Assembly: GCA_020847915.1 (NCBI GenBank)
Contig: JADLBE010000449.1
Coordinates: 1-49,658 of the forward strand
Direction of reading: 5' to 3'
From: Saprospiraceae bacterium
GTDB lineage: Bacteria; Bacteroidota; Bacteroidia; Chitinophagales; Saprospiraceae
Length of the DNA stretch: 49,658 nt
Shown: positions 1 through 49,658 of the stretch, piece after piece
How the letters are laid out: each line of letters starts with the position of its first letter
How positions within the stretch are numbered: position 1 is the first letter of the stretch
Program-made: the position numbers and the translations under genes
Notes under the pieces: model-generated
What the model saw: only the letters and a program-made list of their open reading frames with translations
What the model was told of the DNA's origin: nothing
The model's database searches: none

Positions 1-350
1 AGCAGGTTTTTGCTTCGCAAAACATCCAAAGCGGCATGGTAAGCCGGCAAACGAAGGTGCTGCGACCAATGGGATTCAAAATCAACGACAGAGCGTGGAC
101 CTTCATCCCAGTCGATACCAACCCGGGCGAGTGTACTGAAAATGTCCTCCACATAGGCTGCACGTTTCCGGTCAGCGTCGAGGTCGTCGATGCGCAGCAG
201 AAGTTTTGCTCCGCGACTGCGCGCTGCAAAATGGTTCAGCAAAAAATTGAACAGGTTCCCGGCATGCAGGTAACCCGAAGGGGTTGGGGCCATTCGAAGC
301 CGGCAACGGTTGCCAATGGTTTCAAGGAAATGGCTGAACGCACCGTTCAT
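1..350 (-). CDS. Glutamyl-tRNA synthetase family protein (GluQ-like), 3' part outside window
   Basis: Only the N-terminal ~116 codons are inside the window; the gene runs off the left edge. The translation reads MNGAFSHFLETIGNRCRLRM, then APTPSGYLHAGN and LLLRIDDLDADRKR. This is the class I aminoacyl-tRNA synthetase start: a PTPSG box, a HIGH-like motif (HAGN) and the glutamate-binding RIDDLD segment of GluRS. Family knowledge: short GluRS-like proteins without an anticodon domain (GluQ) glutamylate queuosine on tRNA-Asp, while full GluRS charges tRNA-Glu. Which one this is depends on the missing part; the poorly conserved HIGH box favours the GluQ-like branch. The ATG (348-350) overlaps the TAA of the upstream TPR lipoprotein gene by one base (TAATG), so translational coupling is likely. 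Confidence 0.8.
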   Translation of the reverse strand, partial: MNGAFSHFLETIGNRCRLRMAPTPSGYLHAGNLFNFLLNHFAARSRGAKLLLRIDDLDADRKRAAYVEDIFSTLARVGIDWDEGPRSVVDFESHWSQHLRLPAYHAALDVLRSKNL

Positions 351-1231
351 TACTGTGGCGCCTTCTCAAACGATTTAATGATCTCTTCCGGCGATTTGCC
401 CAACAATTTCAGGGCCATTTGAGCATCGTCGGTGAAGTCCGGATCGTTGGGGTATTTTATCAAAAAACCCTCGTAAACAGCGCGTGCTTTTTCCACGTTA
501 CCAAGGTCATTTTCATAAATGAAGCCGGTCATAAACATGGCCGTAGGCGCTTTGGCGTGATTCGGCATTTTGTCAACGATGTAGTTGTACAATTGAATCG
601 CCTTGTTTGGATTTTCAATCGTTTTGGCCAATCCGGCAGCCTTCATCAACAAATCGACGCTTCTTTCAGGCTGTTTTTTGGTAATCCGGTCTACATACGC
701 TTCACAAATATCAATGTACTTCCAGGCACTTGACTTGTCAAGGCTGGTTGGTGTACCCAACTTTTTTTCAAGTCGTACCACACAGGAATCTAACCACTGA
801 AGATTCTTATCCAGGTGAAATCGCATGTTGTTTACATCAGCCGGATCAAGCGAAAGGGCTGGTATTTTTTTGTAAAGGTAGGCGTTCCAAATCAGGGCAT
901 ACACACCCATGGTTTCCGCCAGATCCTGGCCTTCGGAGTGGTTTTTTATGGCGTCGTCCAACCAACGGCTTGCCGTAACGGCATCTCCGGTTTTTGTAAA
1001 TCGTATGTCAGCTGCCCGGGTTAGGTAAATCAAGTTTTGAGCATGGTTGTTCGGGTCTTCCTTTACCGACAAGCGGTAAAGATGAACAAGGCTATCGGCA
1101 AGGGCAACCGAGGCATCCTCATTGTAACGGGCTTCAAGTTTTTGAATTTCGGCTGTATTTTTATTTTGACAACCTACCCAAAACAGGGTGATGAGAAGCG
1201 GAACAAGCGTGAAAGTCAGCGCTTTTTGCAT
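350..1231 (-). CDS. TPR-containing lipoprotein
   Basis: This 293-residue protein starts with a short signal sequence ending in a lipobox-like WVGC (Cys21), so it is probably lipid-anchored. The rest is helical with tetratricopeptide-like repeats; the clearest is at residues ~205-275, where AMFMTGFIYENDLGNVEKA is followed by a YPNDP turn, as in BamD/YbgF-type repeats. Such proteins act as scaffolds in envelope complexes, but no specific partner can be read from the sequence. It lies 24 bp after purM and overlaps the GluRS-like gene, so it belongs to the unit glmU-like/purM/TPR/GluRS-like. The function is unknown; the lipoprotein assignment is inference from the N-terminus. Confidence 0.75.
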   Translation of the reverse strand: MQKALTFTLVPLLITLFWVGCQNKNTAEIQKLEARYNEDASVALADSLVHLYRLSVKEDPNNHAQNLIYLTRAADIRFTKTGDAVTASRWLDDAIKNHSEGQDLAETMGVYALIWNAYLYKKIPALSLDPADVNNMRFHLDKNLQWLDSCVVRLEKKLGTPTSLDKSSAWKYIDICEAYVDRITKKQPERSVDLLMKAAGLAKTIENPNKAIQLYNYIVDKMPNHAKAPTAMFMTGFIYENDLGNVEKARAVYEGFLIKYPNDPDFTDDAQMALKLLGKSPEEIIKSFEKAPQ

Positions 1232-1255
1232 GCTAAGAATCTGTTTTTCAGTGAA

Positions 1256-2428
1256 TTATGCGTAATCAAATGTACCGTTTGGCGTTTGCAGACGTACGGT
1301 GGGATAATCGGCTTTTTCAACCCTGCCGACCACACGTGCGTCGATGCCGAACGATTGGCTGATGTTAACAACATTTTGGGCCAGGTGTTCAGGAAGATAA
1401 ATTTCCATGCGGTGTCCCATGTTGAACACCTGATACATTTCACGCCAGTCGGTGGCACTGTTGCCGTGAATAAGTCTGAATAACGGCGGCATGGGAAACA
1501 AGTTGTCTTTTACGACCCTTGCCTGGTTCAGGAATTTGAGCACCTTGGTTTGCCCACCACCGCTGTTGTGAATGATGCTGCTGATTTGTCCGCGGTATTG
1601 TGCAAGTATGGCATGTAAAACAGGCAGGTAGGTACGTGTGGGTGAAAGCACCAGTTTGCCGGCGGACATGGTTTTGCCGCCGCCAATTTCCACCATATCG
1701 GTGAGTTTGGTTTTCCCGGTATACACGACCTCCATGGGCAGGGAAGGATCAAAACTTTCGGGGTATTTGGTTGCATAGCTTTTTTCAAAAACGTCGTGGC
1801 GCGCTGCGGTAAGTCCGTTGCTGCCCATGCCGCCGTTGTAGCTGTCTTCGTAGGTTGCTTGTCCGAACGATGCAAGTCCCACCACCACGTCGCCGGGTTT
1901 GATGTTGCTGTCGATCACATCGCTGCGTTTCATGCGTGCAAAGGCTGTAAAACCCACGTCGATGGTGCGCACGATGTCGCCGACGTCGGCGGTTTCGCCA
2001 CCGGCAAGGTGGATGTTGACGCCGTGTTTTTGCATGTTTTCAACAAAATCGGAGGTGCCTCGAATGACGGCGGAAATCACGTCGCCGGACACGAGCTTTT
2101 TGTTGCGTCCGATGGTACTGGAAAGCATGATGTTGTCGGTACATCCCACACAAGCCATGTCGTCGAGGTTCATAACGATGGCGTCCTGTGCCACGCCCGG
2201 CCACACACTCAGGTCGCCGGTTTCGCGCCAGTAGAGGTAAGCCAGACTGGTTTTGGTGCCGGCGGTATCGGCATGCAGCAGGTTGCAAAAATGGGGATCG
2301 CCGGCGGCGATGTCGGGCAATATTTTGCAAAAAGCATTGGGATACAGGCCTTTATCCAAATGTTGGATGGCTGCGTGTACTTCATCTTTAGAGGCTGATA
2401 CGCCTCTTTGGTCGTATTTAAGCGGCAT
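1256..2428 (-). CDS. purM: Phosphoribosylformylglycinamidine cyclo-ligase (AIR synthase)
   Basis: PurM closes the imidazole ring of FGAM with ATP to give AIR in purine synthesis. The 390-residue protein begins MPLKYDQRGVSASKDEV and shows the family landmarks: the HADTAGTKTSLAY segment, VMNLDDMACVG (metal and nucleotide binding), HLAGGETADVGD, and GDVVVGLASFGQATYE. It is longer than the ~345-residue enterobacterial enzyme, matching the extended form I know from Bacteroidota. It lies 18 bp after the GlmU-like gene and 24 bp before the TPR lipoprotein gene, so co-transcription is likely. There is no riboswitch or PurR-like operator visible in the short gap. The start is the ATG at 2426-2428; no better upstream start exists without running into the neighbour. 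Confidence 0.93.
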   Translation of the reverse strand: MPLKYDQRGVSASKDEVHAAIQHLDKGLYPNAFCKILPDIAAGDPHFCNLLHADTAGTKTSLAYLYWRETGDLSVWPGVAQDAIVMNLDDMACVGCTDNIMLSSTIGRNKKLVSGDVISAVIRGTSDFVENMQKHGVNIHLAGGETADVGDIVRTIDVGFTAFARMKRSDVIDSNIKPGDVVVGLASFGQATYEDSYNGGMGSNGLTAARHDVFEKSYATKYPESFDPSLPMEVVYTGKTKLTDMVEIGGGKTMSAGKLVLSPTRTYLPVLHAILAQYRGQISSIIHNSGGGQTKVLKFLNQARVVKDNLFPMPPLFRLIHGNSATDWREMYQVFNMGHRMEIYLPEHLAQNVVNISQSFGIDARVVGRVEKADYPTVRLQTPNGTFDYA

Positions 2429-2446
2429 AGGAGGAATGGCCAGATT

Positions 2447-3655
2447 TTATTTTTCCCACGTACGGAAGGTGGCTGTGCGATCGTAAATATGGTAAAGTAC
2501 AGCTTTTTCAAGCTCGTTGAAAGTGATTCCCCTGCGTTGCATAACACGTTCGGCGGTTTCACAGGCGTCGGCGAAAGTGTAGGTTCGGAGGGCCGTGTCG
2601 GCGCCGCCCCAGGAAAAATCGGGGATGAAATTACGCGGATAACCTGCTCCAAAAACATTGGCAAAAACGCCCACCACAGTACCTGTATTGAACATGGTAT
2701 TGATACCGCATTTGGCGTGGTCGCCCATCACAAGTCCAAAAAACTGCTGGCCGGTTTTTTCAAAACGGTTGGTTTCGTAGTTCCAGAGTTTAACCTCGCT
2801 GTAATTGTTCTTCAGGTTCGAATTGTTGGTATCGGCGCCAAGATTGCACCATTCACCAAGCACAGAATCGCCCAGGTACCCCTCGTGCGATTTGTTGGAA
2901 TTGCCAAAAACAAGGCAACGGGCTATTTCGCCGCCGATGCGGCAGCCCGGACCAATGCTGGTGGGTCCGTAAATTTTTGAACCCATTTTAACGATGGATT
3001 CGGCGCCTATGGCCAGTGGGCCACGAAGCATGCTGCCTTCCATGATCTCGGCGTTTTTGCCCAAATAAACAGGGCCATCGGTTGCATTGATGATGCAACA
3101 TTCGATGCTGACGCCAGGTTCAAGAAATACAGGGTGTTCGCCAATCACACGGTTGGACTCGGCCAAAGGATGCGATTCCCGGCCGGCGGTAAGCTCGGCA
3201 ATATCGTCGGTTAAAGCCTTCGGGTTGAACCGGATCAGGTCCCACGACCGTTCGATGAATTGGAGTGGAATGTTTTCATCGATGTCGATGCCATCCAGTT
3301 CGCGCACTTCTTCGTCTTCGATTAAGGCTTCAAACTGGGCCTCATTAAGCCTTGCTGCAATGAGTTCACCATTAAAAAGCAACGCCTGATTGGCTTCCAG
3401 CGCCTTGATCTTTTGGCAAAGCGCGTCGTTTGGCATAACACCACCGTGGATGATCAGGTTGTCGTCCTCAATGTTCATGGGGAATTTCTCCTGCAGGTAT
3501 TCCTGGGTGATGTAGGAAACGGAAGCCTTTAGGCGGCGTTCCCATTTTTCCCGAAGGGTAAGTACGCCTATGCGCAACTCACCCATAGGGCGCGTGGCCG
3601 TAAGTGGCAGCAGGTGGTTGCGGGCATCGGAGTCGAAAAGAATTACATTAAGCAT
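2447..3655 (-). CDS. GlmU-like sugar nucleotidyltransferase/acetyltransferase, Bacteroidota type
   Basis: This 402-residue protein begins MLNVILFDSDARNHLLPLT and lacks the LxAGxGTRM signature of classical GlmU pyrophosphorylase. The C-terminal half (about residues 165-340) is a left-handed beta-helix built of hexapeptide repeats such as GPVYLGKNAEIMEGSML and IGAESIVKMGSKIYGPTSIG. This matches the alternative Bacteroidota GlmU family (TIGR03991-like), proposed to make UDP-GlcNAc for peptidoglycan and lipid A. The family assignment is from recalled sequence features; the reaction is inferred for the family. It is first in the unit leading into purM and is insulated from rpmE2 upstream by a terminator at 3744-3785. 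Confidence 0.85.
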   Translation of the reverse strand: MLNVILFDSDARNHLLPLTATRPMGELRIGVLTLREKWERRLKASVSYITQEYLQEKFPMNIEDDNLIIHGGVMPNDALCQKIKALEANQALLFNGELIAARLNEAQFEALIEDEEVRELDGIDIDENIPLQFIERSWDLIRFNPKALTDDIAELTAGRESHPLAESNRVIGEHPVFLEPGVSIECCIINATDGPVYLGKNAEIMEGSMLRGPLAIGAESIVKMGSKIYGPTSIGPGCRIGGEIARCLVFGNSNKSHEGYLGDSVLGEWCNLGADTNNSNLKNNYSEVKLWNYETNRFEKTGQQFFGLVMGDHAKCGINTMFNTGTVVGVFANVFGAGYPRNFIPDFSWGGADTALRTYTFADACETAERVMQRRGITFNELEKAVLYHIYDRTATFRTWEK

Positions 3656-3743
3656 AACGTTCGCAGCAAAGCGTGTACCGGATAAGTTGTCCTATAAAAA
3701 GGCATTAACTGTATGTCGGCACAAAAGTCGCAAAAGAAGCAAT

Positions 3744-3785
3744 AAAAAAAGTCCCAATCTGCACGAAGCCTATCGGGACCTTTTT
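3744..3785 (-). terminator. Terminator downstream of rpmE2, bidirectional in shape
   Basis: The arms GTCCCAAT (3751-3758) and ATCGGGAC (3772-3779) pair with one mismatch around a 13-nt loop. An A7 run (3744-3750) lies on one side and a T run (3780s) on the other, so the hairpin is followed by a U-tract on either strand. On the minus strand it sits 22 bp after the rpmE2 stop and separates rpmE2 from the GlmU-like gene. Confidence 0.85.
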
Positions 3786-3807
3786 AAGCAAGCCATTTTG
3801 ATGGTGC

Positions 3808-4062
3808 TTACTTGGTAAATTTTGCAAATTTCTTGTTGAATTTGTCGATACGGCCGGCCGTGTCTACAAATTTCATTTTGCCCGTGAAGAACGGGTGGCT
3901 GTAGGCCGAAATTTCCATTTTTACCAATGGATATTCTTTACCGTCTTCCCACGTCGTGGTTTCACGGGTATTGGCGCATGAACGGCCCAGGAATGATTCG
4001 TCGGTAGCAATGTCTTTGAAAATGACGAAGCGGTAGTTTGCCGGATGAATTTCTTTTTTCAT
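3808..4062 (-). CDS. rpmE2: 50S ribosomal protein L31, type B
   Basis: This 84-residue protein ([17 protein letters not shown]...) is the type B L31, a component of the large ribosomal subunit. It lacks the CxxC pairs that bind zinc in type A L31; only one Cys is present (GRSCAN). An upstream in-frame ATG at 4149 would add 29 residues without similarity to L31. The start chosen, 4062, gives the normal length and lies downstream of a TACTTTTG -7 box at 4116-4123. The gene appears monocistronic, with its own promoter and a strong terminator. Confidence 0.95.
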
Positions 4063-4115
4063 GATATAAAATCGAAAAAATTGCTTACAAAATCGTTGTT
4101 GAACAAATCGAGGCG

Positions 4116-4146
4116 CAAAAGTATGTTGAATTCTTGTTTTTTCCAA
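4116..4146 (-). promoter_or_regulatory. Bacteroidota-type promoter of rpmE2
   Basis: On the minus strand, TACTTTTG (4123 down to 4116) matches the TAnnTTTG -7 box. About 19 nt upstream is a TTGG (4146-4143), a plausible partial -33 element. Transcription would start near 4109, leaving a ~47-nt leader before the L31 ATG. The motif is seen; activity is inferred. Confidence 0.6.
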
Positions 4147-4167
4147 CACATTTAAAACAAAAAATTT

Positions 4168-4776
4168 TCACGAAGTGCCGGAAAGTGCTGTAAATCGCCT
4201 GTGCAGCGCCCAAACCTGTGGTGTGAGTGCCTTGGTGCCGTCGTTAACAATGGTAAAATCGGCCAAAACCAACTTCTCAGCTTCAGGCATTTGTCGTTTG
4301 ATTCTGGCATACACTTCGTTTTCACTCAGTCCATCGCGTTGTATAACCCGCTGAACACGTACTTCTTCAGGTGCTGTAACCACCACGAGGTAGTCTAAAA
4401 AATGGTATGCGCCGCTTTCAATCATGAGGGCCGCTTCCTTGATGGTGTAGGCATGGCCGGCGGCCTTCATGGCTTCGTGCCACGACAAACTGTCGGTTTC
4501 CACCGCCGGATGCACCAAAGCGTTCAGGGCCGCGAGTTTTTCAGGTTGTGCAAAAACGACCGAAGCAACGAACGTTCGGTTGTAGGACCCGTCCGGATGG
4601 TAGGCCTCCTCACCAAGCAATTCCGTGATGCCTGCACGCAGATTTTCATTTTCCACAATCAACGCCCTTGCCCTGTCGTCGGCGTAATACACAGGCACGC
4701 CAAGAATTTCAAACATGGCACAAACGGTTGTTTTGCCGCTGCCTATGCCTCCGGTGATGCCAACTCTTAAAGTCAT
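4168..4776 (-). CDS. coaE: Dephospho-CoA kinase
   Basis: CoaE phosphorylates dephospho-CoA, the last step of coenzyme A synthesis. With the ATG at 4776 the protein is 202 residues and starts MTLRVGITGGIGSGKTTV, with the P-loop GGIGSGKTT at residues 9-17. It continues with the family YYADDRAR and LVHPAV segments. An upstream start at 4803 would add nine residues encoded by 7-bp repeat DNA (4774-4822), so I chose 4776, as in the family. The start codon lies inside the last heptad of that repeat, and the whole gap to crtY is repeat. It is probably co-transcribed with crtY. Confidence 0.93.
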   Translation of the reverse strand: MTLRVGITGGIGSGKTTVCAMFEILGVPVYYADDRARALIVENENLRAGITELLGEEAYHPDGSYNRTFVASVVFAQPEKLAALNALVHPAVETDSLSWHEAMKAAGHAYTIKEAALMIESGAYHFLDYLVVVTAPEEVRVQRVIQRDGLSENEVYARIKRQMPEAEKLVLADFTIVNDGTKALTPQVWALHRRFTALSGTS

Positions 4777-4822
4777 AAGTCGTAAATTAGTTGCAAGTTG
4801 CAAGTGGCAAGTTGGGAGTGGG
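4774..4822. repeat. Heptad-periodic repeat filling the crtY-coaE gap
   Basis: Seven consecutive 7-bp units read CATAAGT CGTAAAT, then TAGTTGC AAGTTGC, then AAGTGGC AAGTTGG, then GAGTGGG. They span the whole 47-bp gap between the crtY stop (4824) and the coaE coding sequence. The first unit contains the complement of the coaE ATG. Seen directly; function unknown. Confidence 0.8.
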
Positions 4823-4823
4823 A

Positions 4824-6038
4824 TTAGAGTTGGGAAAGACGGGTCATTTGTTTAAAAGCTGCGAGGGTAAAAACACCTTTTGGGGCGGTGGCCATAACGC
4901 GCAGATTTTCCACCAAGGTACTGTCCTCATCGAGAAAACGGAAAACCGTGGTTGCCGGCAGGTCGCGAAACATACGTTTAAACACTTCGCCGCCCAAGTC
5001 GCCTTTTTGTTGCAAAACCTTGAGCAAAACACTGTCGAAAAAACGGAAATGCGGATCCGAAGCCAGCAAGGCCGGATTGGGCGCCCCTTGTTGGCCCCAA
5101 TCGTTTACCAGCGCCTGAAGCTTGCGTTGTGTACGTTTGAAAGCATAACCGCTCGACCCTTTTACAAAACCTCCGGCGGTGCCGATGTTGATCACACGGC
5201 CCTCTAAAATGGCAGGAAAAACTGCGTCCGTCATGGGTATGATGCCAAATTCCGTCTCTTCAATTTGGTATTGATTGATGTTCAGGTATTGAATGAGGTA
5301 GTTTTTCAGGGCATCGTCGTAGTCGGTTTCCTTCAGAAGTTCAGGGGAAAACAACGTGTATTCCACAAGTGCCCTTGTGGGAGAAAACGGCAAGACATAA
5401 ACAAACCGGGTTGCGCCGTTTTGATCCACACGAAAATCCATAAACGTGACACATTCAGGATCAAAAACAGGTTGTTCTGTTTCCACCAACCAACCTTTGA
5501 AATGCTGTAACAATTGTATGGCCCCACCCCTCCCCTGCGCTTCAGGTTTTTCTGAAAGACTAAACGGTTGTTCAAACCATGGATTTTGTGGTATCAGTTT
5601 GCGCTTCATCAACGCGCTGTTAAAAACCACTTCACCCGTGTAATCCCCTGAATCGGTTGTAACGAGACCTTGTTCAGCATCGATGTTGAGGATACTGGCT
5701 TTTAACCAAATGATGTTGGGATTGGTAGCTATTTGTTGTTTGGACCAGGCGTAAAAATCGCAACCCCGTACCATGTGGTAACGGTACGGTGCTATGTCGA
5801 GCCGCCGTTCAAAACCAGGCGCATAAAACTTGCAGGCATTCCAGGTAAATGTTGAAACAGCAGGCATGTTTTCATCATCGCGCGCCCAGAAACACCAGGT
5901 GCGATCGTTGGCGTTTTTATCGTCGCGGTCGATGATCAGCACACGTTTTTTACCAAGCTCCGGGTGCGTCGCAATCAGTCGGGCCAGCGTGAGTCCGGCC
6001 AAACCTGCACCCGCAATCACCACATCGTAGGAGTTCAA
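4824..6038 (-). CDS. crtY: Lycopene beta-cyclase
   Basis: This 404-residue flavoprotein-type cyclase converts lycopene ends to beta-rings in carotenoid synthesis, at the membrane. It has the N-terminal dinucleotide motif GAGLAGLTLARLI, an acidic strand end (LIIDRDD), the CrtY-typical NDRTWCFW at residues ~44-51, VVFNSA, and GFVKGSSGYAF near the C-terminus. The first codon is TTG (6036-6038); no ATG lies upstream in frame, and the next downstream candidates would cut the nucleotide-binding motif. The start codon abuts a long heptad array (6031-6236) that fills the divergent region. No other carotenoid gene is nearby; coaE follows after 47 bp. Confidence 0.92.
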   Translation of the reverse strand: MNSYDVVIAGAGLAGLTLARLIATHPELGKKRVLIIDRDDKNANDRTWCFWARDDENMPAVSTFTWNACKFYAPGFERRLDIAPYRYHMVRGCDFYAWSKQQIATNPNIIWLKASILNIDAEQGLVTTDSGDYTGEVVFNSALMKRKLIPQNPWFEQPFSLSEKPEAQGRGGAIQLLQHFKGWLVETEQPVFDPECVTFMDFRVDQNGATRFVYVLPFSPTRALVEYTLFSPELLKETDYDDALKNYLIQYLNINQYQIEETEFGIIPMTDAVFPAILEGRVINIGTAGGFVKGSSGYAFKRTQRKLQALVNDWGQQGAPNPALLASDPHFRFFDSVLLKVLQQKGDLGGEVFKRMFRDLPATTVFRFLDEDSTLVENLRVMATAPKGVFTLAAFKQMTRLSQL

Positions 6039-6236
6039 AAGTTTGGAGTTTAAAGTTTGAAGTTTAAAGGAGTTCGGAGTTTGGAGTTCGGAGTTTGGAG
6101 TTCGGAGTTTGGAGTTTGGAGTTTGGAGTTTGGAGTTTGGAGTTTGGAGTTTGGAGTTTGGAGTTTGGAGTTTGGAGTAACAAGCGGTTACTTGCTACTT
6201 GCTACTTGCCACTTGCAACTTGCCATATGCTTTTTG
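6031..6236. repeat. Large heptanucleotide array between crtY and the divergent operon
   Basis: Positions 6031-6065 hold five degenerate units (GAGTTCA, AAAGTTT, GGAGTTT, AAAGTTT, GAAGTTT). A 3-bp slip (AAA) follows, and 6069-6236 then holds 24 units in unbroken 7-bp phase. The first 16 are GGAGTTC/GGAGTTT, alternating at first and ending GGAGTAA. The next are CAAGCGG, TTACTTG, CTACTTG twice, CCACTTG, CAACTTG, CCATATG and CTTTTTG. The word family changes without loss of phase. The array covers most of the divergent promoter region. Confidence 0.93.
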
Positions 6237-6266
6237 TTTACATTTACACCCGCAATACCTGACGAG

Positions 6267-7850
6267 ATGAATGCCACGCCTGCCTCTTACCGAAGTCTTT
6301 CCGAAGACGCAATCAAGCGTTCTTTTTTGCCGTTTTTGAAAGATTTTTACAAAAACAGGTACGCTTTCCACCACGAAAGTTTTGAAGCGCGTACCGACAA
6401 CGTCAGTTCCGGCGGTATTGTAGCCGATGGCATGGTGCGTTTCAGGCGCGAGGACGGCAGGGAGTTTCTTTGCACTTACGAAGCTACGTCGCTGGACAAA
6501 GCGGAAGAAGTGCGTTACACCCTGAATACCAAATACCTGATGTGGGACGGCCTGGCGTTCGGCGCTTTCCTGACGGCGCTAAACTACGCGGTTTTGTACT
6601 ATTTCCGGTTCGAATGGCTGCACAACCTGCAAACAATCGGCAACATCGGTTTGGTGACAGGCATCGGCATGATAGCCTTTTTTGTCTGGCAGCTGGCGAT
6701 GCAGGGCTGGCGCAAATACCGTTACATCTACGCTGTTGAACAATTCAAACGTTATTTCGCACACGAACAGTGGATCGCACTGGGCGAAGACGTGTTTCCT
6801 GCGCCCACCGATCCATACCTCACGGAACTGAAAAACCAGTGTATGTACCACGGTTTCGGACTGGCATTGGTGTACAAAACAGGTCTTGTTCGTGTGGTGA
6901 TGGCGCCCTCCAGACTTGGCATTTTTGGAAAAGACCGCCGAATTGTGGAATGGTTTACCAAAAACCAATGGTACCAAACCGTAGCCAACAACCTCAGGGT
7001 AGTGACGCAAACACGTCCGGACATGCCTTCGGCCACCCGAAAAACCGTCAACTTCATCTTCCGACCCATCGACCAGTGGGTTCTTACACCCGCTAAAAAA
7101 TTCTTCCTGCCGCAAGCCGGCAACGTAAACCGTTACATGAGCGCACAGGGAAGTCAGAAATGGGTTTTTACCCTATCCATGATGTTGGTGTTGCCACTGA
7201 TGTACCATGTAAGCAAATACCAGGAACGAGCTTTTACCGACACCACACAGTACTTGCCCGAACGCTCTGAGGACAATCCGGAAGACGAACCCTATTACCT
7301 TGAAAAAGACGATCCCGTTCCCGATGATGCCTACGATGGCCGAGGCATTCCCAAACAATATCCGCAAGACGACCGGGTTGCTGCGGCTGCCGACGATGAG
7401 GTAACCACCATCGATTTGAGCGGCGGTGCAGAGGAGGAAAAGCCTGTTAAACCTGTCAAAAAACCGGCGCCCAAACCGGCGGAAAAAACCAAACCAGTTG
7501 TCAAACCTGCCGAACCTAAAAAGAATCCGACTGCATCCATACAGGCGGTAAAACCCGTCGACCCCTGCGCCGTGTGGGATACCCGCAAAGGCTGGATCAT
7601 TCAGGACAACAGTTTTTCTTCCCGGGAAACAGCCGATTTGCGGGTGAAAGCTTTGCAACAACGCGGCCTGAAAGCTGAGGTGGTCGCAAAAAAATGTTTT
7701 ACACCCGGAGCTTCAGGGTTCATTGTACGCCTCGACGTTATTTTTAACAAAGAAACCGAAGCACGCATCAGGGCAGCAGAAATATTGGAAGCCCTTGAAC
7801 GGTACAACCTAGACCAGGGTTCGCCCCTGGTAAAAGGCATCAATTTATGA
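6267..7850 (+). CDS. Uncharacterised membrane protein with C-terminal SPOR-like domain
   Basis: I do not recognise this 527-residue protein as a named family. Residues 1-90 form a soluble domain with GGIVADGMVRF and FLCTYEATSLDKAEE, weakly like a PD-(D/E)xK nuclease core (D..., then ExA), which is speculative. Membrane segments lie at ~92-113, 126-146 and 299-316. An acidic stretch and a Pro/Lys-rich linker (390-420) follow. A final ~90-residue domain (QDNSFSSRETADLRVKALQ, GFIVRLDVIF) looks SPOR-like, that is, possibly peptidoglycan-binding. An upstream in-frame ATG at 6057 would add 70 residues coded by the 7-bp repeat, which I reject. Its stop overlaps the next start by 4 bp. Confidence 0.8.
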   Translation: MNATPASYRSLSEDAIKRSFLPFLKDFYKNRYAFHHESFEARTDNVSSGGIVADGMVRFRREDGREFLCTYEATSLDKAEEVRYTLNTKYLMWDGLAFGAFLTALNYAVLYYFRFEWLHNLQTIGNIGLVTGIGMIAFFVWQLAMQGWRKYRYIYAVEQFKRYFAHEQWIALGEDVFPAPTDPYLTELKNQCMYHGFGLALVYKTGLVRVVMAPSRLGIFGKDRRIVEWFTKNQWYQTVANNLRVVTQTRPDMPSATRKTVNFIFRPIDQWVLTPAKKFFLPQAGNVNRYMSAQGSQKWVFTLSMMLVLPLMYHVSKYQERAFTDTTQYLPERSEDNPEDEPYYLEKDDPVPDDAYDGRGIPKQYPQDDRVAAAADDEVTTIDLSGGAEEEKPVKPVKKPAPKPAEKTKPVVKPAEPKKNPTASIQAVKPVDPCAVWDTRKGWIIQDNSFSSRETADLRVKALQQRGLKAEVVAKKCFTPGASGFIVRLDVIFNKETEARIRAAEILEALERYNLDQGSPLVKGINL

Positions 7851-8953
7851 AAGATGTGGTGGTTCGATTGGCTTGCCTGGGTTTGTCAGCACAAATCGGC
7901 ATGTCGCTACCACTGTGGCTGCCGTACGGCGACGGAGGTCCGCCCAAAACGCCGCTGTACCTGTTGCCCCATTTGCCCGACGGATGGCTGATGTTGTTGG
8001 TTTTTTCGGCATCGGTTGCCCTGTTTATTGTGCCTCACCGCCGTTGGTCAGCCTGGTTGATGATGGCTGCCATGGTCCTTCAGGCAAACGCCGACATCAA
8101 TCGCCTGCAACCCTGGTTTTACTTCTATTTCCTTGTTTTCGCTGCTTCCTTGTCGCAAAAAACACCGGAAGCAGCCTTGCGTTGGGTTGTGGCTGCGGTG
8201 TATTTCTGGAGCGGTTTTTACAAACTGACGCCCTGGTATGCCGAACAAAACTTTGTCTGGTTTTGCGAAGCTTTCCTATTTACAGCCTGGGCAGGGAAAC
8301 ATATTTTTTTAGGCTACGCCAGCGCATTTTTGGAAATGATGCTCGGCGTCGGGTTGTTGTGGCGCCCAAGCCGTCCTTACTTCCGCATTTTCACGCTTTT
8401 TTTCCACAGCTACATCATCCTGGTGCTCAGTCCTTTGGGAGCCGACTGGAACCATGTGGTTATTCCGTGGAACCTGGCTATGGCGGCCATGGTTTGGGTT
8501 TTGTTTGCACCGAGAGAGGCGCCGGATTCGTTGCGGGTAACGGGCGTAGCATGGATTCCCGTGGTTCTGGCGGCCGTTGCACCGGCCTTACAAACGGTAC
8601 ATGCCTGGCCAACGGCTTTGTCGTGGACCATGTACAGCAACACCCAAACCGAAGTTGTATTTTACAACAATGGAGGCATGAATGACAAAATGAAAGACAT
8701 TTGGGAAAAACACGCCTTTGATAACGGCACAAAGTTGTTGCTCGACGACTGGAGCATGGCGGTGCGCAACACGCCGCTGGTGAACCACACCCGAAATTAC
8801 TTCAAGCTCGGTGCGTATCTTTGCGATTGCAGGGCAACGTCGGTTGACAGTACCGGCATTTATTTTCTGAAGGTTGACCGGTGGGAAAACGGCTCGGATT
8901 CTCTGACGTTTTTTCCATGTTCCAGGCTCCATAAATCAATTTTTTTATTTTGA
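7847..8953 (+). CDS. Polytopic membrane protein (HTTM/DoxX-like, tentative)
   Basis: This 368-residue protein has about seven hydrophobic helices (for example residues ~45-65, 95-112, 140-160, 185-200 and 230-250), followed by a C-terminal extracytoplasmic-looking domain of ~110 residues. The VYFWSGFYKLTPWY segment recalls the helix of HTTM or DoxX-like proteins where an AGxxKL-type motif occurs, but the match is weak and no catalytic motif is clear. The ATG overlaps the previous TGA (ATGA, 7847-7850), and its own TGA overlaps the TTG start of the next gene. It is therefore the second of four translationally coupled genes. Function unknown. Confidence 0.75.
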   Translation: MKDVVVRLACLGLSAQIGMSLPLWLPYGDGGPPKTPLYLLPHLPDGWLMLLVFSASVALFIVPHRRWSAWLMMAAMVLQANADINRLQPWFYFYFLVFAASLSQKTPEAALRWVVAAVYFWSGFYKLTPWYAEQNFVWFCEAFLFTAWAGKHIFLGYASAFLEMMLGVGLLWRPSRPYFRIFTLFFHSYIILVLSPLGADWNHVVIPWNLAMAAMVWVLFAPREAPDSLRVTGVAWIPVVLAAVAPALQTVHAWPTALSWTMYSNTQTEVVFYNNGGMNDKMKDIWEKHAFDNGTKLLLDDWSMAVRNTPLVNHTRNYFKLGAYLCDCRATSVDSTGIYFLKVDRWENGSDSLTFFPCSRLHKSIFLF

Positions 8954-9741
8954 AAAACACCCTTCTTTGGCGGCTTACGCCTCCGCACGGCGGTTCCGAC
9001 TCCTACCTGTTTGGCACCATGCACGTACGTGATCAGCGTGCGTTCGGGTGGCTTGATCTTGCATTGATTGGTTTAAAACTAAGTGATGTTTTTGCCGCAG
9101 AATTTGATCTGGGAGAAGCCGACGAAAGGGCACTTGCACAGGTACTACAACTGCCCGAAGGAAAAACCCTCGATCAGTTGTTGTCACGACAGGCATGGAA
9201 AAAGCTGCAACGACGACTGGGCAAAACCAACCCACTCCCCATTTCCATGTTGCAGATGATGCACCCTATGGTGGTTTCCATGACGTTAAGTACACAAATG
9301 CTCGGCGAAGAGGCCAATTTTTCCCTTGATGAAACGCTTTGGCGTCGCGCCCTCGAGGAAGATAAAAAAACCACCGGTGTTGAGTCTTTTGAAGACCAAT
9401 TGAACACCCTGCGCAGCATCAGCATCGAACAACACATCAGCAACCTCAGCTATACCCTCGAACACCTGAAAAAGCAGAAAAAACGCGTCAAAAAGATGCT
9501 TAAATTCTATGCTTCAGGTGATATCAAAGCCCTTTACCGCACAGCCCGGCGCGATACCAAAGGCATGCGCAAAGTTTTGCTTTACCGCCGAAATTGCAAC
9601 ATGGCCAACCGTTTCGCCGAAATCGCCACCGAACAAAGTCTTTTTTGTGCCGTAGGTGCAGGCCACCTTGCCGGCAAAAAAGGTATGCTGCGATTGCTCA
9701 AACAACAGGGGTTTAAACTTCATCCCATCCTGCCGGCATGA
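8950..9741 (+). CDS. TraB/GumN family protein
   Basis: This 263-residue protein starts at a TTG that overlaps the upstream TGA (TTGA, 8950-8953). The next in-frame ATG lies inside the family's first motif, so TTG is the credible start. Family landmarks are YLFGTMHVRDQRAF near residue 20, AAEFDLGEAD, and the C-terminal GAGHLAGKKGMLRLL. TraB/GumN proteins resemble metal-dependent Tiki proteases (GxxH motifs); the biochemical role in bacteria is largely unknown. No signal peptide is evident, so it may be cytoplasmic, unlike many relatives. Third gene of the overlapping set. Confidence 0.85.
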   Translation: MKNTLLWRLTPPHGGSDSYLFGTMHVRDQRAFGWLDLALIGLKLSDVFAAEFDLGEADERALAQVLQLPEGKTLDQLLSRQAWKKLQRRLGKTNPLPISMLQMMHPMVVSMTLSTQMLGEEANFSLDETLWRRALEEDKKTTGVESFEDQLNTLRSISIEQHISNLSYTLEHLKKQKKRVKKMLKFYASGDIKALYRTARRDTKGMRKVLLYRRNCNMANRFAEIATEQSLFCAVGAGHLAGKKGMLRLLKQQGFKLHPILPA

Positions 9742-10358
9742 ACGTTGTGATGTCATTGCATTACCTGCCCGGAGTCGACTGGCTTACGGTTGCCCACAAC
9801 AGTCCAAAATGCCTTTTGGAAGGTCACGAAAATTACCAAAAACACAGCATGCGCAACCGGTGTCTGATCGCCGGTCCAAACGGCATACAGCGTTTGAGCA
9901 TACCGCTTGTTAAGGGTAAAAACCAACAGACCCCCATCCGGGAGGTACGTATCGCGAACGACGAACCCTGGCAACGTGAACATTGGCGCAGCATCAAAAC
10001 AGCCTATGGGAACGCTCCTTATTTTGAGCATTATGCCGACGAATTGGGACGTTTTTACGAAAAAAAGACAACGTTTTTGTTCGATTTTAACCTGGAATTA
10101 CAAGCCTGGCTGTTCGGTAAAATGGGTTTAAAACCTGCAATAGAACTGACGGAGTCATTTGCAACCCCTACCGCTACCCTTTCCGACTTACGTGGCTTTT
10201 TACACCTCTGGGATTTTAAACTGTTCCAGCCTGCTCCGTACGTTCAGGTATTCCAGGATCGCCATGGTTTCCTTCCCCGACTTTCTGGTATCGACTTGCT
10301 GATGTGTTGCGGCAAACAATCGGTCGAAATCCTGGAAAAATCGTGGGTAGCGGCGTAA
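9738..10358 (+). CDS. WbqC family protein
   Basis: This 206-residue protein overlaps the TraB/GumN gene by 4 bp (ATGA). It has the WbqC pattern: an N-terminal YLPGVDWLTVAHN, LEGHENYQKHSMRNRC, the IPLVKGK segment, and WQREHWRSIKTAYGNAPYFEHY. WbqC-like proteins occur with polysaccharide and glycan gene clusters and have been proposed to be acyl- or aminotransferase-like, but the reaction is unproven. There are no glycosyltransferase genes beside it here, so the context gives no substrate. It closes the overlapping four-gene set. Confidence 0.88.
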   Translation: MNVVMSLHYLPGVDWLTVAHNSPKCLLEGHENYQKHSMRNRCLIAGPNGIQRLSIPLVKGKNQQTPIREVRIANDEPWQREHWRSIKTAYGNAPYFEHYADELGRFYEKKTTFLFDFNLELQAWLFGKMGLKPAIELTESFATPTATLSDLRGFLHLWDFKLFQPAPYVQVFQDRHGFLPRLSGIDLLMCCGKQSVEILEKSWVAA

Positions 10359-10389
10359 GTTTGTTCCTGCCGGTTAAAACCAAACAACT

Positions 10390-12111
10390 ATGATGCTCAA
10401 CCAACGTGCCGAGGCACTGCGCTCCCAACTTGAAGATATCGTCAAAGACCTGCACCATCTGAGTCAGGAAATTGGTCATAAGGACCTGGCTGCCATGGTC
10501 GGCGAACTGCGCAACCGAATGGGCGAGCCTTATATGTTTGTGATTGTGGGTGAGGTGAAGGCAGGGAAAAGCAGTTTTGTAAATGCTTTGCTTGATGCTG
10601 GACGTGAAATTTGCAAAGTTGCCCCCCAGCCCATGACCGACACCATCCAGCAGATCCTTTACGGCGACCCCGAATCGGAAGTGGTGGTGAATCCTTACCT
10701 GAAAAAAATCATGATCCCGGCCGACATCCTGCGCGACATCGCCATTGTGGATACGCCCGGCACCAACTCCATCGTGGAACGCCACCAGGAAATCACCGAA
10801 AAGTTCATTCCGGCGAGCGACCTGGTGATTTTTGTTTTTGAAGCCAAAAACCCTTACCGGCAATCGGCGTGGGATTTTTTCGACTTTATTCACCGGGACT
10901 GGCACAAAAAAATCGTCTTTGTGCTACAGCAAAAAGACCTTTTGAATGCCGAAGATTTGGGCGTGAATCAACGGGGTCTTTACGACTTTGCCCAAAAAAA
11001 GGGCTTGCAGGAACCTGTCATCTTTGCAACCAGCGCCAAAGACGAGCTTGAAGGCCTGTTCGATACCAGCGGTTTTTCCGCCATGCGCGATTACATACGA
11101 ACCCACGTTACCGGTGGCCGGGGCGCCGCACTCAAACTACAGAACAACCTGGAAACGTCCAACATGATCCTCGGTCGCATCCGTACGGACCTCGACACCA
11201 GAGCCCGGCAGTACAAAGCCGATATTGCTTTCCGGGAAGACATACACCAAACCCTCGACAGCCAGGAAAAAAAGTCGAACCACCAGGTCGGTATCCTGAT
11301 CGAAAATCTGCTCAATGGATACGACCGCATCACCCGGGAAACAGGTGAGGAACTTGCCAATGGTTTGTCGTTTCCATCCATGCTGAAACGCTCGTTTATG
11401 GGCATTTTTGGAAAAAAAGCCTCCATCAAAGACTGGCTGGATGGCCTGGCCAAAGAACTCGAACGCAACCTGAACGCCGAATTGCGCACCAAACTCAACG
11501 ATGGTGTGGTGGATCTTGCCGACAGCATCCAGCAGATGGCCAAAATGATCGATCTGAAAATCAGGGCCGGCAACACGGTTGTGCGCAGCGATTCCTACAT
11601 TTTTGAAGACATCGCCGACAAACGAAGCAGCGTACTCAAAGAGTTGCAGGAAGCTTTCGGACGATTTTTATCACGTGCCGAAAACTTCACCGATGAAAGG
11701 CTTTTTCCGGAAAACGCATCTGTCTCCTCCAACATTGCTGCAAGCAGCGGTGTGGCCATCATCGGCATCATATTGGCTGCCGTAACCAAAATCACCGTGC
11801 TCGACATTACAGGCGGTGTGCTTACAGGCATAGGCTTGTTGTTTGCAGGCATCAGCTCCGTAATGCAAAGACGAAAAATCGTAAACGGCTTCGATGAAGA
11901 AATCGTTCGTGGCCGCAAACGTATGCAGGAAGCCCTGGATACCAAACTGAGTGGTTACGTTCGCACCATTAAAAGTCGCATCAATGACAATTTCACGGAA
12001 TTAGATGCCCTGCTTGGCAACGAAGAAAAGCAGATCGCACATTACGAAACAGCCTTTGAAGCACTGGATAAACGCCTTTCAGAAGTCGGCAACCAGCTAA
12101 AAATCAACTGA
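10390..12111 (+). CDS. Bacterial dynamin-like GTPase
   Basis: This 573-residue protein is a large GTPase of the dynamin superfamily. G1 is GEVKAGKS (residues 54-61), G3 is DTPG (121-124), and G4 is probably QQKD (180-183), not the textbook TKxD. A long helical region follows (~240-430). At ~440-490 are two adjacent hydrophobic segments that could form a membrane hairpin or paddle (GVAIIGIILAAVTK, GIGLLFAGISSV), then a coiled C-terminus. Relatives remodel or repair membranes. It lies 31 bp after the WbqC gene and may be the end of that operon, closed by the hairpin at 12177-12220. The start could be either of two adjacent ATGs. Confidence 0.88.
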   Translation: MMLNQRAEALRSQLEDIVKDLHHLSQEIGHKDLAAMVGELRNRMGEPYMFVIVGEVKAGKSSFVNALLDAGREICKVAPQPMTDTIQQILYGDPESEVVVNPYLKKIMIPADILRDIAIVDTPGTNSIVERHQEITEKFIPASDLVIFVFEAKNPYRQSAWDFFDFIHRDWHKKIVFVLQQKDLLNAEDLGVNQRGLYDFAQKKGLQEPVIFATSAKDELEGLFDTSGFSAMRDYIRTHVTGGRGAALKLQNNLETSNMILGRIRTDLDTRARQYKADIAFREDIHQTLDSQEKKSNHQVGILIENLLNGYDRITRETGEELANGLSFPSMLKRSFMGIFGKKASIKDWLDGLAKELERNLNAELRTKLNDGVVDLADSIQQMAKMIDLKIRAGNTVVRSDSYIFEDIADKRSSVLKELQEAFGRFLSRAENFTDERLFPENASVSSNIAASSGVAIIGIILAAVTKITVLDITGGVLTGIGLLFAGISSVMQRRKIVNGFDEEIVRGRKRMQEALDTKLSGYVRTIKSRINDNFTELDALLGNEEKQIAHYETAFEALDKRLSEVGNQLKIN

Positions 12112-12176
12112 ATACACCACTTAGTTTTAAAACAACCAACAGAACTTCGCACACTTTTTGTGTGATTGCTAAAAAT

Positions 12177-12220
12177 CAAAGCGGCCGAATTACCCAACCG
12201 TGGGTATTTCGGCCGCTTTG
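12177..12220 (+). terminator. Strong terminator after the dynamin-like gene
   Basis: Arms CAAAGCGGCCGAA (12177-12189) and TTCGGCCGCTTTG (12208-12220) are perfect complements. Inside them TACCCA pairs with TGGGTA across one T-T mismatch, leaving a 4-nt loop (ACCG). The downstream tract is GTTTGTTTTA. It lies 65 bp after the stop codon. Confidence 0.85.
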
Positions 12221-12228
12221 GTTTGTTT

Positions 12229-12440
12229 TACATTTGCAACACCATTTGCAACAAGTTGTTGTAACTGAAAGTGTCACAAATGCCCCTGAATCCACCAACC
12301 CTACCCTTCCAACACAAGTACACTTCCTGTCGAAACATGAGCCTGCTGTGTCGTTCACGGTACGGTCAGGCAACACCATAAAGAAGTAATCGGTTTTTGG
12401 GATGTCCTCTCTCCGCAGCAATGCAGAGGGGGGATTTTTC
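12229..12440 (+). ncRNA. Candidate short transcription unit (sRNA or small ORF) in a 422-bp gap
   Basis: The 12112-12533 gap holds no recognisable gene. After the dynamin-gene terminator there is a TACATTTG -7 box (12229-12236). About 170 nt on is a hairpin, CCTCTCTC (12406-12413) with GAGGGGGG (12426-12433), using two G-U pairs and an inner GCA/TGC, followed by ATTTTTC. That is a possible complete unit of ~195 nt. It contains a 33-codon ORF (12280-12381) with no similarity I recognise, and a small hairpin near 12246-12263. No match to 6S, SRP, tmRNA or RNase P motifs was seen. No clear -33 box. Speculative. Confidence 0.3.
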
Positions 12441-12466
12441 TTAGATGGCGTGGGGGCCTTGGTTGG

Positions 12467-12520
12467 GTGGGATTTGAATGACGAAATACGAAATTTGAAA
12501 TTTCGTCATTCAAATCCCAC
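12467..12520. repeat. Inverted repeat element, family member 1
   Basis: Perfect 21-bp arms (12467-12487 and 12500-12520) surround a 12-nt spacer. The outer end is GTGGGATTTGAATGACGA. Inside, units GAATGAC, GAAATAC, GAAATTT, GAAATTT (12476-12503) have a 7-bp period. The element ends 13 bp from the stop codon of the S9 peptidase gene and could fold as its terminator, although no T-run follows. It shares ends and stop-codon distance with 19741-19925. Confidence 0.9.
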
Positions 12521-12533
12521 AAGCCCCAGATTC

Positions 12534-14561
12534 CTACGGTCTTTCAGTTTGAAGCGTTTCATCCAGCCACCCGAAAAAGGTGCGTTGCCAGAGGATGCTG
12601 TTTTGGGCTTTGGTTACCCAGTGACCTTCGTCGGGGAAGTAGAGGAATTTTGATTTCAGACCTTTAAGCTGTGCAGCCTGGAAAGCCTGCATGCCTTCAC
12701 CCAATGGAACACGGTAGTCGAGTTCGTTGTGGATAACAAGCATGGGTGTGTCCCAGTTTTGCACGTACCTGTGTGGTGAAAATTTTTCAAAGGTTTTGGC
12801 ATTGGTAGTATCCCAATAGGGCTTTCCGAGGTCGTTGTTTGCAAAAAACAACTCTTCTGTGGTGCCATAAAAACTCTCCAGATTAAATAATCCGCAGTGT
12901 GAAATGAAGGTTTTGAAACGTTTGTTGTGGTTTCCGGCGAGCCAGTACACGGAATAACCGCCGTAACTCGCACCCACGGCGCCAAGCTTTTCCTTGTCGA
13001 TGTAGGGTTCTGTCGACACATCGTCGATGGCCGAAAGCAGGTCCTGCATGGGCTGGCCACCCCAGTCGCCTACGATGGCGTCGTTCCATTCCTGTCCCGA
13101 GCCGGGCATGCCGCGTCGGCAGGGCGCCACCACCACATAACCCTCCGAGGCCATCATCTGGAAATTCCAGCGGTAGGAAAAGCCCTGGCTGAGGGCCGAT
13201 TGCGGGCCTCCCTGGCAATAAAGCAACGCGGGGTATTTTTTCGCAGGATCAAAATCGGGCGGGAAAATAACCCACACGTTCATGTACTTTCCATCGGTGG
13301 TTTTAACGGTTCTGCGCTCAACTTTGCCTTTGGCAACATCTTTCCACGGCGCATCGGTAACAAAACTCAGACGATTGACGTCGCCACTGGCCGGATTCAC
13401 ACGGTACACTTCTGCCGGGGCGTCCATTGCGGTTCGGGTGGCTACGAGGTTGTTGCCTGCCACCCGGAAAGCGCTGTAATCGTGGCGGCCCTGGGTGATG
13501 CGCCTGGGTGCGTCGACCGAAAGTGGCCACTGGTAAAGCTGGTAGGTAAAATCGGTAGAGCTTTGAAAATACAATGATTTGCTGTCCGGCGCCCATTGCG
13601 GGTGGTTGGCTTCGTAGGTCCAGCCCCCGGTGAGTTCACGGCGCTCGCCGCTTTGCAGATCGAGCAGCATGATGCGGGTACGGTCGGCTTCGTAGCCGGC
13701 GCGTTCCTGGCTCGTCCAGGCGAGGTATTTCCCATCGGGACTCCAAATTGGATCAAGGTCGTAGCCGGGCATACCTTCCGAGCTGTTGAGTGTTTTGCCG
13801 GAGGCAAGATCGTACACGTAAATGTCGGCGTTGGTGCTCAGGGCTTCGGCGGTGCCCCGTTCCTTGCGGCAAGCGTAGGCGATGTACCGGCCGTCGGGAC
13901 TCCAGCTGATCTGGTCCATGCCGCCCATGGGGCGCAGCGGAGCATCGAAGGGTTCATTCATGATGTTGCGCGGCGTACCTGCAAGTTTTCCGCCGGCATA
14001 ATCAACCACAAAGATGTTGCTGTACTGGTAGTCGTGCCAGCTTTTCCAGTGGCGGTACATGAGTCCGTCTATAACACGGCCGGTGGTTTTGGGCAGATCC
14101 GGATTTTGTTCCGCTGCGGTTTGATCCATCTTAACATCGCGGGTAAACAGCACCATTTTGCCGTTGGGTGCATAATGGTAACCGTTCATGGTTTCTTCGG
14201 AAACAAGAACAGGTGTTCCGCCGGCGAGCGGAATCTCGTGCAGTTTACCATCGCGTAAAAAACCGATGGTTTTGCCCCCAGGATGAAAAGACGCATCGGA
14301 GGCGGTTTTCCCCGACTCTGTCAACGCAATGGTTACGCCGCTTGAAACCTCCACACGGTACAAAACGCGTTCACTTGTACCTTGGGCTACATCGTAGCGT
14401 TGTACGCCATAAACGGCATAGCGGCCATCGGAAGATACCGCATCGAGGCCTACACGGCCGATTTGCCAAAGCAATTCTGGAGTCAGCTTTTGTTCTTGTG
14501 CCATAAGCAAGTTACAAACAAGCATTGCCGGTATAAAAAGGGTAAAGAAACAACGTTGCAT
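12534..14561 (-). CDS. Secreted S9 family peptidase (prolyl oligopeptidase/acylaminoacyl-peptidase type)
   Basis: This 675-residue serine peptidase has a signal peptide (MQRCFFTLFIPAMLVCNLLMAQ) and probably acts in the periplasm. The N-terminal ~390 residues are a WD40-like propeller with repeated SPDGRYIAYAC-type and SPDGKYLAWTS-type blades. The C-terminal alpha/beta-hydrolase domain has the nucleophile motif GASYGGY (Ser532), with Asp615 (NELDYRVP) and His647 (DEGHW). The family removes dipeptides or acyl-amino acids from peptides; the exact specificity cannot be read. It is a single gene on the minus strand, diverging from the gene at 14719. The inverted repeat 12467-12520 lies just past its stop. 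Confidence 0.93.
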   Translation of the reverse strand: MQRCFFTLFIPAMLVCNLLMAQEQKLTPELLWQIGRVGLDAVSSDGRYAVYGVQRYDVAQGTSERVLYRVEVSSGVTIALTESGKTASDASFHPGGKTIGFLRDGKLHEIPLAGGTPVLVSEETMNGYHYAPNGKMVLFTRDVKMDQTAAEQNPDLPKTTGRVIDGLMYRHWKSWHDYQYSNIFVVDYAGGKLAGTPRNIMNEPFDAPLRPMGGMDQISWSPDGRYIAYACRKERGTAEALSTNADIYVYDLASGKTLNSSEGMPGYDLDPIWSPDGKYLAWTSQERAGYEADRTRIMLLDLQSGERRELTGGWTYEANHPQWAPDSKSLYFQSSTDFTYQLYQWPLSVDAPRRITQGRHDYSAFRVAGNNLVATRTAMDAPAEVYRVNPASGDVNRLSFVTDAPWKDVAKGKVERRTVKTTDGKYMNVWVIFPPDFDPAKKYPALLYCQGGPQSALSQGFSYRWNFQMMASEGYVVVAPCRRGMPGSGQEWNDAIVGDWGGQPMQDLLSAIDDVSTEPYIDKEKLGAVGASYGGYSVYWLAGNHNKRFKTFISHCGLFNLESFYGTTEELFFANNDLGKPYWDTTNAKTFEKFSPHRYVQNWDTPMLVIHNELDYRVPLGEGMQAFQAAQLKGLKSKFLYFPDEGHWVTKAQNSILWQRTFFGWLDETLQTERP

Positions 14562-14605
14562 GCAGGAAGTGTTTTAAAGTCCTTAAAAACGCAGCAAGGA
14601 TGGTC

Positions 14606-14613
14606 TATCTTTG
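14606..14613 (+). promoter_or_regulatory. TAnnTTTG -7 box for the 94-residue protein gene
   Basis: TATCTTTG matches the Bacteroidota -7 consensus, 105 bp upstream of the ATG at 14719. No convincing -33 TTTG is seen at the usual distance. Confidence 0.45.
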
Positions 14614-14718
14614 CCGCGGCAAAAATGCGTTTTTAGTCCACGGAAATACAACATTTTGAAAAAAACAAAATTTTTTCAAAACGTTGAATTAGTTGAAAAA
14701 CCACAAAAACATATACCA

Positions 14719-15003
14719 ATGCGCTTAATTGGACAGATAGAGCACCCGGTTTTAAAAATCAGTGTTTTTAAAATGGACGGCCGTGTAAGTGTTAAATTTG
14801 AAAATGCACATTACGAGCAGACTTTCAAACTGGGAAACGACGAGCGCATTCAATCCCTTGAAGACGTTCAACGGTTGGTAGACGCTGCCATGGCCGAGGA
14901 AGTTTTACACAACATGCAGCAACAGCACCGCTGCAGGCTGGCTGCCATGCGACGTTCCTTTGGCGAACAGCGCGAAGCTTCGGTTTTTGAAGAAATCATC
15001 TGA
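14719..15003 (+). CDS. Hypothetical protein, 94 residues
   Basis: I do not recognise this protein. From the ATG at 14719 it is 94 residues: MRLIGQIEHPVLKISVFKMD, a beta-rich first half (VSVKFENAHYEQTFKLGN), then a helical, basic half rich in Gln and Arg (MQQQHRCRLAAMRRSFGEQ), ending FEEII. A longer frame from 14611 would begin inside the -7 box region and add 36 non-conserved-looking residues, so I prefer the shorter start. No signal peptide or membrane segment. It is separated by 144 bp from the CotH gene downstream. Function unknown. Confidence 0.7.
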   Translation: MRLIGQIEHPVLKISVFKMDGRVSVKFENAHYEQTFKLGNDERIQSLEDVQRLVDAAMAEEVLHNMQQQHRCRLAAMRRSFGEQREASVFEEII

Positions 15004-15147
15004 ACGCAGTCATTGTATTCCTTGTAACAGCTTCTTCGTATCATTGCACCGGTTTTAAAATCGTTTGATGTTTTCCCTGGGATTAGTCGGGCCGTTTTAG
15101 CACACCACGCCAAATAAGTACTCACTCAAACTCTACAGCAGTTTACC

Positions 15148-16764
15148 ATGAAAAAATTGCTTATTGCCTTCATTGGCTTGTTGCCATTTCTTACGTATGC
15201 CCAAAGCAGCAAAGCGACGGTCAGACCTTTTTTTGATAAAAAAACCATCGGAGAAATCCGCATTACACTTCCCGCTGAAAACTGGTCGGATGCCCTTGAC
15301 TCCATGCGTCTCTACGGAGAAGGCCTGATGTCAGGTTCCGCAAGCATCGATGGCATGGAATATGCCGGCGTTGGTGTACGCTTTCGCGGCAACAACTCTT
15401 ACCAAATGGGCTTGAAGCGCAATCCGCTTCAGATCAAACTCAACCACACCAATACCGATCTTCAACACCAGGGTTACAGTTCCGTAAAGCTTTCGTCCGC
15501 GCTGCGCGACCCAAGTATGGTCAGAGAAGTGCTTTTTCACGAAATCGCAGGCAAATACATGCCCTCGCCTCAAGCCAATTACGTGAAGTTGTTCATCAAC
15601 AACGAATATGTAGGTGTTTTTATCAATCTGGAAAGCCTCGACGAACAGTTCAACAAAACCCATTACGGTTCATCGGAAAATCCATTTTTCAAAGCCGGTG
15701 TTGATTACAAACAACCGGCGCCCCAGGGCTGCAAGCAAAACATCGACGGCAACCTCGAATACGAAGACAACCTTGATTGCTACCGAAGCAATTTTGAAAT
15801 GCAAAGCGATCGTGGATGGAGTGACCTTCAGGAGTTGACACGCATTTTGAACAACGATCCTAAAAACATCGAACGTGTTCTCGATGTCGACAATACCCTC
15901 TGGATGCTTGCGCTGAACAACGTTATGGTAAACCTCAACAGTTATACCGGAAACCGAAGCATCAATTATTACCTCTATAAAGACAACAACGGACATTTTC
16001 AGCCTGTGCACTGGGACCTGAACCTGTCGTTCGGAAGTTTCAAAAATACCGGTGTAGGCAGCGACCTAGACATCAAGGATCTTCAGCGCCTCGATCCGAT
16101 GCTGCATTTCGACAATCCTTACAAGCCTCTCATCAGCCAGTTGCTGAAAGACCCGCTTTACAAAAAGATCTACTTATCCCACATCCGCCAGATCATTGAT
16201 GAAAACTTCGCCAACGGCGCTTACGAAAAACGCGCTCAGGAACTTCAGGGCCTTATTGTAGTTCCTTTCAACGAAGACAAATACAAAACGTACAGCCTCG
16301 ACGATTTCAAAAACAGCTTGCGGGAAACCATCGGCAAACGCAGCAAAATTCCGGGAATCGTAGAATTGATGTCGAAACGTGTAAAATTCCTGAAGGATCA
16401 CCCCGAACTGACTGCTTTGCCCTCCTCGGTATCGGATGTAACCGTCCAGGGTCGCGGCAAATTCGAAAACCAACGGCTGAATACGTTCCACATCAGTGCA
16501 AAAGCAGACAGGTTTCCGCAGCGTCTTATGCTTTTTTATCGTTTTGAAGGTCAGTCGGATTTTACCTACATGAACATGAGTGAGGAAGCATCCAGCGATC
16601 TCCCCTCGGGTGTTAAGGTTTTTTCCTGCCTGGTGGAGGCCAAATCGGCTGACGATACTTTGGAATACTACATCCTTGCCGAAAACGCCGGTACCGTTCA
16701 GTTTACCCCATCCAACTACACTTCCAAACCGTACAAAATCAAACTGAGCGACCTGAACAAATAA
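15148..16764 (+). CDS. Secreted CotH-like protein (CotH kinase family), copy 1
   Basis: This 538-residue protein has a signal peptide (MKKLLIAFIGLLPFLTYAQ) and the CotH kinase pattern. This includes VGVRFRGNNSYQMGLKRNP (the G-N-S/T nucleotide-side motif), KLSSALRDPSMVREVLFHEI, a NEYVGVFINLESLD strand, and the catalytic-type segment HWDLNLSFG (W289-N292). CotH of Bacillus is a protein kinase acting on spore-coat proteins, and secreted relatives occur in many bacteria. A kinase role here is inferred and would need a nucleotide source outside the cytoplasm. A C-terminal beta domain (~430-538) ends ...KIKLSDLNK, with no clear T9SS tail. It is followed after only 2 bp by a paralogue. Confidence 0.88.
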   Translation: MKKLLIAFIGLLPFLTYAQSSKATVRPFFDKKTIGEIRITLPAENWSDALDSMRLYGEGLMSGSASIDGMEYAGVGVRFRGNNSYQMGLKRNPLQIKLNHTNTDLQHQGYSSVKLSSALRDPSMVREVLFHEIAGKYMPSPQANYVKLFINNEYVGVFINLESLDEQFNKTHYGSSENPFFKAGVDYKQPAPQGCKQNIDGNLEYEDNLDCYRSNFEMQSDRGWSDLQELTRILNNDPKNIERVLDVDNTLWMLALNNVMVNLNSYTGNRSINYYLYKDNNGHFQPVHWDLNLSFGSFKNTGVGSDLDIKDLQRLDPMLHFDNPYKPLISQLLKDPLYKKIYLSHIRQIIDENFANGAYEKRAQELQGLIVVPFNEDKYKTYSLDDFKNSLRETIGKRSKIPGIVELMSKRVKFLKDHPELTALPSSVSDVTVQGRGKFENQRLNTFHISAKADRFPQRLMLFYRFEGQSDFTYMNMSEEASSDLPSGVKVFSCLVEAKSADDTLEYYILAENAGTVQFTPSNYTSKPYKIKLSDLNK

Positions 16765-16766
16765 TC

Positions 16767-18353
16767 ATGAAACAAACGCTCCCCGTCCTTATTTTACTCC
16801 TCCTTTTCGGTTTTGCCAAGCCGGGCCTGTACGCACAGGACTTCTACAAAAGCATCCAGGATGTACGCATTGAATTGCCGTACAACGATTGGGATGACAA
16901 ACTCGATTCCCTGAAAACCAACAATCCGGATGCCCGTCTGGCTGGTCAGGCTACCATTGCCGGACAACGATTTGACAGCATAGGCGTACGTTACAAGGGC
17001 AACAGCTCTTATTTCCGTACACGCAATGACACGTACAAAAAGCTGCCTTTCAACATCAAGCTGGACTACAAATTCAAAAACCAAAAAATAGCAGGTACTT
17101 ATTCGTCCGTAAAGTTATCCAATGCGTTTTTGGACCCCAGTTTCATCCGCGACCCATTGGCTTACGAGGTCATCCGCCAGTACATGCCTGCGCCGATGTG
17201 CAACTTTGCAAAGGTGTACATCAACACTTCTTTTTACGGGTTATACATCAATACCGAATCCATCGACGCCGCTTTTATCCAAAAGCATTTCCAAACCGAT
17301 AAGGGATATCTGGTTAAATGTGATCCCGACAATTGGAAACGCGTGCGCAGCCAAAGCGGATGTCCGAAAGGAGAAAACGCCTCCCTCGCCTACCTCAACG
17401 ACAGTCCGGGGTGCTACGATTCGTTTTACGAAGTGGATACCGCTGCAGCCTGGAAACCTTTGCTGCGGTTGATTAAAGTGCTGAACAAAACGCCCGATAA
17501 AATTGAACAGGTTCTGGATGTTGACCAAACACTTTGGATGCTGGCCCTGAACAACACCCTTGTAAACCTTGACAGCTACAACGGTTCGCTTTCACACAAT
17601 TATTACCTTTGGTTTGATACAACGGGCGTGGCTCACCCACTGATCTGGGACCTCAACATGGCTTTCGGTGGCTGGAGACGCAACTTCAGCTTTGAAGAAA
17701 TGAAGGACGAAGATCTTATCCAGTACCACCCACTGGCGGAGATCAACAACGTTAAAAGGCCGTTGATTTCCAAAATCCTTACCAATCCATTTTACCGCAA
17801 GATTTACCTGGCACACATGCACACCATTGTTCAGGACAATCTGAAAAGTGGTAAACTGATGACCAGGGCACAAAGCATGATGAAGGAAATTGATCCATGG
17901 GTCAAACAGGATTCTCTCAAGTTATACAGCTACACCGATTTTCAGCAATCGATGGATAAAACGCTGGTTAGTGGCCCTGATAAAGTCATTGGATTGCGGC
18001 AGTTGATGGATAAACGCAGCGAATGGCTTCTGAAACACCCCTTGCTCAACAAGGTCGCACCCGTCATTTCCGAGGCCAAACATGTAAAGGATGGCGCAAA
18101 TTGGCTGGTAACTGCCAAAACCAGCGGAGCTGGAAACGCCTGGCTTTTTTACCGAAACAATCCGTCCTTTGCTTTCAAACGCACTGCGATGTACGACGAC
18201 GGGACCCACGGCGATACCACAGCAGGCGACGGCATCTTTACAACACAGGTTGAGGCAGCAGCCATGCAACACTATTACATTGCCGCCGACAACGATGAAG
18301 CTGCCAGTGTTTACCCGGAAAGAGCATCGTATGAGTTTTTAAAAGCAGAGTAA
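16767..18353 (+). CDS. Secreted CotH-like protein (CotH kinase family), copy 2
   Basis: This 528-residue paralogue of the preceding gene has the same layout: signal peptide (residues 1-23, ending GLYAQ), VRYKGNSSYFRTR, KLSNAFLDPSFIRDPLAYEVI, YGLYINTESID, and IWDLNMAFGGW (W294). Both copies share a LDVDxTLWMLALNN block. The gene starts 2 bp after copy 1, so the pair is one transcript, closed by the hairpin 18372-18422. The C-terminal domain (~430-528) carries MYDDGTHGDTTAGDGIFT, a Ca-binding-like Asp-rich turn that copy 1 lacks. Tandem duplication followed by divergence is the likely origin. Confidence 0.88.
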   Translation: MKQTLPVLILLLLFGFAKPGLYAQDFYKSIQDVRIELPYNDWDDKLDSLKTNNPDARLAGQATIAGQRFDSIGVRYKGNSSYFRTRNDTYKKLPFNIKLDYKFKNQKIAGTYSSVKLSNAFLDPSFIRDPLAYEVIRQYMPAPMCNFAKVYINTSFYGLYINTESIDAAFIQKHFQTDKGYLVKCDPDNWKRVRSQSGCPKGENASLAYLNDSPGCYDSFYEVDTAAAWKPLLRLIKVLNKTPDKIEQVLDVDQTLWMLALNNTLVNLDSYNGSLSHNYYLWFDTTGVAHPLIWDLNMAFGGWRRNFSFEEMKDEDLIQYHPLAEINNVKRPLISKILTNPFYRKIYLAHMHTIVQDNLKSGKLMTRAQSMMKEIDPWVKQDSLKLYSYTDFQQSMDKTLVSGPDKVIGLRQLMDKRSEWLLKHPLLNKVAPVISEAKHVKDGANWLVTAKTSGAGNAWLFYRNNPSFAFKRTAMYDDGTHGDTTAGDGIFTTQVEAAAMQHYYIAADNDEAASVYPERASYEFLKAE

Positions 18354-18371
18354 TGAAATGGCGTGGCGAAT

Positions 18372-18422
18372 GGAAAAACAAAACGTCGCAGCGGCTGGTC
18401 CGCTACGACGTTTTGTTTTTCC
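18372..18422. terminator. Bidirectional terminator between convergent genes
   Basis: GGAAAAACAAAACGTCG (18372-18388) pairs perfectly with 18406-18422. Inside, AGCGG pairs with CCGCT. The A-rich and T-rich bases lie within the stem, so either strand can give a U-rich 3' stem. It lies between the CotH pair (plus) and the MgtC gene (minus). Confidence 0.8.
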
Positions 18423-18439
18423 GGGCCAGCCGATTCATT

Positions 18440-19711
18440 TTACAAAAGGAGGAACCACACCAATCCCACAACCACTACGGCCCCAAAAGTGGTAAGTAGG
18501 TAGGGTCTGATTTTGGGATCACCTCTCAGGGTGGCGATGGTGGTTTTAAACACCGTATTGGACATCATGGCGACCAGTACAATTTTGGTAGCCTCTTTCA
18601 CCATGGCACTGTCGCGGGCGGCCATATGCGCACTGTTGATGGTAATGGCATCAATGTCGGCAACGCCGGAAACGAGACCTGTAAGGTAGGCCCCCGATGT
18701 GCCCATCCACAGTTGGGAATAGTATAAAAAATAGCCGATGGCGATGTACAACATGCCAAAAAAAACGGCATTTTTCAGATCAAGCGGATTGCCCAAAGGA
18801 ATTTCACCGCTTTCTTTTTTGCTCTCACCATCCTTTTGGGTGATTCGCCAAACGGCAAAAAGACTCACCAGCAACATGATCCCGCACGGTATGGCAAGCT
18901 TCAAAGCCAAATCAAGGTTGAACAGGGCGGAAAGCGCCACCACGCGCACATACATGATGGTGGAAGAAAGCAGGATACCTGCGGCAAATGTTTTAACCAA
19001 ACCGGGACTTTCACGACTTCTTGCACCAAAGATCCAGGCTACCATTGTTGATGAAAACAAACCTCCCAGCAAGGCAGTGATCAATATACCTTGCTGCATG
19101 CCTCCAAATTTGAGCAAAAGGTATCCTATAAAACTCAGCGTGGATACGATGACAATGATCCAGCCGATATCCCGGTAATTGAGAATGTCCTCGGGGCCAA
19201 ATGCTTTGTCGGGAAGGTTGGGCAGGATGAGCAGGGCTATGACAAAAAATTTGACAAAAGCCAGCAATTCCTGTTCGGTGATGCGCGCAACAAAACTGTG
19301 AAATTCATCTTTTAAGGACAGCAATAAGGTTGCGATAACCACCACGGCCAGTGCATTGTTGACCTGCCCATAAGCCACCATAATGCCGAGGAAAAATACA
19401 AGGATGATGGCAAATTCGGTGGTCAGCCCCAATTTGCCATGCTGTGTCTGGACATAATATGCAACGGCCACCAGCAACAACAGTCCTGCAGTCGCAGCCG
19501 GAAGCATGGCGATGGACACATCATGTGCCAAAATGCCCGTCAGAAATCCAAAAATACAAATTAAGGGAAATGTTCGAAAACCCGCGAGATGTGGTTTTTC
19601 AGTTTGCATGCTGTGCTCACGCTCCAGACCGATCACAAGACCAATGCCTGTTGCCGTAATAAGCCCCTTGATGAAGGGAGGAATGAATTGAAGCCATTCG
19701 AAAGGATCCAT
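18440..19711 (-). CDS. MgtC/SapB family membrane protein with DUF4010 domain
   Basis: This 423-residue inner-membrane protein has ~11-12 hydrophobic helices. The N-terminal part has the MgtC/SapB signature, with GLVIGLEREHSMQTEKPHLAGFRTF split around helix 1 and 2. The C-terminal half resembles DUF4010 (SGVADIDAITINSAHMA, SNTVFKTTIATLRGD). MgtC proteins are linked to survival under low magnesium and to modulating ATP synthase; the fused family has no clear assay. I chose the ATG at 19711, since the frame's upstream candidate is a TTG two codons earlier. It lies downstream of mutS2 beyond a long inverted repeat, so co-transcription is doubtful. Confidence 0.87.
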   Translation of the reverse strand: MDPFEWLQFIPPFIKGLITATGIGLVIGLEREHSMQTEKPHLAGFRTFPLICIFGFLTGILAHDVSIAMLPAATAGLLLLVAVAYYVQTQHGKLGLTTEFAIILVFFLGIMVAYGQVNNALAVVVIATLLLSLKDEFHSFVARITEQELLAFVKFFVIALLILPNLPDKAFGPEDILNYRDIGWIIVIVSTLSFIGYLLLKFGGMQQGILITALLGGLFSSTMVAWIFGARSRESPGLVKTFAAGILLSSTIMYVRVVALSALFNLDLALKLAIPCGIMLLVSLFAVWRITQKDGESKKESGEIPLGNPLDLKNAVFFGMLYIAIGYFLYYSQLWMGTSGAYLTGLVSGVADIDAITINSAHMAARDSAMVKEATKIVLVAMMSNTVFKTTIATLRGDPKIRPYLLTTFGAVVVVGLVWFLLL

Positions 19712-19740
19712 ACCCAAAGATAGTGGGTAGCTTGGGTTTT

Positions 19741-19925
19741 GTGGAATTGAATGACGATTTACGACGTACGATTTTTGAAATTTGATTTGGATTTAGGGAT
19801 TTACAGGATTTTGACCTGTGGTTTGAACTGGAAAACTAATTTCCCTCGGACCAAAATCCTGTAAATCCTTAAATCCAAATCAAATTTCAAAAATCGTACG
19901 TCGTAAATCGTCATTCAAATTCCAC
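19741..19925. repeat. Long inverted repeat element, family member 2
   Basis: The arms 19741-19812 and 19853-19925 (72 and 73 bp) are complementary except for one 1-bp indel and one mismatch, around a 40-nt loop. From 19749 the left arm runs in 7-bp units: GAATGAC GATTTAC, GACGTAC GATTTTT, GAAATTT GATTTGG, ATTTAGG GATTTAC, AGGATTT. The outer end, GTGGAATT(T)GAATGACGA, matches the repeat at 12467-12520. The right end is 13 bp from the mutS2 stop codon. No transposase or target duplication is evident. Confidence 0.92.
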
Positions 19926-19938
19926 CTCCCCAAGGCTC

Positions 19939-22332
19939 TCACGCCAACTCAACGATGGTGACGCCATCGCCGCCTTGTTCAGCTTCGGGATGGTAAACCG
20001 TTGCAATGTTGTGGCCGTATTCACGCAATTTTTGTTTCACGGTTTTGCGCAAAACGCCGTCGCCTTTGCCGTGCAGAATACGCAACAAAGAAGCATTGCT
20101 GAGCAGGGCGTTGTCGACGAATTTTTCCAGCACACGAAGTGCTTCCTCCCTGCTCATGCCGCGCAGGTCGATTTTGGCATCAAAGGCAGCCTGGGAATTG
20201 ATATCGGAGGTGGTTACGGTATTGGTAATTTTCATAGGTTCCGCCGCAGGGTGCAGTTCGCGCACCGATACCGTCACTTTGAGGTCACCAAGCGCGACCA
20301 TGGCATTGTTTCCCCTTAGGGTTTCAATACGGCCTGTTGCGCCGCCTGCGCGCAGTCGAACAAAATCGCCGACTTGAAGCGGGCGGCCGGAAGCTGCGGG
20401 GGCGTTGGACTCCTCCAGTTTTACAACTTCGGTGTTGATGACGTCTACCTGCCTGGCTTTTTCAACACGTTCCTCCCTGAGTTTGGCAGAAACCTGTTGT
20501 GCTTTTTCCAGGTTTTTTTCCTCTTTGAGCTGTCGGATCATTTTATCGACCTCTCTGCTGGTGTTGGCGCTTTGACGCAACTCAAATTCCTTTTGCTCAA
20601 GCTTGTGTCGTTTGCGCTTAAGCTCCAGATCGGAGTGCATGCTGTCGTAGGTTTTGATGAGTTTTTGGAGCGATTGTTCTTTTTCGCTCACCGACCTCAG
20701 CTGCTCTTCCAGTTCCTGTTTTTCACGTTGAAGTTCAATAAGAATGTCATCAACAGCCGTTTCACTTCCGGTCCGGTTGCGGGCATAATCGATGATGTTT
20801 TTGGGCAAACCACTTTTGGCAGCAATCTCAAAAGCATAACTGCTTCCGGGTCTTCCCACCTTCAGTTCATACGTGGGCGACAAAGTATCCTTGTCGAAGT
20901 GCATGTTGGCGTTGAGGATGCCAGGGTTGCGGAAGGCAAAAACCTTGAGGTTGGAATAGTGCGTTGTAATTACGGCATACACACCTTTGCGGTGCAAAGC
21001 CTGAAGGATGGATTCTGCAATGGCGCCTCCGGGTTTGGGGTCGGTGCCACTGCCCATTTCATCGATGATGACCAGGGTTTTCGGATCAGCTTTTTCGATA
21101 AAAACACGGGCGTTTTGCAGGCGCGAGGAGTAGGTACTGAGGTCGTCGTCGAGGCTTTGCTGGTCGCCGATGTCGGCAAAAACTTTTTGAAAAATGCCAA
21201 ATTCACTGAGTTCGTGAACGGGCACCAACAGTCCGCTTTGTACCATCAACTGAAGCAATCCCACGGATTTCATGGCTACCGACTTGCCTCCGGCATTGGG
21301 ACCGGAAAGTACCAAAATGTGGTTTTCCGGATTGAGGCGCAGATCAAAGGGTACCGTTTTGCGGCCCATGGCTTTGTTTTTCAGCCACAGAAGCGGATGG
21401 TATCCTTTGCGAATGCCTATAAGAGGTTGTTCTTTCAGGATGGGCATGTTGGCCCGCATGGAAAGAGCGAGTTTGGCTTTGGCCTGGATACAATCGAACT
21501 GGATGAGTGTATCGAAATAGGTGTGCAGCAAAGGGCCGTACGGGCGGATCTGTTCGCTCAATTCACGCAGAATGCGGAAGATTTCACGCCGCTCGTCATG
21601 CTCAAGGTTGAAAAGGTCGTTGTTGATTTCAATGACACCTTCAGGTTCGATGTAGGCCGTACGTCCGGTATCGCTTTCATCGTGGATGATACCCCGAATT
21701 TTGCGTTTGTGTTCCGAGGGTACGGACAATACGCGTCTGCCGTTGCGGAAACTTTCGGGGCTGTCGGAAAGCCAGCCTTTGGCGCGGTATTCCTGGATGA
21801 TTTGGCGGAACCTGCCGTCCAGTTCGCGCACTTTGTGTTGCATGTCGCGGCGAATGCGCATAAGTTCGGGTGATGCATCGGGGCGTATTTCGCCTTTTTC
21901 ATCAAAAACAGCCGTTATGGCTTTGATGAGACCATCGTCGAATTGCAATGGACGGATGATGTCATAAAGTCTGGGATAAATCTCCTTTTTAGGGCCGGAA
22001 GCGAAGTATTTAAAAACATCACGAACAGTCAGCAGGATGCGCAAAATATTTTGAAAAGATTCGGTTTGCAGGGTGTACCCATCGATTTCGAGCATGCGCA
22101 AATCGGGGCGTATGTCGGCAAAAACCTGCAAAGGGAAGCGGTCGTTTTTTTCAAGCGCCAATTTGTATTCCCGTGCCTGGCGCATCGAGGCATCAATCGT
22201 TTCAAAATGGGTTTGGGGCTCAAGAACAGCCAGCATTTCAGCGGCCATGGTTGTTAAAGCTTCGTGGCTAAGCAGATCGAGGACTTTATCAAACTCGAGT
22301 TTACGAACTACGTCTTTAGGTTCAAATACCAT
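19939..22332 (-). CDS. mutS2: MutS2 family DNA-binding ATPase with Smr domain
   Basis: This 797-residue protein (ATG at 22332, MVFEPKDVVRKLEFDKV) has the MutS core and clamp helices. The Walker A motif is SGPNAGGKSV (~343-352), followed by TLVIIDEMGSGTDP (Walker B) and TTHYSNLK. A long coiled region (~515-640) precedes a C-terminal Smr nuclease-like domain (DLRGMSREEALRVLEKF, LHGKGDGVLRK). MutS2 lacks the mismatch-recognition domain, binds branched DNA, suppresses recombination, and in some bacteria splits collided ribosomes. An in-frame ATG 13 codons upstream adds residues unlike the family. It is transcribed away from the Omp28-like gene. Confidence 0.94.
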   Translation of the reverse strand: MVFEPKDVVRKLEFDKVLDLLSHEALTTMAAEMLAVLEPQTHFETIDASMRQAREYKLALEKNDRFPLQVFADIRPDLRMLEIDGYTLQTESFQNILRILLTVRDVFKYFASGPKKEIYPRLYDIIRPLQFDDGLIKAITAVFDEKGEIRPDASPELMRIRRDMQHKVRELDGRFRQIIQEYRAKGWLSDSPESFRNGRRVLSVPSEHKRKIRGIIHDESDTGRTAYIEPEGVIEINNDLFNLEHDERREIFRILRELSEQIRPYGPLLHTYFDTLIQFDCIQAKAKLALSMRANMPILKEQPLIGIRKGYHPLLWLKNKAMGRKTVPFDLRLNPENHILVLSGPNAGGKSVAMKSVGLLQLMVQSGLLVPVHELSEFGIFQKVFADIGDQQSLDDDLSTYSSRLQNARVFIEKADPKTLVIIDEMGSGTDPKPGGAIAESILQALHRKGVYAVITTHYSNLKVFAFRNPGILNANMHFDKDTLSPTYELKVGRPGSSYAFEIAAKSGLPKNIIDYARNRTGSETAVDDILIELQREKQELEEQLRSVSEKEQSLQKLIKTYDSMHSDLELKRKRHKLEQKEFELRQSANTSREVDKMIRQLKEEKNLEKAQQVSAKLREERVEKARQVDVINTEVVKLEESNAPAASGRPLQVGDFVRLRAGGATGRIETLRGNNAMVALGDLKVTVSVRELHPAAEPMKITNTVTTSDINSQAAFDAKIDLRGMSREEALRVLEKFVDNALLSNASLLRILHGKGDGVLRKTVKQKLREYGHNIATVYHPEAEQGGDGVTIVELA

Positions 22333-22475
22333 AGAGGGCAAAAAGTGTTTCGGATGCAAAGGCCACATCAAACCATGAATGGCGCAAAATTACCTCTTTA
22401 AACAATCCAAAACGCCTGAAGTTCCGCATGATGTAAAATCAGGGAAACGTATTGACAATCGTTGTAAAATATCAT

Positions 22476-22496
22476 TGTCTGAAACAGACATTTTTT
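22476..22496 (+). terminator. Terminator-like hairpin in the mutS2/Omp28 divergent region
   Basis: TGTCTG AAA CAGACA (22476-22490), followed by T6, has the form of a small intrinsic terminator on the plus strand. No plus-strand gene ends here, so it may close a short upstream transcript or be coincidental. Confidence 0.4.
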
Positions 22497-22529
22497 AGTC
22501 AAAATGATGGCCAATCGAAAGAGGAATGA

Positions 22530-22537
22530 TACATTTG
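22530..22537 (+). promoter_or_regulatory. TAnnTTTG -7 box of the Omp28-like gene
   Basis: TACATTTG lies 38 bp upstream of the ATG at 22575, a good distance for a short leader. No clear -33 TTTG is present. Confidence 0.5.
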
Positions 22538-22574
22538 CCTCAACAATGCATCCAATTCAATAAAACTCAATCTT

Positions 22575-24527
22575 ATGTTCAAAAAGTTACTTGCTGGTTT
22601 TTTTCTGGTTTCTCTTGCCAGTTCTATTTCTGCCCAGGCAGTTTGGGAAGAAACGTTTGATGGTGGCAATACGCTGCCTGCAGGATGGACCCAAACCACG
22701 CTTGCTTCCGATGGTGGCTGGAAAGTAGGTATTCCTTCTGCCCTTTCTTCATCGGCATTTCCAATTCCTGCTTCAACAGGCAACGTACTTGGTACCAACG
22801 ATGACGGTTGCAACTGCAACAAAAGCGTTGACCAGGTGATGACGCCGGAAATTGACCTTACGGCCTATCCCGACACCGCACTTTACCTCATGTTTGATAT
22901 CTTCTATCTCAATGCAACTTATCAGGGAGCTACTGAAAGCCTTTCCCTGCTTGCATCCACGGACGGAGGCACAACCTGGGTTACATTGACAGCACTGCAG
23001 GGCGCAGGAGCATGGGTTAAACCCCGCTTCTTCGACATTTCGTCCTTTGCAGGCCAATCGGTACGCTTCGGCTTCCTGTACAACGACGGCGGTGGCTGGC
23101 TTTACGGTGCTGTAATCGATAACATTCGCGTGGTTCTGAAGGACAACATCCTGAAGGCCAATCTGAGCAGTGTAGGTGTTGCCCGTTTCATTGATGCCAT
23201 TCCGGCTTCCTTTACATACGACCGCTTCCTTGCCGGTGGCGAAATGGAAGTTACCGGTTCTGTAAACAACCCGGGTTTTGTTCCAATCACCTCGTTTGAC
23301 GTAACTGTCACCAACGGTTTGAACTCCATCACTGAAAGCTACACAGGCCTCAATGTTGACCTCGGTCAAAGCGCTACTTTCAGCGTACCTGTTACGATCT
23401 CAGAAGGCACCAACAGCTACGATGTATCCATTTCCAACATCAACGGTGGCGACGACAACGACCTCACCGACAATGCCGGTACTGCCAGCATTTTGGGTGT
23501 GACTCCTGCTCCCGGCCGCGTTGTGGTTGTGGAAGAAGGCACCGGAACATGGTGCGGATGGTGCCCACGTGGCACCGTTATGATGGACTTCCTTGCCGAA
23601 GAACATCCTGACCACGTAGCAGCCATTGCCGTACACAACGGCGACCCCATGGTTGTAAGCACGTACGACACCGGTCTCGGCGGCGTTATCTCGGGTTACC
23701 CAAGCGGTCTCGTTGACCGTCAGTCGACGCCTTTCGACCCAACCGATTTCGAAGCAGCCATGCTCGACCGCATCACCGTTGAATCACCTGTTGCTGTAAG
23801 CCAGGAAGTTGAATGGGATGAAGTTACCCGCAAAGCTACCGTACACAGCAAATTGAATTTCAACGAGGCAGTTAACGGTGCATACCGCATCGCAGTTGTC
23901 TTCACGGAAGACGGCGTTACCGGCACATCGGCTGCTTACGGACAAACCAACTACTACTCCGGTGGTGGCAATGGCCCAATGGGCGGTTTTGAAAGCCTCG
24001 GCAGCACGGTACCAGCTTCGGCATCGGTGTACAACCACGTTGCCCGCGCTATCGTAGGCGGTTTCAACGGCGCTCTCAACAGCGTTCCTACCGCCAATGT
24101 TGCCGGTTCGGAACATGTTTACACCAGCGAATGGACGGTTCCTGCAACCATGGACATCGAAAAGATGCACGCTGTTACACTGTTCATCCGTCAGTCGCCA
24201 AAAGTTATCGTAAACGCTGCACAAACAGGTGTTCCTTACACCTCGGTTGCTGCCAACGAACCTACCACGGAATCCATTTCGGTACGTATGTTCCCCAACC
24301 CGGTTGTTGACGAAGCTACGATCAAACTGCAACTCGCTGAAAACAGCGATGTTCAGATCCGTGTCATCAACACCATGGGTGCTGTAGTTGCAGAACGCAA
24401 TTACGCCAACGTAGCAGGCGAAACTTCGCTTCCTTTCCGCGTAGGCACCCTGCCAACCGGCGCTTACATCCTGAGTGTAAATGCAGGTGGCAAAACCATC
24501 GCCAAAAACTTTGTGATTTCCCGCTAA
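22575..24527 (+). CDS. Secreted Omp28-like protein with CxxC motif and T9SS sorting domain
   Basis: This 650-residue protein has a signal peptide ending SSISAQ. Residues ~23-190 form a choice-of-anchor J/MAM-like jelly-roll domain (WEETFDGGNTLPAGW ... DNIRVV). After an Ig-like spacer comes an Omp28-type domain (~312-540) with a thioredoxin-fold active-site motif, TGTWCGWCPRG (Cys327 and Cys330), and the cis-Pro-like YPSGLVDR. The end (~565-650), with MFPNPVVDEATI and LPTGAYILSVNAGGKTIAKNF, is a type A T9SS sorting domain, so the protein is probably exported and surface-attached. A thiol-disulphide role is inferred from CGWC only. Followed by a terminator at 24552-24583. Confidence 0.88.
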   Translation: MFKKLLAGFFLVSLASSISAQAVWEETFDGGNTLPAGWTQTTLASDGGWKVGIPSALSSSAFPIPASTGNVLGTNDDGCNCNKSVDQVMTPEIDLTAYPDTALYLMFDIFYLNATYQGATESLSLLASTDGGTTWVTLTALQGAGAWVKPRFFDISSFAGQSVRFGFLYNDGGGWLYGAVIDNIRVVLKDNILKANLSSVGVARFIDAIPASFTYDRFLAGGEMEVTGSVNNPGFVPITSFDVTVTNGLNSITESYTGLNVDLGQSATFSVPVTISEGTNSYDVSISNINGGDDNDLTDNAGTASILGVTPAPGRVVVVEEGTGTWCGWCPRGTVMMDFLAEEHPDHVAAIAVHNGDPMVVSTYDTGLGGVISGYPSGLVDRQSTPFDPTDFEAAMLDRITVESPVAVSQEVEWDEVTRKATVHSKLNFNEAVNGAYRIAVVFTEDGVTGTSAAYGQTNYYSGGGNGPMGGFESLGSTVPASASVYNHVARAIVGGFNGALNSVPTANVAGSEHVYTSEWTVPATMDIEKMHAVTLFIRQSPKVIVNAAQTGVPYTSVAANEPTTESISVRMFPNPVVDEATIKLQLAENSDVQIRVINTMGAVVAERNYANVAGETSLPFRVGTLPTGAYILSVNAGGKTIAKNFVISR

Positions 24528-24551
24528 TCACAACCTTTTACAGTTTTTTTC

Positions 24552-24583
24552 AGGAGCCATTCCGATTTTTCGGAATGGCTCCT
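24552..24583 (+). terminator. Terminator after the Omp28-like gene
   Basis: AGGAGCCATTCCGA and its exact complement flank a TTTT loop, followed by GTCTTTTTC. It lies 25 bp past the stop. Confidence 0.9.
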
Positions 24584-24623
24584 GTCTTTTTCAGTACCTA
24601 TGCAGCTGCAATGATTTTCTACA

Positions 24624-25733
24624 ATGAAACTCTACCTGATAGCCGGCGAAGCCTCTGGCGACCTGCACGGATCCAACCTCATCAAAGCATTACACCATCT
24701 TCACCCAGGACTCGAATGTCGTGCCTGGGGAGGTGAGATGATGCAGGATGCGGGTTCAACACTGGTCAAACACTACCGAGACCTGGCTTTTATGGGTTTT
24801 TGGGAGGTTATTAAAAACCTGAGAACCATCCTTGGCAACCTCGATTTTTGCAAAAAAGACATCCTTGCTTTCCAACCCGATGCCATTGTGTTGATTGATT
24901 ACCCCGGGTTCAACCTGCGCATCGCACGCTGGGCTAAGGAACATGGAATTCGCGTGGTGTATTACATCTCGCCCCAGATCTGGGCATGGCACCGCTCTCG
25001 CGTACATGCCATGAAACGCGACATCGACCAAATGTTGGTCATACTGCCTTTTGAACCCGACTTTTTCAAACAATACGGCATGGAGGTTACTTATGTCGGG
25101 CACCCGCTGCTCGATGCCATTGGTCCCGGATTGTCCGATGCACACACAACAAACAACCAAATCGCACTGCTTCCCGGCAGCCGCAAACAGGAGGTCCAAC
25201 GCATCCTGCCGGTTATGCTGGAAGCAACACGGCATTTCCCAAACCACCATTTTGTCATCGCAGCAGCCAATGTACTGAACGATGCCTATTTCCAAAACTA
25301 CATCGAAAATTACCCAAACGTAAAACTGGTACGTGGCCAGACATACGATGTGTTGCGCTCATCGTGCGCAGCTTTGGTCAAATCTGGCACTTCCACCCTG
25401 GAAACAGCCCTGCTCGACGTTCCTCAGGTGGTGTGTTACGCCGGAAATCCCCTATCCTACCACATCGCCAAACGTCTGGTGAAAGTGCCCTATATTTCTC
25501 TGGTAAACCTCATCATGGACCAGCCTCTTGTAAAGGAGCTTATTCAGGACGAATTAACCCCTGAAAATGTTCAATCAGCGTTGAATGAGATTCTCCAGCC
25601 AATGCAGATTCAAACCATAAAACAGGGCTACGCCCTTTTGCGGGAAAAACTGGGCGCAGGCGGCGCTTCCGAACGCGCAGCAAGAGCAATTCTGGAAAAC
25701 ATTCCGCAATCCACATTCCGTATTCCGCATTAA
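24624..25733 (+). CDS. lpxB: Lipid-A-disaccharide synthase
   Basis: LpxB joins UDP-diacylglucosamine and lipid X to form the lipid A disaccharide at the inner membrane. The 369-residue protein has the family start MKLYLIAGEASGDLHG, then FMGFWEV, DAIVLIDYPGFNLRIA, YYISPQIWAWH, VGHPLLD, LLPGSRKQEV, and the donor-site KSGTSTLETALLDVPQVV. The final eleven codons (IPQSTFRIPH-stop) are encoded by CATTCCG-like heptads at 25700-25734, so the extreme C-terminus and stop codon come from repeat DNA. Flanked by terminators on both sides, it appears to be transcribed alone. Confidence 0.94.
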   Translation: MKLYLIAGEASGDLHGSNLIKALHHLHPGLECRAWGGEMMQDAGSTLVKHYRDLAFMGFWEVIKNLRTILGNLDFCKKDILAFQPDAIVLIDYPGFNLRIARWAKEHGIRVVYYISPQIWAWHRSRVHAMKRDIDQMLVILPFEPDFFKQYGMEVTYVGHPLLDAIGPGLSDAHTTNNQIALLPGSRKQEVQRILPVMLEATRHFPNHHFVIAAANVLNDAYFQNYIENYPNVKLVRGQTYDVLRSSCAALVKSGTSTLETALLDVPQVVCYAGNPLSYHIAKRLVKVPYISLVNLIMDQPLVKELIQDELTPENVQSALNEILQPMQIQTIKQGYALLREKLGAGGASERAARAILENIPQSTFRIPH

Positions 25734-25734
25734 A
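25700..25734. repeat. CATTCCG heptad repeat overlapping the 3' end of lpxB
   Basis: Five 7-bp units: CATTCCG, CAATCCA, CATTCCG, TATTCCG, CATTAAA. The last contains the lpxB stop codon. The same word family recurs at 42127-42161 before pgk. Confidence 0.75.
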
Positions 25735-25768
25735 AAAGCGCCATCCCGGAAACCCGGAATGGCGCTTT
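25735..25768. terminator. Terminator between convergent lpxB and the T9SS protein gene
   Basis: AAAGCGCCAT (25735-25744) pairs with ATGGCGCTTT (25759-25768), with CCGG/CCGG inside the loop region. It is A-rich on the left and T-rich on the right, so usable from both strands. Confidence 0.85.
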
Positions 25769-25796
25769 GTTTAGGGATTTCCCTTGCAGGTTCCCC

Positions 25797-27629
25797 TTAT
25801 TGCTGTACTACGAATTTCTTCGTTAATGTGCCTTCTTTGGTTGCGATACGTGCAATGTAGGTGCCTGTAGCAAGTTGTGGAAGGTTGAAGTTTACTTTTT
25901 CTTCCGTTACACCCATGCGGTCGCGTACCGAGATCACACGGCCCGACATGTCGGCGATGGTGATTGTAGCATCGGTAGGTTGCGCAAAGCTGAGATCCAG
26001 GTTAACCGAACCGTTTACAACCGGATTTGGGAAGATGTTCATCGTGTTGTCGGCCAGCGGATTGTTGTCGGTCGATGTGACGAGGCTGATGCCCATACGC
26101 ACAACGGCATTGTCGTCGTCGCCCTGGAAACCACCGAGGAACCACTGCGAGGAATACACCAGCGAGTTTACGAAGAACGTGGAAATGTCGTTGTTGAAAG
26201 CGTGGTAAACCACGTTGTTGGGGCCATCCCAGCTTACGGTAGCAAAGTAGCGTGCACCTGGATCAAGGGGAACACCAGGTTCGCCTGTGTTGAGGTTGTA
26301 CAGTTCTACCGTTTGCAAAGCAAAGTTGGTGGAAGATGCATCAGCTTCGTATGTGGCAAAACCCACGTTGGTAAGGCTGGTGCTGAACAGATCTGCATCA
26401 TCGAAATTGGCCCAATCGGCGTCAACGTCGTCGTTTACCCGAAACAGGTTAACACCGGCAGCAACATCGGCAAGCGGAATTTCAGCGGCATCTGCAAAAT
26501 AAGCAAATGTGATTGAAGTCGCCTGGTAGGATTCCAGATCAAGGGTGCTCATCGTGTAAAGGTTGCCGATGGTGTAGTCGCCACCCGATCCGGTGCGGAA
26601 AGCCTGTTCAGGAGCACCTTCTTTCGAAAACAAAAAGTCGGTTACTTCGAACGGCGAACCACCAGCGTTGTCGGAAGGACGGTCGTCTGTGGCATCGGCG
26701 TACAAGCTGTACTGAATGCGGTAGGATCCTTCGGGAAGTTCGGGAGCAAACTGGTTGGGAAGAACAAGAAGACTGTCCTTAACACCTGCGGCAAGTGCGG
26801 GAACTACGATGCTGTCGGAGAACAACACAGCACCTCCATCAACACGTACGATGGCTTTCAGCGTTACGTTGGTTTGTTCTGCGGTACCGTTGTTCGAAAC
26901 GTAGCCGTAGAAGCCAAAAGTATCGGTTGCAATCTGCGAAGCAGGAGTTGCAAAGCTCGAAACGGGGTAAAAGAAATCTGCAAGTTCCAAATCGTTGGGA
27001 GGCGTTGGATTGGCATCGTAAATTTTGATGTCGTCAATTTCCCACATGTATTCGTAGTTGCCTGTCCACTGCCACTGGATGTACACCGTGCTTTGGCCTG
27101 CGGCTGCAGCGCTGATGTCGATGATGGGCAGTTCAGGATTGGCCGACCATTCGGCGCCAAGACCCGGGAAGATGGTATACTCGGTCCAGTTCACATTGTC
27201 GGAGCTGACACGCAGGATAGCGCCACCTTCTGTAGCAACTGTAAAGGTGCCGATTTGTGTCTGGAAACCCAGAAAAACGTCCGAAAGGGCGCTCATGTTG
27301 ATGGCTGGCGTCGTCAGGCGGCTGATGTGGTTGGTAGTAAGTTCGCCGCCTTCGTCGGAATCAAGAACGGCAAAACCGTTGGCAGCTGTTTCAGAAGCAA
27401 ACGCTACACGACCGGTAAAAATGGGTGCGCAGCCAGGATTGGCGTTGCCAGCAGCTGGATCGGGGCAGTATGTCCAAAGTACGTTGGAAGGCGCTGCATC
27501 ATCGTTTCCCCAGCCGGCAGGAATGCCGTTAGCAAAGTTTTCCGACCAAACGACATTTTGAGCGGACAATTGAGTGAATCCAAGCAACATAAGCGTTGCA
27601 ATGGACAAACCATTGGCAAATTTTTTCAT
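25797..27629 (-). CDS. Secreted protein with jelly-roll domain and T9SS sorting domain
   Basis: This 610-residue protein has a signal peptide (MKKFANGLSIATLMLLGFTQLSAQ). Residues ~26-205 form a choice-of-anchor J/MAM-like domain (WSENFANGIPAGW, WEIDDIKIYD), similar in plan to the protein at 22575. A CARDB/Ig-like region (~210-330) and an Asp-rich beta domain follow. The tail (~530-610) is a type A T9SS sorting domain (IFPNPVVNGSVNLDL, LATGTYIARIATKEG, KKFVVQQ). No catalytic residues are recognisable, so it is probably structural or adhesive. A TATCTTTC box at 27665-27672 on the minus strand, 36 bp before the ATG, may be its -7 element. Confidence 0.85.
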   Translation of the reverse strand: MKKFANGLSIATLMLLGFTQLSAQNVVWSENFANGIPAGWGNDDAAPSNVLWTYCPDPAAGNANPGCAPIFTGRVAFASETAANGFAVLDSDEGGELTTNHISRLTTPAINMSALSDVFLGFQTQIGTFTVATEGGAILRVSSDNVNWTEYTIFPGLGAEWSANPELPIIDISAAAAGQSTVYIQWQWTGNYEYMWEIDDIKIYDANPTPPNDLELADFFYPVSSFATPASQIATDTFGFYGYVSNNGTAEQTNVTLKAIVRVDGGAVLFSDSIVVPALAAGVKDSLLVLPNQFAPELPEGSYRIQYSLYADATDDRPSDNAGGSPFEVTDFLFSKEGAPEQAFRTGSGGDYTIGNLYTMSTLDLESYQATSITFAYFADAAEIPLADVAAGVNLFRVNDDVDADWANFDDADLFSTSLTNVGFATYEADASSTNFALQTVELYNLNTGEPGVPLDPGARYFATVSWDGPNNVVYHAFNNDISTFFVNSLVYSSQWFLGGFQGDDDNAVVRMGISLVTSTDNNPLADNTMNIFPNPVVNGSVNLDLSFAQPTDATITIADMSGRVISVRDRMGVTEEKVNFNLPQLATGTYIARIATKEGTLTKKFVVQQ

Positions 27630-27664
27630 GTAAAATGTTTTTGTGTTAATATTGTTTGAGTCTG

Positions 27665-27672
27665 GAAAGATA
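27665..27672 (-). promoter_or_regulatory. Possible -7 box (TATCTTTC) of the T9SS protein gene
   Basis: It has one mismatch to TAnnTTTG and lies 36 bp before the ATG at 27629. No good -33 element is seen. Confidence 0.35.
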
Positions 27673-27787
27673 CGGCAAAGTCAATCAGTGGAACCACAAA
27701 AACCTACCAAACGTCGGAGGTTAGCGTTTGTTCAACCAATTATGACCCGTATTTGACATAAAAAAGCAGACGAATGAACCTACTGTT

Positions 27788-29464
27788 TTATTTCTTCTGT
27801 GCTTTAGCCCAGGCGTCCTTAAGGGTAACGGTCCGGTTGAAAACAGGGTTTCCCGGTGTACTATCCGGATCCACGCAGAAATATCCCAGTCGTGTAAACT
27901 GAAATTTTTCACCAGAAGTTACTTCCATCAAGGCAGGTTCTACCATGGCATGGCTGATAACCTGCAAGGAAGTGGGGTTGAGCGATTTTTTAAAATCATC
28001 TTCAACGCCCGGATTTTCAAGTTGGAACAAACGGTCGTACAACCGCACTTCCGCCTGTTTGGCATGTTCGGCGGAAAGCCAATGGATAACGCCCTGAACC
28101 TTGAGTCCGGAGGTGTCTTGTCCGGAGCGGCTTTCAGGAACATAGCTGCAATACACGGTATTTGGTTTGCCGTCGGCATCTTTTTCCACCCGGTCGCATC
28201 GTATGATGAAGGCTGATTTGAGACGCACCATACCACCCGGAAACAAACGGAAATATTTCGGTGGTGGGTTTTCCATAAAATCATCCTGCTCGATGAACAA
28301 CTCTCGGGTGAATGGCAAGGCCCTTTTACCCGTTTCGGGATCCTCAGGATTGTTTTCGGTTTCCAGCCATTCCATCTGACCCTCAGGATAATTTTCAATG
28401 ACCACTTTTAACGGATCAAGCACCGCAAAACGACGCAAAGCAATTTTGTTTAGGCCTTCACGGATGTGAAATTCGAGCAGGGAAAGTTCGATGAGGTTTT
28501 CTCGTTTGGTCACCCCGATGCGTGTGGCAAATTCACGCAAACTTTCCGGCAAAAAACCGCGACGCCGCATACCAGCCAAAGTGGGCATGCGTGGGTCGTC
28601 CCATCCATTGACATGTCCTTCACGCACCAGTTGAAGCAGTTTGCGTTTGCTCATCACGGTGTACGTGAGGTTGAAACGTGAAAACTCGTACTGATGAGAA
28701 GGGTAAATGGACAGCTGCTCGATGAACCAGTCGTACAAGGCCCTGTGGGGCGCAAATTCGAGGGTGCAAATGGAATGTGTAATGCCTTCGATGCTGTCGC
28801 TTTGTCCGTGTGCCCAGTCGTACATGGGGTAAATGCACCATTTATCGCCCGTACGGTGGTGGTGTGCGTGTTTGATGCGGTACATGATCGGATCGCGCAG
28901 CAGCATGTTGGGCGAGGTCATGTCCACTTTGGCACGCAACACGCAATGGCCATCGGGGAACTCGCCGGTACGCATACGTTCCAGCAGGTCGAGGTTTTCT
29001 TCAGGTGATGTATTTCGGTAAGGACTGTCTTTTCCGGGTTCGGTAGGCGTACCCTTGAGGACGGCAATTTCCTCGGGTGTGGAAAAATCAACGTATGCTT
29101 TGCCTTCGCCAACAAGGTGTTTTGCCCATTCATAAATCTGGTCGAAATAATCGGAAGCGAAAAAGACATTGGCCGGATTGTAACCCAGCCACCGAATATC
29201 GTTAAGGATACCGTCCACGTATTCCTGTTCTTCGGTGCTGGGGTTGGTATCATCGAAGCGCAGATTGGTTTTACCGCCGTACTTCTGGGCAAGCCCAAAA
29301 TTGACAACAATACTTTTGGCGTGGCCGATGTGCAGGTAACCGTTGGGTTCGGGTGGAAAGCGGGTCAGGATGTGTTCTACCCTACCGGTTCGGAGATCAT
29401 CCTCCACGATTTCTTCCAGAAAATTCAGGGAGTCGTTTGGTCCGGACGTTTTTTCAGTACTCAT
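27788..29464 (-). CDS. glnS: Glutaminyl-tRNA synthetase
   Basis: GlnS charges tRNA-Gln with glutamine. The 558-residue protein has the class I motifs RFPPEPNGYLHIGHAKS (HIGH, residues ~42-45) and VMSKRKL (KMSKS-like). It also has the GlnRS-specific LRFDDTNPSTEEQEYVDGI, HMTSPN-type and FAPHRALYDWF segments, and two C-terminal anticodon-binding beta-barrels ending FNRTVTLKDAWAK. Bacterial GlnRS presence implies direct tRNA-Gln charging, as is common in Bacteroidota. It is 94 bp downstream of fhs, with a hairpin (29504-29535) between. Confidence 0.96.
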   Translation of the reverse strand: MSTEKTSGPNDSLNFLEEIVEDDLRTGRVEHILTRFPPEPNGYLHIGHAKSIVVNFGLAQKYGGKTNLRFDDTNPSTEEQEYVDGILNDIRWLGYNPANVFFASDYFDQIYEWAKHLVGEGKAYVDFSTPEEIAVLKGTPTEPGKDSPYRNTSPEENLDLLERMRTGEFPDGHCVLRAKVDMTSPNMLLRDPIMYRIKHAHHHRTGDKWCIYPMYDWAHGQSDSIEGITHSICTLEFAPHRALYDWFIEQLSIYPSHQYEFSRFNLTYTVMSKRKLLQLVREGHVNGWDDPRMPTLAGMRRRGFLPESLREFATRIGVTKRENLIELSLLEFHIREGLNKIALRRFAVLDPLKVVIENYPEGQMEWLETENNPEDPETGKRALPFTRELFIEQDDFMENPPPKYFRLFPGGMVRLKSAFIIRCDRVEKDADGKPNTVYCSYVPESRSGQDTSGLKVQGVIHWLSAEHAKQAEVRLYDRLFQLENPGVEDDFKKSLNPTSLQVISHAMVEPALMEVTSGEKFQFTRLGYFCVDPDSTPGNPVFNRTVTLKDAWAKAQKK

Positions 29465-29503
29465 AATTGCTCTTGTTCTAAAGGAGGCGCAAAGAAACGG
29501 ATT

Positions 29504-29535
29504 TTCCCCCGAACAGAATTGCTGTTGCGGGGGAA
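29504..29535. terminator. Hairpin between fhs and glnS
   Basis: The arms TTCCCCCG-AACAG and CTGTT-GCGGGGGAA pair with a single bulged C around a short AATTG loop. There is no T-run on either strand, so it could be a Rho-type or processing structure and not an intrinsic terminator. Confidence 0.5.
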
Positions 29536-29558
29536 AGTCTGCTTCAACACTTTATTCT

Positions 29559-31238
29559 TTAAAACAAACCCAAAACCTTTCCGGTTTCATCGATGTCGAT
29601 TTTTTCTGCCGAAGGCACTTTGGGCAATCCGGGCATGGTCATGATTTCACCGCAGATCATCACGATAAATTCGGCGCCTGCAGCCAGGCGTACTTCGCGG
29701 ATGTTGACCACGTGGTCGGAAGGAGCGCCGAGCTTTTTTGGGTCGGTGGAAAACGAATACTGCGTTTTGGCAACACAAACCGGGTAGTGGCCGTAGCCCT
29801 GGGCTTCGAGTTTTTTAATGCGGTTGCGTACGTCGGATTCGGCCGAGATATCGGATGCGCCGTAAATTTTTGTGGCGATGGCTTTCATCTTATCCCACAA
29901 CCCCATGGTTTCCTCGTAAACGAAATGGAAATTGTTTGGGGAGTTTTCCGCGAGTTGTACCACCGTTTCAGCCAATGCTTCCGCGCCTTTACCACCTTCT
30001 GCCCAATGGCGGGCAACAACCACAGGCACCTTATGTTTGGCCATTTTATCGGTCAAAAGTTTGATTTCAGCTTCCGTATCGTAGGTGAAATGGTTGATGG
30101 AAACAACGCAGGGCAAACCGTAATTTTCGCGGATGTTGTGCACATGCCGTTCGATGTTCACAATGCCTTTTTCCAGCGCTTCGAGGTTTTCCTGGTTGAG
30201 CTCTTTCAAATCAGCGCCACCGTGGTATTTCAGGGCACGCAGGGTGGCTACAAGTACCACAGCATCCGGACGAAGGCCGGATTTGCGGCATTTGATATCG
30301 ACAAATTTTTCTGCACCCAAATCAGCTCCAAAACCTGCTTCGGTAACCACGTAATCCGCCAAACGCATGGCACTTTGGGTTGCGATCACCGAATTGCAAC
30401 CGTGGGCAATGTTGGCAAACGGACCGCCATGGATAAATGCAGGTGTGTGCTCAAGGGTTTGTACCAGGTTGGGTTTCAGGGCATCTTTGAGCAAAACCGT
30501 CATCGCGCCGTGCGCGTTAAGATCGCGTGCACGAACAGGCTGCTGATCGCCACGGGTGTAGGCCACCACGATGTTTCCAAGACGTTCCTTAAGGTCGGTC
30601 AGAGAGGTCGCCAGACAAAAAATGGCCATCACTTCTGAAGCCACCACAATGTCGAAACCGTCTTCACGCGGGTAACCATTGCCGGTGCCTCCGAGACCAA
30701 CAACGACGTTGCGCAGGGCGCGGTCGTTCATGTCCACCACCCGCTTCCAGCCGATACGCCTTACGTCGATGTTGAGCGCATTGCCCTGATGGATGTGGTT
30801 GTCGATGAGCGCGGCGAGCAGGTTGTTGGCGAGTGCGATGGCGCTGAAATCGCCGGTAAAGTGCAGGTTGATGTCTTCCATGGGCACGACCTGGGCATGT
30901 CCCCCTCCGGCAGCACCACCTTTCATCCCGAATACGGGCCCCAAACTGGGTTCCCGCAGGCAAATGATGGTTTTTTTCCCGATCCTGCTCAATGCATCGC
31001 CCAGACCTACCGTGGTGGTGGTTTTGCCTTCTCCAGCCGGGGTTGGACTCACCGCCGTGACCAGGATGAGTTTGCTGTCGCTTTTTTTCGGGAGCGATGC
31101 GAGGTATTCTAGCGAAACTTTGGCTTTGTAATGGCCATAAGGTTCCATGGCATCTTCCGGGATACCAAGTTGGGATTCTGCAAGAGGAATAATTTTTCGC
31201 AGGCGGGCTTTTTGGGCGATTTCGATGTCGGTTAGCAT
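29559..31238 (-). CDS. fhs: Formate-tetrahydrofolate ligase
   Basis: This enzyme makes 10-formyl-THF from formate, THF and ATP, feeding purine and methionyl-tRNA formylation. The 559-residue protein has the family hallmarks: the P-loop [19 protein letters not shown] (residues ~66-84), [33 protein letters not shown], and the C-terminal [16 protein letters not shown]. Length is normal for the monomer. It lies 66 bp after argS and 94 bp before glnS on the same strand. Co-transcription is possible but not proven. Confidence 0.96.
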
Positions 31239-31304
31239 AATTTGATTTAACTGGTTGAGATCGTTTGTTTAAATGTGGTGTCGACCCGTACTGCATGCCC
31301 GATT

Positions 31305-33155
31305 TTACATCCTCGAAGGCATTTCAATGCCAAGCAGATTCATACCGTGATCCAAAACTTGTCCTACGGATTTGCTAAGCGCAAGTCGGAACGCTTTGGC
31401 TTCCTGGCTTTCTGCCTGAAAAATTTTCACATCGTGCCAGAAGCGGTGGTAAGCCTTGGCCAGTGCATAACAAAAGTTTGCAATCAGGGATGGATCGTAG
31501 GCTTCCGCAGCTTCCCGTACCACAGCAGGATATTGGTGCAGGGCGAGCAACAGTTCCTTTTCCTGAGGCTGAATGCCGGTATAACCGTGACGCAGGCCGA
31601 GGTCTATATTTTCTATTTCGGCACGTTGCAAAAGTTTGTTGATGCGCACGAAAGAATATTGTACGTACGGACCGGTTTGCCCCTGCATGTCGACCGATTC
31701 TTCGGGATTGAAGATCATCTTCTTTTTGGGGTGCACCTTGATGATGAAGAACTTGAGGGCGCCCATACCGATGATGCGCATAAGTTCCTGTTGTTCGGCC
31801 GGGTCAAAGTTTTCAATTTCTCCACGTTCGGAGCTTTGTTCGGTGGCGATGCGTGTTACCTCTTCGACAAGGTCATCGGCATCGACCACCGTGCCTTCAC
31901 GTGTTTTCATCCGACCTGTGGGCAGTTCCACGAGACCGTAGTTCAGGTGGTACAATCCGTCGGCATACGGTTCGCCGAGGCGTTTAAGCGTTTCGAAAAG
32001 TACTGTGAAGTGGTAATTTTGTTCATCGGCAACCACATAAACCATACGACTGGGCTGGAACTCTTCGTAACGAATACGGGAAGTACCCATGTCCTGCGTG
32101 ATGTACACAGATGTGCCGTCGGCGCGTAAAACAACCTTGTGGTCGTGGCCGGCATCGGTGAGGTCTATCCACACCGAACCGTCGTCTTTTCGGTAAAAAA
32201 CGCCTTTTTGGAGGCCTTCATCCACGATGTCTTTGCCGAGCAGGTAGGTTTCGCTTTCGTAATATAGTTTATCAAAACTAACACCCAGATCGTTGTAGGT
32301 TTTATCGAAGCCGCTGTACACCCATTGGTTCATTGTTTTCCAAAGCGCGATGACCTCCGGATCGCCGTTTTCCCACTTCAACAGCGTTTCGCGCACTTCA
32401 GCGCCGAGCACAGAATGGTCGTTGAACCACTTGTTTTTGTATTCTTTAAAAAAAGCCTGTTCGGATTGTCCGTCTTTGTGTTTTTCCTCAAAAATGATTT
32501 TGGCGGCATTCGTTTGTTGCCAGGCTTCGTATTCCTCCTTGGTTTTGTTTTCAAAAAGGACATAATAATCACCTACGAGGTGATCGCCTTTGATGCCGCT
32601 GTTTTCAGGTGTCTGGCCGTTGCCAAATTTTTTCCACGACACCATACTTTTACAAATGGCAACGCCGCGGTCGTTGATGACCTGAACTTTGACCACATCG
32701 AAACCGGCAGCGTCGAGGATACGGCTGCACGACCATCCGAGCAGGATGTTGCGAATGTGCCCGAGGTGTAAAGGTTTGTTGGTGTTGGGCGAAGAAAACT
32801 CGACCATTACCTTTTGTCCGTTGCGGGGTTGTTCGCCGAAATGTTGGTTATCAACAACGGAATCGAGGAAGTTTGTCCAATAGGATTCGTCGATTTCAAG
32901 GTTTAAAAAACCTTTTACAACATTGTGGGCATGGACTTGTGGAACATGGTCCTGAACATGTTTGCCGATTTCAGCAGCAACCTGGTCGGGCGCTTTACCG
33001 GCCAATTTTACAAAAGGAAAAACCACAACCGAATAATCGCCGGTAAAATCGGGCGGTGTGGCATTGACGAGCACTTTTTCAGCTTCAGTCTGGTGATTGT
33101 ACAAATGTTCAACAGCCTGAACGACGGCTTGTTGGAGTATGGAGATGATGTTCAT
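31305..33155 (-). CDS. argS: Arginyl-tRNA synthetase
   Basis: ArgS charges tRNA-Arg. The 616-residue protein has the N-terminal Add-1 domain, the HIGH motif in KPLHLGHIRNILLGWS, NDRGVAICKSM, the YVVADEQNYHF segment, and a degenerate KMSKS region (GRMKTREGTVVDADDL). The C-terminal DALR anticodon domain ends NLLGIEMPSRM. Slight oddity: the family's KMSxR is MKTRE here, which is common in this enzyme. A TATTTTTG box at 33183-33190 on the minus strand lies 28 bp before the ATG. Confidence 0.96.
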   Translation of the reverse strand: MNIISILQQAVVQAVEHLYNHQTEAEKVLVNATPPDFTGDYSVVVFPFVKLAGKAPDQVAAEIGKHVQDHVPQVHAHNVVKGFLNLEIDESYWTNFLDSVVDNQHFGEQPRNGQKVMVEFSSPNTNKPLHLGHIRNILLGWSCSRILDAAGFDVVKVQVINDRGVAICKSMVSWKKFGNGQTPENSGIKGDHLVGDYYVLFENKTKEEYEAWQQTNAAKIIFEEKHKDGQSEQAFFKEYKNKWFNDHSVLGAEVRETLLKWENGDPEVIALWKTMNQWVYSGFDKTYNDLGVSFDKLYYESETYLLGKDIVDEGLQKGVFYRKDDGSVWIDLTDAGHDHKVVLRADGTSVYITQDMGTSRIRYEEFQPSRMVYVVADEQNYHFTVLFETLKRLGEPYADGLYHLNYGLVELPTGRMKTREGTVVDADDLVEEVTRIATEQSSERGEIENFDPAEQQELMRIIGMGALKFFIIKVHPKKKMIFNPEESVDMQGQTGPYVQYSFVRINKLLQRAEIENIDLGLRHGYTGIQPQEKELLLALHQYPAVVREAAEAYDPSLIANFCYALAKAYHRFWHDVKIFQAESQEAKAFRLALSKSVGQVLDHGMNLLGIEMPSRM

Positions 33156-33182
33156 GTCTGGACGTTAGCCTTAGAAAAGGCG

Positions 33183-33190
33183 CAAAAATA
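33183..33190 (-). promoter_or_regulatory. TAnnTTTG -7 box of argS
   Basis: TATTTTTG on the minus strand, 28 bp upstream of the argS ATG. No TTTG at the -33 position. Confidence 0.45.
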
Positions 33191-33211
33191 GCAATTGTAT
33201 TCGTAGGTCCT

Positions 33212-33874
33212 TTAAAAACGCCAGGTAAAGACAAAACGATAATCCCAGGGATTTTCATAAGAATTGATGTCCGATCCTACGGCAAAATTGTAAAAAATGC
33301 CGATTTCCGAACCGAAACCACCCATGCCGTTTCCAAAATTGTAACCACCTCCGAGGTATTGATTGAAGCGTTGGTAACCGACTTTTTCATATTTGGGTGG
33401 TGCTGCGTAATAAGGTTCCTGCCCCCATTCGTTGGAAATTTCACCTTGAATAAACAGTCCCCGGAAAACCCGTCCTCGCAGGAAAGCACCGAGTTCGGTA
33501 TTGAAAAGATTGAGGGTTTCGTAGCCTTGTTCCTTGTAAGAGGAGAAATAAACATTCAACCGTGGTCCTACGGAAATTTGTTCGATGATCTTGTACCCCA
33601 CCATGGGTGAAAGTCCGAAACCGAACGAGCTGCCGCCATTTGAGGCGCCAAATCCCAGGCTTACGCCACCACCGTACCAAAGGTGTGATTTAAAGTCGGT
33701 GAACCCGGCACTTGATTGTTGTTGGCGTGGTGCTTCCTCTTCCACTTCCCTTTGCTGGGGGGGTGGTTGTTGCGGATTTTGGTTGGGAACGGTACGTATT
33801 TGGGCATTCAGACCTGTGTACACTACGAACAGTGAAACGTATAATGACAGGTATTTTTTTCCAAAAAATAACAT
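33212..33874 (-). CDS. Outer-membrane beta-barrel protein
   Basis: This 220-residue protein starts at the ATG at 33874 with a signal peptide (MLFFGKKYLSLYVSLFVVYTGLNAQ). A Pro/Gln/Glu-rich linker (~32-52) is followed by alternating beta strands rich in Gly and aromatic residues (SLGFGASNGGSSFGFGLSP, YLGGGYNFGNGMGGFG). The C-terminal strand ends in Phe (YRFVFTWRF), the usual signal of a Bacteroidota outer-membrane barrel. An upstream in-frame ATG at 33997 would include the promoter TTTG-N19-TACCTTTG (33907-33937), so it is rejected. Role unknown; probably a porin-like or structural barrel. Confidence 0.83.
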   Translation of the reverse strand: MLFFGKKYLSLYVSLFVVYTGLNAQIRTVPNQNPQQPPPQQREVEEEAPRQQQSSAGFTDFKSHLWYGGGVSLGFGASNGGSSFGFGLSPMVGYKIIEQISVGPRLNVYFSSYKEQGYETLNLFNTELGAFLRGRVFRGLFIQGEISNEWGQEPYYAAPPKYEKVGYQRFNQYLGGGYNFGNGMGGFGSEIGIFYNFAVGSDINSYENPWDYRFVFTWRF

Positions 33875-33906
33875 GGGATATGATTTTGAAGGTATGGTTA
33901 TGGATG

Positions 33907-33937
33907 CAAAGGTATAAAAGCTGGGCATTGCTCCAAA
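33907..33937 (-). promoter_or_regulatory. Consensus Bacteroidota promoter of the barrel gene
   Basis: On the minus strand a TTTG (33937-33934), an exact 19-nt spacer, then TACCTTTG (33914-33907). This matches the Bacteroidota sigma consensus at both boxes and the spacing. Transcription should start near 33900, ~26 nt before the ATG at 33874, which fixes the start. Confidence 0.8.
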
Positions 33938-34036
33938 GGAAGCATTGCAGCTTAAACAGGTTAGCGCAGGAAAGTATGTATTTGGCCAAACCAGCAAATT
34001 TTTGAAACAGTTTTCGATGGTTTTTACAACATGTAT

Positions 34037-34044
34037 TACATTTG
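34037..34044 (+). promoter_or_regulatory. TAnnTTTG -7 box upstream of the PKD protease
   Basis: TACATTTG, ~97 bp before the ATG at 34141. The -33 region is TTTT at best. The leader contains a hairpin, CAACGCG/CGCGTTG (34086-34117). Confidence 0.45.
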
Positions 34045-34140
34045 CATTTCCAAAATCCCTCCCGAAAACTATTGTTGTTACAATCCAACGCGATGTGCTG
34101 TGTCAAGCCACGCGTTGATTTGCTATTTTAACATCCTTTT

Positions 34141-37100
34141 ATGCTTTCTTTTATACCAAACCAACCCATTTCGAGTATGACACAATGTTACCGTCTGATG
34201 CATCGACTTTTCGTAGCTTCCATCCTTTGGGTGGGTTTCACGACACTATTGTCGGGTCAGACCTTTAACGGAGAAGCCCAGTCCTATGCCTCCCTGCGTT
34301 TACAAAAAATGTTGTCCTCCTGGGAGGTTTACAACATCGATGTGGAGGGACTGGATGCGTGGCTTCAGGCAAATCCTTCAGGAACCCTAACCCAACTCAA
34401 CCTTGGCAGCCACCAATGGAACCTTGATCTTGAGTCAAGCGGCATCATTTCGCCAAACTATAGTCTTCAGGTTCATACACCGAACGGGTTGGAAATAAGG
34501 CAAAGCAACGCAGCCAACAAAGCATTCAAAGGCACGGATGTAAACGGTGGTGGCCGCGTTCGCTTAACCATCGACGACGATTTCATCTGTGGATATGTAA
34601 CAGAGGGTGGTGAAATGGTGTTCATCGAGCCACTTTGGTGGCATGACAATACCGTTTCTCGTGATTTGTTTGTTGTTTACAATGCCAGTGCCGTAAACCG
34701 TGACCTCGGAGGAGGTTGTATGGCCCTCGAAGTGGAGGAAAAAATGCAGCATTTCCAAAACGAAGATTTGCACGATGAAGCGGAAAACAATGAAAACAGA
34801 ATGCTGGCATGCTACGAAGTGACTCTGGCCATTGCTTCCGACCGCTCCATGTTCAATAAATATTTCTCCGTAGCAAGTGTGGAAGACCACAACATTGCGG
34901 TCATCAACAATGTACAGGACAACTACAATGGCTCCTTTACCCACGATATTACCATCACCATTATAACGCAGTATGTTGAAACAGGAACCGACCCCTGGAC
35001 CAACTCCACCAATGCCGGTACACTTCTGAACAGCTTCCGGACCTGGGGCAACAACGGCGGCTTCGGTATGTCTTTCGATTTGGGAGAACTTTGGACCAAC
35101 CGCAATTTTGACGGTGGCACCATCGGTATTGCCTGGCTGAGTGCTGTGTGTACCAGCATGAAATACCACTGCCTGCAGGATTTCAGCGGTAACTCAGAAT
35201 TGCTCCGTGTACTTACGGCGCATGAAATTGGCCACAACTTCAGCTCCCCACACGACGCATCAGGTTGTCCCAATGGCTTCATCATGTGTCCATCGGTGAA
35301 CACCTCCAATACCTGGAGTACCCAATCCATCAATACGATCAACAACTTCGTCAACCAACTCATCAACAACGGCTGTTTGTCCTCTTGCGGACCACCACCG
35401 GAACCACTGGTTGCCGATTTTACCTGGTCGCCCGATCCGGCTTGCCAGGGTGCCCAAGTGTCGTTCGACGACAACTCAAGTGGCATCATCAACAGCCGCA
35501 CATGGACCTTCCAAAGTGGAACGCCCCCAACTTCAACGGCAATCAACCCTACCGTGACCTGGAATACGCCAGGCACCTACAATGTTACTCTGACCATCAA
35601 CGGTGTGGGTGGATCTGATTCGGAGGTCAAACAAATAACCATAAGTCCCAACCCGGTTGCCAATTTTACCTTCAGCATTTCCGGCACTACAGTTACGTTT
35701 ACCAATACATCCCAAAACGACGATAATTCCGAGTGGGATTTCGGCGACGGCAACTACAGCTTTGAAGACAGTCCTGTACATACTTATGCCGACGGGGGCG
35801 TTTACACGGTAACTTTGATTGTAACCAACGAATGTGGAACTTCCACCAAAACCGTTACCATCAATACCGCTCCCATCGCCGGTTTTGAAGCCGGCCCAAC
35901 CACGGGTTGCGCGCCACTTACGGTGCAGTTTACCAACTTATCCTCCAACAACGCAACTTCTTATCTCTGGCAATTTCCCGGAGGTTTGCCCAACCAGTCG
36001 AACCAGGAAAATCCGACCGTAGTTTATCCCAATTCAGGCACATACAGTGTTACACTCACTGCCACAAACATGACGGGCTCCAATACGGTCATTCAAACCA
36101 ACTACATTACGGTTCAGAACATACCGTCCGCCAACTTTACCCATTCGGCAAACGGTCTCGTGGTTACTTTCACCAACACATCGGTTGGTGGAACCTCCTG
36201 GCTCTGGACTTTTGGTGATGGCAACACCAGTACGGAGCAAAATCCTGTGCATACGTACGACATCGGCGGCTCCTACACCGTAACACTTACCACGACCAAT
36301 CCTTGCGGTAATACGGTAACGACTAAAACGGTAGCGCTCATACCTCCGCCAACAGCCAGCTTTACCGCTACGCCCACAACAGGATGTGCACCGCTGACGG
36401 TTCAATTTACAAGTACCGCAACGGGCAACCCGACAACCTACAACTGGTCATTCCCTGGAGGTACCCCCTCATCCTCGACGGCTCAAAACCCGAGCGTGGT
36501 TTACAATACAGCCGGCACCTACAACGTGACATTCATTGCCACCAATGTAGGCGGCGGCGATACGTTGGTTCAAAACAACTATGTGACGGTTAACGGTACG
36601 CCTGCATCGTCGTTTACCAGCAGCATAAACGGGTCTACCGCAAGTTTTACCAACACAACCACCAACGGAACGTCCTACAGCTGGGCCTTCGGCGACGGCG
36701 GTACAAGCACACAATCCAATCCGTCACACAATTATGCCAACGACGGCACCTACACCGTTGTGCTTACCTCAACCAATGCCTGCGGTACGTCGACCGCTAC
36801 CCAAACGGTGACGATCATTACGCCGCCCTCGGCAAACTTCACCGCTACACCCACTACGGGTTGCTCAGCACTCACGGTACAGCTCAACAACATTTCCTCG
36901 CCCAACGCGACAACGTTTGCATGGTCCTTCCCGGGAGGAATTCCCTCGAGCTCCACGCTGGCCAACCCGACGGTTACGTACAATACAACTGGTCAGTACT
37001 CGATAACACTCATCGCTTCGAACAGCGCTGGTGCCGATACCACCGTGTTTAACAACTATGTCACGGTTACGACCGTTCCGACTGCTGGATTCAACGCCTC

Positions 37101-39009
37101 AACCAATGGCGCTACCGTGAATTTTACAAACACAACAACCGGTGGCACAACGTACAGCTGGAACTTCGGTGACGGCGGCACGAGCCCACAAACCAACCCC
37201 ACACATACCTACACAACGGATGGAACTTATACCGTTGTACTCACCGCAACCAATGCATGCGGCACTTCAACGGCGACCCAAACGGTCACCATCGTATTGC
37301 CTCCGACGGCAGCATTTACAGCTACCAATACCAGTGGTTGCGCCGACCTTGTAGTACAGTTCGTCAACCAATCCTCGGCCAACACCTCCACTGTTCTCTG
37401 GTCGTTCCCCGGTGGCACACCTTCTACATCGACGCAGAACAACCCGTTGGTTGTTTACGACGCACCCGGTGCTTATTCGGTAACCCTAACGGCCACCAAC
37501 TCGGCTGGCAACAGTATCGCTACGCAAACCAACATTATTCAGGTATCCACGACGCCTGATGCTGCGTTCAGCAGCAATCAGAACAACGGAACGGTAAGCT
37601 TTACCAACACCACAACAGGTGCATCAGGTTATACCTGGTTCTTCGGCGACGGCGGTACCAGTACCCTGCCCGAACCTACCTATACCTACATGGCTGATGG
37701 CGTTTATACGGTAGTACTTGTGGCAAACAATACCTGCGGCAACGACACGATGACCCAAACGATTACCGTTGTTTTGCCTCCAACAGCTGCATTCATTTCA
37801 GATGATGTGGAAGGTTGTTCGCCCTTTACGGTACAGTTCAGCAACGAATCGTCTGTAAACACCACTGCTTTCACCTGGACCTTCGAAGGCGGCGATCCTG
37901 CAACGTCTGATGTTGAAAACCCAAGTGTAACCTGGAACCAGCCCGGCGTGTACCAGGTTGTACTTACCGTCAGCAATGCAGCCGGTACTTCCACCGCTAG
38001 CAGTACCATTACCGTTAATACCGCGCCTACTGCCGGATTTACAACGGCCACCGCAGGTTTGTCGGTACAAACGACCAATACCTCAACAGGAGGCACCAGC
38101 TATCTTTGGGATTTCGGCGACGGCTCGTCGGGCAGCACCGAAGCTAATCCCGTACATGACTACGCTTCCACAGGTACTTATACCATCAAACTTTCAGTTA
38201 CCAACGATTGTGGTACAGCCGATTTCGTCCAGAACGTAGAAATCGTAGGCGCCCCTCCAATCGCACAATTCTCTGCGGAATCAACCAAAGGTTGTTCGCC
38301 GTTTACGGTTCAGTTTACGGACATGTCCATCGGCGGACCTACCAGCTGGGCCTGGAATTTTGTCGGAGGCAACCCAACTACGTCAACGGATCAGAACCCC
38401 CTGGTTACCTATGCAGCACCAGGTGTTTACACCGTTGAGCTCAAGGTTACCAACCTTTTTGGCAACAACACGACGACACTTGTTGACTACATCGTTGTGC
38501 AGGATTTGCCCCAGGCTGGTTTCAGCTACCAGGCAGTTAACGATACCGTAGACTTCAACAACCTTTCGCTGAATGCTGACAGCTACCAGTGGAATTTTGG
38601 TGATGGTGGCACAAGCAGCGAATCCAACCCAACCTATGTGTATGGCACTTCGGGCATTTACACCGTTGAACTCACGGCCATCAATACCTGTGGTGCAGCA
38701 ACCCTGCAACAAATGGTGGAAGTGATTCTCGTAGGCACGGAGGATCCTGAATGGCTCAACAGCTTCCGCTTGTATCCCAATCCGAACGACGGTTCGTTCA
38801 ACATCGACATGGTGGGTGAGCCGATTGATGAGGTCTCGTTCACACTGTACGATGCCGCCGGACGATTGATCAAACGTGATGTATCAGATTTTAACACCGG
38901 TGTATTGCGGAAAAGTTTCCTTTATCAGGGTCTTCCTTCAGGTATGTACCACATGCACATCCTGGCCGGCGCTAAATCGAAACACGTAAAAATCGTCGTG
39001 CAACGATAA
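34141..39009 (+). CDS. Secreted reprolysin-like zinc metalloprotease with 14 PKD domains and T9SS sorting domain
   Basis: This 1622-residue protein has a signal peptide (to ~Q40; ATGs at 34141, 34177 or 34198 are all possible). A ~180-residue pro-region is followed by an M12B/reprolysin-like protease domain (~222-415) with the zinc motif HEIGHNFSSPHD (His361, Glu362, His365, His371). Residues ~421-1530 are 14 PKD domains, alternating an FPGG type and an FGDG type in seven pairs, with one Cys per domain. The final ~85 residues (FRLYPNPNDGSFNIDM ... LPSGMYHMHILAG) are a type A T9SS domain. Likely a large, surface-bound protease; substrate unknown. Confidence 0.92.
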   Translation: MLSFIPNQPISSMTQCYRLMHRLFVASILWVGFTTLLSGQTFNGEAQSYASLRLQKMLSSWEVYNIDVEGLDAWLQANPSGTLTQLNLGSHQWNLDLESSGIISPNYSLQVHTPNGLEIRQSNAANKAFKGTDVNGGGRVRLTIDDDFICGYVTEGGEMVFIEPLWWHDNTVSRDLFVVYNASAVNRDLGGGCMALEVEEKMQHFQNEDLHDEAENNENRMLACYEVTLAIASDRSMFNKYFSVASVEDHNIAVINNVQDNYNGSFTHDITITIITQYVETGTDPWTNSTNAGTLLNSFRTWGNNGGFGMSFDLGELWTNRNFDGGTIGIAWLSAVCTSMKYHCLQDFSGNSELLRVLTAHEIGHNFSSPHDASGCPNGFIMCPSVNTSNTWSTQSINTINNFVNQLINNGCLSSCGPPPEPLVADFTWSPDPACQGAQVSFDDNSSGIINSRTWTFQSGTPPTSTAINPTVTWNTPGTYNVTLTINGVGGSDSEVKQITISPNPVANFTFSISGTTVTFTNTSQNDDNSEWDFGDGNYSFEDSPVHTYADGGVYTVTLIVTNECGTSTKTVTINTAPIAGFEAGPTTGCAPLTVQFTNLSSNNATSYLWQFPGGLPNQSNQENPTVVYPNSGTYSVTLTATNMTGSNTVIQTNYITVQNIPSANFTHSANGLVVTFTNTSVGGTSWLWTFGDGNTSTEQNPVHTYDIGGSYTVTLTTTNPCGNTVTTKTVALIPPPTASFTATPTTGCAPLTVQFTSTATGNPTTYNWSFPGGTPSSSTAQNPSVVYNTAGTYNVTFIATNVGGGDTLVQNNYVTVNGTPASSFTSSINGSTASFTNTTTNGTSYSWAFGDGGTSTQSNPSHNYANDGTYTVVLTSTNACGTSTATQTVTIITPPSANFTATPTTGCSALTVQLNNISSPNATTFAWSFPGGIPSSSTLANPTVTYNTTGQYSITLIASNSAGADTTVFNNYVTVTTVPTAGFNASTNGATVNFTNTTTGGTTYSWNFGDGGTSPQTNPTHTYTTDGTYTVVLTATNACGTSTATQTVTIVLPPTAAFTATNTSGCADLVVQFVNQSSANTSTVLWSFPGGTPSTSTQNNPLVVYDAPGAYSVTLTATNSAGNSIATQTNIIQVSTTPDAAFSSNQNNGTVSFTNTTTGASGYTWFFGDGGTSTLPEPTYTYMADGVYTVVLVANNTCGNDTMTQTITVVLPPTAAFISDDVEGCSPFTVQFSNESSVNTTAFTWTFEGGDPATSDVENPSVTWNQPGVYQVVLTVSNAAGTSTASSTITVNTAPTAGFTTATAGLSVQTTNTSTGGTSYLWDFGDGSSGSTEANPVHDYASTGTYTIKLSVTNDCGTADFVQNVEIVGAPPIAQFSAESTKGCSPFTVQFTDMSIGGPTSWAWNFVGGNPTTSTDQNPLVTYAAPGVYTVELKVTNLFGNNTTTLVDYIVVQDLPQAGFSYQAVNDTVDFNNLSLNADSYQWNFGDGGTSSESNPTYVYGTSGIYTVELTAINTCGAATLQQMVEVILVGTEDPEWLNSFRLYPNPNDGSFNIDMVGEPIDEVSFTLYDAAGRLIKRDVSDFNTGVLRKSFLYQGLPSGMYHMHILAGAKSKHVKIVVQR

Positions 39010-39023
39010 AAGTCGTAAGTCGT
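39010..39023. repeat. Two inverted-orientation heptads before the terminator
   Basis: AAGTCGT twice, directly after the protease stop codon. It is the exact complement of part of the ACTTACG array at 39092-39193, so the two can pair around the terminator. Confidence 0.7.
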
Positions 39024-39044
39024 ACTTAATCTTGCGATTAGAAT

Positions 39045-39090
39045 AAAAAAAAGCCCAATTGTTTGGAAAACAAACGATTGGGCTTTTTTT
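39045..39090 (+). terminator. Terminator after the PKD protease gene
   Basis: GCCCAAT with inner GTTTG (39053-39065) pairs with CAAAC and ATTGGGC across a GAAAA loop. The stem is preceded by A8 and followed by T8. Strong in both directions. Confidence 0.9.
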
Positions 39091-39091
39091 T

Positions 39092-39193
39092 ACTTACGAC
39101 TTACGACTTACGACTTACGACTTACGACTTACGACTTACGACTTACGACTTACGACTTACGACTTACGACTTACGACTTACGACTTACGACTT
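39092..39193. repeat. Perfect (ACTTACG) heptad array
   Basis: Fourteen identical 7-bp copies plus ACTT, with no variation, immediately after the terminator T-run and ~60 bp before the DUF1573 gene. Perfect identity suggests recent expansion or active homogenisation. Confidence 0.95.
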
Positions 39194-39255
39194 TTTTTTG
39201 GCCCCATATTTGAATGTAGGTATGTTGTAATCCGTACTGTGTTAAAACAACAACA

Positions 39256-39690
39256 ATGAAAAACACCAAACCACAACTTTTCGCCTTTGTATTTTTCCTT
39301 TTTCTCGCCTGCAGTGCCGGAGCCCAAAACCTGCCGACAGGTGATAACTCCCTGAATGCCGGCAAAGTAAGCTGGACTGACAGGCAACTTAAAACAGGCG
39401 CGGTACCCTTTGGCGAACCTGTTGTTCGTGAGTTTTGGTTGAAAAACACCAGCAGTGAAAATCTAATTTTACTGCGGGTGAACAACTCCTGTTCCTGCCT
39501 GAAACTGGAATGGCCTGAAAGTCCCATTGCCCCCGGCCAATCGGCCCGCATCAAAGCAACCTATGACTCTCAGAAAGAGGGTGATTTTTACCGCTTGTTT
39601 ACGGTTCAAACCAATTTTGACCCCAACCAGTCCGTTCCATTTGCCCTAAGTGGCAAGGTTGAAAAACGTATGGAAGCTTCGCGCAATTGA
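39256..39690 (+). CDS. DUF1573 domain secreted protein
   Basis: This 144-residue protein has a signal peptide (MKNTKPQLFAFVFFLFLACSAGAQ). The mature part is one DUF1573/ASPM-SPD-2-Hydin-like Ig domain: FGEPVVREFWLKNTSSENL, the conserved VNNSCSCLKLEWP cysteine pair, and IAPGQSARIKATYDS. Such proteins are common and abundant in Bacteroidota, with no assigned function. It is separated from the EEP gene by 73 bp on the same strand. Promoter elements are unclear, since the upstream region is mostly the ACTTACG array. Confidence 0.88.
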   Translation: MKNTKPQLFAFVFFLFLACSAGAQNLPTGDNSLNAGKVSWTDRQLKTGAVPFGEPVVREFWLKNTSSENLILLRVNNSCSCLKLEWPESPIAPGQSARIKATYDSQKEGDFYRLFTVQTNFDPNQSVPFALSGKVEKRMEASRN

Positions 39691-39763
39691 TGCATTAATA
39701 CGAAGCATTTTTTGGACTTTTGTCGCATCATCTTGCGCAAAAAATTCCATTCAAATCGCTTTC

Positions 39764-40855
39764 ATGTTTCGTACTTATTTCCTCAGACCATTCCTCCGCA
39801 TTGTTTTGCCGGTTTTTATGTTGTATGTTTTGGTCCTTCTGGTCCATGGGTGGCTGGTCGACTGGCAACCCGAGGATGAAACCGTAATAACACCGACACA
39901 GTTGGCCAAACAAACCCTTGTGGAGGATAGTTTGCTGACGTTTATAAGCTGGAATGTAGGCTACGGCGGCCTGGGTGCAGAATCTGATTTTTTTTACGAC
40001 GATGAAGGCATGTGGCATTCGGGCAGCAGTATGGTGCGCACGCCCCGTCCATTGGTGGAAAAAAACATCAGCGGCGCCCTCGAGTTTTTAAAAAACACAC
40101 AAGCAGATTTTTTCCTTTTGCAGGAAGTGGACATGGCCTCCGACCGTAGCCACCAAATTCGTCAGTACGATGCTTACAGTGCTGCATTGCCCGAATTCGC
40201 CGCTACGTTTGCCGCCAATTACAAATGTCCGCGCGTACCCATCCCCTTGCTTGAACCCTGGAATGCTTATGGCGCCGTTGAATCGGGTCTGGGAACTTTT
40301 GGCAGGTACCAGCCGGCCGAAGCTGTGCGGTACCAGTTGCCGGGAAAATACCCCATGCCAAACCGTTTGTTCCAACTCGATCGTTGCGTTGCGGTACATC
40401 GGTACCCGACAAAATGGGGAAACGAACTGGTGGTCATGAACATTCACAACAGTGCTTACGATCCGGGCGACAAAATCAAAGCGATTCAGATGCCTTACCT
40501 GCGCGAACTAGCTTTGAAAGAATTTGATAAAGGCAATTATGTGGTTTTGGGTGGCGACTGGAACCAGTGTCCGCCGTATTTTCGCTACGACACGTTTATC
40601 GCTTCCGACGGGCATACCCAGGGAAACATCCCCGACGATTTTTTTCCGGATGGATGGAAATTTGCCTACGACCCTACCCTTCCAACCAACCGAAAGGCGG
40701 ATGATCCGTATGAAAAGGGCAAAACCTTTGAAACCCTGATTGATTTTTTCCTGGTTTCGCCCAACGTCCGGGTCGTCAAAGTGAATGGATTTTCACAGAA
40801 ATTTCAATATTCTGACCATCAGCCGGTGGCTTTAACCATTGGTATTGGTAATTAA
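39764..40855 (+). CDS. Membrane-anchored endonuclease/exonuclease/phosphatase family protein
   Basis: With the ATG at 39764 the protein is 363 residues and begins with a single membrane helix (LRIVLPVFMLYVLVLLVHGW), placing the catalytic domain outside the cytoplasm. EEP-superfamily motifs are in order: ISWNVGYGG, LLQEVD (metal-binding Glu), VVMNIHNSA, VLGGDWNQCPP (Asp and Asn), and YSDHQPVALTI (Asp-His). Substrates of the family are phosphodiesters or phosphomonoesters of nucleic acids, lipids or inositol phosphates; which applies here is unknown. An in-frame ATG at 39650 overlaps the DUF1573 gene and adds non-family residues. Confidence 0.85.
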   Translation: MFRTYFLRPFLRIVLPVFMLYVLVLLVHGWLVDWQPEDETVITPTQLAKQTLVEDSLLTFISWNVGYGGLGAESDFFYDDEGMWHSGSSMVRTPRPLVEKNISGALEFLKNTQADFFLLQEVDMASDRSHQIRQYDAYSAALPEFAATFAANYKCPRVPIPLLEPWNAYGAVESGLGTFGRYQPAEAVRYQLPGKYPMPNRLFQLDRCVAVHRYPTKWGNELVVMNIHNSAYDPGDKIKAIQMPYLRELALKEFDKGNYVVLGGDWNQCPPYFRYDTFIASDGHTQGNIPDDFFPDGWKFAYDPTLPTNRKADDPYEKGKTFETLIDFFLVSPNVRVVKVNGFSQKFQYSDHQPVALTIGIGN

Positions 40856-40873
40856 TACAGGCTTCATCCGCTA

Positions 40874-40908
40874 TTTGTTTTTCCTTTAAGGCGAAACAAG
40901 TACTTTTG
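40874..40908 (+). promoter_or_regulatory. Putative gap promoter
   Basis: TACTTTTG (40901-40908) matches the -7 box; a TTTG at 40874-40877 is 23 nt upstream, slightly beyond the usual spacing. The leader to the gap ATG is ~75 nt. Confidence 0.55.
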
Positions 40909-40991
40909 CGGCGCCCCAGGCTATGAAAGTAGCCGTGCTGCCTGCCGGATTCAAGCCGGTCCCCTTTCACGTCAATCAATAGAAACAAAGT

Positions 40992-41984
40992 ATGGCAAAA
41001 AAACGCATTGCTATCAACGGCTTCGGTCGTATTGGTCGCCTCACGTTCCGCAATCTGATGAAAAATTCAGATGTTGAAGTCGTTGCCATCAACGACCTCA
41101 CCGACAACACCACCCTCGCCCACCTGCTCAAATACGACACCATGCACGGCCGTTTTGAAGGCACCATTTCGGCCGACGAAACGCACATCACCGTCAATGG
41201 CCAGAAAATTGCTGCTCTTGCCGTGCGCAACCCCGCTGAACTGCCCTGGGCAGAAATGAAGGTTGATGTGGTGCTCGAATGTACTGGTATCTTCCTCGAC
41301 CGCGAGAAAGCCGGTTTGCATCTTCAGGCAGGCGCCAAACGTGTGGTGCTTTCCGCTCCGCCCAAAGCCGACGACGTTCCCACTTTTGTGATCGGCGCCA
41401 ACGAAGATCAGATCAAGGACACGGACACCATCCTGTCCAACGCCTCCTGCACAACCAACTGCCTCGTGCCCATGATCATGACGCTCGACAAAGCTTTTGG
41501 CGTTGAGCAGTTTTTCATGAACACCATTCACGCGTACACTTCCGACCAGAACCTGCAGGACGGTCCGCACAAGGACCTGCGCCGCGCACGTGCCGCTGCG
41601 ATGAACATCGTGCCTACAAGCACCGGCGCCGCCAAAGCAGTTGTTTTGGTAGCTCCGCACCTGAAAGGCAAAATCGCTGCACACTCCATGCGTGTTCCCG
41701 TGGCTACAGGCTCGGTGACCGACGTGGTGGCTACACTGAAAACACCTCAAACGGTGGAATCCATCAACGCAGCCTTCAAAGCTGTCGCCGATGGCCACCT
41801 GAAAGGCATCCTTGAATACAATACCGACGAAATCGTAAGTGGCGACATCGTTCGCAACACACACTCCTGCATCTTTGACGCTCCACTGACCCAGGTTAAC
41901 GGCAATACCTGCCGCGTTGTGGGTTGGTACGACAACGAAGCCGGCTACTCGGCCCGTTTGGCCCAGCTGACGGCAATGGTTTAG
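40992..41984 (+). CDS. gap: Glyceraldehyde-3-phosphate dehydrogenase
   Basis: GAPDH oxidises glyceraldehyde-3-phosphate with NAD and phosphate in glycolysis. The 330-residue protein has the Rossmann motif INGFGRIGR (residues 8-16), the catalytic SNASCTTNCL with Cys153, HAYTSDQNLQDG, PTSTGAAKAV, and the C-terminal WYDNEAGYSARLA. It is followed by a 60-nt perfect hairpin and then pgk, a classical glycolytic pair. Length is normal. Confidence 0.97.
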   Translation: MAKKRIAINGFGRIGRLTFRNLMKNSDVEVVAINDLTDNTTLAHLLKYDTMHGRFEGTISADETHITVNGQKIAALAVRNPAELPWAEMKVDVVLECTGIFLDREKAGLHLQAGAKRVVLSAPPKADDVPTFVIGANEDQIKDTDTILSNASCTTNCLVPMIMTLDKAFGVEQFFMNTIHAYTSDQNLQDGPHKDLRRARAAAMNIVPTSTGAAKAVVLVAPHLKGKIAAHSMRVPVATGSVTDVVATLKTPQTVESINAAFKAVADGHLKGILEYNTDEIVSGDIVRNTHSCIFDAPLTQVNGNTCRVVGWYDNEAGYSARLAQLTAMV

Positions 41985-41996
41985 GTAGTCTTTAGT

Positions 41997-42056
41997 CGCC
42001 CCGACAATACCATGTTTTTTCGGCTTAGGCCGAAAAAACATGGTATTGTCGGGGCG
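41997..42056. terminator. Perfect 28-bp-arm hairpin between gap and pgk
   Basis: CGCCCCGACAATACCATG and the following ten bases (41997-42024) pair without error with 42029-42056 around a TTAG loop. The stem includes a run of six T or A. It lies 12 bp past the gap stop. It is far longer than needed for an intrinsic terminator; the 3' side continues CCTTTAAAAA. Confidence 0.75.
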
Positions 42057-42126
42057 CCTTTAAAAAGGTTGTCCACCCACGTTGCCAGGATGACCAATTC
42101 TGTTCCCAAGCTTTGTTGGGATGCCT

Positions 42127-42161
42127 AATTCCGCATTCCGCATTCACCATTCCGCATTCGA
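42127..42161. repeat. CATTCCG heptad repeat before pgk
   Basis: Five units (AATTCCG, CATTCCG, CATTCAC, CATTCCG, CATTCGA) end 3 bp before the pgk ATG. Same word family as the repeat at the end of lpxB. Confidence 0.75.
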
Positions 42162-42164
42162 ACC

Positions 42165-43370
42165 ATGGATCTTTCTTTTTCCGGTAAAAAAGCCCTCGTA
42201 CGTGTTGATTTTAACGTACCGCTCGACAAGCAATATCAAATCACCGACGATACGCGCATCCGCGAGGCGTTGCCGACCATAAGGCACATCCTCGACGCGG
42301 GCGGTTCGGTTATATTGATGTCCCACCTCGGTCGGCCACTGGAAAAACTCAATGCCGACGGCTCCATCAACCGCGAGAAATTTACCCTGCATCACCTGGT
42401 GGGGTATCTGGAAAAAGCACTTGGAACCAATGTGCATTTCGCCGATGACTGCGTGGGCGCATCGGCGCACAAACTTGCCGCAGACCTGAAAGCCGGTGAA
42501 GTGCTTTTGCTGGAAAACACGCGTTTTTACAAAGAAGAAGAAAAGGGTGATCCTGATTTTGCCAAAAAACTTGCTTCGTTGGCAGACGTGTACATCAACG
42601 ATGCCTTTGGCACGGCGCACCGTGCGCATGCAAGTACCACCATTGTGGCCAAATATTTCGCCAAAAACGCCAAGTCTTTTGGCTTCCTGATGGAGCGGGA
42701 AATCAAAAACGCCTCACGGGCCATGAAAGATGCGGTGAAACCTGTTGTGGCGATCACCGGCGGCGCCAAAGTGAGCGACAAAATGTTGTTGCTTGAATCT
42801 TTGCTCGACAACGCCAACGCCATCATCATCGGCGGCGGTATGGCTTATACGTTTTTTAAAGCCAAAGGCGGCCACATCGGCAGCTCCTTGCTCGAAGCCG
42901 AACGCATCGATACGGCACTTGATTTTTTACGCAAAGCAGAAGCAGCAGGCGTAGAGGTCCTTTTGCCCGAAGACTCCGTTTGCGCCGATAAGTTTGCCGC
43001 AGACGCCAATACAAGGGTATGCCCAAGCGGCGAAATCCCCGACGGCTGGATGGGCCTCGACATCGGTCCGAAAGCCGTTGAAAGTTTCCGTGATACCATC
43101 CTGCGTGCCAATACCATCATCTGGAACGGTCCCATGGGCGTGTTTGAAATGCCTGCATTTGCCAACGGCACCAAAGCCATTGCTGAAGCGGTAGCCCAGG
43201 CAACCAAACTGGGTGCATTCTCACTTGTGGGTGGCGGCGATTCTGTTGCAGCCGTCAACCAGCTCGGACTAACCGACGACGTGAGCTTTGTAAGTACAGG
43301 TGGCGGCGCCATGCTCGAATTCCTGGAAGGCAAGGAACTTCCGGGCATCAAGGCAATCCACGAGGGCTAA
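42165..43370 (+). CDS. pgk: Phosphoglycerate kinase
   Basis: PGK transfers phosphate from 1,3-bisphosphoglycerate to ADP. The 401-residue protein shows KALVRVDFNVPLD (substrate loop), ILMSHLGRP, NDAFGTAHRAHAST, GGAKVSDKM, WNGPMGVFEMPAFANGT and the nucleotide-binding SLVGGGDSVAAVN. Length is normal. The ATG is at the edge of a CATTCCG heptad repeat. The stop codon is directly adjacent to the stop of the convergent subtilase gene (43370/43371), leaving no room for a terminator. Confidence 0.97.
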   Translation: MDLSFSGKKALVRVDFNVPLDKQYQITDDTRIREALPTIRHILDAGGSVILMSHLGRPLEKLNADGSINREKFTLHHLVGYLEKALGTNVHFADDCVGASAHKLAADLKAGEVLLLENTRFYKEEEKGDPDFAKKLASLADVYINDAFGTAHRAHASTTIVAKYFAKNAKSFGFLMEREIKNASRAMKDAVKPVVAITGGAKVSDKMLLLESLLDNANAIIIGGGMAYTFFKAKGGHIGSSLLEAERIDTALDFLRKAEAAGVEVLLPEDSVCADKFAADANTRVCPSGEIPDGWMGLDIGPKAVESFRDTILRANTIIWNGPMGVFEMPAFANGTKAIAEAVAQATKLGAFSLVGGGDSVAAVNQLGLTDDVSFVSTGGGAMLEFLEGKELPGIKAIHEG

Positions 43371-45050
43371 TTATTTCCAAACCATCGAAAGGTAATTGAC
43401 AACCTGCCCACCGGGGTTGGTGATGCGCACCCTGAACATGCCTGGAGGCAGCGTTTCAAACCCGTACATACTTACCTGAACCAACCTGTTCTCTTGTACC
43501 TGCACCGAGGCGGGCTGATGAACATTTCCCATAATGTCCACAAGTTCGTAACGTGTTAGCGGCGAAAATCCGCCTTCAAAAAGCAACAAGTCAAGTTTAC
43601 CTTCTGCCCTGTTGTAAGCGAATAAACCTTCGTGTGCATTGTTGGCACTTTCCATGTTGTAAAATCCAGCCATGGTAAGCCACGCGAGAGACAGATCGGG
43701 CAAACCGTAGCCGCGTTCGTTGTCGGGTCTGTCGTTTTGATCAGCAGATGCATAAACGGCATCGATGATTTCTTTGGCTGTTTTTTCAGGAAAAGCCGAC
43801 CACAAAGACGCCATTCCTCCGGCCAGCATGGGGGCGGCGAGTGAGGTGCCGCTCGACAAGCCAAGTTCGGTGCCGTAATTACCGGCAGTCACTATCATGT
43901 CGCCCGGGGCCATGAGGTCGGGTTTGATGCGCCCGTCGCGGGTTGGCCCTACCGAACTGAAAGCAGCGCGTGTATTTTTCGAGGTGGTGGCACCTACAGC
44001 AAGTATGCCAGGTGCATCGGCCGGCACGCCTACCAATCGCCATGCATTGTCGCCTTCGTTGCCTGCGCTGTTGAGCACGATCATACCTTTGGTAGCCGCT
44101 ATGGAAGCCCCACGTGAACCAATGGCGGTACGGCCGTCGAGTTCCCAATGTCTGTGACCCAGGGTGGTATCGTTAAACAGAGTATATCCCAACGAAGCGG
44201 TAAGTACATCAACTCCCACACTGTCGGCCCATTCGGCGCCTGCAATCCAATTGGCCTCTTCAATGGGAAATTCACCACCGGTATCTTCCGTTTTGATCAA
44301 AAAATACGTCGCATCGGGCGCTGTGCCCACAAAATATCCGGGCAGGTTGGCCGCCATAAGCGACAGTACGGAAGTGCCGTGCATGGCGCTTTCGTACACC
44401 GCCTGATCACGTTCCACAAAATCCCAGCCCTGATACAACCGGTGTTGAAGGGCAACGGAATCAAAAAAGGGCATCGTGTCGGTGAGGTTGAAACCACCGT
44501 CCATTACGGCAACCCAAATGCCTGATCCCCGGTGGCCGGCGAAATGCAGCATGGGTACGTTGAGCAAACTGTTTTGTTTTCCGGCATAGCCGAAAACGCT
44601 GGAAGAACCCGCTATTTGAGGTATGTTTTTCAACGGTTTGCGGATTTTCATCGGCTTGTTGGGCGGATTTTTAATACGCAGGTGTTTGCCGATGTACGTT
44701 ACACTTTTTACAAAAGGCAGGGAACGCAGGGAGGAGGCAGTAGCTGAATCGGCAACCACGGCGGCGGCGTTGAGCCAGCGGGAAGTGGAATGCAATTGAG
44801 CGCCTTTTTTGCGCAAAGCGTCTGTATAGACGGGGTCGACGGGCACATCGTTCATTTCAATGGCGATGCCTGCTGTAGCCCTGCGTTCGAGCGCACGGGC
44901 AGACAGGAACTCGGCCGGACGGCAGGTGCAATAAGGGGTGTTGTTTTTGTCGGTAAACTCGACCCACCATTTGCCGGGTACGGACGTGTTCTGGGAGAAG
45001 GCGGTAGCGGATAAGGCCAGGAAGCAGGTGGCCAGGAGAAGTTTTTTCAT
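43371..45050 (-). CDS. Secreted S8 family (subtilisin-like) serine peptidase
   Basis: With the ATG at 45050 the protein is 559 residues, with a signal peptide (MKKLLLATCFLALSATAFSQ). A pro-domain-like stretch with CTCRP (~40-45) precedes the catalytic triad: Asp184 (VAVMDGGF), His224 (HGTSVLSLMA) and Ser403 (SGTSLAAPML), with oxyanion Asn331 (NSAGNEG). The C-terminal ~80 residues form a beta domain (LVDIMGNVHQPASVQ ... LPPGMFRVRITNPGG) similar to a T9SS sorting domain, so surface or extracellular location is likely. An upstream ATG at 45149 overlaps the divergent gene and is rejected. Confidence 0.92.
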   Translation of the reverse strand: MKKLLLATCFLALSATAFSQNTSVPGKWWVEFTDKNNTPYCTCRPAEFLSARALERRATAGIAIEMNDVPVDPVYTDALRKKGAQLHSTSRWLNAAAVVADSATASSLRSLPFVKSVTYIGKHLRIKNPPNKPMKIRKPLKNIPQIAGSSSVFGYAGKQNSLLNVPMLHFAGHRGSGIWVAVMDGGFNLTDTMPFFDSVALQHRLYQGWDFVERDQAVYESAMHGTSVLSLMAANLPGYFVGTAPDATYFLIKTEDTGGEFPIEEANWIAGAEWADSVGVDVLTASLGYTLFNDTTLGHRHWELDGRTAIGSRGASIAATKGMIVLNSAGNEGDNAWRLVGVPADAPGILAVGATTSKNTRAAFSSVGPTRDGRIKPDLMAPGDMIVTAGNYGTELGLSSGTSLAAPMLAGGMASLWSAFPEKTAKEIIDAVYASADQNDRPDNERGYGLPDLSLAWLTMAGFYNMESANNAHEGLFAYNRAEGKLDLLLFEGGFSPLTRYELVDIMGNVHQPASVQVQENRLVQVSMYGFETLPPGMFRVRITNPGGQVVNYLSMVWK

Positions 45051-45139
45051 GGACAATACAACGTCACAACGATCATAATAAAGATCACACACAACTTTTT
45101 TTTTACTTTGCACTGCATTTTTTTTAAAAATCAATCCAA

Positions 45140-45595
45140 ATGAAAACATCGATCCTGATTTTTGTCTGCTTGTTTATGGCAAGCGTTTGTTTTACACAAA
45201 CATTTACAGAAGAGGAACAAATGATGGTGCTGGGCGAAAAAGCGTATTTTTTTGCAAATGATATCGATTTATCAAAATACAAATTTGACCGTGATGATAT
45301 TAACCTGGGACTTGTATCTACGGTACAACTGGACAAACAATCTCACAGCAGTAAAATTTGGGGTTTCGGTTTGTTGGGGGTTGGGCTTACAAGCGTTGTG
45401 CTTGGTGCTGCTAACTTAAAAAAAAGTGATAGTTCCATTGACAATGAACTGAACAATTTCTTTTTCGGGTCGCTTATTGCGATGGGTGTGATAGAAATGG
45501 GTGTTTCCATTCCTTTGTTCAACCGTTCAAAGAAAAAAGCAGCCCAGCGGGACGTTTCACTTCAAAAAACGAAGGATTTATTCAAGGGTTATTAG
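45140..45595 (+). CDS. Hypothetical exported membrane protein, 151 residues
   Basis: I do not recognise this family. There is a signal peptide (MKTSILIFVCLFMASVCFTQ), a ~45-residue acidic extracytoplasmic stretch, two membrane segments (~73-93, IWGFGLLGVGLTSVVLGAA; ~108-128, FFFGSLIAMGVIEMGVSIPLF) and a short basic tail rich in Lys. It is divergent from the subtilase gene (ATG to ATG 90 bp). The intervening DNA holds a T-rich stretch and TACTTTG, a one-base-short relative of the -7 box. Its base composition is more AT-rich than that of its neighbours, which may indicate poor conservation or a different origin. Confidence 0.65.
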   Translation: MKTSILIFVCLFMASVCFTQTFTEEEQMMVLGEKAYFFANDIDLSKYKFDRDDINLGLVSTVQLDKQSHSSKIWGFGLLGVGLTSVVLGAANLKKSDSSIDNELNNFFFGSLIAMGVIEMGVSIPLFNRSKKKAAQRDVSLQKTKDLFKGY

Positions 45596-45617
45596 CCTTG
45601 AAACGCTTAAAAAAGCG

Positions 45618-45625
45618 TACCTTCG
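45618..45625 (+). promoter_or_regulatory. Possible gyrA -7 box (TACCTTCG)
   Basis: A TAnnTTCG variant, ~117 bp upstream of the gyrA ATG, overlapping the right side of the small hairpin ACGCTT-AAAA-AAGCGT (45604-45619). A TTG at 45598-45600 could serve as the -33 element. Confidence 0.45.
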
Positions 45626-45742
45626 CGCGTCCTGCCGGCAGACGGAAGACGGCGGGCGCAAGGCGATTAGTGCATCGTCATTTCGTCAAATTAAACAAAA
45701 AGCCCGTCTGCCGCGTAAAGCCCTCCGTCTTAATGTTAAGTG

Positions 45743-48247
45743 ATGCAAGACCCGCGGATTGTCCCAATCAGTATTGAAGAAGAACTAAAAACCGCGTACA
45801 TCGACTACTCGATGTCCGTGATTGTAAGCCGCGCCCTGCCCGATGTGCGCGATGGCCTGAAACCAGTTCACCGCCGTGTATTGTACGGCATGATGGACCT
45901 TGGTCTGGCTTACAACAAACCCTATAAAAAATCGGCCCGTATCGTAGGTGAGGTGCTTGGTAAATACCACCCTCACGGCGACAGTTCAGTGTACGATACC
46001 ATGGTGCGTATGGCCCAGGAATGGAGCCTGCGTTACCCACTCGTCGACGGTCAGGGTAACTTCGGCTCCATGGACGGCGACTCGCCTGCAGCCATGCGTT
46101 ACACCGAGGCCCGCCTCCGGCGCATCACCGATTACATGATTGATGACATCGATAAGGAAACTGTCGATTTTCAACTCAACTTCGATGATTCGCTGACAGA
46201 ACCTACGGTGATGCCCAGCAAATTGCCCAACCTGCTCGTTAATGGCGCCAGCGGTATAGCAGTTGGTATGGCTACCAACATGATGCCCCACAACCTTGGT
46301 GAGGTAATCGATGCGGTGGTAGCTATGGTCAACAACCCGGCCATCGACATCGAAGAACTCATGGAGCATGTAAAAGCTCCGGACTTCCCTACCGGCGGTA
46401 TCATTTATGGTCTTTCGGGCATCAAAGAAGCATTCCGCACCGGCCGAGGCCGATGTGTGGTGCGTTCGAAAACAGAAATTGAAACCGATGATAAAGGCCG
46501 CGAAGCCATCATCGTTACCGAAATTCCATACCAGATCAACAAAGCGGTTCTGATTACCAAAATCGCTGAACTGGTTAATGAGAAAAAAGTTCTGGGCATC
46601 TCCGACGTTCGCGACGAATCCAACCGCGAAGGTGTACGTATTGTGATTGAAATCAAACGCGACGCCGCCGCAAACGTCATCCTCAGTCAACTTTTCAAAA
46701 TGACGCCGCTGCAAACCAGCTACGGCATCAACAACATCGCTCTGGTCAACGGCCGGCCACGCATGTTGAACCTGCACAACCTTATTGAGGAATTCATCAA
46801 ATTCCGTCTCGAGGTTATCGTGCGACGCACGAAATTCGAACTTCGAAAAGCACAGGAAAGGGCGCACATCCTTGAAGGATTGCTGATCGCGCTCGACCAC
46901 CTCGATGAGGTCATAAAGCTGATTCGCGCCTCGAAAGACGCCGAAGAAGCCCGCGAAGGATTGATGGCTAAATTCGGTCTTTCGGAATTGCAGTCGCGCG
47001 CCATCCTGGCCATGCGTCTTCAGCAGCTCACCGGTTTGGAACGCGACAAAGTGCGCCTCGAATACGACGAGTTGATGAAAAGAATCGCAGAATACGAAGC
47101 CATTCTGGCCGATGAAGGTCTGCAACGCGGCATCATCAAATCCGAACTTGGCGAACTGCGCGACCGCTTTGCCGATGGCCGCCGTACTTCCATTGAAGTT
47201 GACGAAGCGGACATCAGCATCGAAGACCTGATCGAAAACGAAGAAGTGGTGATCACCATCAGCCACGCAGGTTACATCAAACGCACGCCCATCAGCGAAT
47301 ACCACGCCCAGGGCCGCGGCGGAAGAGGCGCCAAAGGTGTACGCACCCGAGGCGAAGATTTTGTTGAACACATGTTTACCGCCACCAACCACCAAACACT
47401 TATGCTTTTCACCGAAAGCGGCAGGTGTTTCTGGTTGAAGGTGTATGAGATTCCGGAAGGCGCCAAAGCAACCGCAGGTCGCGTTATTCAAAATCTGCTG
47501 AACATCCCTAAGGACGACAAGGTTCGCGCTTTCATCATCGTGAAGAACCTGACCGATGAGGAATTTATCAACAACAACTACATCGTATTCTGCACACGCA
47601 GGGGACAAATCAAAAAAACCCTGTTGGAAGAATACTCCAGGCCCCGTCAGGGCGGCATCAACGCCATTGGCATCAACGAGGGCGACAGGCTCATCGAAGC
47701 CAAGCTGACCAACGGCAACAATGAGATTATTCTGGCCGTTCGCAGCGGTCGCGCCATACGTTTCAACGAACAGGACGTACGCCCAATGGGCCGTACGGCT
47801 GCAGGTGTTCGTGGTATACAGGTACCCGACGATGGTGAAGATACCGTGGTGGGTATGGTATGCGTTGATACCTCCGATACAGCGTCGAGCGTACTTGTTG
47901 TATCTGAAAAAGGCATGGGCAAACGTTCAGCCCTGGAAGATTACCGTACACAGGGTCGCGGCGGTAAAGGCATCAAAACCATGCAACTTACCGCAAAAAC
48001 CGGCAATCTTGTCGCCATCAAAGTGGTAACCGACGAAAGCGATCTTATGGTAACCACCACCAACGGCGTTACCATCCGTACCGGTGCCGACGAATTGCGT
48101 GTGATGGGCCGAAACACCCAGGGTGTACGGATCATCCGTTTGGATGGCAGCGATGAAATCGCTGATGTAACAGTTGTGATGAAAGCTGAAATTGAGGAGA
48201 CTGAAACAGACATGGAAACTCCTGAATCTCCTGAAATTTCAGAATAA
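45743..48247 (+). CDS. gyrA: DNA gyrase subunit A
   Basis: GyrA cuts and rejoins DNA in the gyrase A2B2 complex. From the ATG at 45743 (a GTG lies one codon earlier) the protein is 834 residues. It has the winged-helix core with [19 protein letters not shown] (the quinolone-resistance region, Ser81 and Asp85, equivalent to the sensitive residues of E. coli GyrA), and the catalytic Tyr120 in AMRYTEAR. The C-terminal pinwheel has the GyrA box QGRGGKGIK (~745-755), which marks gyrase and not topoisomerase IV. The C-terminal tail is acidic ([16 protein letters not shown]). Confidence 0.96.
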
Positions 48248-48335
48248 TCAACCGTTAACAAACCATTGTAAAACAAATACGCCCAAACGGCGTCTGAAAC
48301 AGAATCTAACAACTCAGTTAAAATTGCAAAAAACA

Positions 48336-49655
48336 ATGAAAAAAATGTTCGTTGCTTTGTTGGGCCTCCTGCTCAGCGCCGGTTTCGTTCAGGCTCAGGA
48401 AGATGGCGCCAAACTTGCCAAAAGTGCCGGCAAAGCCCTTACCAGCTACAACATCGACCCGTCCAACAACCAATCCAAACTGGATGAGGCCAAACAAAAA
48501 ATCGAAGAAGCCCTCAAGTTTGGCGATGCACAGGCTTTGCCTTCCGCCTGGATCACCAAAGGCGACATCTACAACACCATCCTTCAGCGCGATATGGCCA
48601 AACGTATGGTTAATCCAAACGCGCCGCTGACTGGTGACAACGATGCGCTTGTAGCGTTCGACGCTTATAAAAAAGGCTACGAAATCGCGACCAAAAAGTT
48701 CGAAAAATCCGATGCCATCAAAGGTGTCGGTGAAGTTCAAGGTCACATGATCAACATCGGCGTCACCAAATACGAAGCCGGTGAATATGAAAAGGCCTTT
48801 TACTCGTTCCGCGGTTCACTTCAAAGCCACGAAATGCTGACCGCAAGTGGCGCTAAAAGTGCCCTTGACGACCAAATTCAGTACGATAATCAGATGTACA
48901 TCACAGGTTTGGCCGCCATGTTGGCCACGCGTTACAGCGATGCCATGCCGTACTTTGAAAATCTGTACCGCAAAGGCACCGACAAACCTGCCATCTACGA
49001 AGGTCTTTATACCTGCAAAATTGAACTCGGCGACGCCGACGGTGCAGCCAAAGTGTTGAGCGAAGGCCGCCAGAAATTCCCCGATGATCCAGGTCTTTTG
49101 TTTGCCGAAATCAACCAGTATCTGAAAGCCGGCAAACTTGACGAACTTACCACCCGCCTCAAACAGGCCATCGCTCAGGAGCCTTCCAACGTCGGACTCT
49201 ACATTACGCTCGGCAACGTGTACGACAACCTGTACCAGCGCGAACAGGCAGCCAAAAACGAAGCCAAGTCCACGGAATATTTCAACGAAGCCAAAACCAA
49301 TTACACCCAGGCTACAGAAAAAGATCCGAAAAATGCTGACGCCAACTATGCCCTCGGCGCGCTCTACTACAACAAAGCCGCATTCCTGACCCAGGAACTC
49401 AATGCCATGCCCGAAGACTTCTCCACGGCAGGTATGAAAAAATACAATGCGAAAAAAGATGAGGTAATGGCTTTGTTTGATCAGGCCCTGCCCTACTTCC
49501 AAAAGGCCGAAAGTCTTGATCCCAACGACTTGAATACCATCATCGCTTTGACGGAAATTTACGCCCGCAAAGAAGATGAACTGTCGCTTGAGTTCAAAAA
49601 ACGCCTCGAAGTTGTAAAAGGCGGCGGCAAAAACAGCAGCCCGTACTTTAAATAG
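48336..49655 (+). CDS. Secreted TPR protein
   Basis: From the ATG at 48336 the protein is 439 residues, with a signal peptide (MKKMFVALLGLLLSAGFVQAQ) and about eight tetratricopeptide-like repeats, for example TKYEAGEYEKAFYSFRGSL, EGLYTCKIELGDADGA, and NADANYALGALYYNKAAFL. It ends ...KNSSPYFK-stop three bases before the window edge. An upstream in-frame ATG at 48192 overlaps gyrA and adds unrelated residues. TPR proteins in the periplasm serve as scaffolds; the partner is unknown. It lies 88 bp after gyrA without a visible terminator and may be co-transcribed. Confidence 0.85.
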   Translation: MKKMFVALLGLLLSAGFVQAQEDGAKLAKSAGKALTSYNIDPSNNQSKLDEAKQKIEEALKFGDAQALPSAWITKGDIYNTILQRDMAKRMVNPNAPLTGDNDALVAFDAYKKGYEIATKKFEKSDAIKGVGEVQGHMINIGVTKYEAGEYEKAFYSFRGSLQSHEMLTASGAKSALDDQIQYDNQMYITGLAAMLATRYSDAMPYFENLYRKGTDKPAIYEGLYTCKIELGDADGAAKVLSEGRQKFPDDPGLLFAEINQYLKAGKLDELTTRLKQAIAQEPSNVGLYITLGNVYDNLYQREQAAKNEAKSTEYFNEAKTNYTQATEKDPKNADANYALGALYYNKAAFLTQELNAMPEDFSTAGMKKYNAKKDEVMALFDQALPYFQKAESLDPNDLNTIIALTEIYARKEDELSLEFKKRLEVVKGGGKNSSPYFK

Positions 49656-49658
49656 TCG

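Follow-up and report, generated by a model that had tools for sequence, protein, structure and literature searches.

Most heptamer arrays in a Saprospiraceae genome are arms of intergenic hairpins whose first arm is G-rich

Introduction

The STRR heptamer repeats of cyanobacteria comprise several heptamer words in one genome, as do the arrays described here. For Xanthomonas (GGGAATC) and Nostoc (GGGGA(C/T)T), PMC4692102, which also cites a heptamer case in Calothrix, describes 7-bp units that are mostly intergenic, lie near ORF ends and are seldom divergent; in Xanthomonas, inverted pairs "in convergent orientation" number 70 (Xcc) and 75 (Xac), and we read these as pairs with the G-rich arm first. 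TAACTGA repeats are described in Beggiatoaceae, Cyanobacteria and five Bacteroidetes, several of which also carry other heptamers, and indels at TAACTGA-type repeats between two Cyanothece strains are mostly of 7 nt (MacGregor 2015, PMC4679880, in the portion available). In the main genome of that study one favoured word runs forward near start codons, with one indirect repeat. Long simple sequence repeats with units of 5-11 bp, heptamers being the most abundant, were proposed to arise by polymerase slippage (Mrazek 2007, as cited in PMC4679880 and PMC4692102). Dispersed extragenic palindromes of a different kind are the REP sequences, 20-40 bp long with a GTAG or CGTC tag and associated with RAYT transposases (PMC3733652). 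Within the literature compared here, as far as its accessible text extends, we found no cause of bacterial heptamer excess that had been tested.

Here we describe heptamer arrays in a 49,658-nt stretch of Saprospiraceae DNA (the window), in its genome and in congeners. By the available descriptions, they resemble the Xanthomonas and Nostoc repeats in having 7-bp, intergenic, heterogeneous units (GGGANTN in theirs) and convergent inverted pairs, but those lineages each have one word family, studied in terms of G-quadruplexes, whereas here there are 24 words, and other periods in congeners. With the TAACTGA repeats they share intergenic heptamer direct repeats, the coexistence of different heptamers (for TAACTGA, in Microcystis and several Bacteroidetes) and, at the pgk leader, a site just before a start codon; unlike them, they form hairpin arms, use many words and lie mainly at 3' ends. 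They share the 7-bp-unit excess of Mrazek 2007, although hairpin pairing and polarity, both present here, are unmentioned where that work is cited in PMC4679880 and PMC4692102. REP sequences, as portrayed in the part of PMC3733652 drawn on, are alike in dispersal, but the present hairpins are longer, have tandem arms and are distinct from the palindromes at the Y1 transposase loci. The first-pass annotation knew of no described equivalent with interchangeable words in Bacteroidota, a view not supported by the TAACTGA arrays of five Bacteroidetes (MacGregor 2015, PMC4679880). Descriptions of heptamer hairpin arms or of G-first polarity in Bacteroidota were not found in the titles and abstract openings of the open-access literature searched.

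Results

Heptamer arrays of the window

All seven places reported as 7-bp-periodic by the first-pass annotation are present (Table 1). TRF gave period 7 at five of them, the exceptions being those at 12476 and 19749. The first of these (12476-12503) is contained in a hairpin with units GAATGAC GAAATAC GAAATTT, and the second (19749-19811) falls inside a longer hairpin; since the arms of these two hairpins self-match at lag 7 in only 36% and 48% of positions, the description "strictly" periodic is too strong. Of four self-match thresholds applied to the window, all but the loosest were passed by lag 7 and its multiple 14 only, and the loosest added one match at lag 9 and one at lag 15. That the period is always 7 is true of the window, but not of the genome, which also has 8 bp, or of congeners, which have 8 and 10 bp.

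Table 1. Heptamer arrays and associated hairpins of the window
Feature	Position	Strand	Context and support
Heptamer array, AAGTTGC (+ strand word)	4785..4822		Directly past crtY stop; TRF 4789-4814, period 7
Array, ~19 units AGTTTGG/AGTTCGG	6038..6178	+	G-rich on + strand; TRF period 7, 6040-6178
Array, 5 units TACTTGC	6189..6223	+	C-rich on + strand; TRF period 7
Perfect hairpin, 21-bp arms, 12-nt loop	12467..12520		Fold z -5.7; between convergent ORFs
Long hairpin, 67-bp arms (99%)	19747..19918		Fold z -12.6; heptad-like GANNTNN arms
CATTCCG array	25700..25731	+	TRF period 7; codes last residues and stop of LpxB (ORF 24624-25733)
Left G-rich arm, 2 units AAGTCGT	39010..39024	+	TRF; directly past stop of 34141-39009 ORF
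Putative bidirectional terminator-like core, AAAAAAAAGCCCAATTGTTTG..CAAACGATTGGGCTTTTTTTT	39044..39092		Type found at 27 genome places
Right C-rich arm, 14.6 perfect units ACTTACG	39092..39193	+	TRF period 7
CATTCCG-type array, pgk leader	42121..42160	+	TRF 42128-42159; end 4 bp upstream of ATG

The array at 6038-6178 reaches into the start of crtY, a minus-strand TTG at 6038, and forms with that at 6189-6223 a pair with unlike words, G-rich first and C-rich second. The words on either side of 6180/6181, where the first-pass annotation read phase as kept across a change of word, share no columns by which phase could be compared. No inverted partner was found within 350 bp of the array at 4785-4822, and an ordinary terminator-like hairpin adjoins that at 25700-25731.

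Seven-bp units across the genome

Among lags of 4-15 bp in 54 contigs of the same genome (495,186 clean bases), lag 7 yielded 39 arrays, lag 8 nine, lag 14 six and each other lag at most four, and ten shuffles of the sample yielded none; 7-bp tandem units are far above chance, as in the 7-bp class of long simple sequence repeats. The comparison of lag 7 with other lags had been set beforehand as a test, and in the genome itself lag 7 exceeds the others. Its dominance does not extend to the congener stretches, where lag 8 occurs no less often; the leading periods are 7 and 8 in the genome and 7, 8 and 10 in congeners. Five all-N contigs and a fold-back contig (L103) are excluded from the 39 arrays and from the 55 arrays assessed for pairing below, and included in the cross-locus control, the contig-end count (65 arrays) and the stop-codon count (61 words). 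With genes called by longest-ORF heuristics, non-coding sequence makes up half or more of 30 of the 39 arrays. The claim that arrays are not inside genes is nonetheless not supported, the LpxB and crtY arrays being counterexamples.

We counted 24 consensus words over 51 places, nine of which have AGCAGGC. A GGG or CCC run occurs in a single word (AGCGGGC), so that the Xanthomonas and Nostoc unit, GGGANTN or GGGGA(C/T)T, does not describe these arrays, and TAACTGA is not among the 24 words of the sample. Congener stretches hold 18 words, of which two are shared with the 24.

Inverted pairing and polarity

An inverted partner lies within 350 bp of 34 of the 55 arrays clear of contig ends, compared with 2.0% of 1500 random segments, 15.5% of 600 random non-coding segments and 3.5% in a cross-locus control; for the remaining 21 no inverted partner was found within that distance. 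Most heptamer arrays are therefore not free-standing microsatellites but form the arms of hairpins between genes, frequently built around a terminator-like core. This hairpin-arm nature was missing from the first-pass annotation. Unpaired arrays of the genome and congeners (n=63) are nearest to a 3' end in 34 cases and a 5' end in 16, with five within an ORF and eight unassigned.

Among 60 distinct tandem-armed hairpins drawn from three samples, 58 have a G-rich 5' arm and two tie, with none reversed; repeated sequences were removed from this count and sister species counted separately. These are convergent inverted pairs with the G-rich strand inward, as, on our reading, among the Xanthomonas and Nostoc repeats. 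Counted per array, with both arms and overlapping loci included, 108 of 110 were positive and two tied, with no negatives. This G-first-arm rule, which is independent of the word, is new here. A transcription-directed (R-loop) explanation of the polarity sits badly with the arrays at divergent sites, which are few (8 arrays) but have the same polarity.

One core with interchangeable words

The core type in Table 1 is at 27 genome places, compared with none for a reversed-pattern control. At the 13 distinct loci inspected it carries arms of AAGTCGT, AAACTTT, AAGTCCG or AGCAGGC and, since one core bears four heptamer words, the words are really interchangeable. By eye, the register is preserved at several of these loci although the word changes. 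A T-run of at least five follows the stem on at least one strand in 12 of the 13 distinct cores, and judging by this sequence pattern they are putative bidirectional intrinsic terminators, likely acting in termination. Unit number varies: the two arms in the window have 2 and 14.6 units, and other loci range from two or three to more than 10. In several elements the left and right inner arms differ, and thus arms are not always homogenized. Upstream of pgk, arrays with differing words occur in 8 of 30 loci; in the other 22 no array was found within 320 bp at the threshold used. The four words on one core, the differing words upstream of pgk and the single polarity rule of paired arrays support the suggestion that one mechanism generates the arrays and that their words are interchangeable.

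Differences between sister species

Differing array sites in pairs above 90% identity number only two. The sister species G024 and G042 are 95% identical over 4.2 kb. At their pgk site the arms differ in length, by 14 bp on the left and 8 bp on the right, the latter being no whole number of 7-bp units, and some units differ. The loop between the arms aligns in inverted orientation (score 69, versus 12 direct and a shuffle maximum of 22). This inverted loop matches in 62 of 79 columns while the flanks are 95% identical, and replacement by another copy of a dispersed element is therefore as likely as a flip. At the second site G008 and G023 carry, in the same place, a mostly uniform GAGTGAG array and an alternating unit pair, respectively, one copy ending at a contig end. 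A third orthologous site in G042 and G024, with 8-bp units, is unchanged.

Discussion

We consider replication slippage combined with template switching between the arms of intergenic hairpins to be the best explanation for most of the heptamer tracts, and we hold it with somewhat better than even confidence. The hairpins would include dispersed palindromic elements, many with terminator-like cores, mainly at gene 3' ends. Slippage would alter arm length, mostly in 7-bp steps here and also by 8 and 10 bp in the clade; new words would arise by point mutation, after which slippage would restore the uniformity of the array. Template switching between inverted-repeat arms is reported to homogenize the arms and invert spacers (PMC8604942), and here it may maintain complementarity and at times invert the loop. 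Growth would occur, or be tolerated, only where the 5' arm is G-rich, and we infer that the slipped G-rich nascent strand of the first-copied arm then templates the second. Some copying between loci would also be needed, because slippage alone leaves the recurrence of AGCAGGC unexplained. Apart from likely termination at the core, a general function of the arrays is improbable, and the period would be a mutational footprint. Loss of the hairpin nuclease SbcD was considered as a cause of palindrome tolerance; a family match occurs in 38 of 42 genomes and exceeds the cut-off in 5 of 42, the genome studied here passing it only when neighbouring matches are added. G008 has a full-length SbcD match and nonetheless carries an array.

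An alternative, which we judge unlikely, is that a transposase has spread these hairpins as mobile palindromic elements (MITE- or REP-like), with the heptamers as terminal element sequence and the periodicity secondary. Copies of the core are scattered and their flanks are unlike, and in the congener G024 a single hairpin region accounts for more than 100 of the 143 matches to a 20-kb query, although with both strands counted these represent fewer places. The genome also has two Y1 transposase genes (Y1_Tnp), but their loci carry, by eye, other palindromes and no lag-7 array (an 8-bp array lies ~3 kb from one), and we rejected a RAYT/REP origin on these grounds. No target duplication was seen by eye in the elements inspected, arms frequently start at or near stop codons, again by eye, and one core bears four words. 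That congeners assembled independently show the same architecture, on 0.85- and 1.2-Mb contigs, makes it extremely improbable that the hairpins are an artefact of one draft metagenome assembly; the presence of arrays in such relatives had been named in advance as the check on this. Three contigs (C203, C322, C529) do fold back on themselves, and of the 65 arrays 8 are found no more than 150 bp from a contig end, in zones making up 3.5% of the sample, yet the flanks of the hairpins are unlike and their loops asymmetric.

Selection for regulatory sites, with the arrays binding a protein or acting in translation or termination, as proposed for TAACTGA before start codons, seems to us decidedly improbable. 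On this account a C-rich, G-poor arm would keep the leader open or offer a Rho site, and a G-rich arm would form a trailer. The sense strand of unpaired arrays is in keeping with it, with G exceeding C in 26 and C exceeding G in 7 at 3' ends, compared with 4 and 11 at 5' ends (Fisher p 0.001, ties left out), and so are 6 of the 30 pgk loci, where a C-rich array ends no more than 4 bp from the ATG. However, words turn over between congeners, only two of the 24 recurring, the eight arrays at divergent sites keep their polarity, a C-rich arm would be base-paired in paired hairpins, and most pgk loci lack an upstream array at the threshold used. We can give hardly any credence to the idea that units not divisible by 3 and containing a stop codon serve as stops in all frames after genes. 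The leading periods (7 and 8, with 10 in congeners) would suit such a trap, and a stop occurs in 34 of 61 inward words compared with 19 of 61 outward, but letter-shuffled words give 30.6 +/- 3.0 inward, no clear excess over base composition, and we rejected it.

The G-first rule shows word identity to be disposable, which is evidence against giving any single heptamer family a regulatory role that depends on its sequence. Because 23 of the 24 consensus words lack G-runs of three, the phenomenon is also set apart from G-quadruplexes. Since the GGGAATC heptamers of Xanthomonas show the same convergent pairs, in the available account of them, the present hairpins are a broader form of something known, in which the G-rich arm comes first. 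This rule, which held whatever the word, turns a vague idea of slippage into a directional, testable one. It is possible, if doubtful, that an intergenic palindrome with a G-rich nascent strand in its first-copied arm lengthens both arms by itself, the polymerase fixing the unit at 7-8, sometimes 10 bp, with a fold-back copy to the second arm. If true, a transposase-free, sequence-independent process would have repeatedly built tandem-armed hairpins across Bacteroidota, and in Xanthomonas with one word family.

Results

Arrays of short tandem units

We found heptamer arrays at all seven places in the window that the first-pass annotation had reported as heptamer-periodic; TRF assigns period 7 to just five of them. 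The overall observation is real. The draft genome from which the window derives, as contig C449, comprises 5.22 Mb in 534 contigs, and among named genomes the closest proteins to the window PGK come from Saprospiraceae/Saprospirales metagenome bins (72-74% identity). Requiring 18 matches per 21 positions at lags of 4-15 bp, we screened 54 clean contigs totalling 495,186 bases and detected 39 arrays at lag 7 and 9 at lag 8. Lag 14 gave 6, part of this signal being a harmonic of 7; no other lag exceeded 4 arrays, and ten Markov shuffles yielded none at any lag. An ORF heuristic puts the non-coding share of the sample at 11%; in 30 of the 39 lag-7 arrays, half or more of the sequence is non-coding. 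The period is not strictly 7, as had been claimed, given an 8-bp GGTCGGTT family in this genome (4 of 12 arrays paired with an inverted partner) and lags of 8, 10 and 13 in congeners. Nor are genes always spared: one array encodes the 3' end of lpxB, specifying approximately the last 11 residues (NIPQSTFRIPH) and the stop. In the congeners whose LpxB tails were read, the protein has a different end.

Coordinates of arrays, hairpins and associated features
Feature	Stretch	Positions	Description
Core	window	39044-39092	CCCAATNNTTTG, five bases, CAAANNATTGGG
Hairpins without tandem arms	window	12173-12224, 18372-18422, 41997-42056	Usable as in-window controls
lpxB ORF	window	24624-25733	3'-end array
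8-bp family, GGTCGGTT / GGTTAGTC	L131, own genome	800-1033	Inverted arms
8-bp family, GGTCGGTT / GGTTAGTC	L142, own genome	14-126
8-bp family, GGTCGGTT / GGTTAGTC	L122, own genome	3136-3223
Nested palindrome, ~280 bp	L144	416-696	Outer arms heptamer; inner arms long, non-repetitive

One core with several words

The clean sample and window together hold 24 consensus words over 51 places, 9 of which belong to AGCAGGC. That words are interchangeable with phase kept had been proposed on weaker evidence; the bidirectional terminator-like core supports it. This core occurs at 27 places in the genome with at most two mismatches (25 without the mirror copies on contigs C203 and C529, one each), and a reversed control pattern had no match anywhere in the genome. 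The 15 loci inspected, 13 of them distinct, were all exact matches, and heptamer arms flank the core at 13/13 distinct loci, with the words AAGTCGT (9), AGCAGGC (2), AAACTTT (1) and AAGTCCG (1). In one AAGTCGT element the opposite arm contains AAGTCCG-type units, and some of the 12 core places outside this set (on C380, C426 and C476) carry AAGTCGT arms. By eye, the array directly adjoins the A-tract at four loci (L313, L315, L316 and L318), where words enter in a single register (AGTCCAA, AGCAGGC or AGTCGTA, then AGTAAAA); the junction at L323 is unlike these. Four words on one core, with a common register at several loci, show that one word replaces another in place, often in phase.

Hairpin arms and polarity

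A looser threshold gave 71 arrays in the window plus clean sample. Of the 55 that lie 350 bp or more from the nearest contig end, 34 have an inverted partner no more than 350 bp away; the corresponding figure is 2.0% for random segments (n = 1500) and 15.5% for random non-coding segments (n = 600). The genome is palindrome-rich in general: the same sample contains 85 palindromes with arms of at least 20 bp, and 27 of these coincide with an array of 7- or 8-bp units or lie no more than 40 bp from one. The rate was about five times that of 80 loci from relatives (154 vs 30 per Mb, the former count taking in one fold-back contig and N bases). In the window, 12476, 19749 and 39010-39193 are hairpins (fold z -5.7, -12.6 and -5.8, respectively), and at the other four places a hairpin is not clear (-2.7, -1.4, -2.0 and -0.3). 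Divergent gene pairs are under-represented among array sites (2 of 32 classifiable sites, with 20 of 52 unclassifiable, vs 47 of 193 gaps in the background; Fisher p 0.02).

Among distinct hairpins with tandem arms, G exceeds C in the 5' arm in 20/20 cases in this genome, 27/27 in congeners and 11/13 at wider loci (two ties), with no reversed, C-rich 5' arm in any of these sets (sign test p 7e-18, ignoring relatedness). Palindromes without tandem arms lean the same way in this genome, much less strictly (35 G-first vs 14 reversed; 8 vs 12 in the wider set). Unpaired arrays obey a gene-end rule matching this polarity, with G exceeding C in 26 and C exceeding G in 7 near 3' ends, against 4 and 11 near 5' ends (ties omitted; p 0.001); the lpxB-end array (sense strand CATTCCG) runs opposite to it.

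Three contigs are fold-backs: C322 is identical to its reverse complement, and C203 and C529 are mirror-symmetric wherever they were compared. The turning point of each is a centre containing GGCTAGCC. They look like assembly artefacts, and counts are doubled there. Separately, two loci (L226 and L227) carry Y1 (IS200-like) transposase genes, with local palindromes that differ from the heptamer hairpins (at L226, of the CCGCTTTAGCGG type).

Arrays in relatives

Twenty stretches (400 kb) from seven congeners contain arrays at lags 7, 8, 10 and 13, with words mostly unlike those of the window genome (2 of its 24, AAGTCGT and AATGCGG, are among 18 congener words). At the 18/21 threshold lag 8 outnumbers lag 7 there (17 vs 10); in 80 wider loci lag 7 comes first (34 arrays, 11 paired), then lag 8 (15). 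Across congeners and pgk loci, which partly overlap, arrays are paired at lags 7 (20/30), 8 (24/32), 9 (3/7), 10 (4/10) and 11 (1/1), and none at lags 6 (0/2), 12 (0/5) or 13 (0/4). (TTACGAC)x3 has 96 matches in the window genome, counting overlaps and mirror copies, and a single match outside it, in one of 39 relatives searched. An array lies within 320 bp upstream of pgk in 8 of 30 loci, our own included, with differing words. SbcD matches exceed the cut-off in 5 of 42 genomes of the genus; they are nearly full-length in four, and weak and partial in most others, including this genome.

Two sister species, G024 and G042, are 95% identical across 4.2 kb around pgk; the left arms of their upstream hairpins differ by 14 bp and the right arms by 8 bp, with some units unlike. 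The loop aligns solely as its reverse complement (score 69 vs 12 direct; shuffles at most 22), with 62 of 79 columns identical, and sequences matching this hairpin region are numerous elsewhere in G024. Because the loop has diverged further than the sequence around it, a flip and a replacement by a different copy are both consistent with the data. A second array of this pair, with 8-bp units, is unchanged. G008 and G023 (93%) have a downstream array in common, near-uniform in one genome and with alternating units in its counterpart, the G008 copy being cut by a contig end; the hairpins that G006 and G048 (87% in pgk) have at the shared upstream site are built of different words. G007 and G021 (89%) have no array at that site, and the part compared of other aligned stretches of close pairs yielded no further arrays.

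Discussion

A common generator of the heptamer arrays, as the first-pass annotation proposed, is supported in part. Slippage and template switching together would account for the length steps, for arrays that are uniform apart from an occasional variant unit, for the complementarity of the arms and for the inverted loop; template switching is documented to homogenize arms and to invert spacers (PMC8604942). On their own, these two processes leave two features unexplained, namely the spread of one word to many loci and the G-rich arm coming first. The former requires copying between loci. The polarity could arise if the G-rich nascent strand of the first-copied arm slips more and then acts as template.

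A regulatory function is possible for leader arrays. The evidence speaks against such a function in general, because words turn over and most orthologous leaders are without an array.

The closest published relatives of these arrays are the G-rich heptamers of Xanthomonas and Nostoc and the TAACTGA repeats, compared with which the arrays described here are broader and have new regularities. Xanthomonas GGGAATC inverted pairs are reported as 'convergent' (PMC4692102), like the G-first hairpins here, and the polarity rule may therefore reach beyond this phylum.
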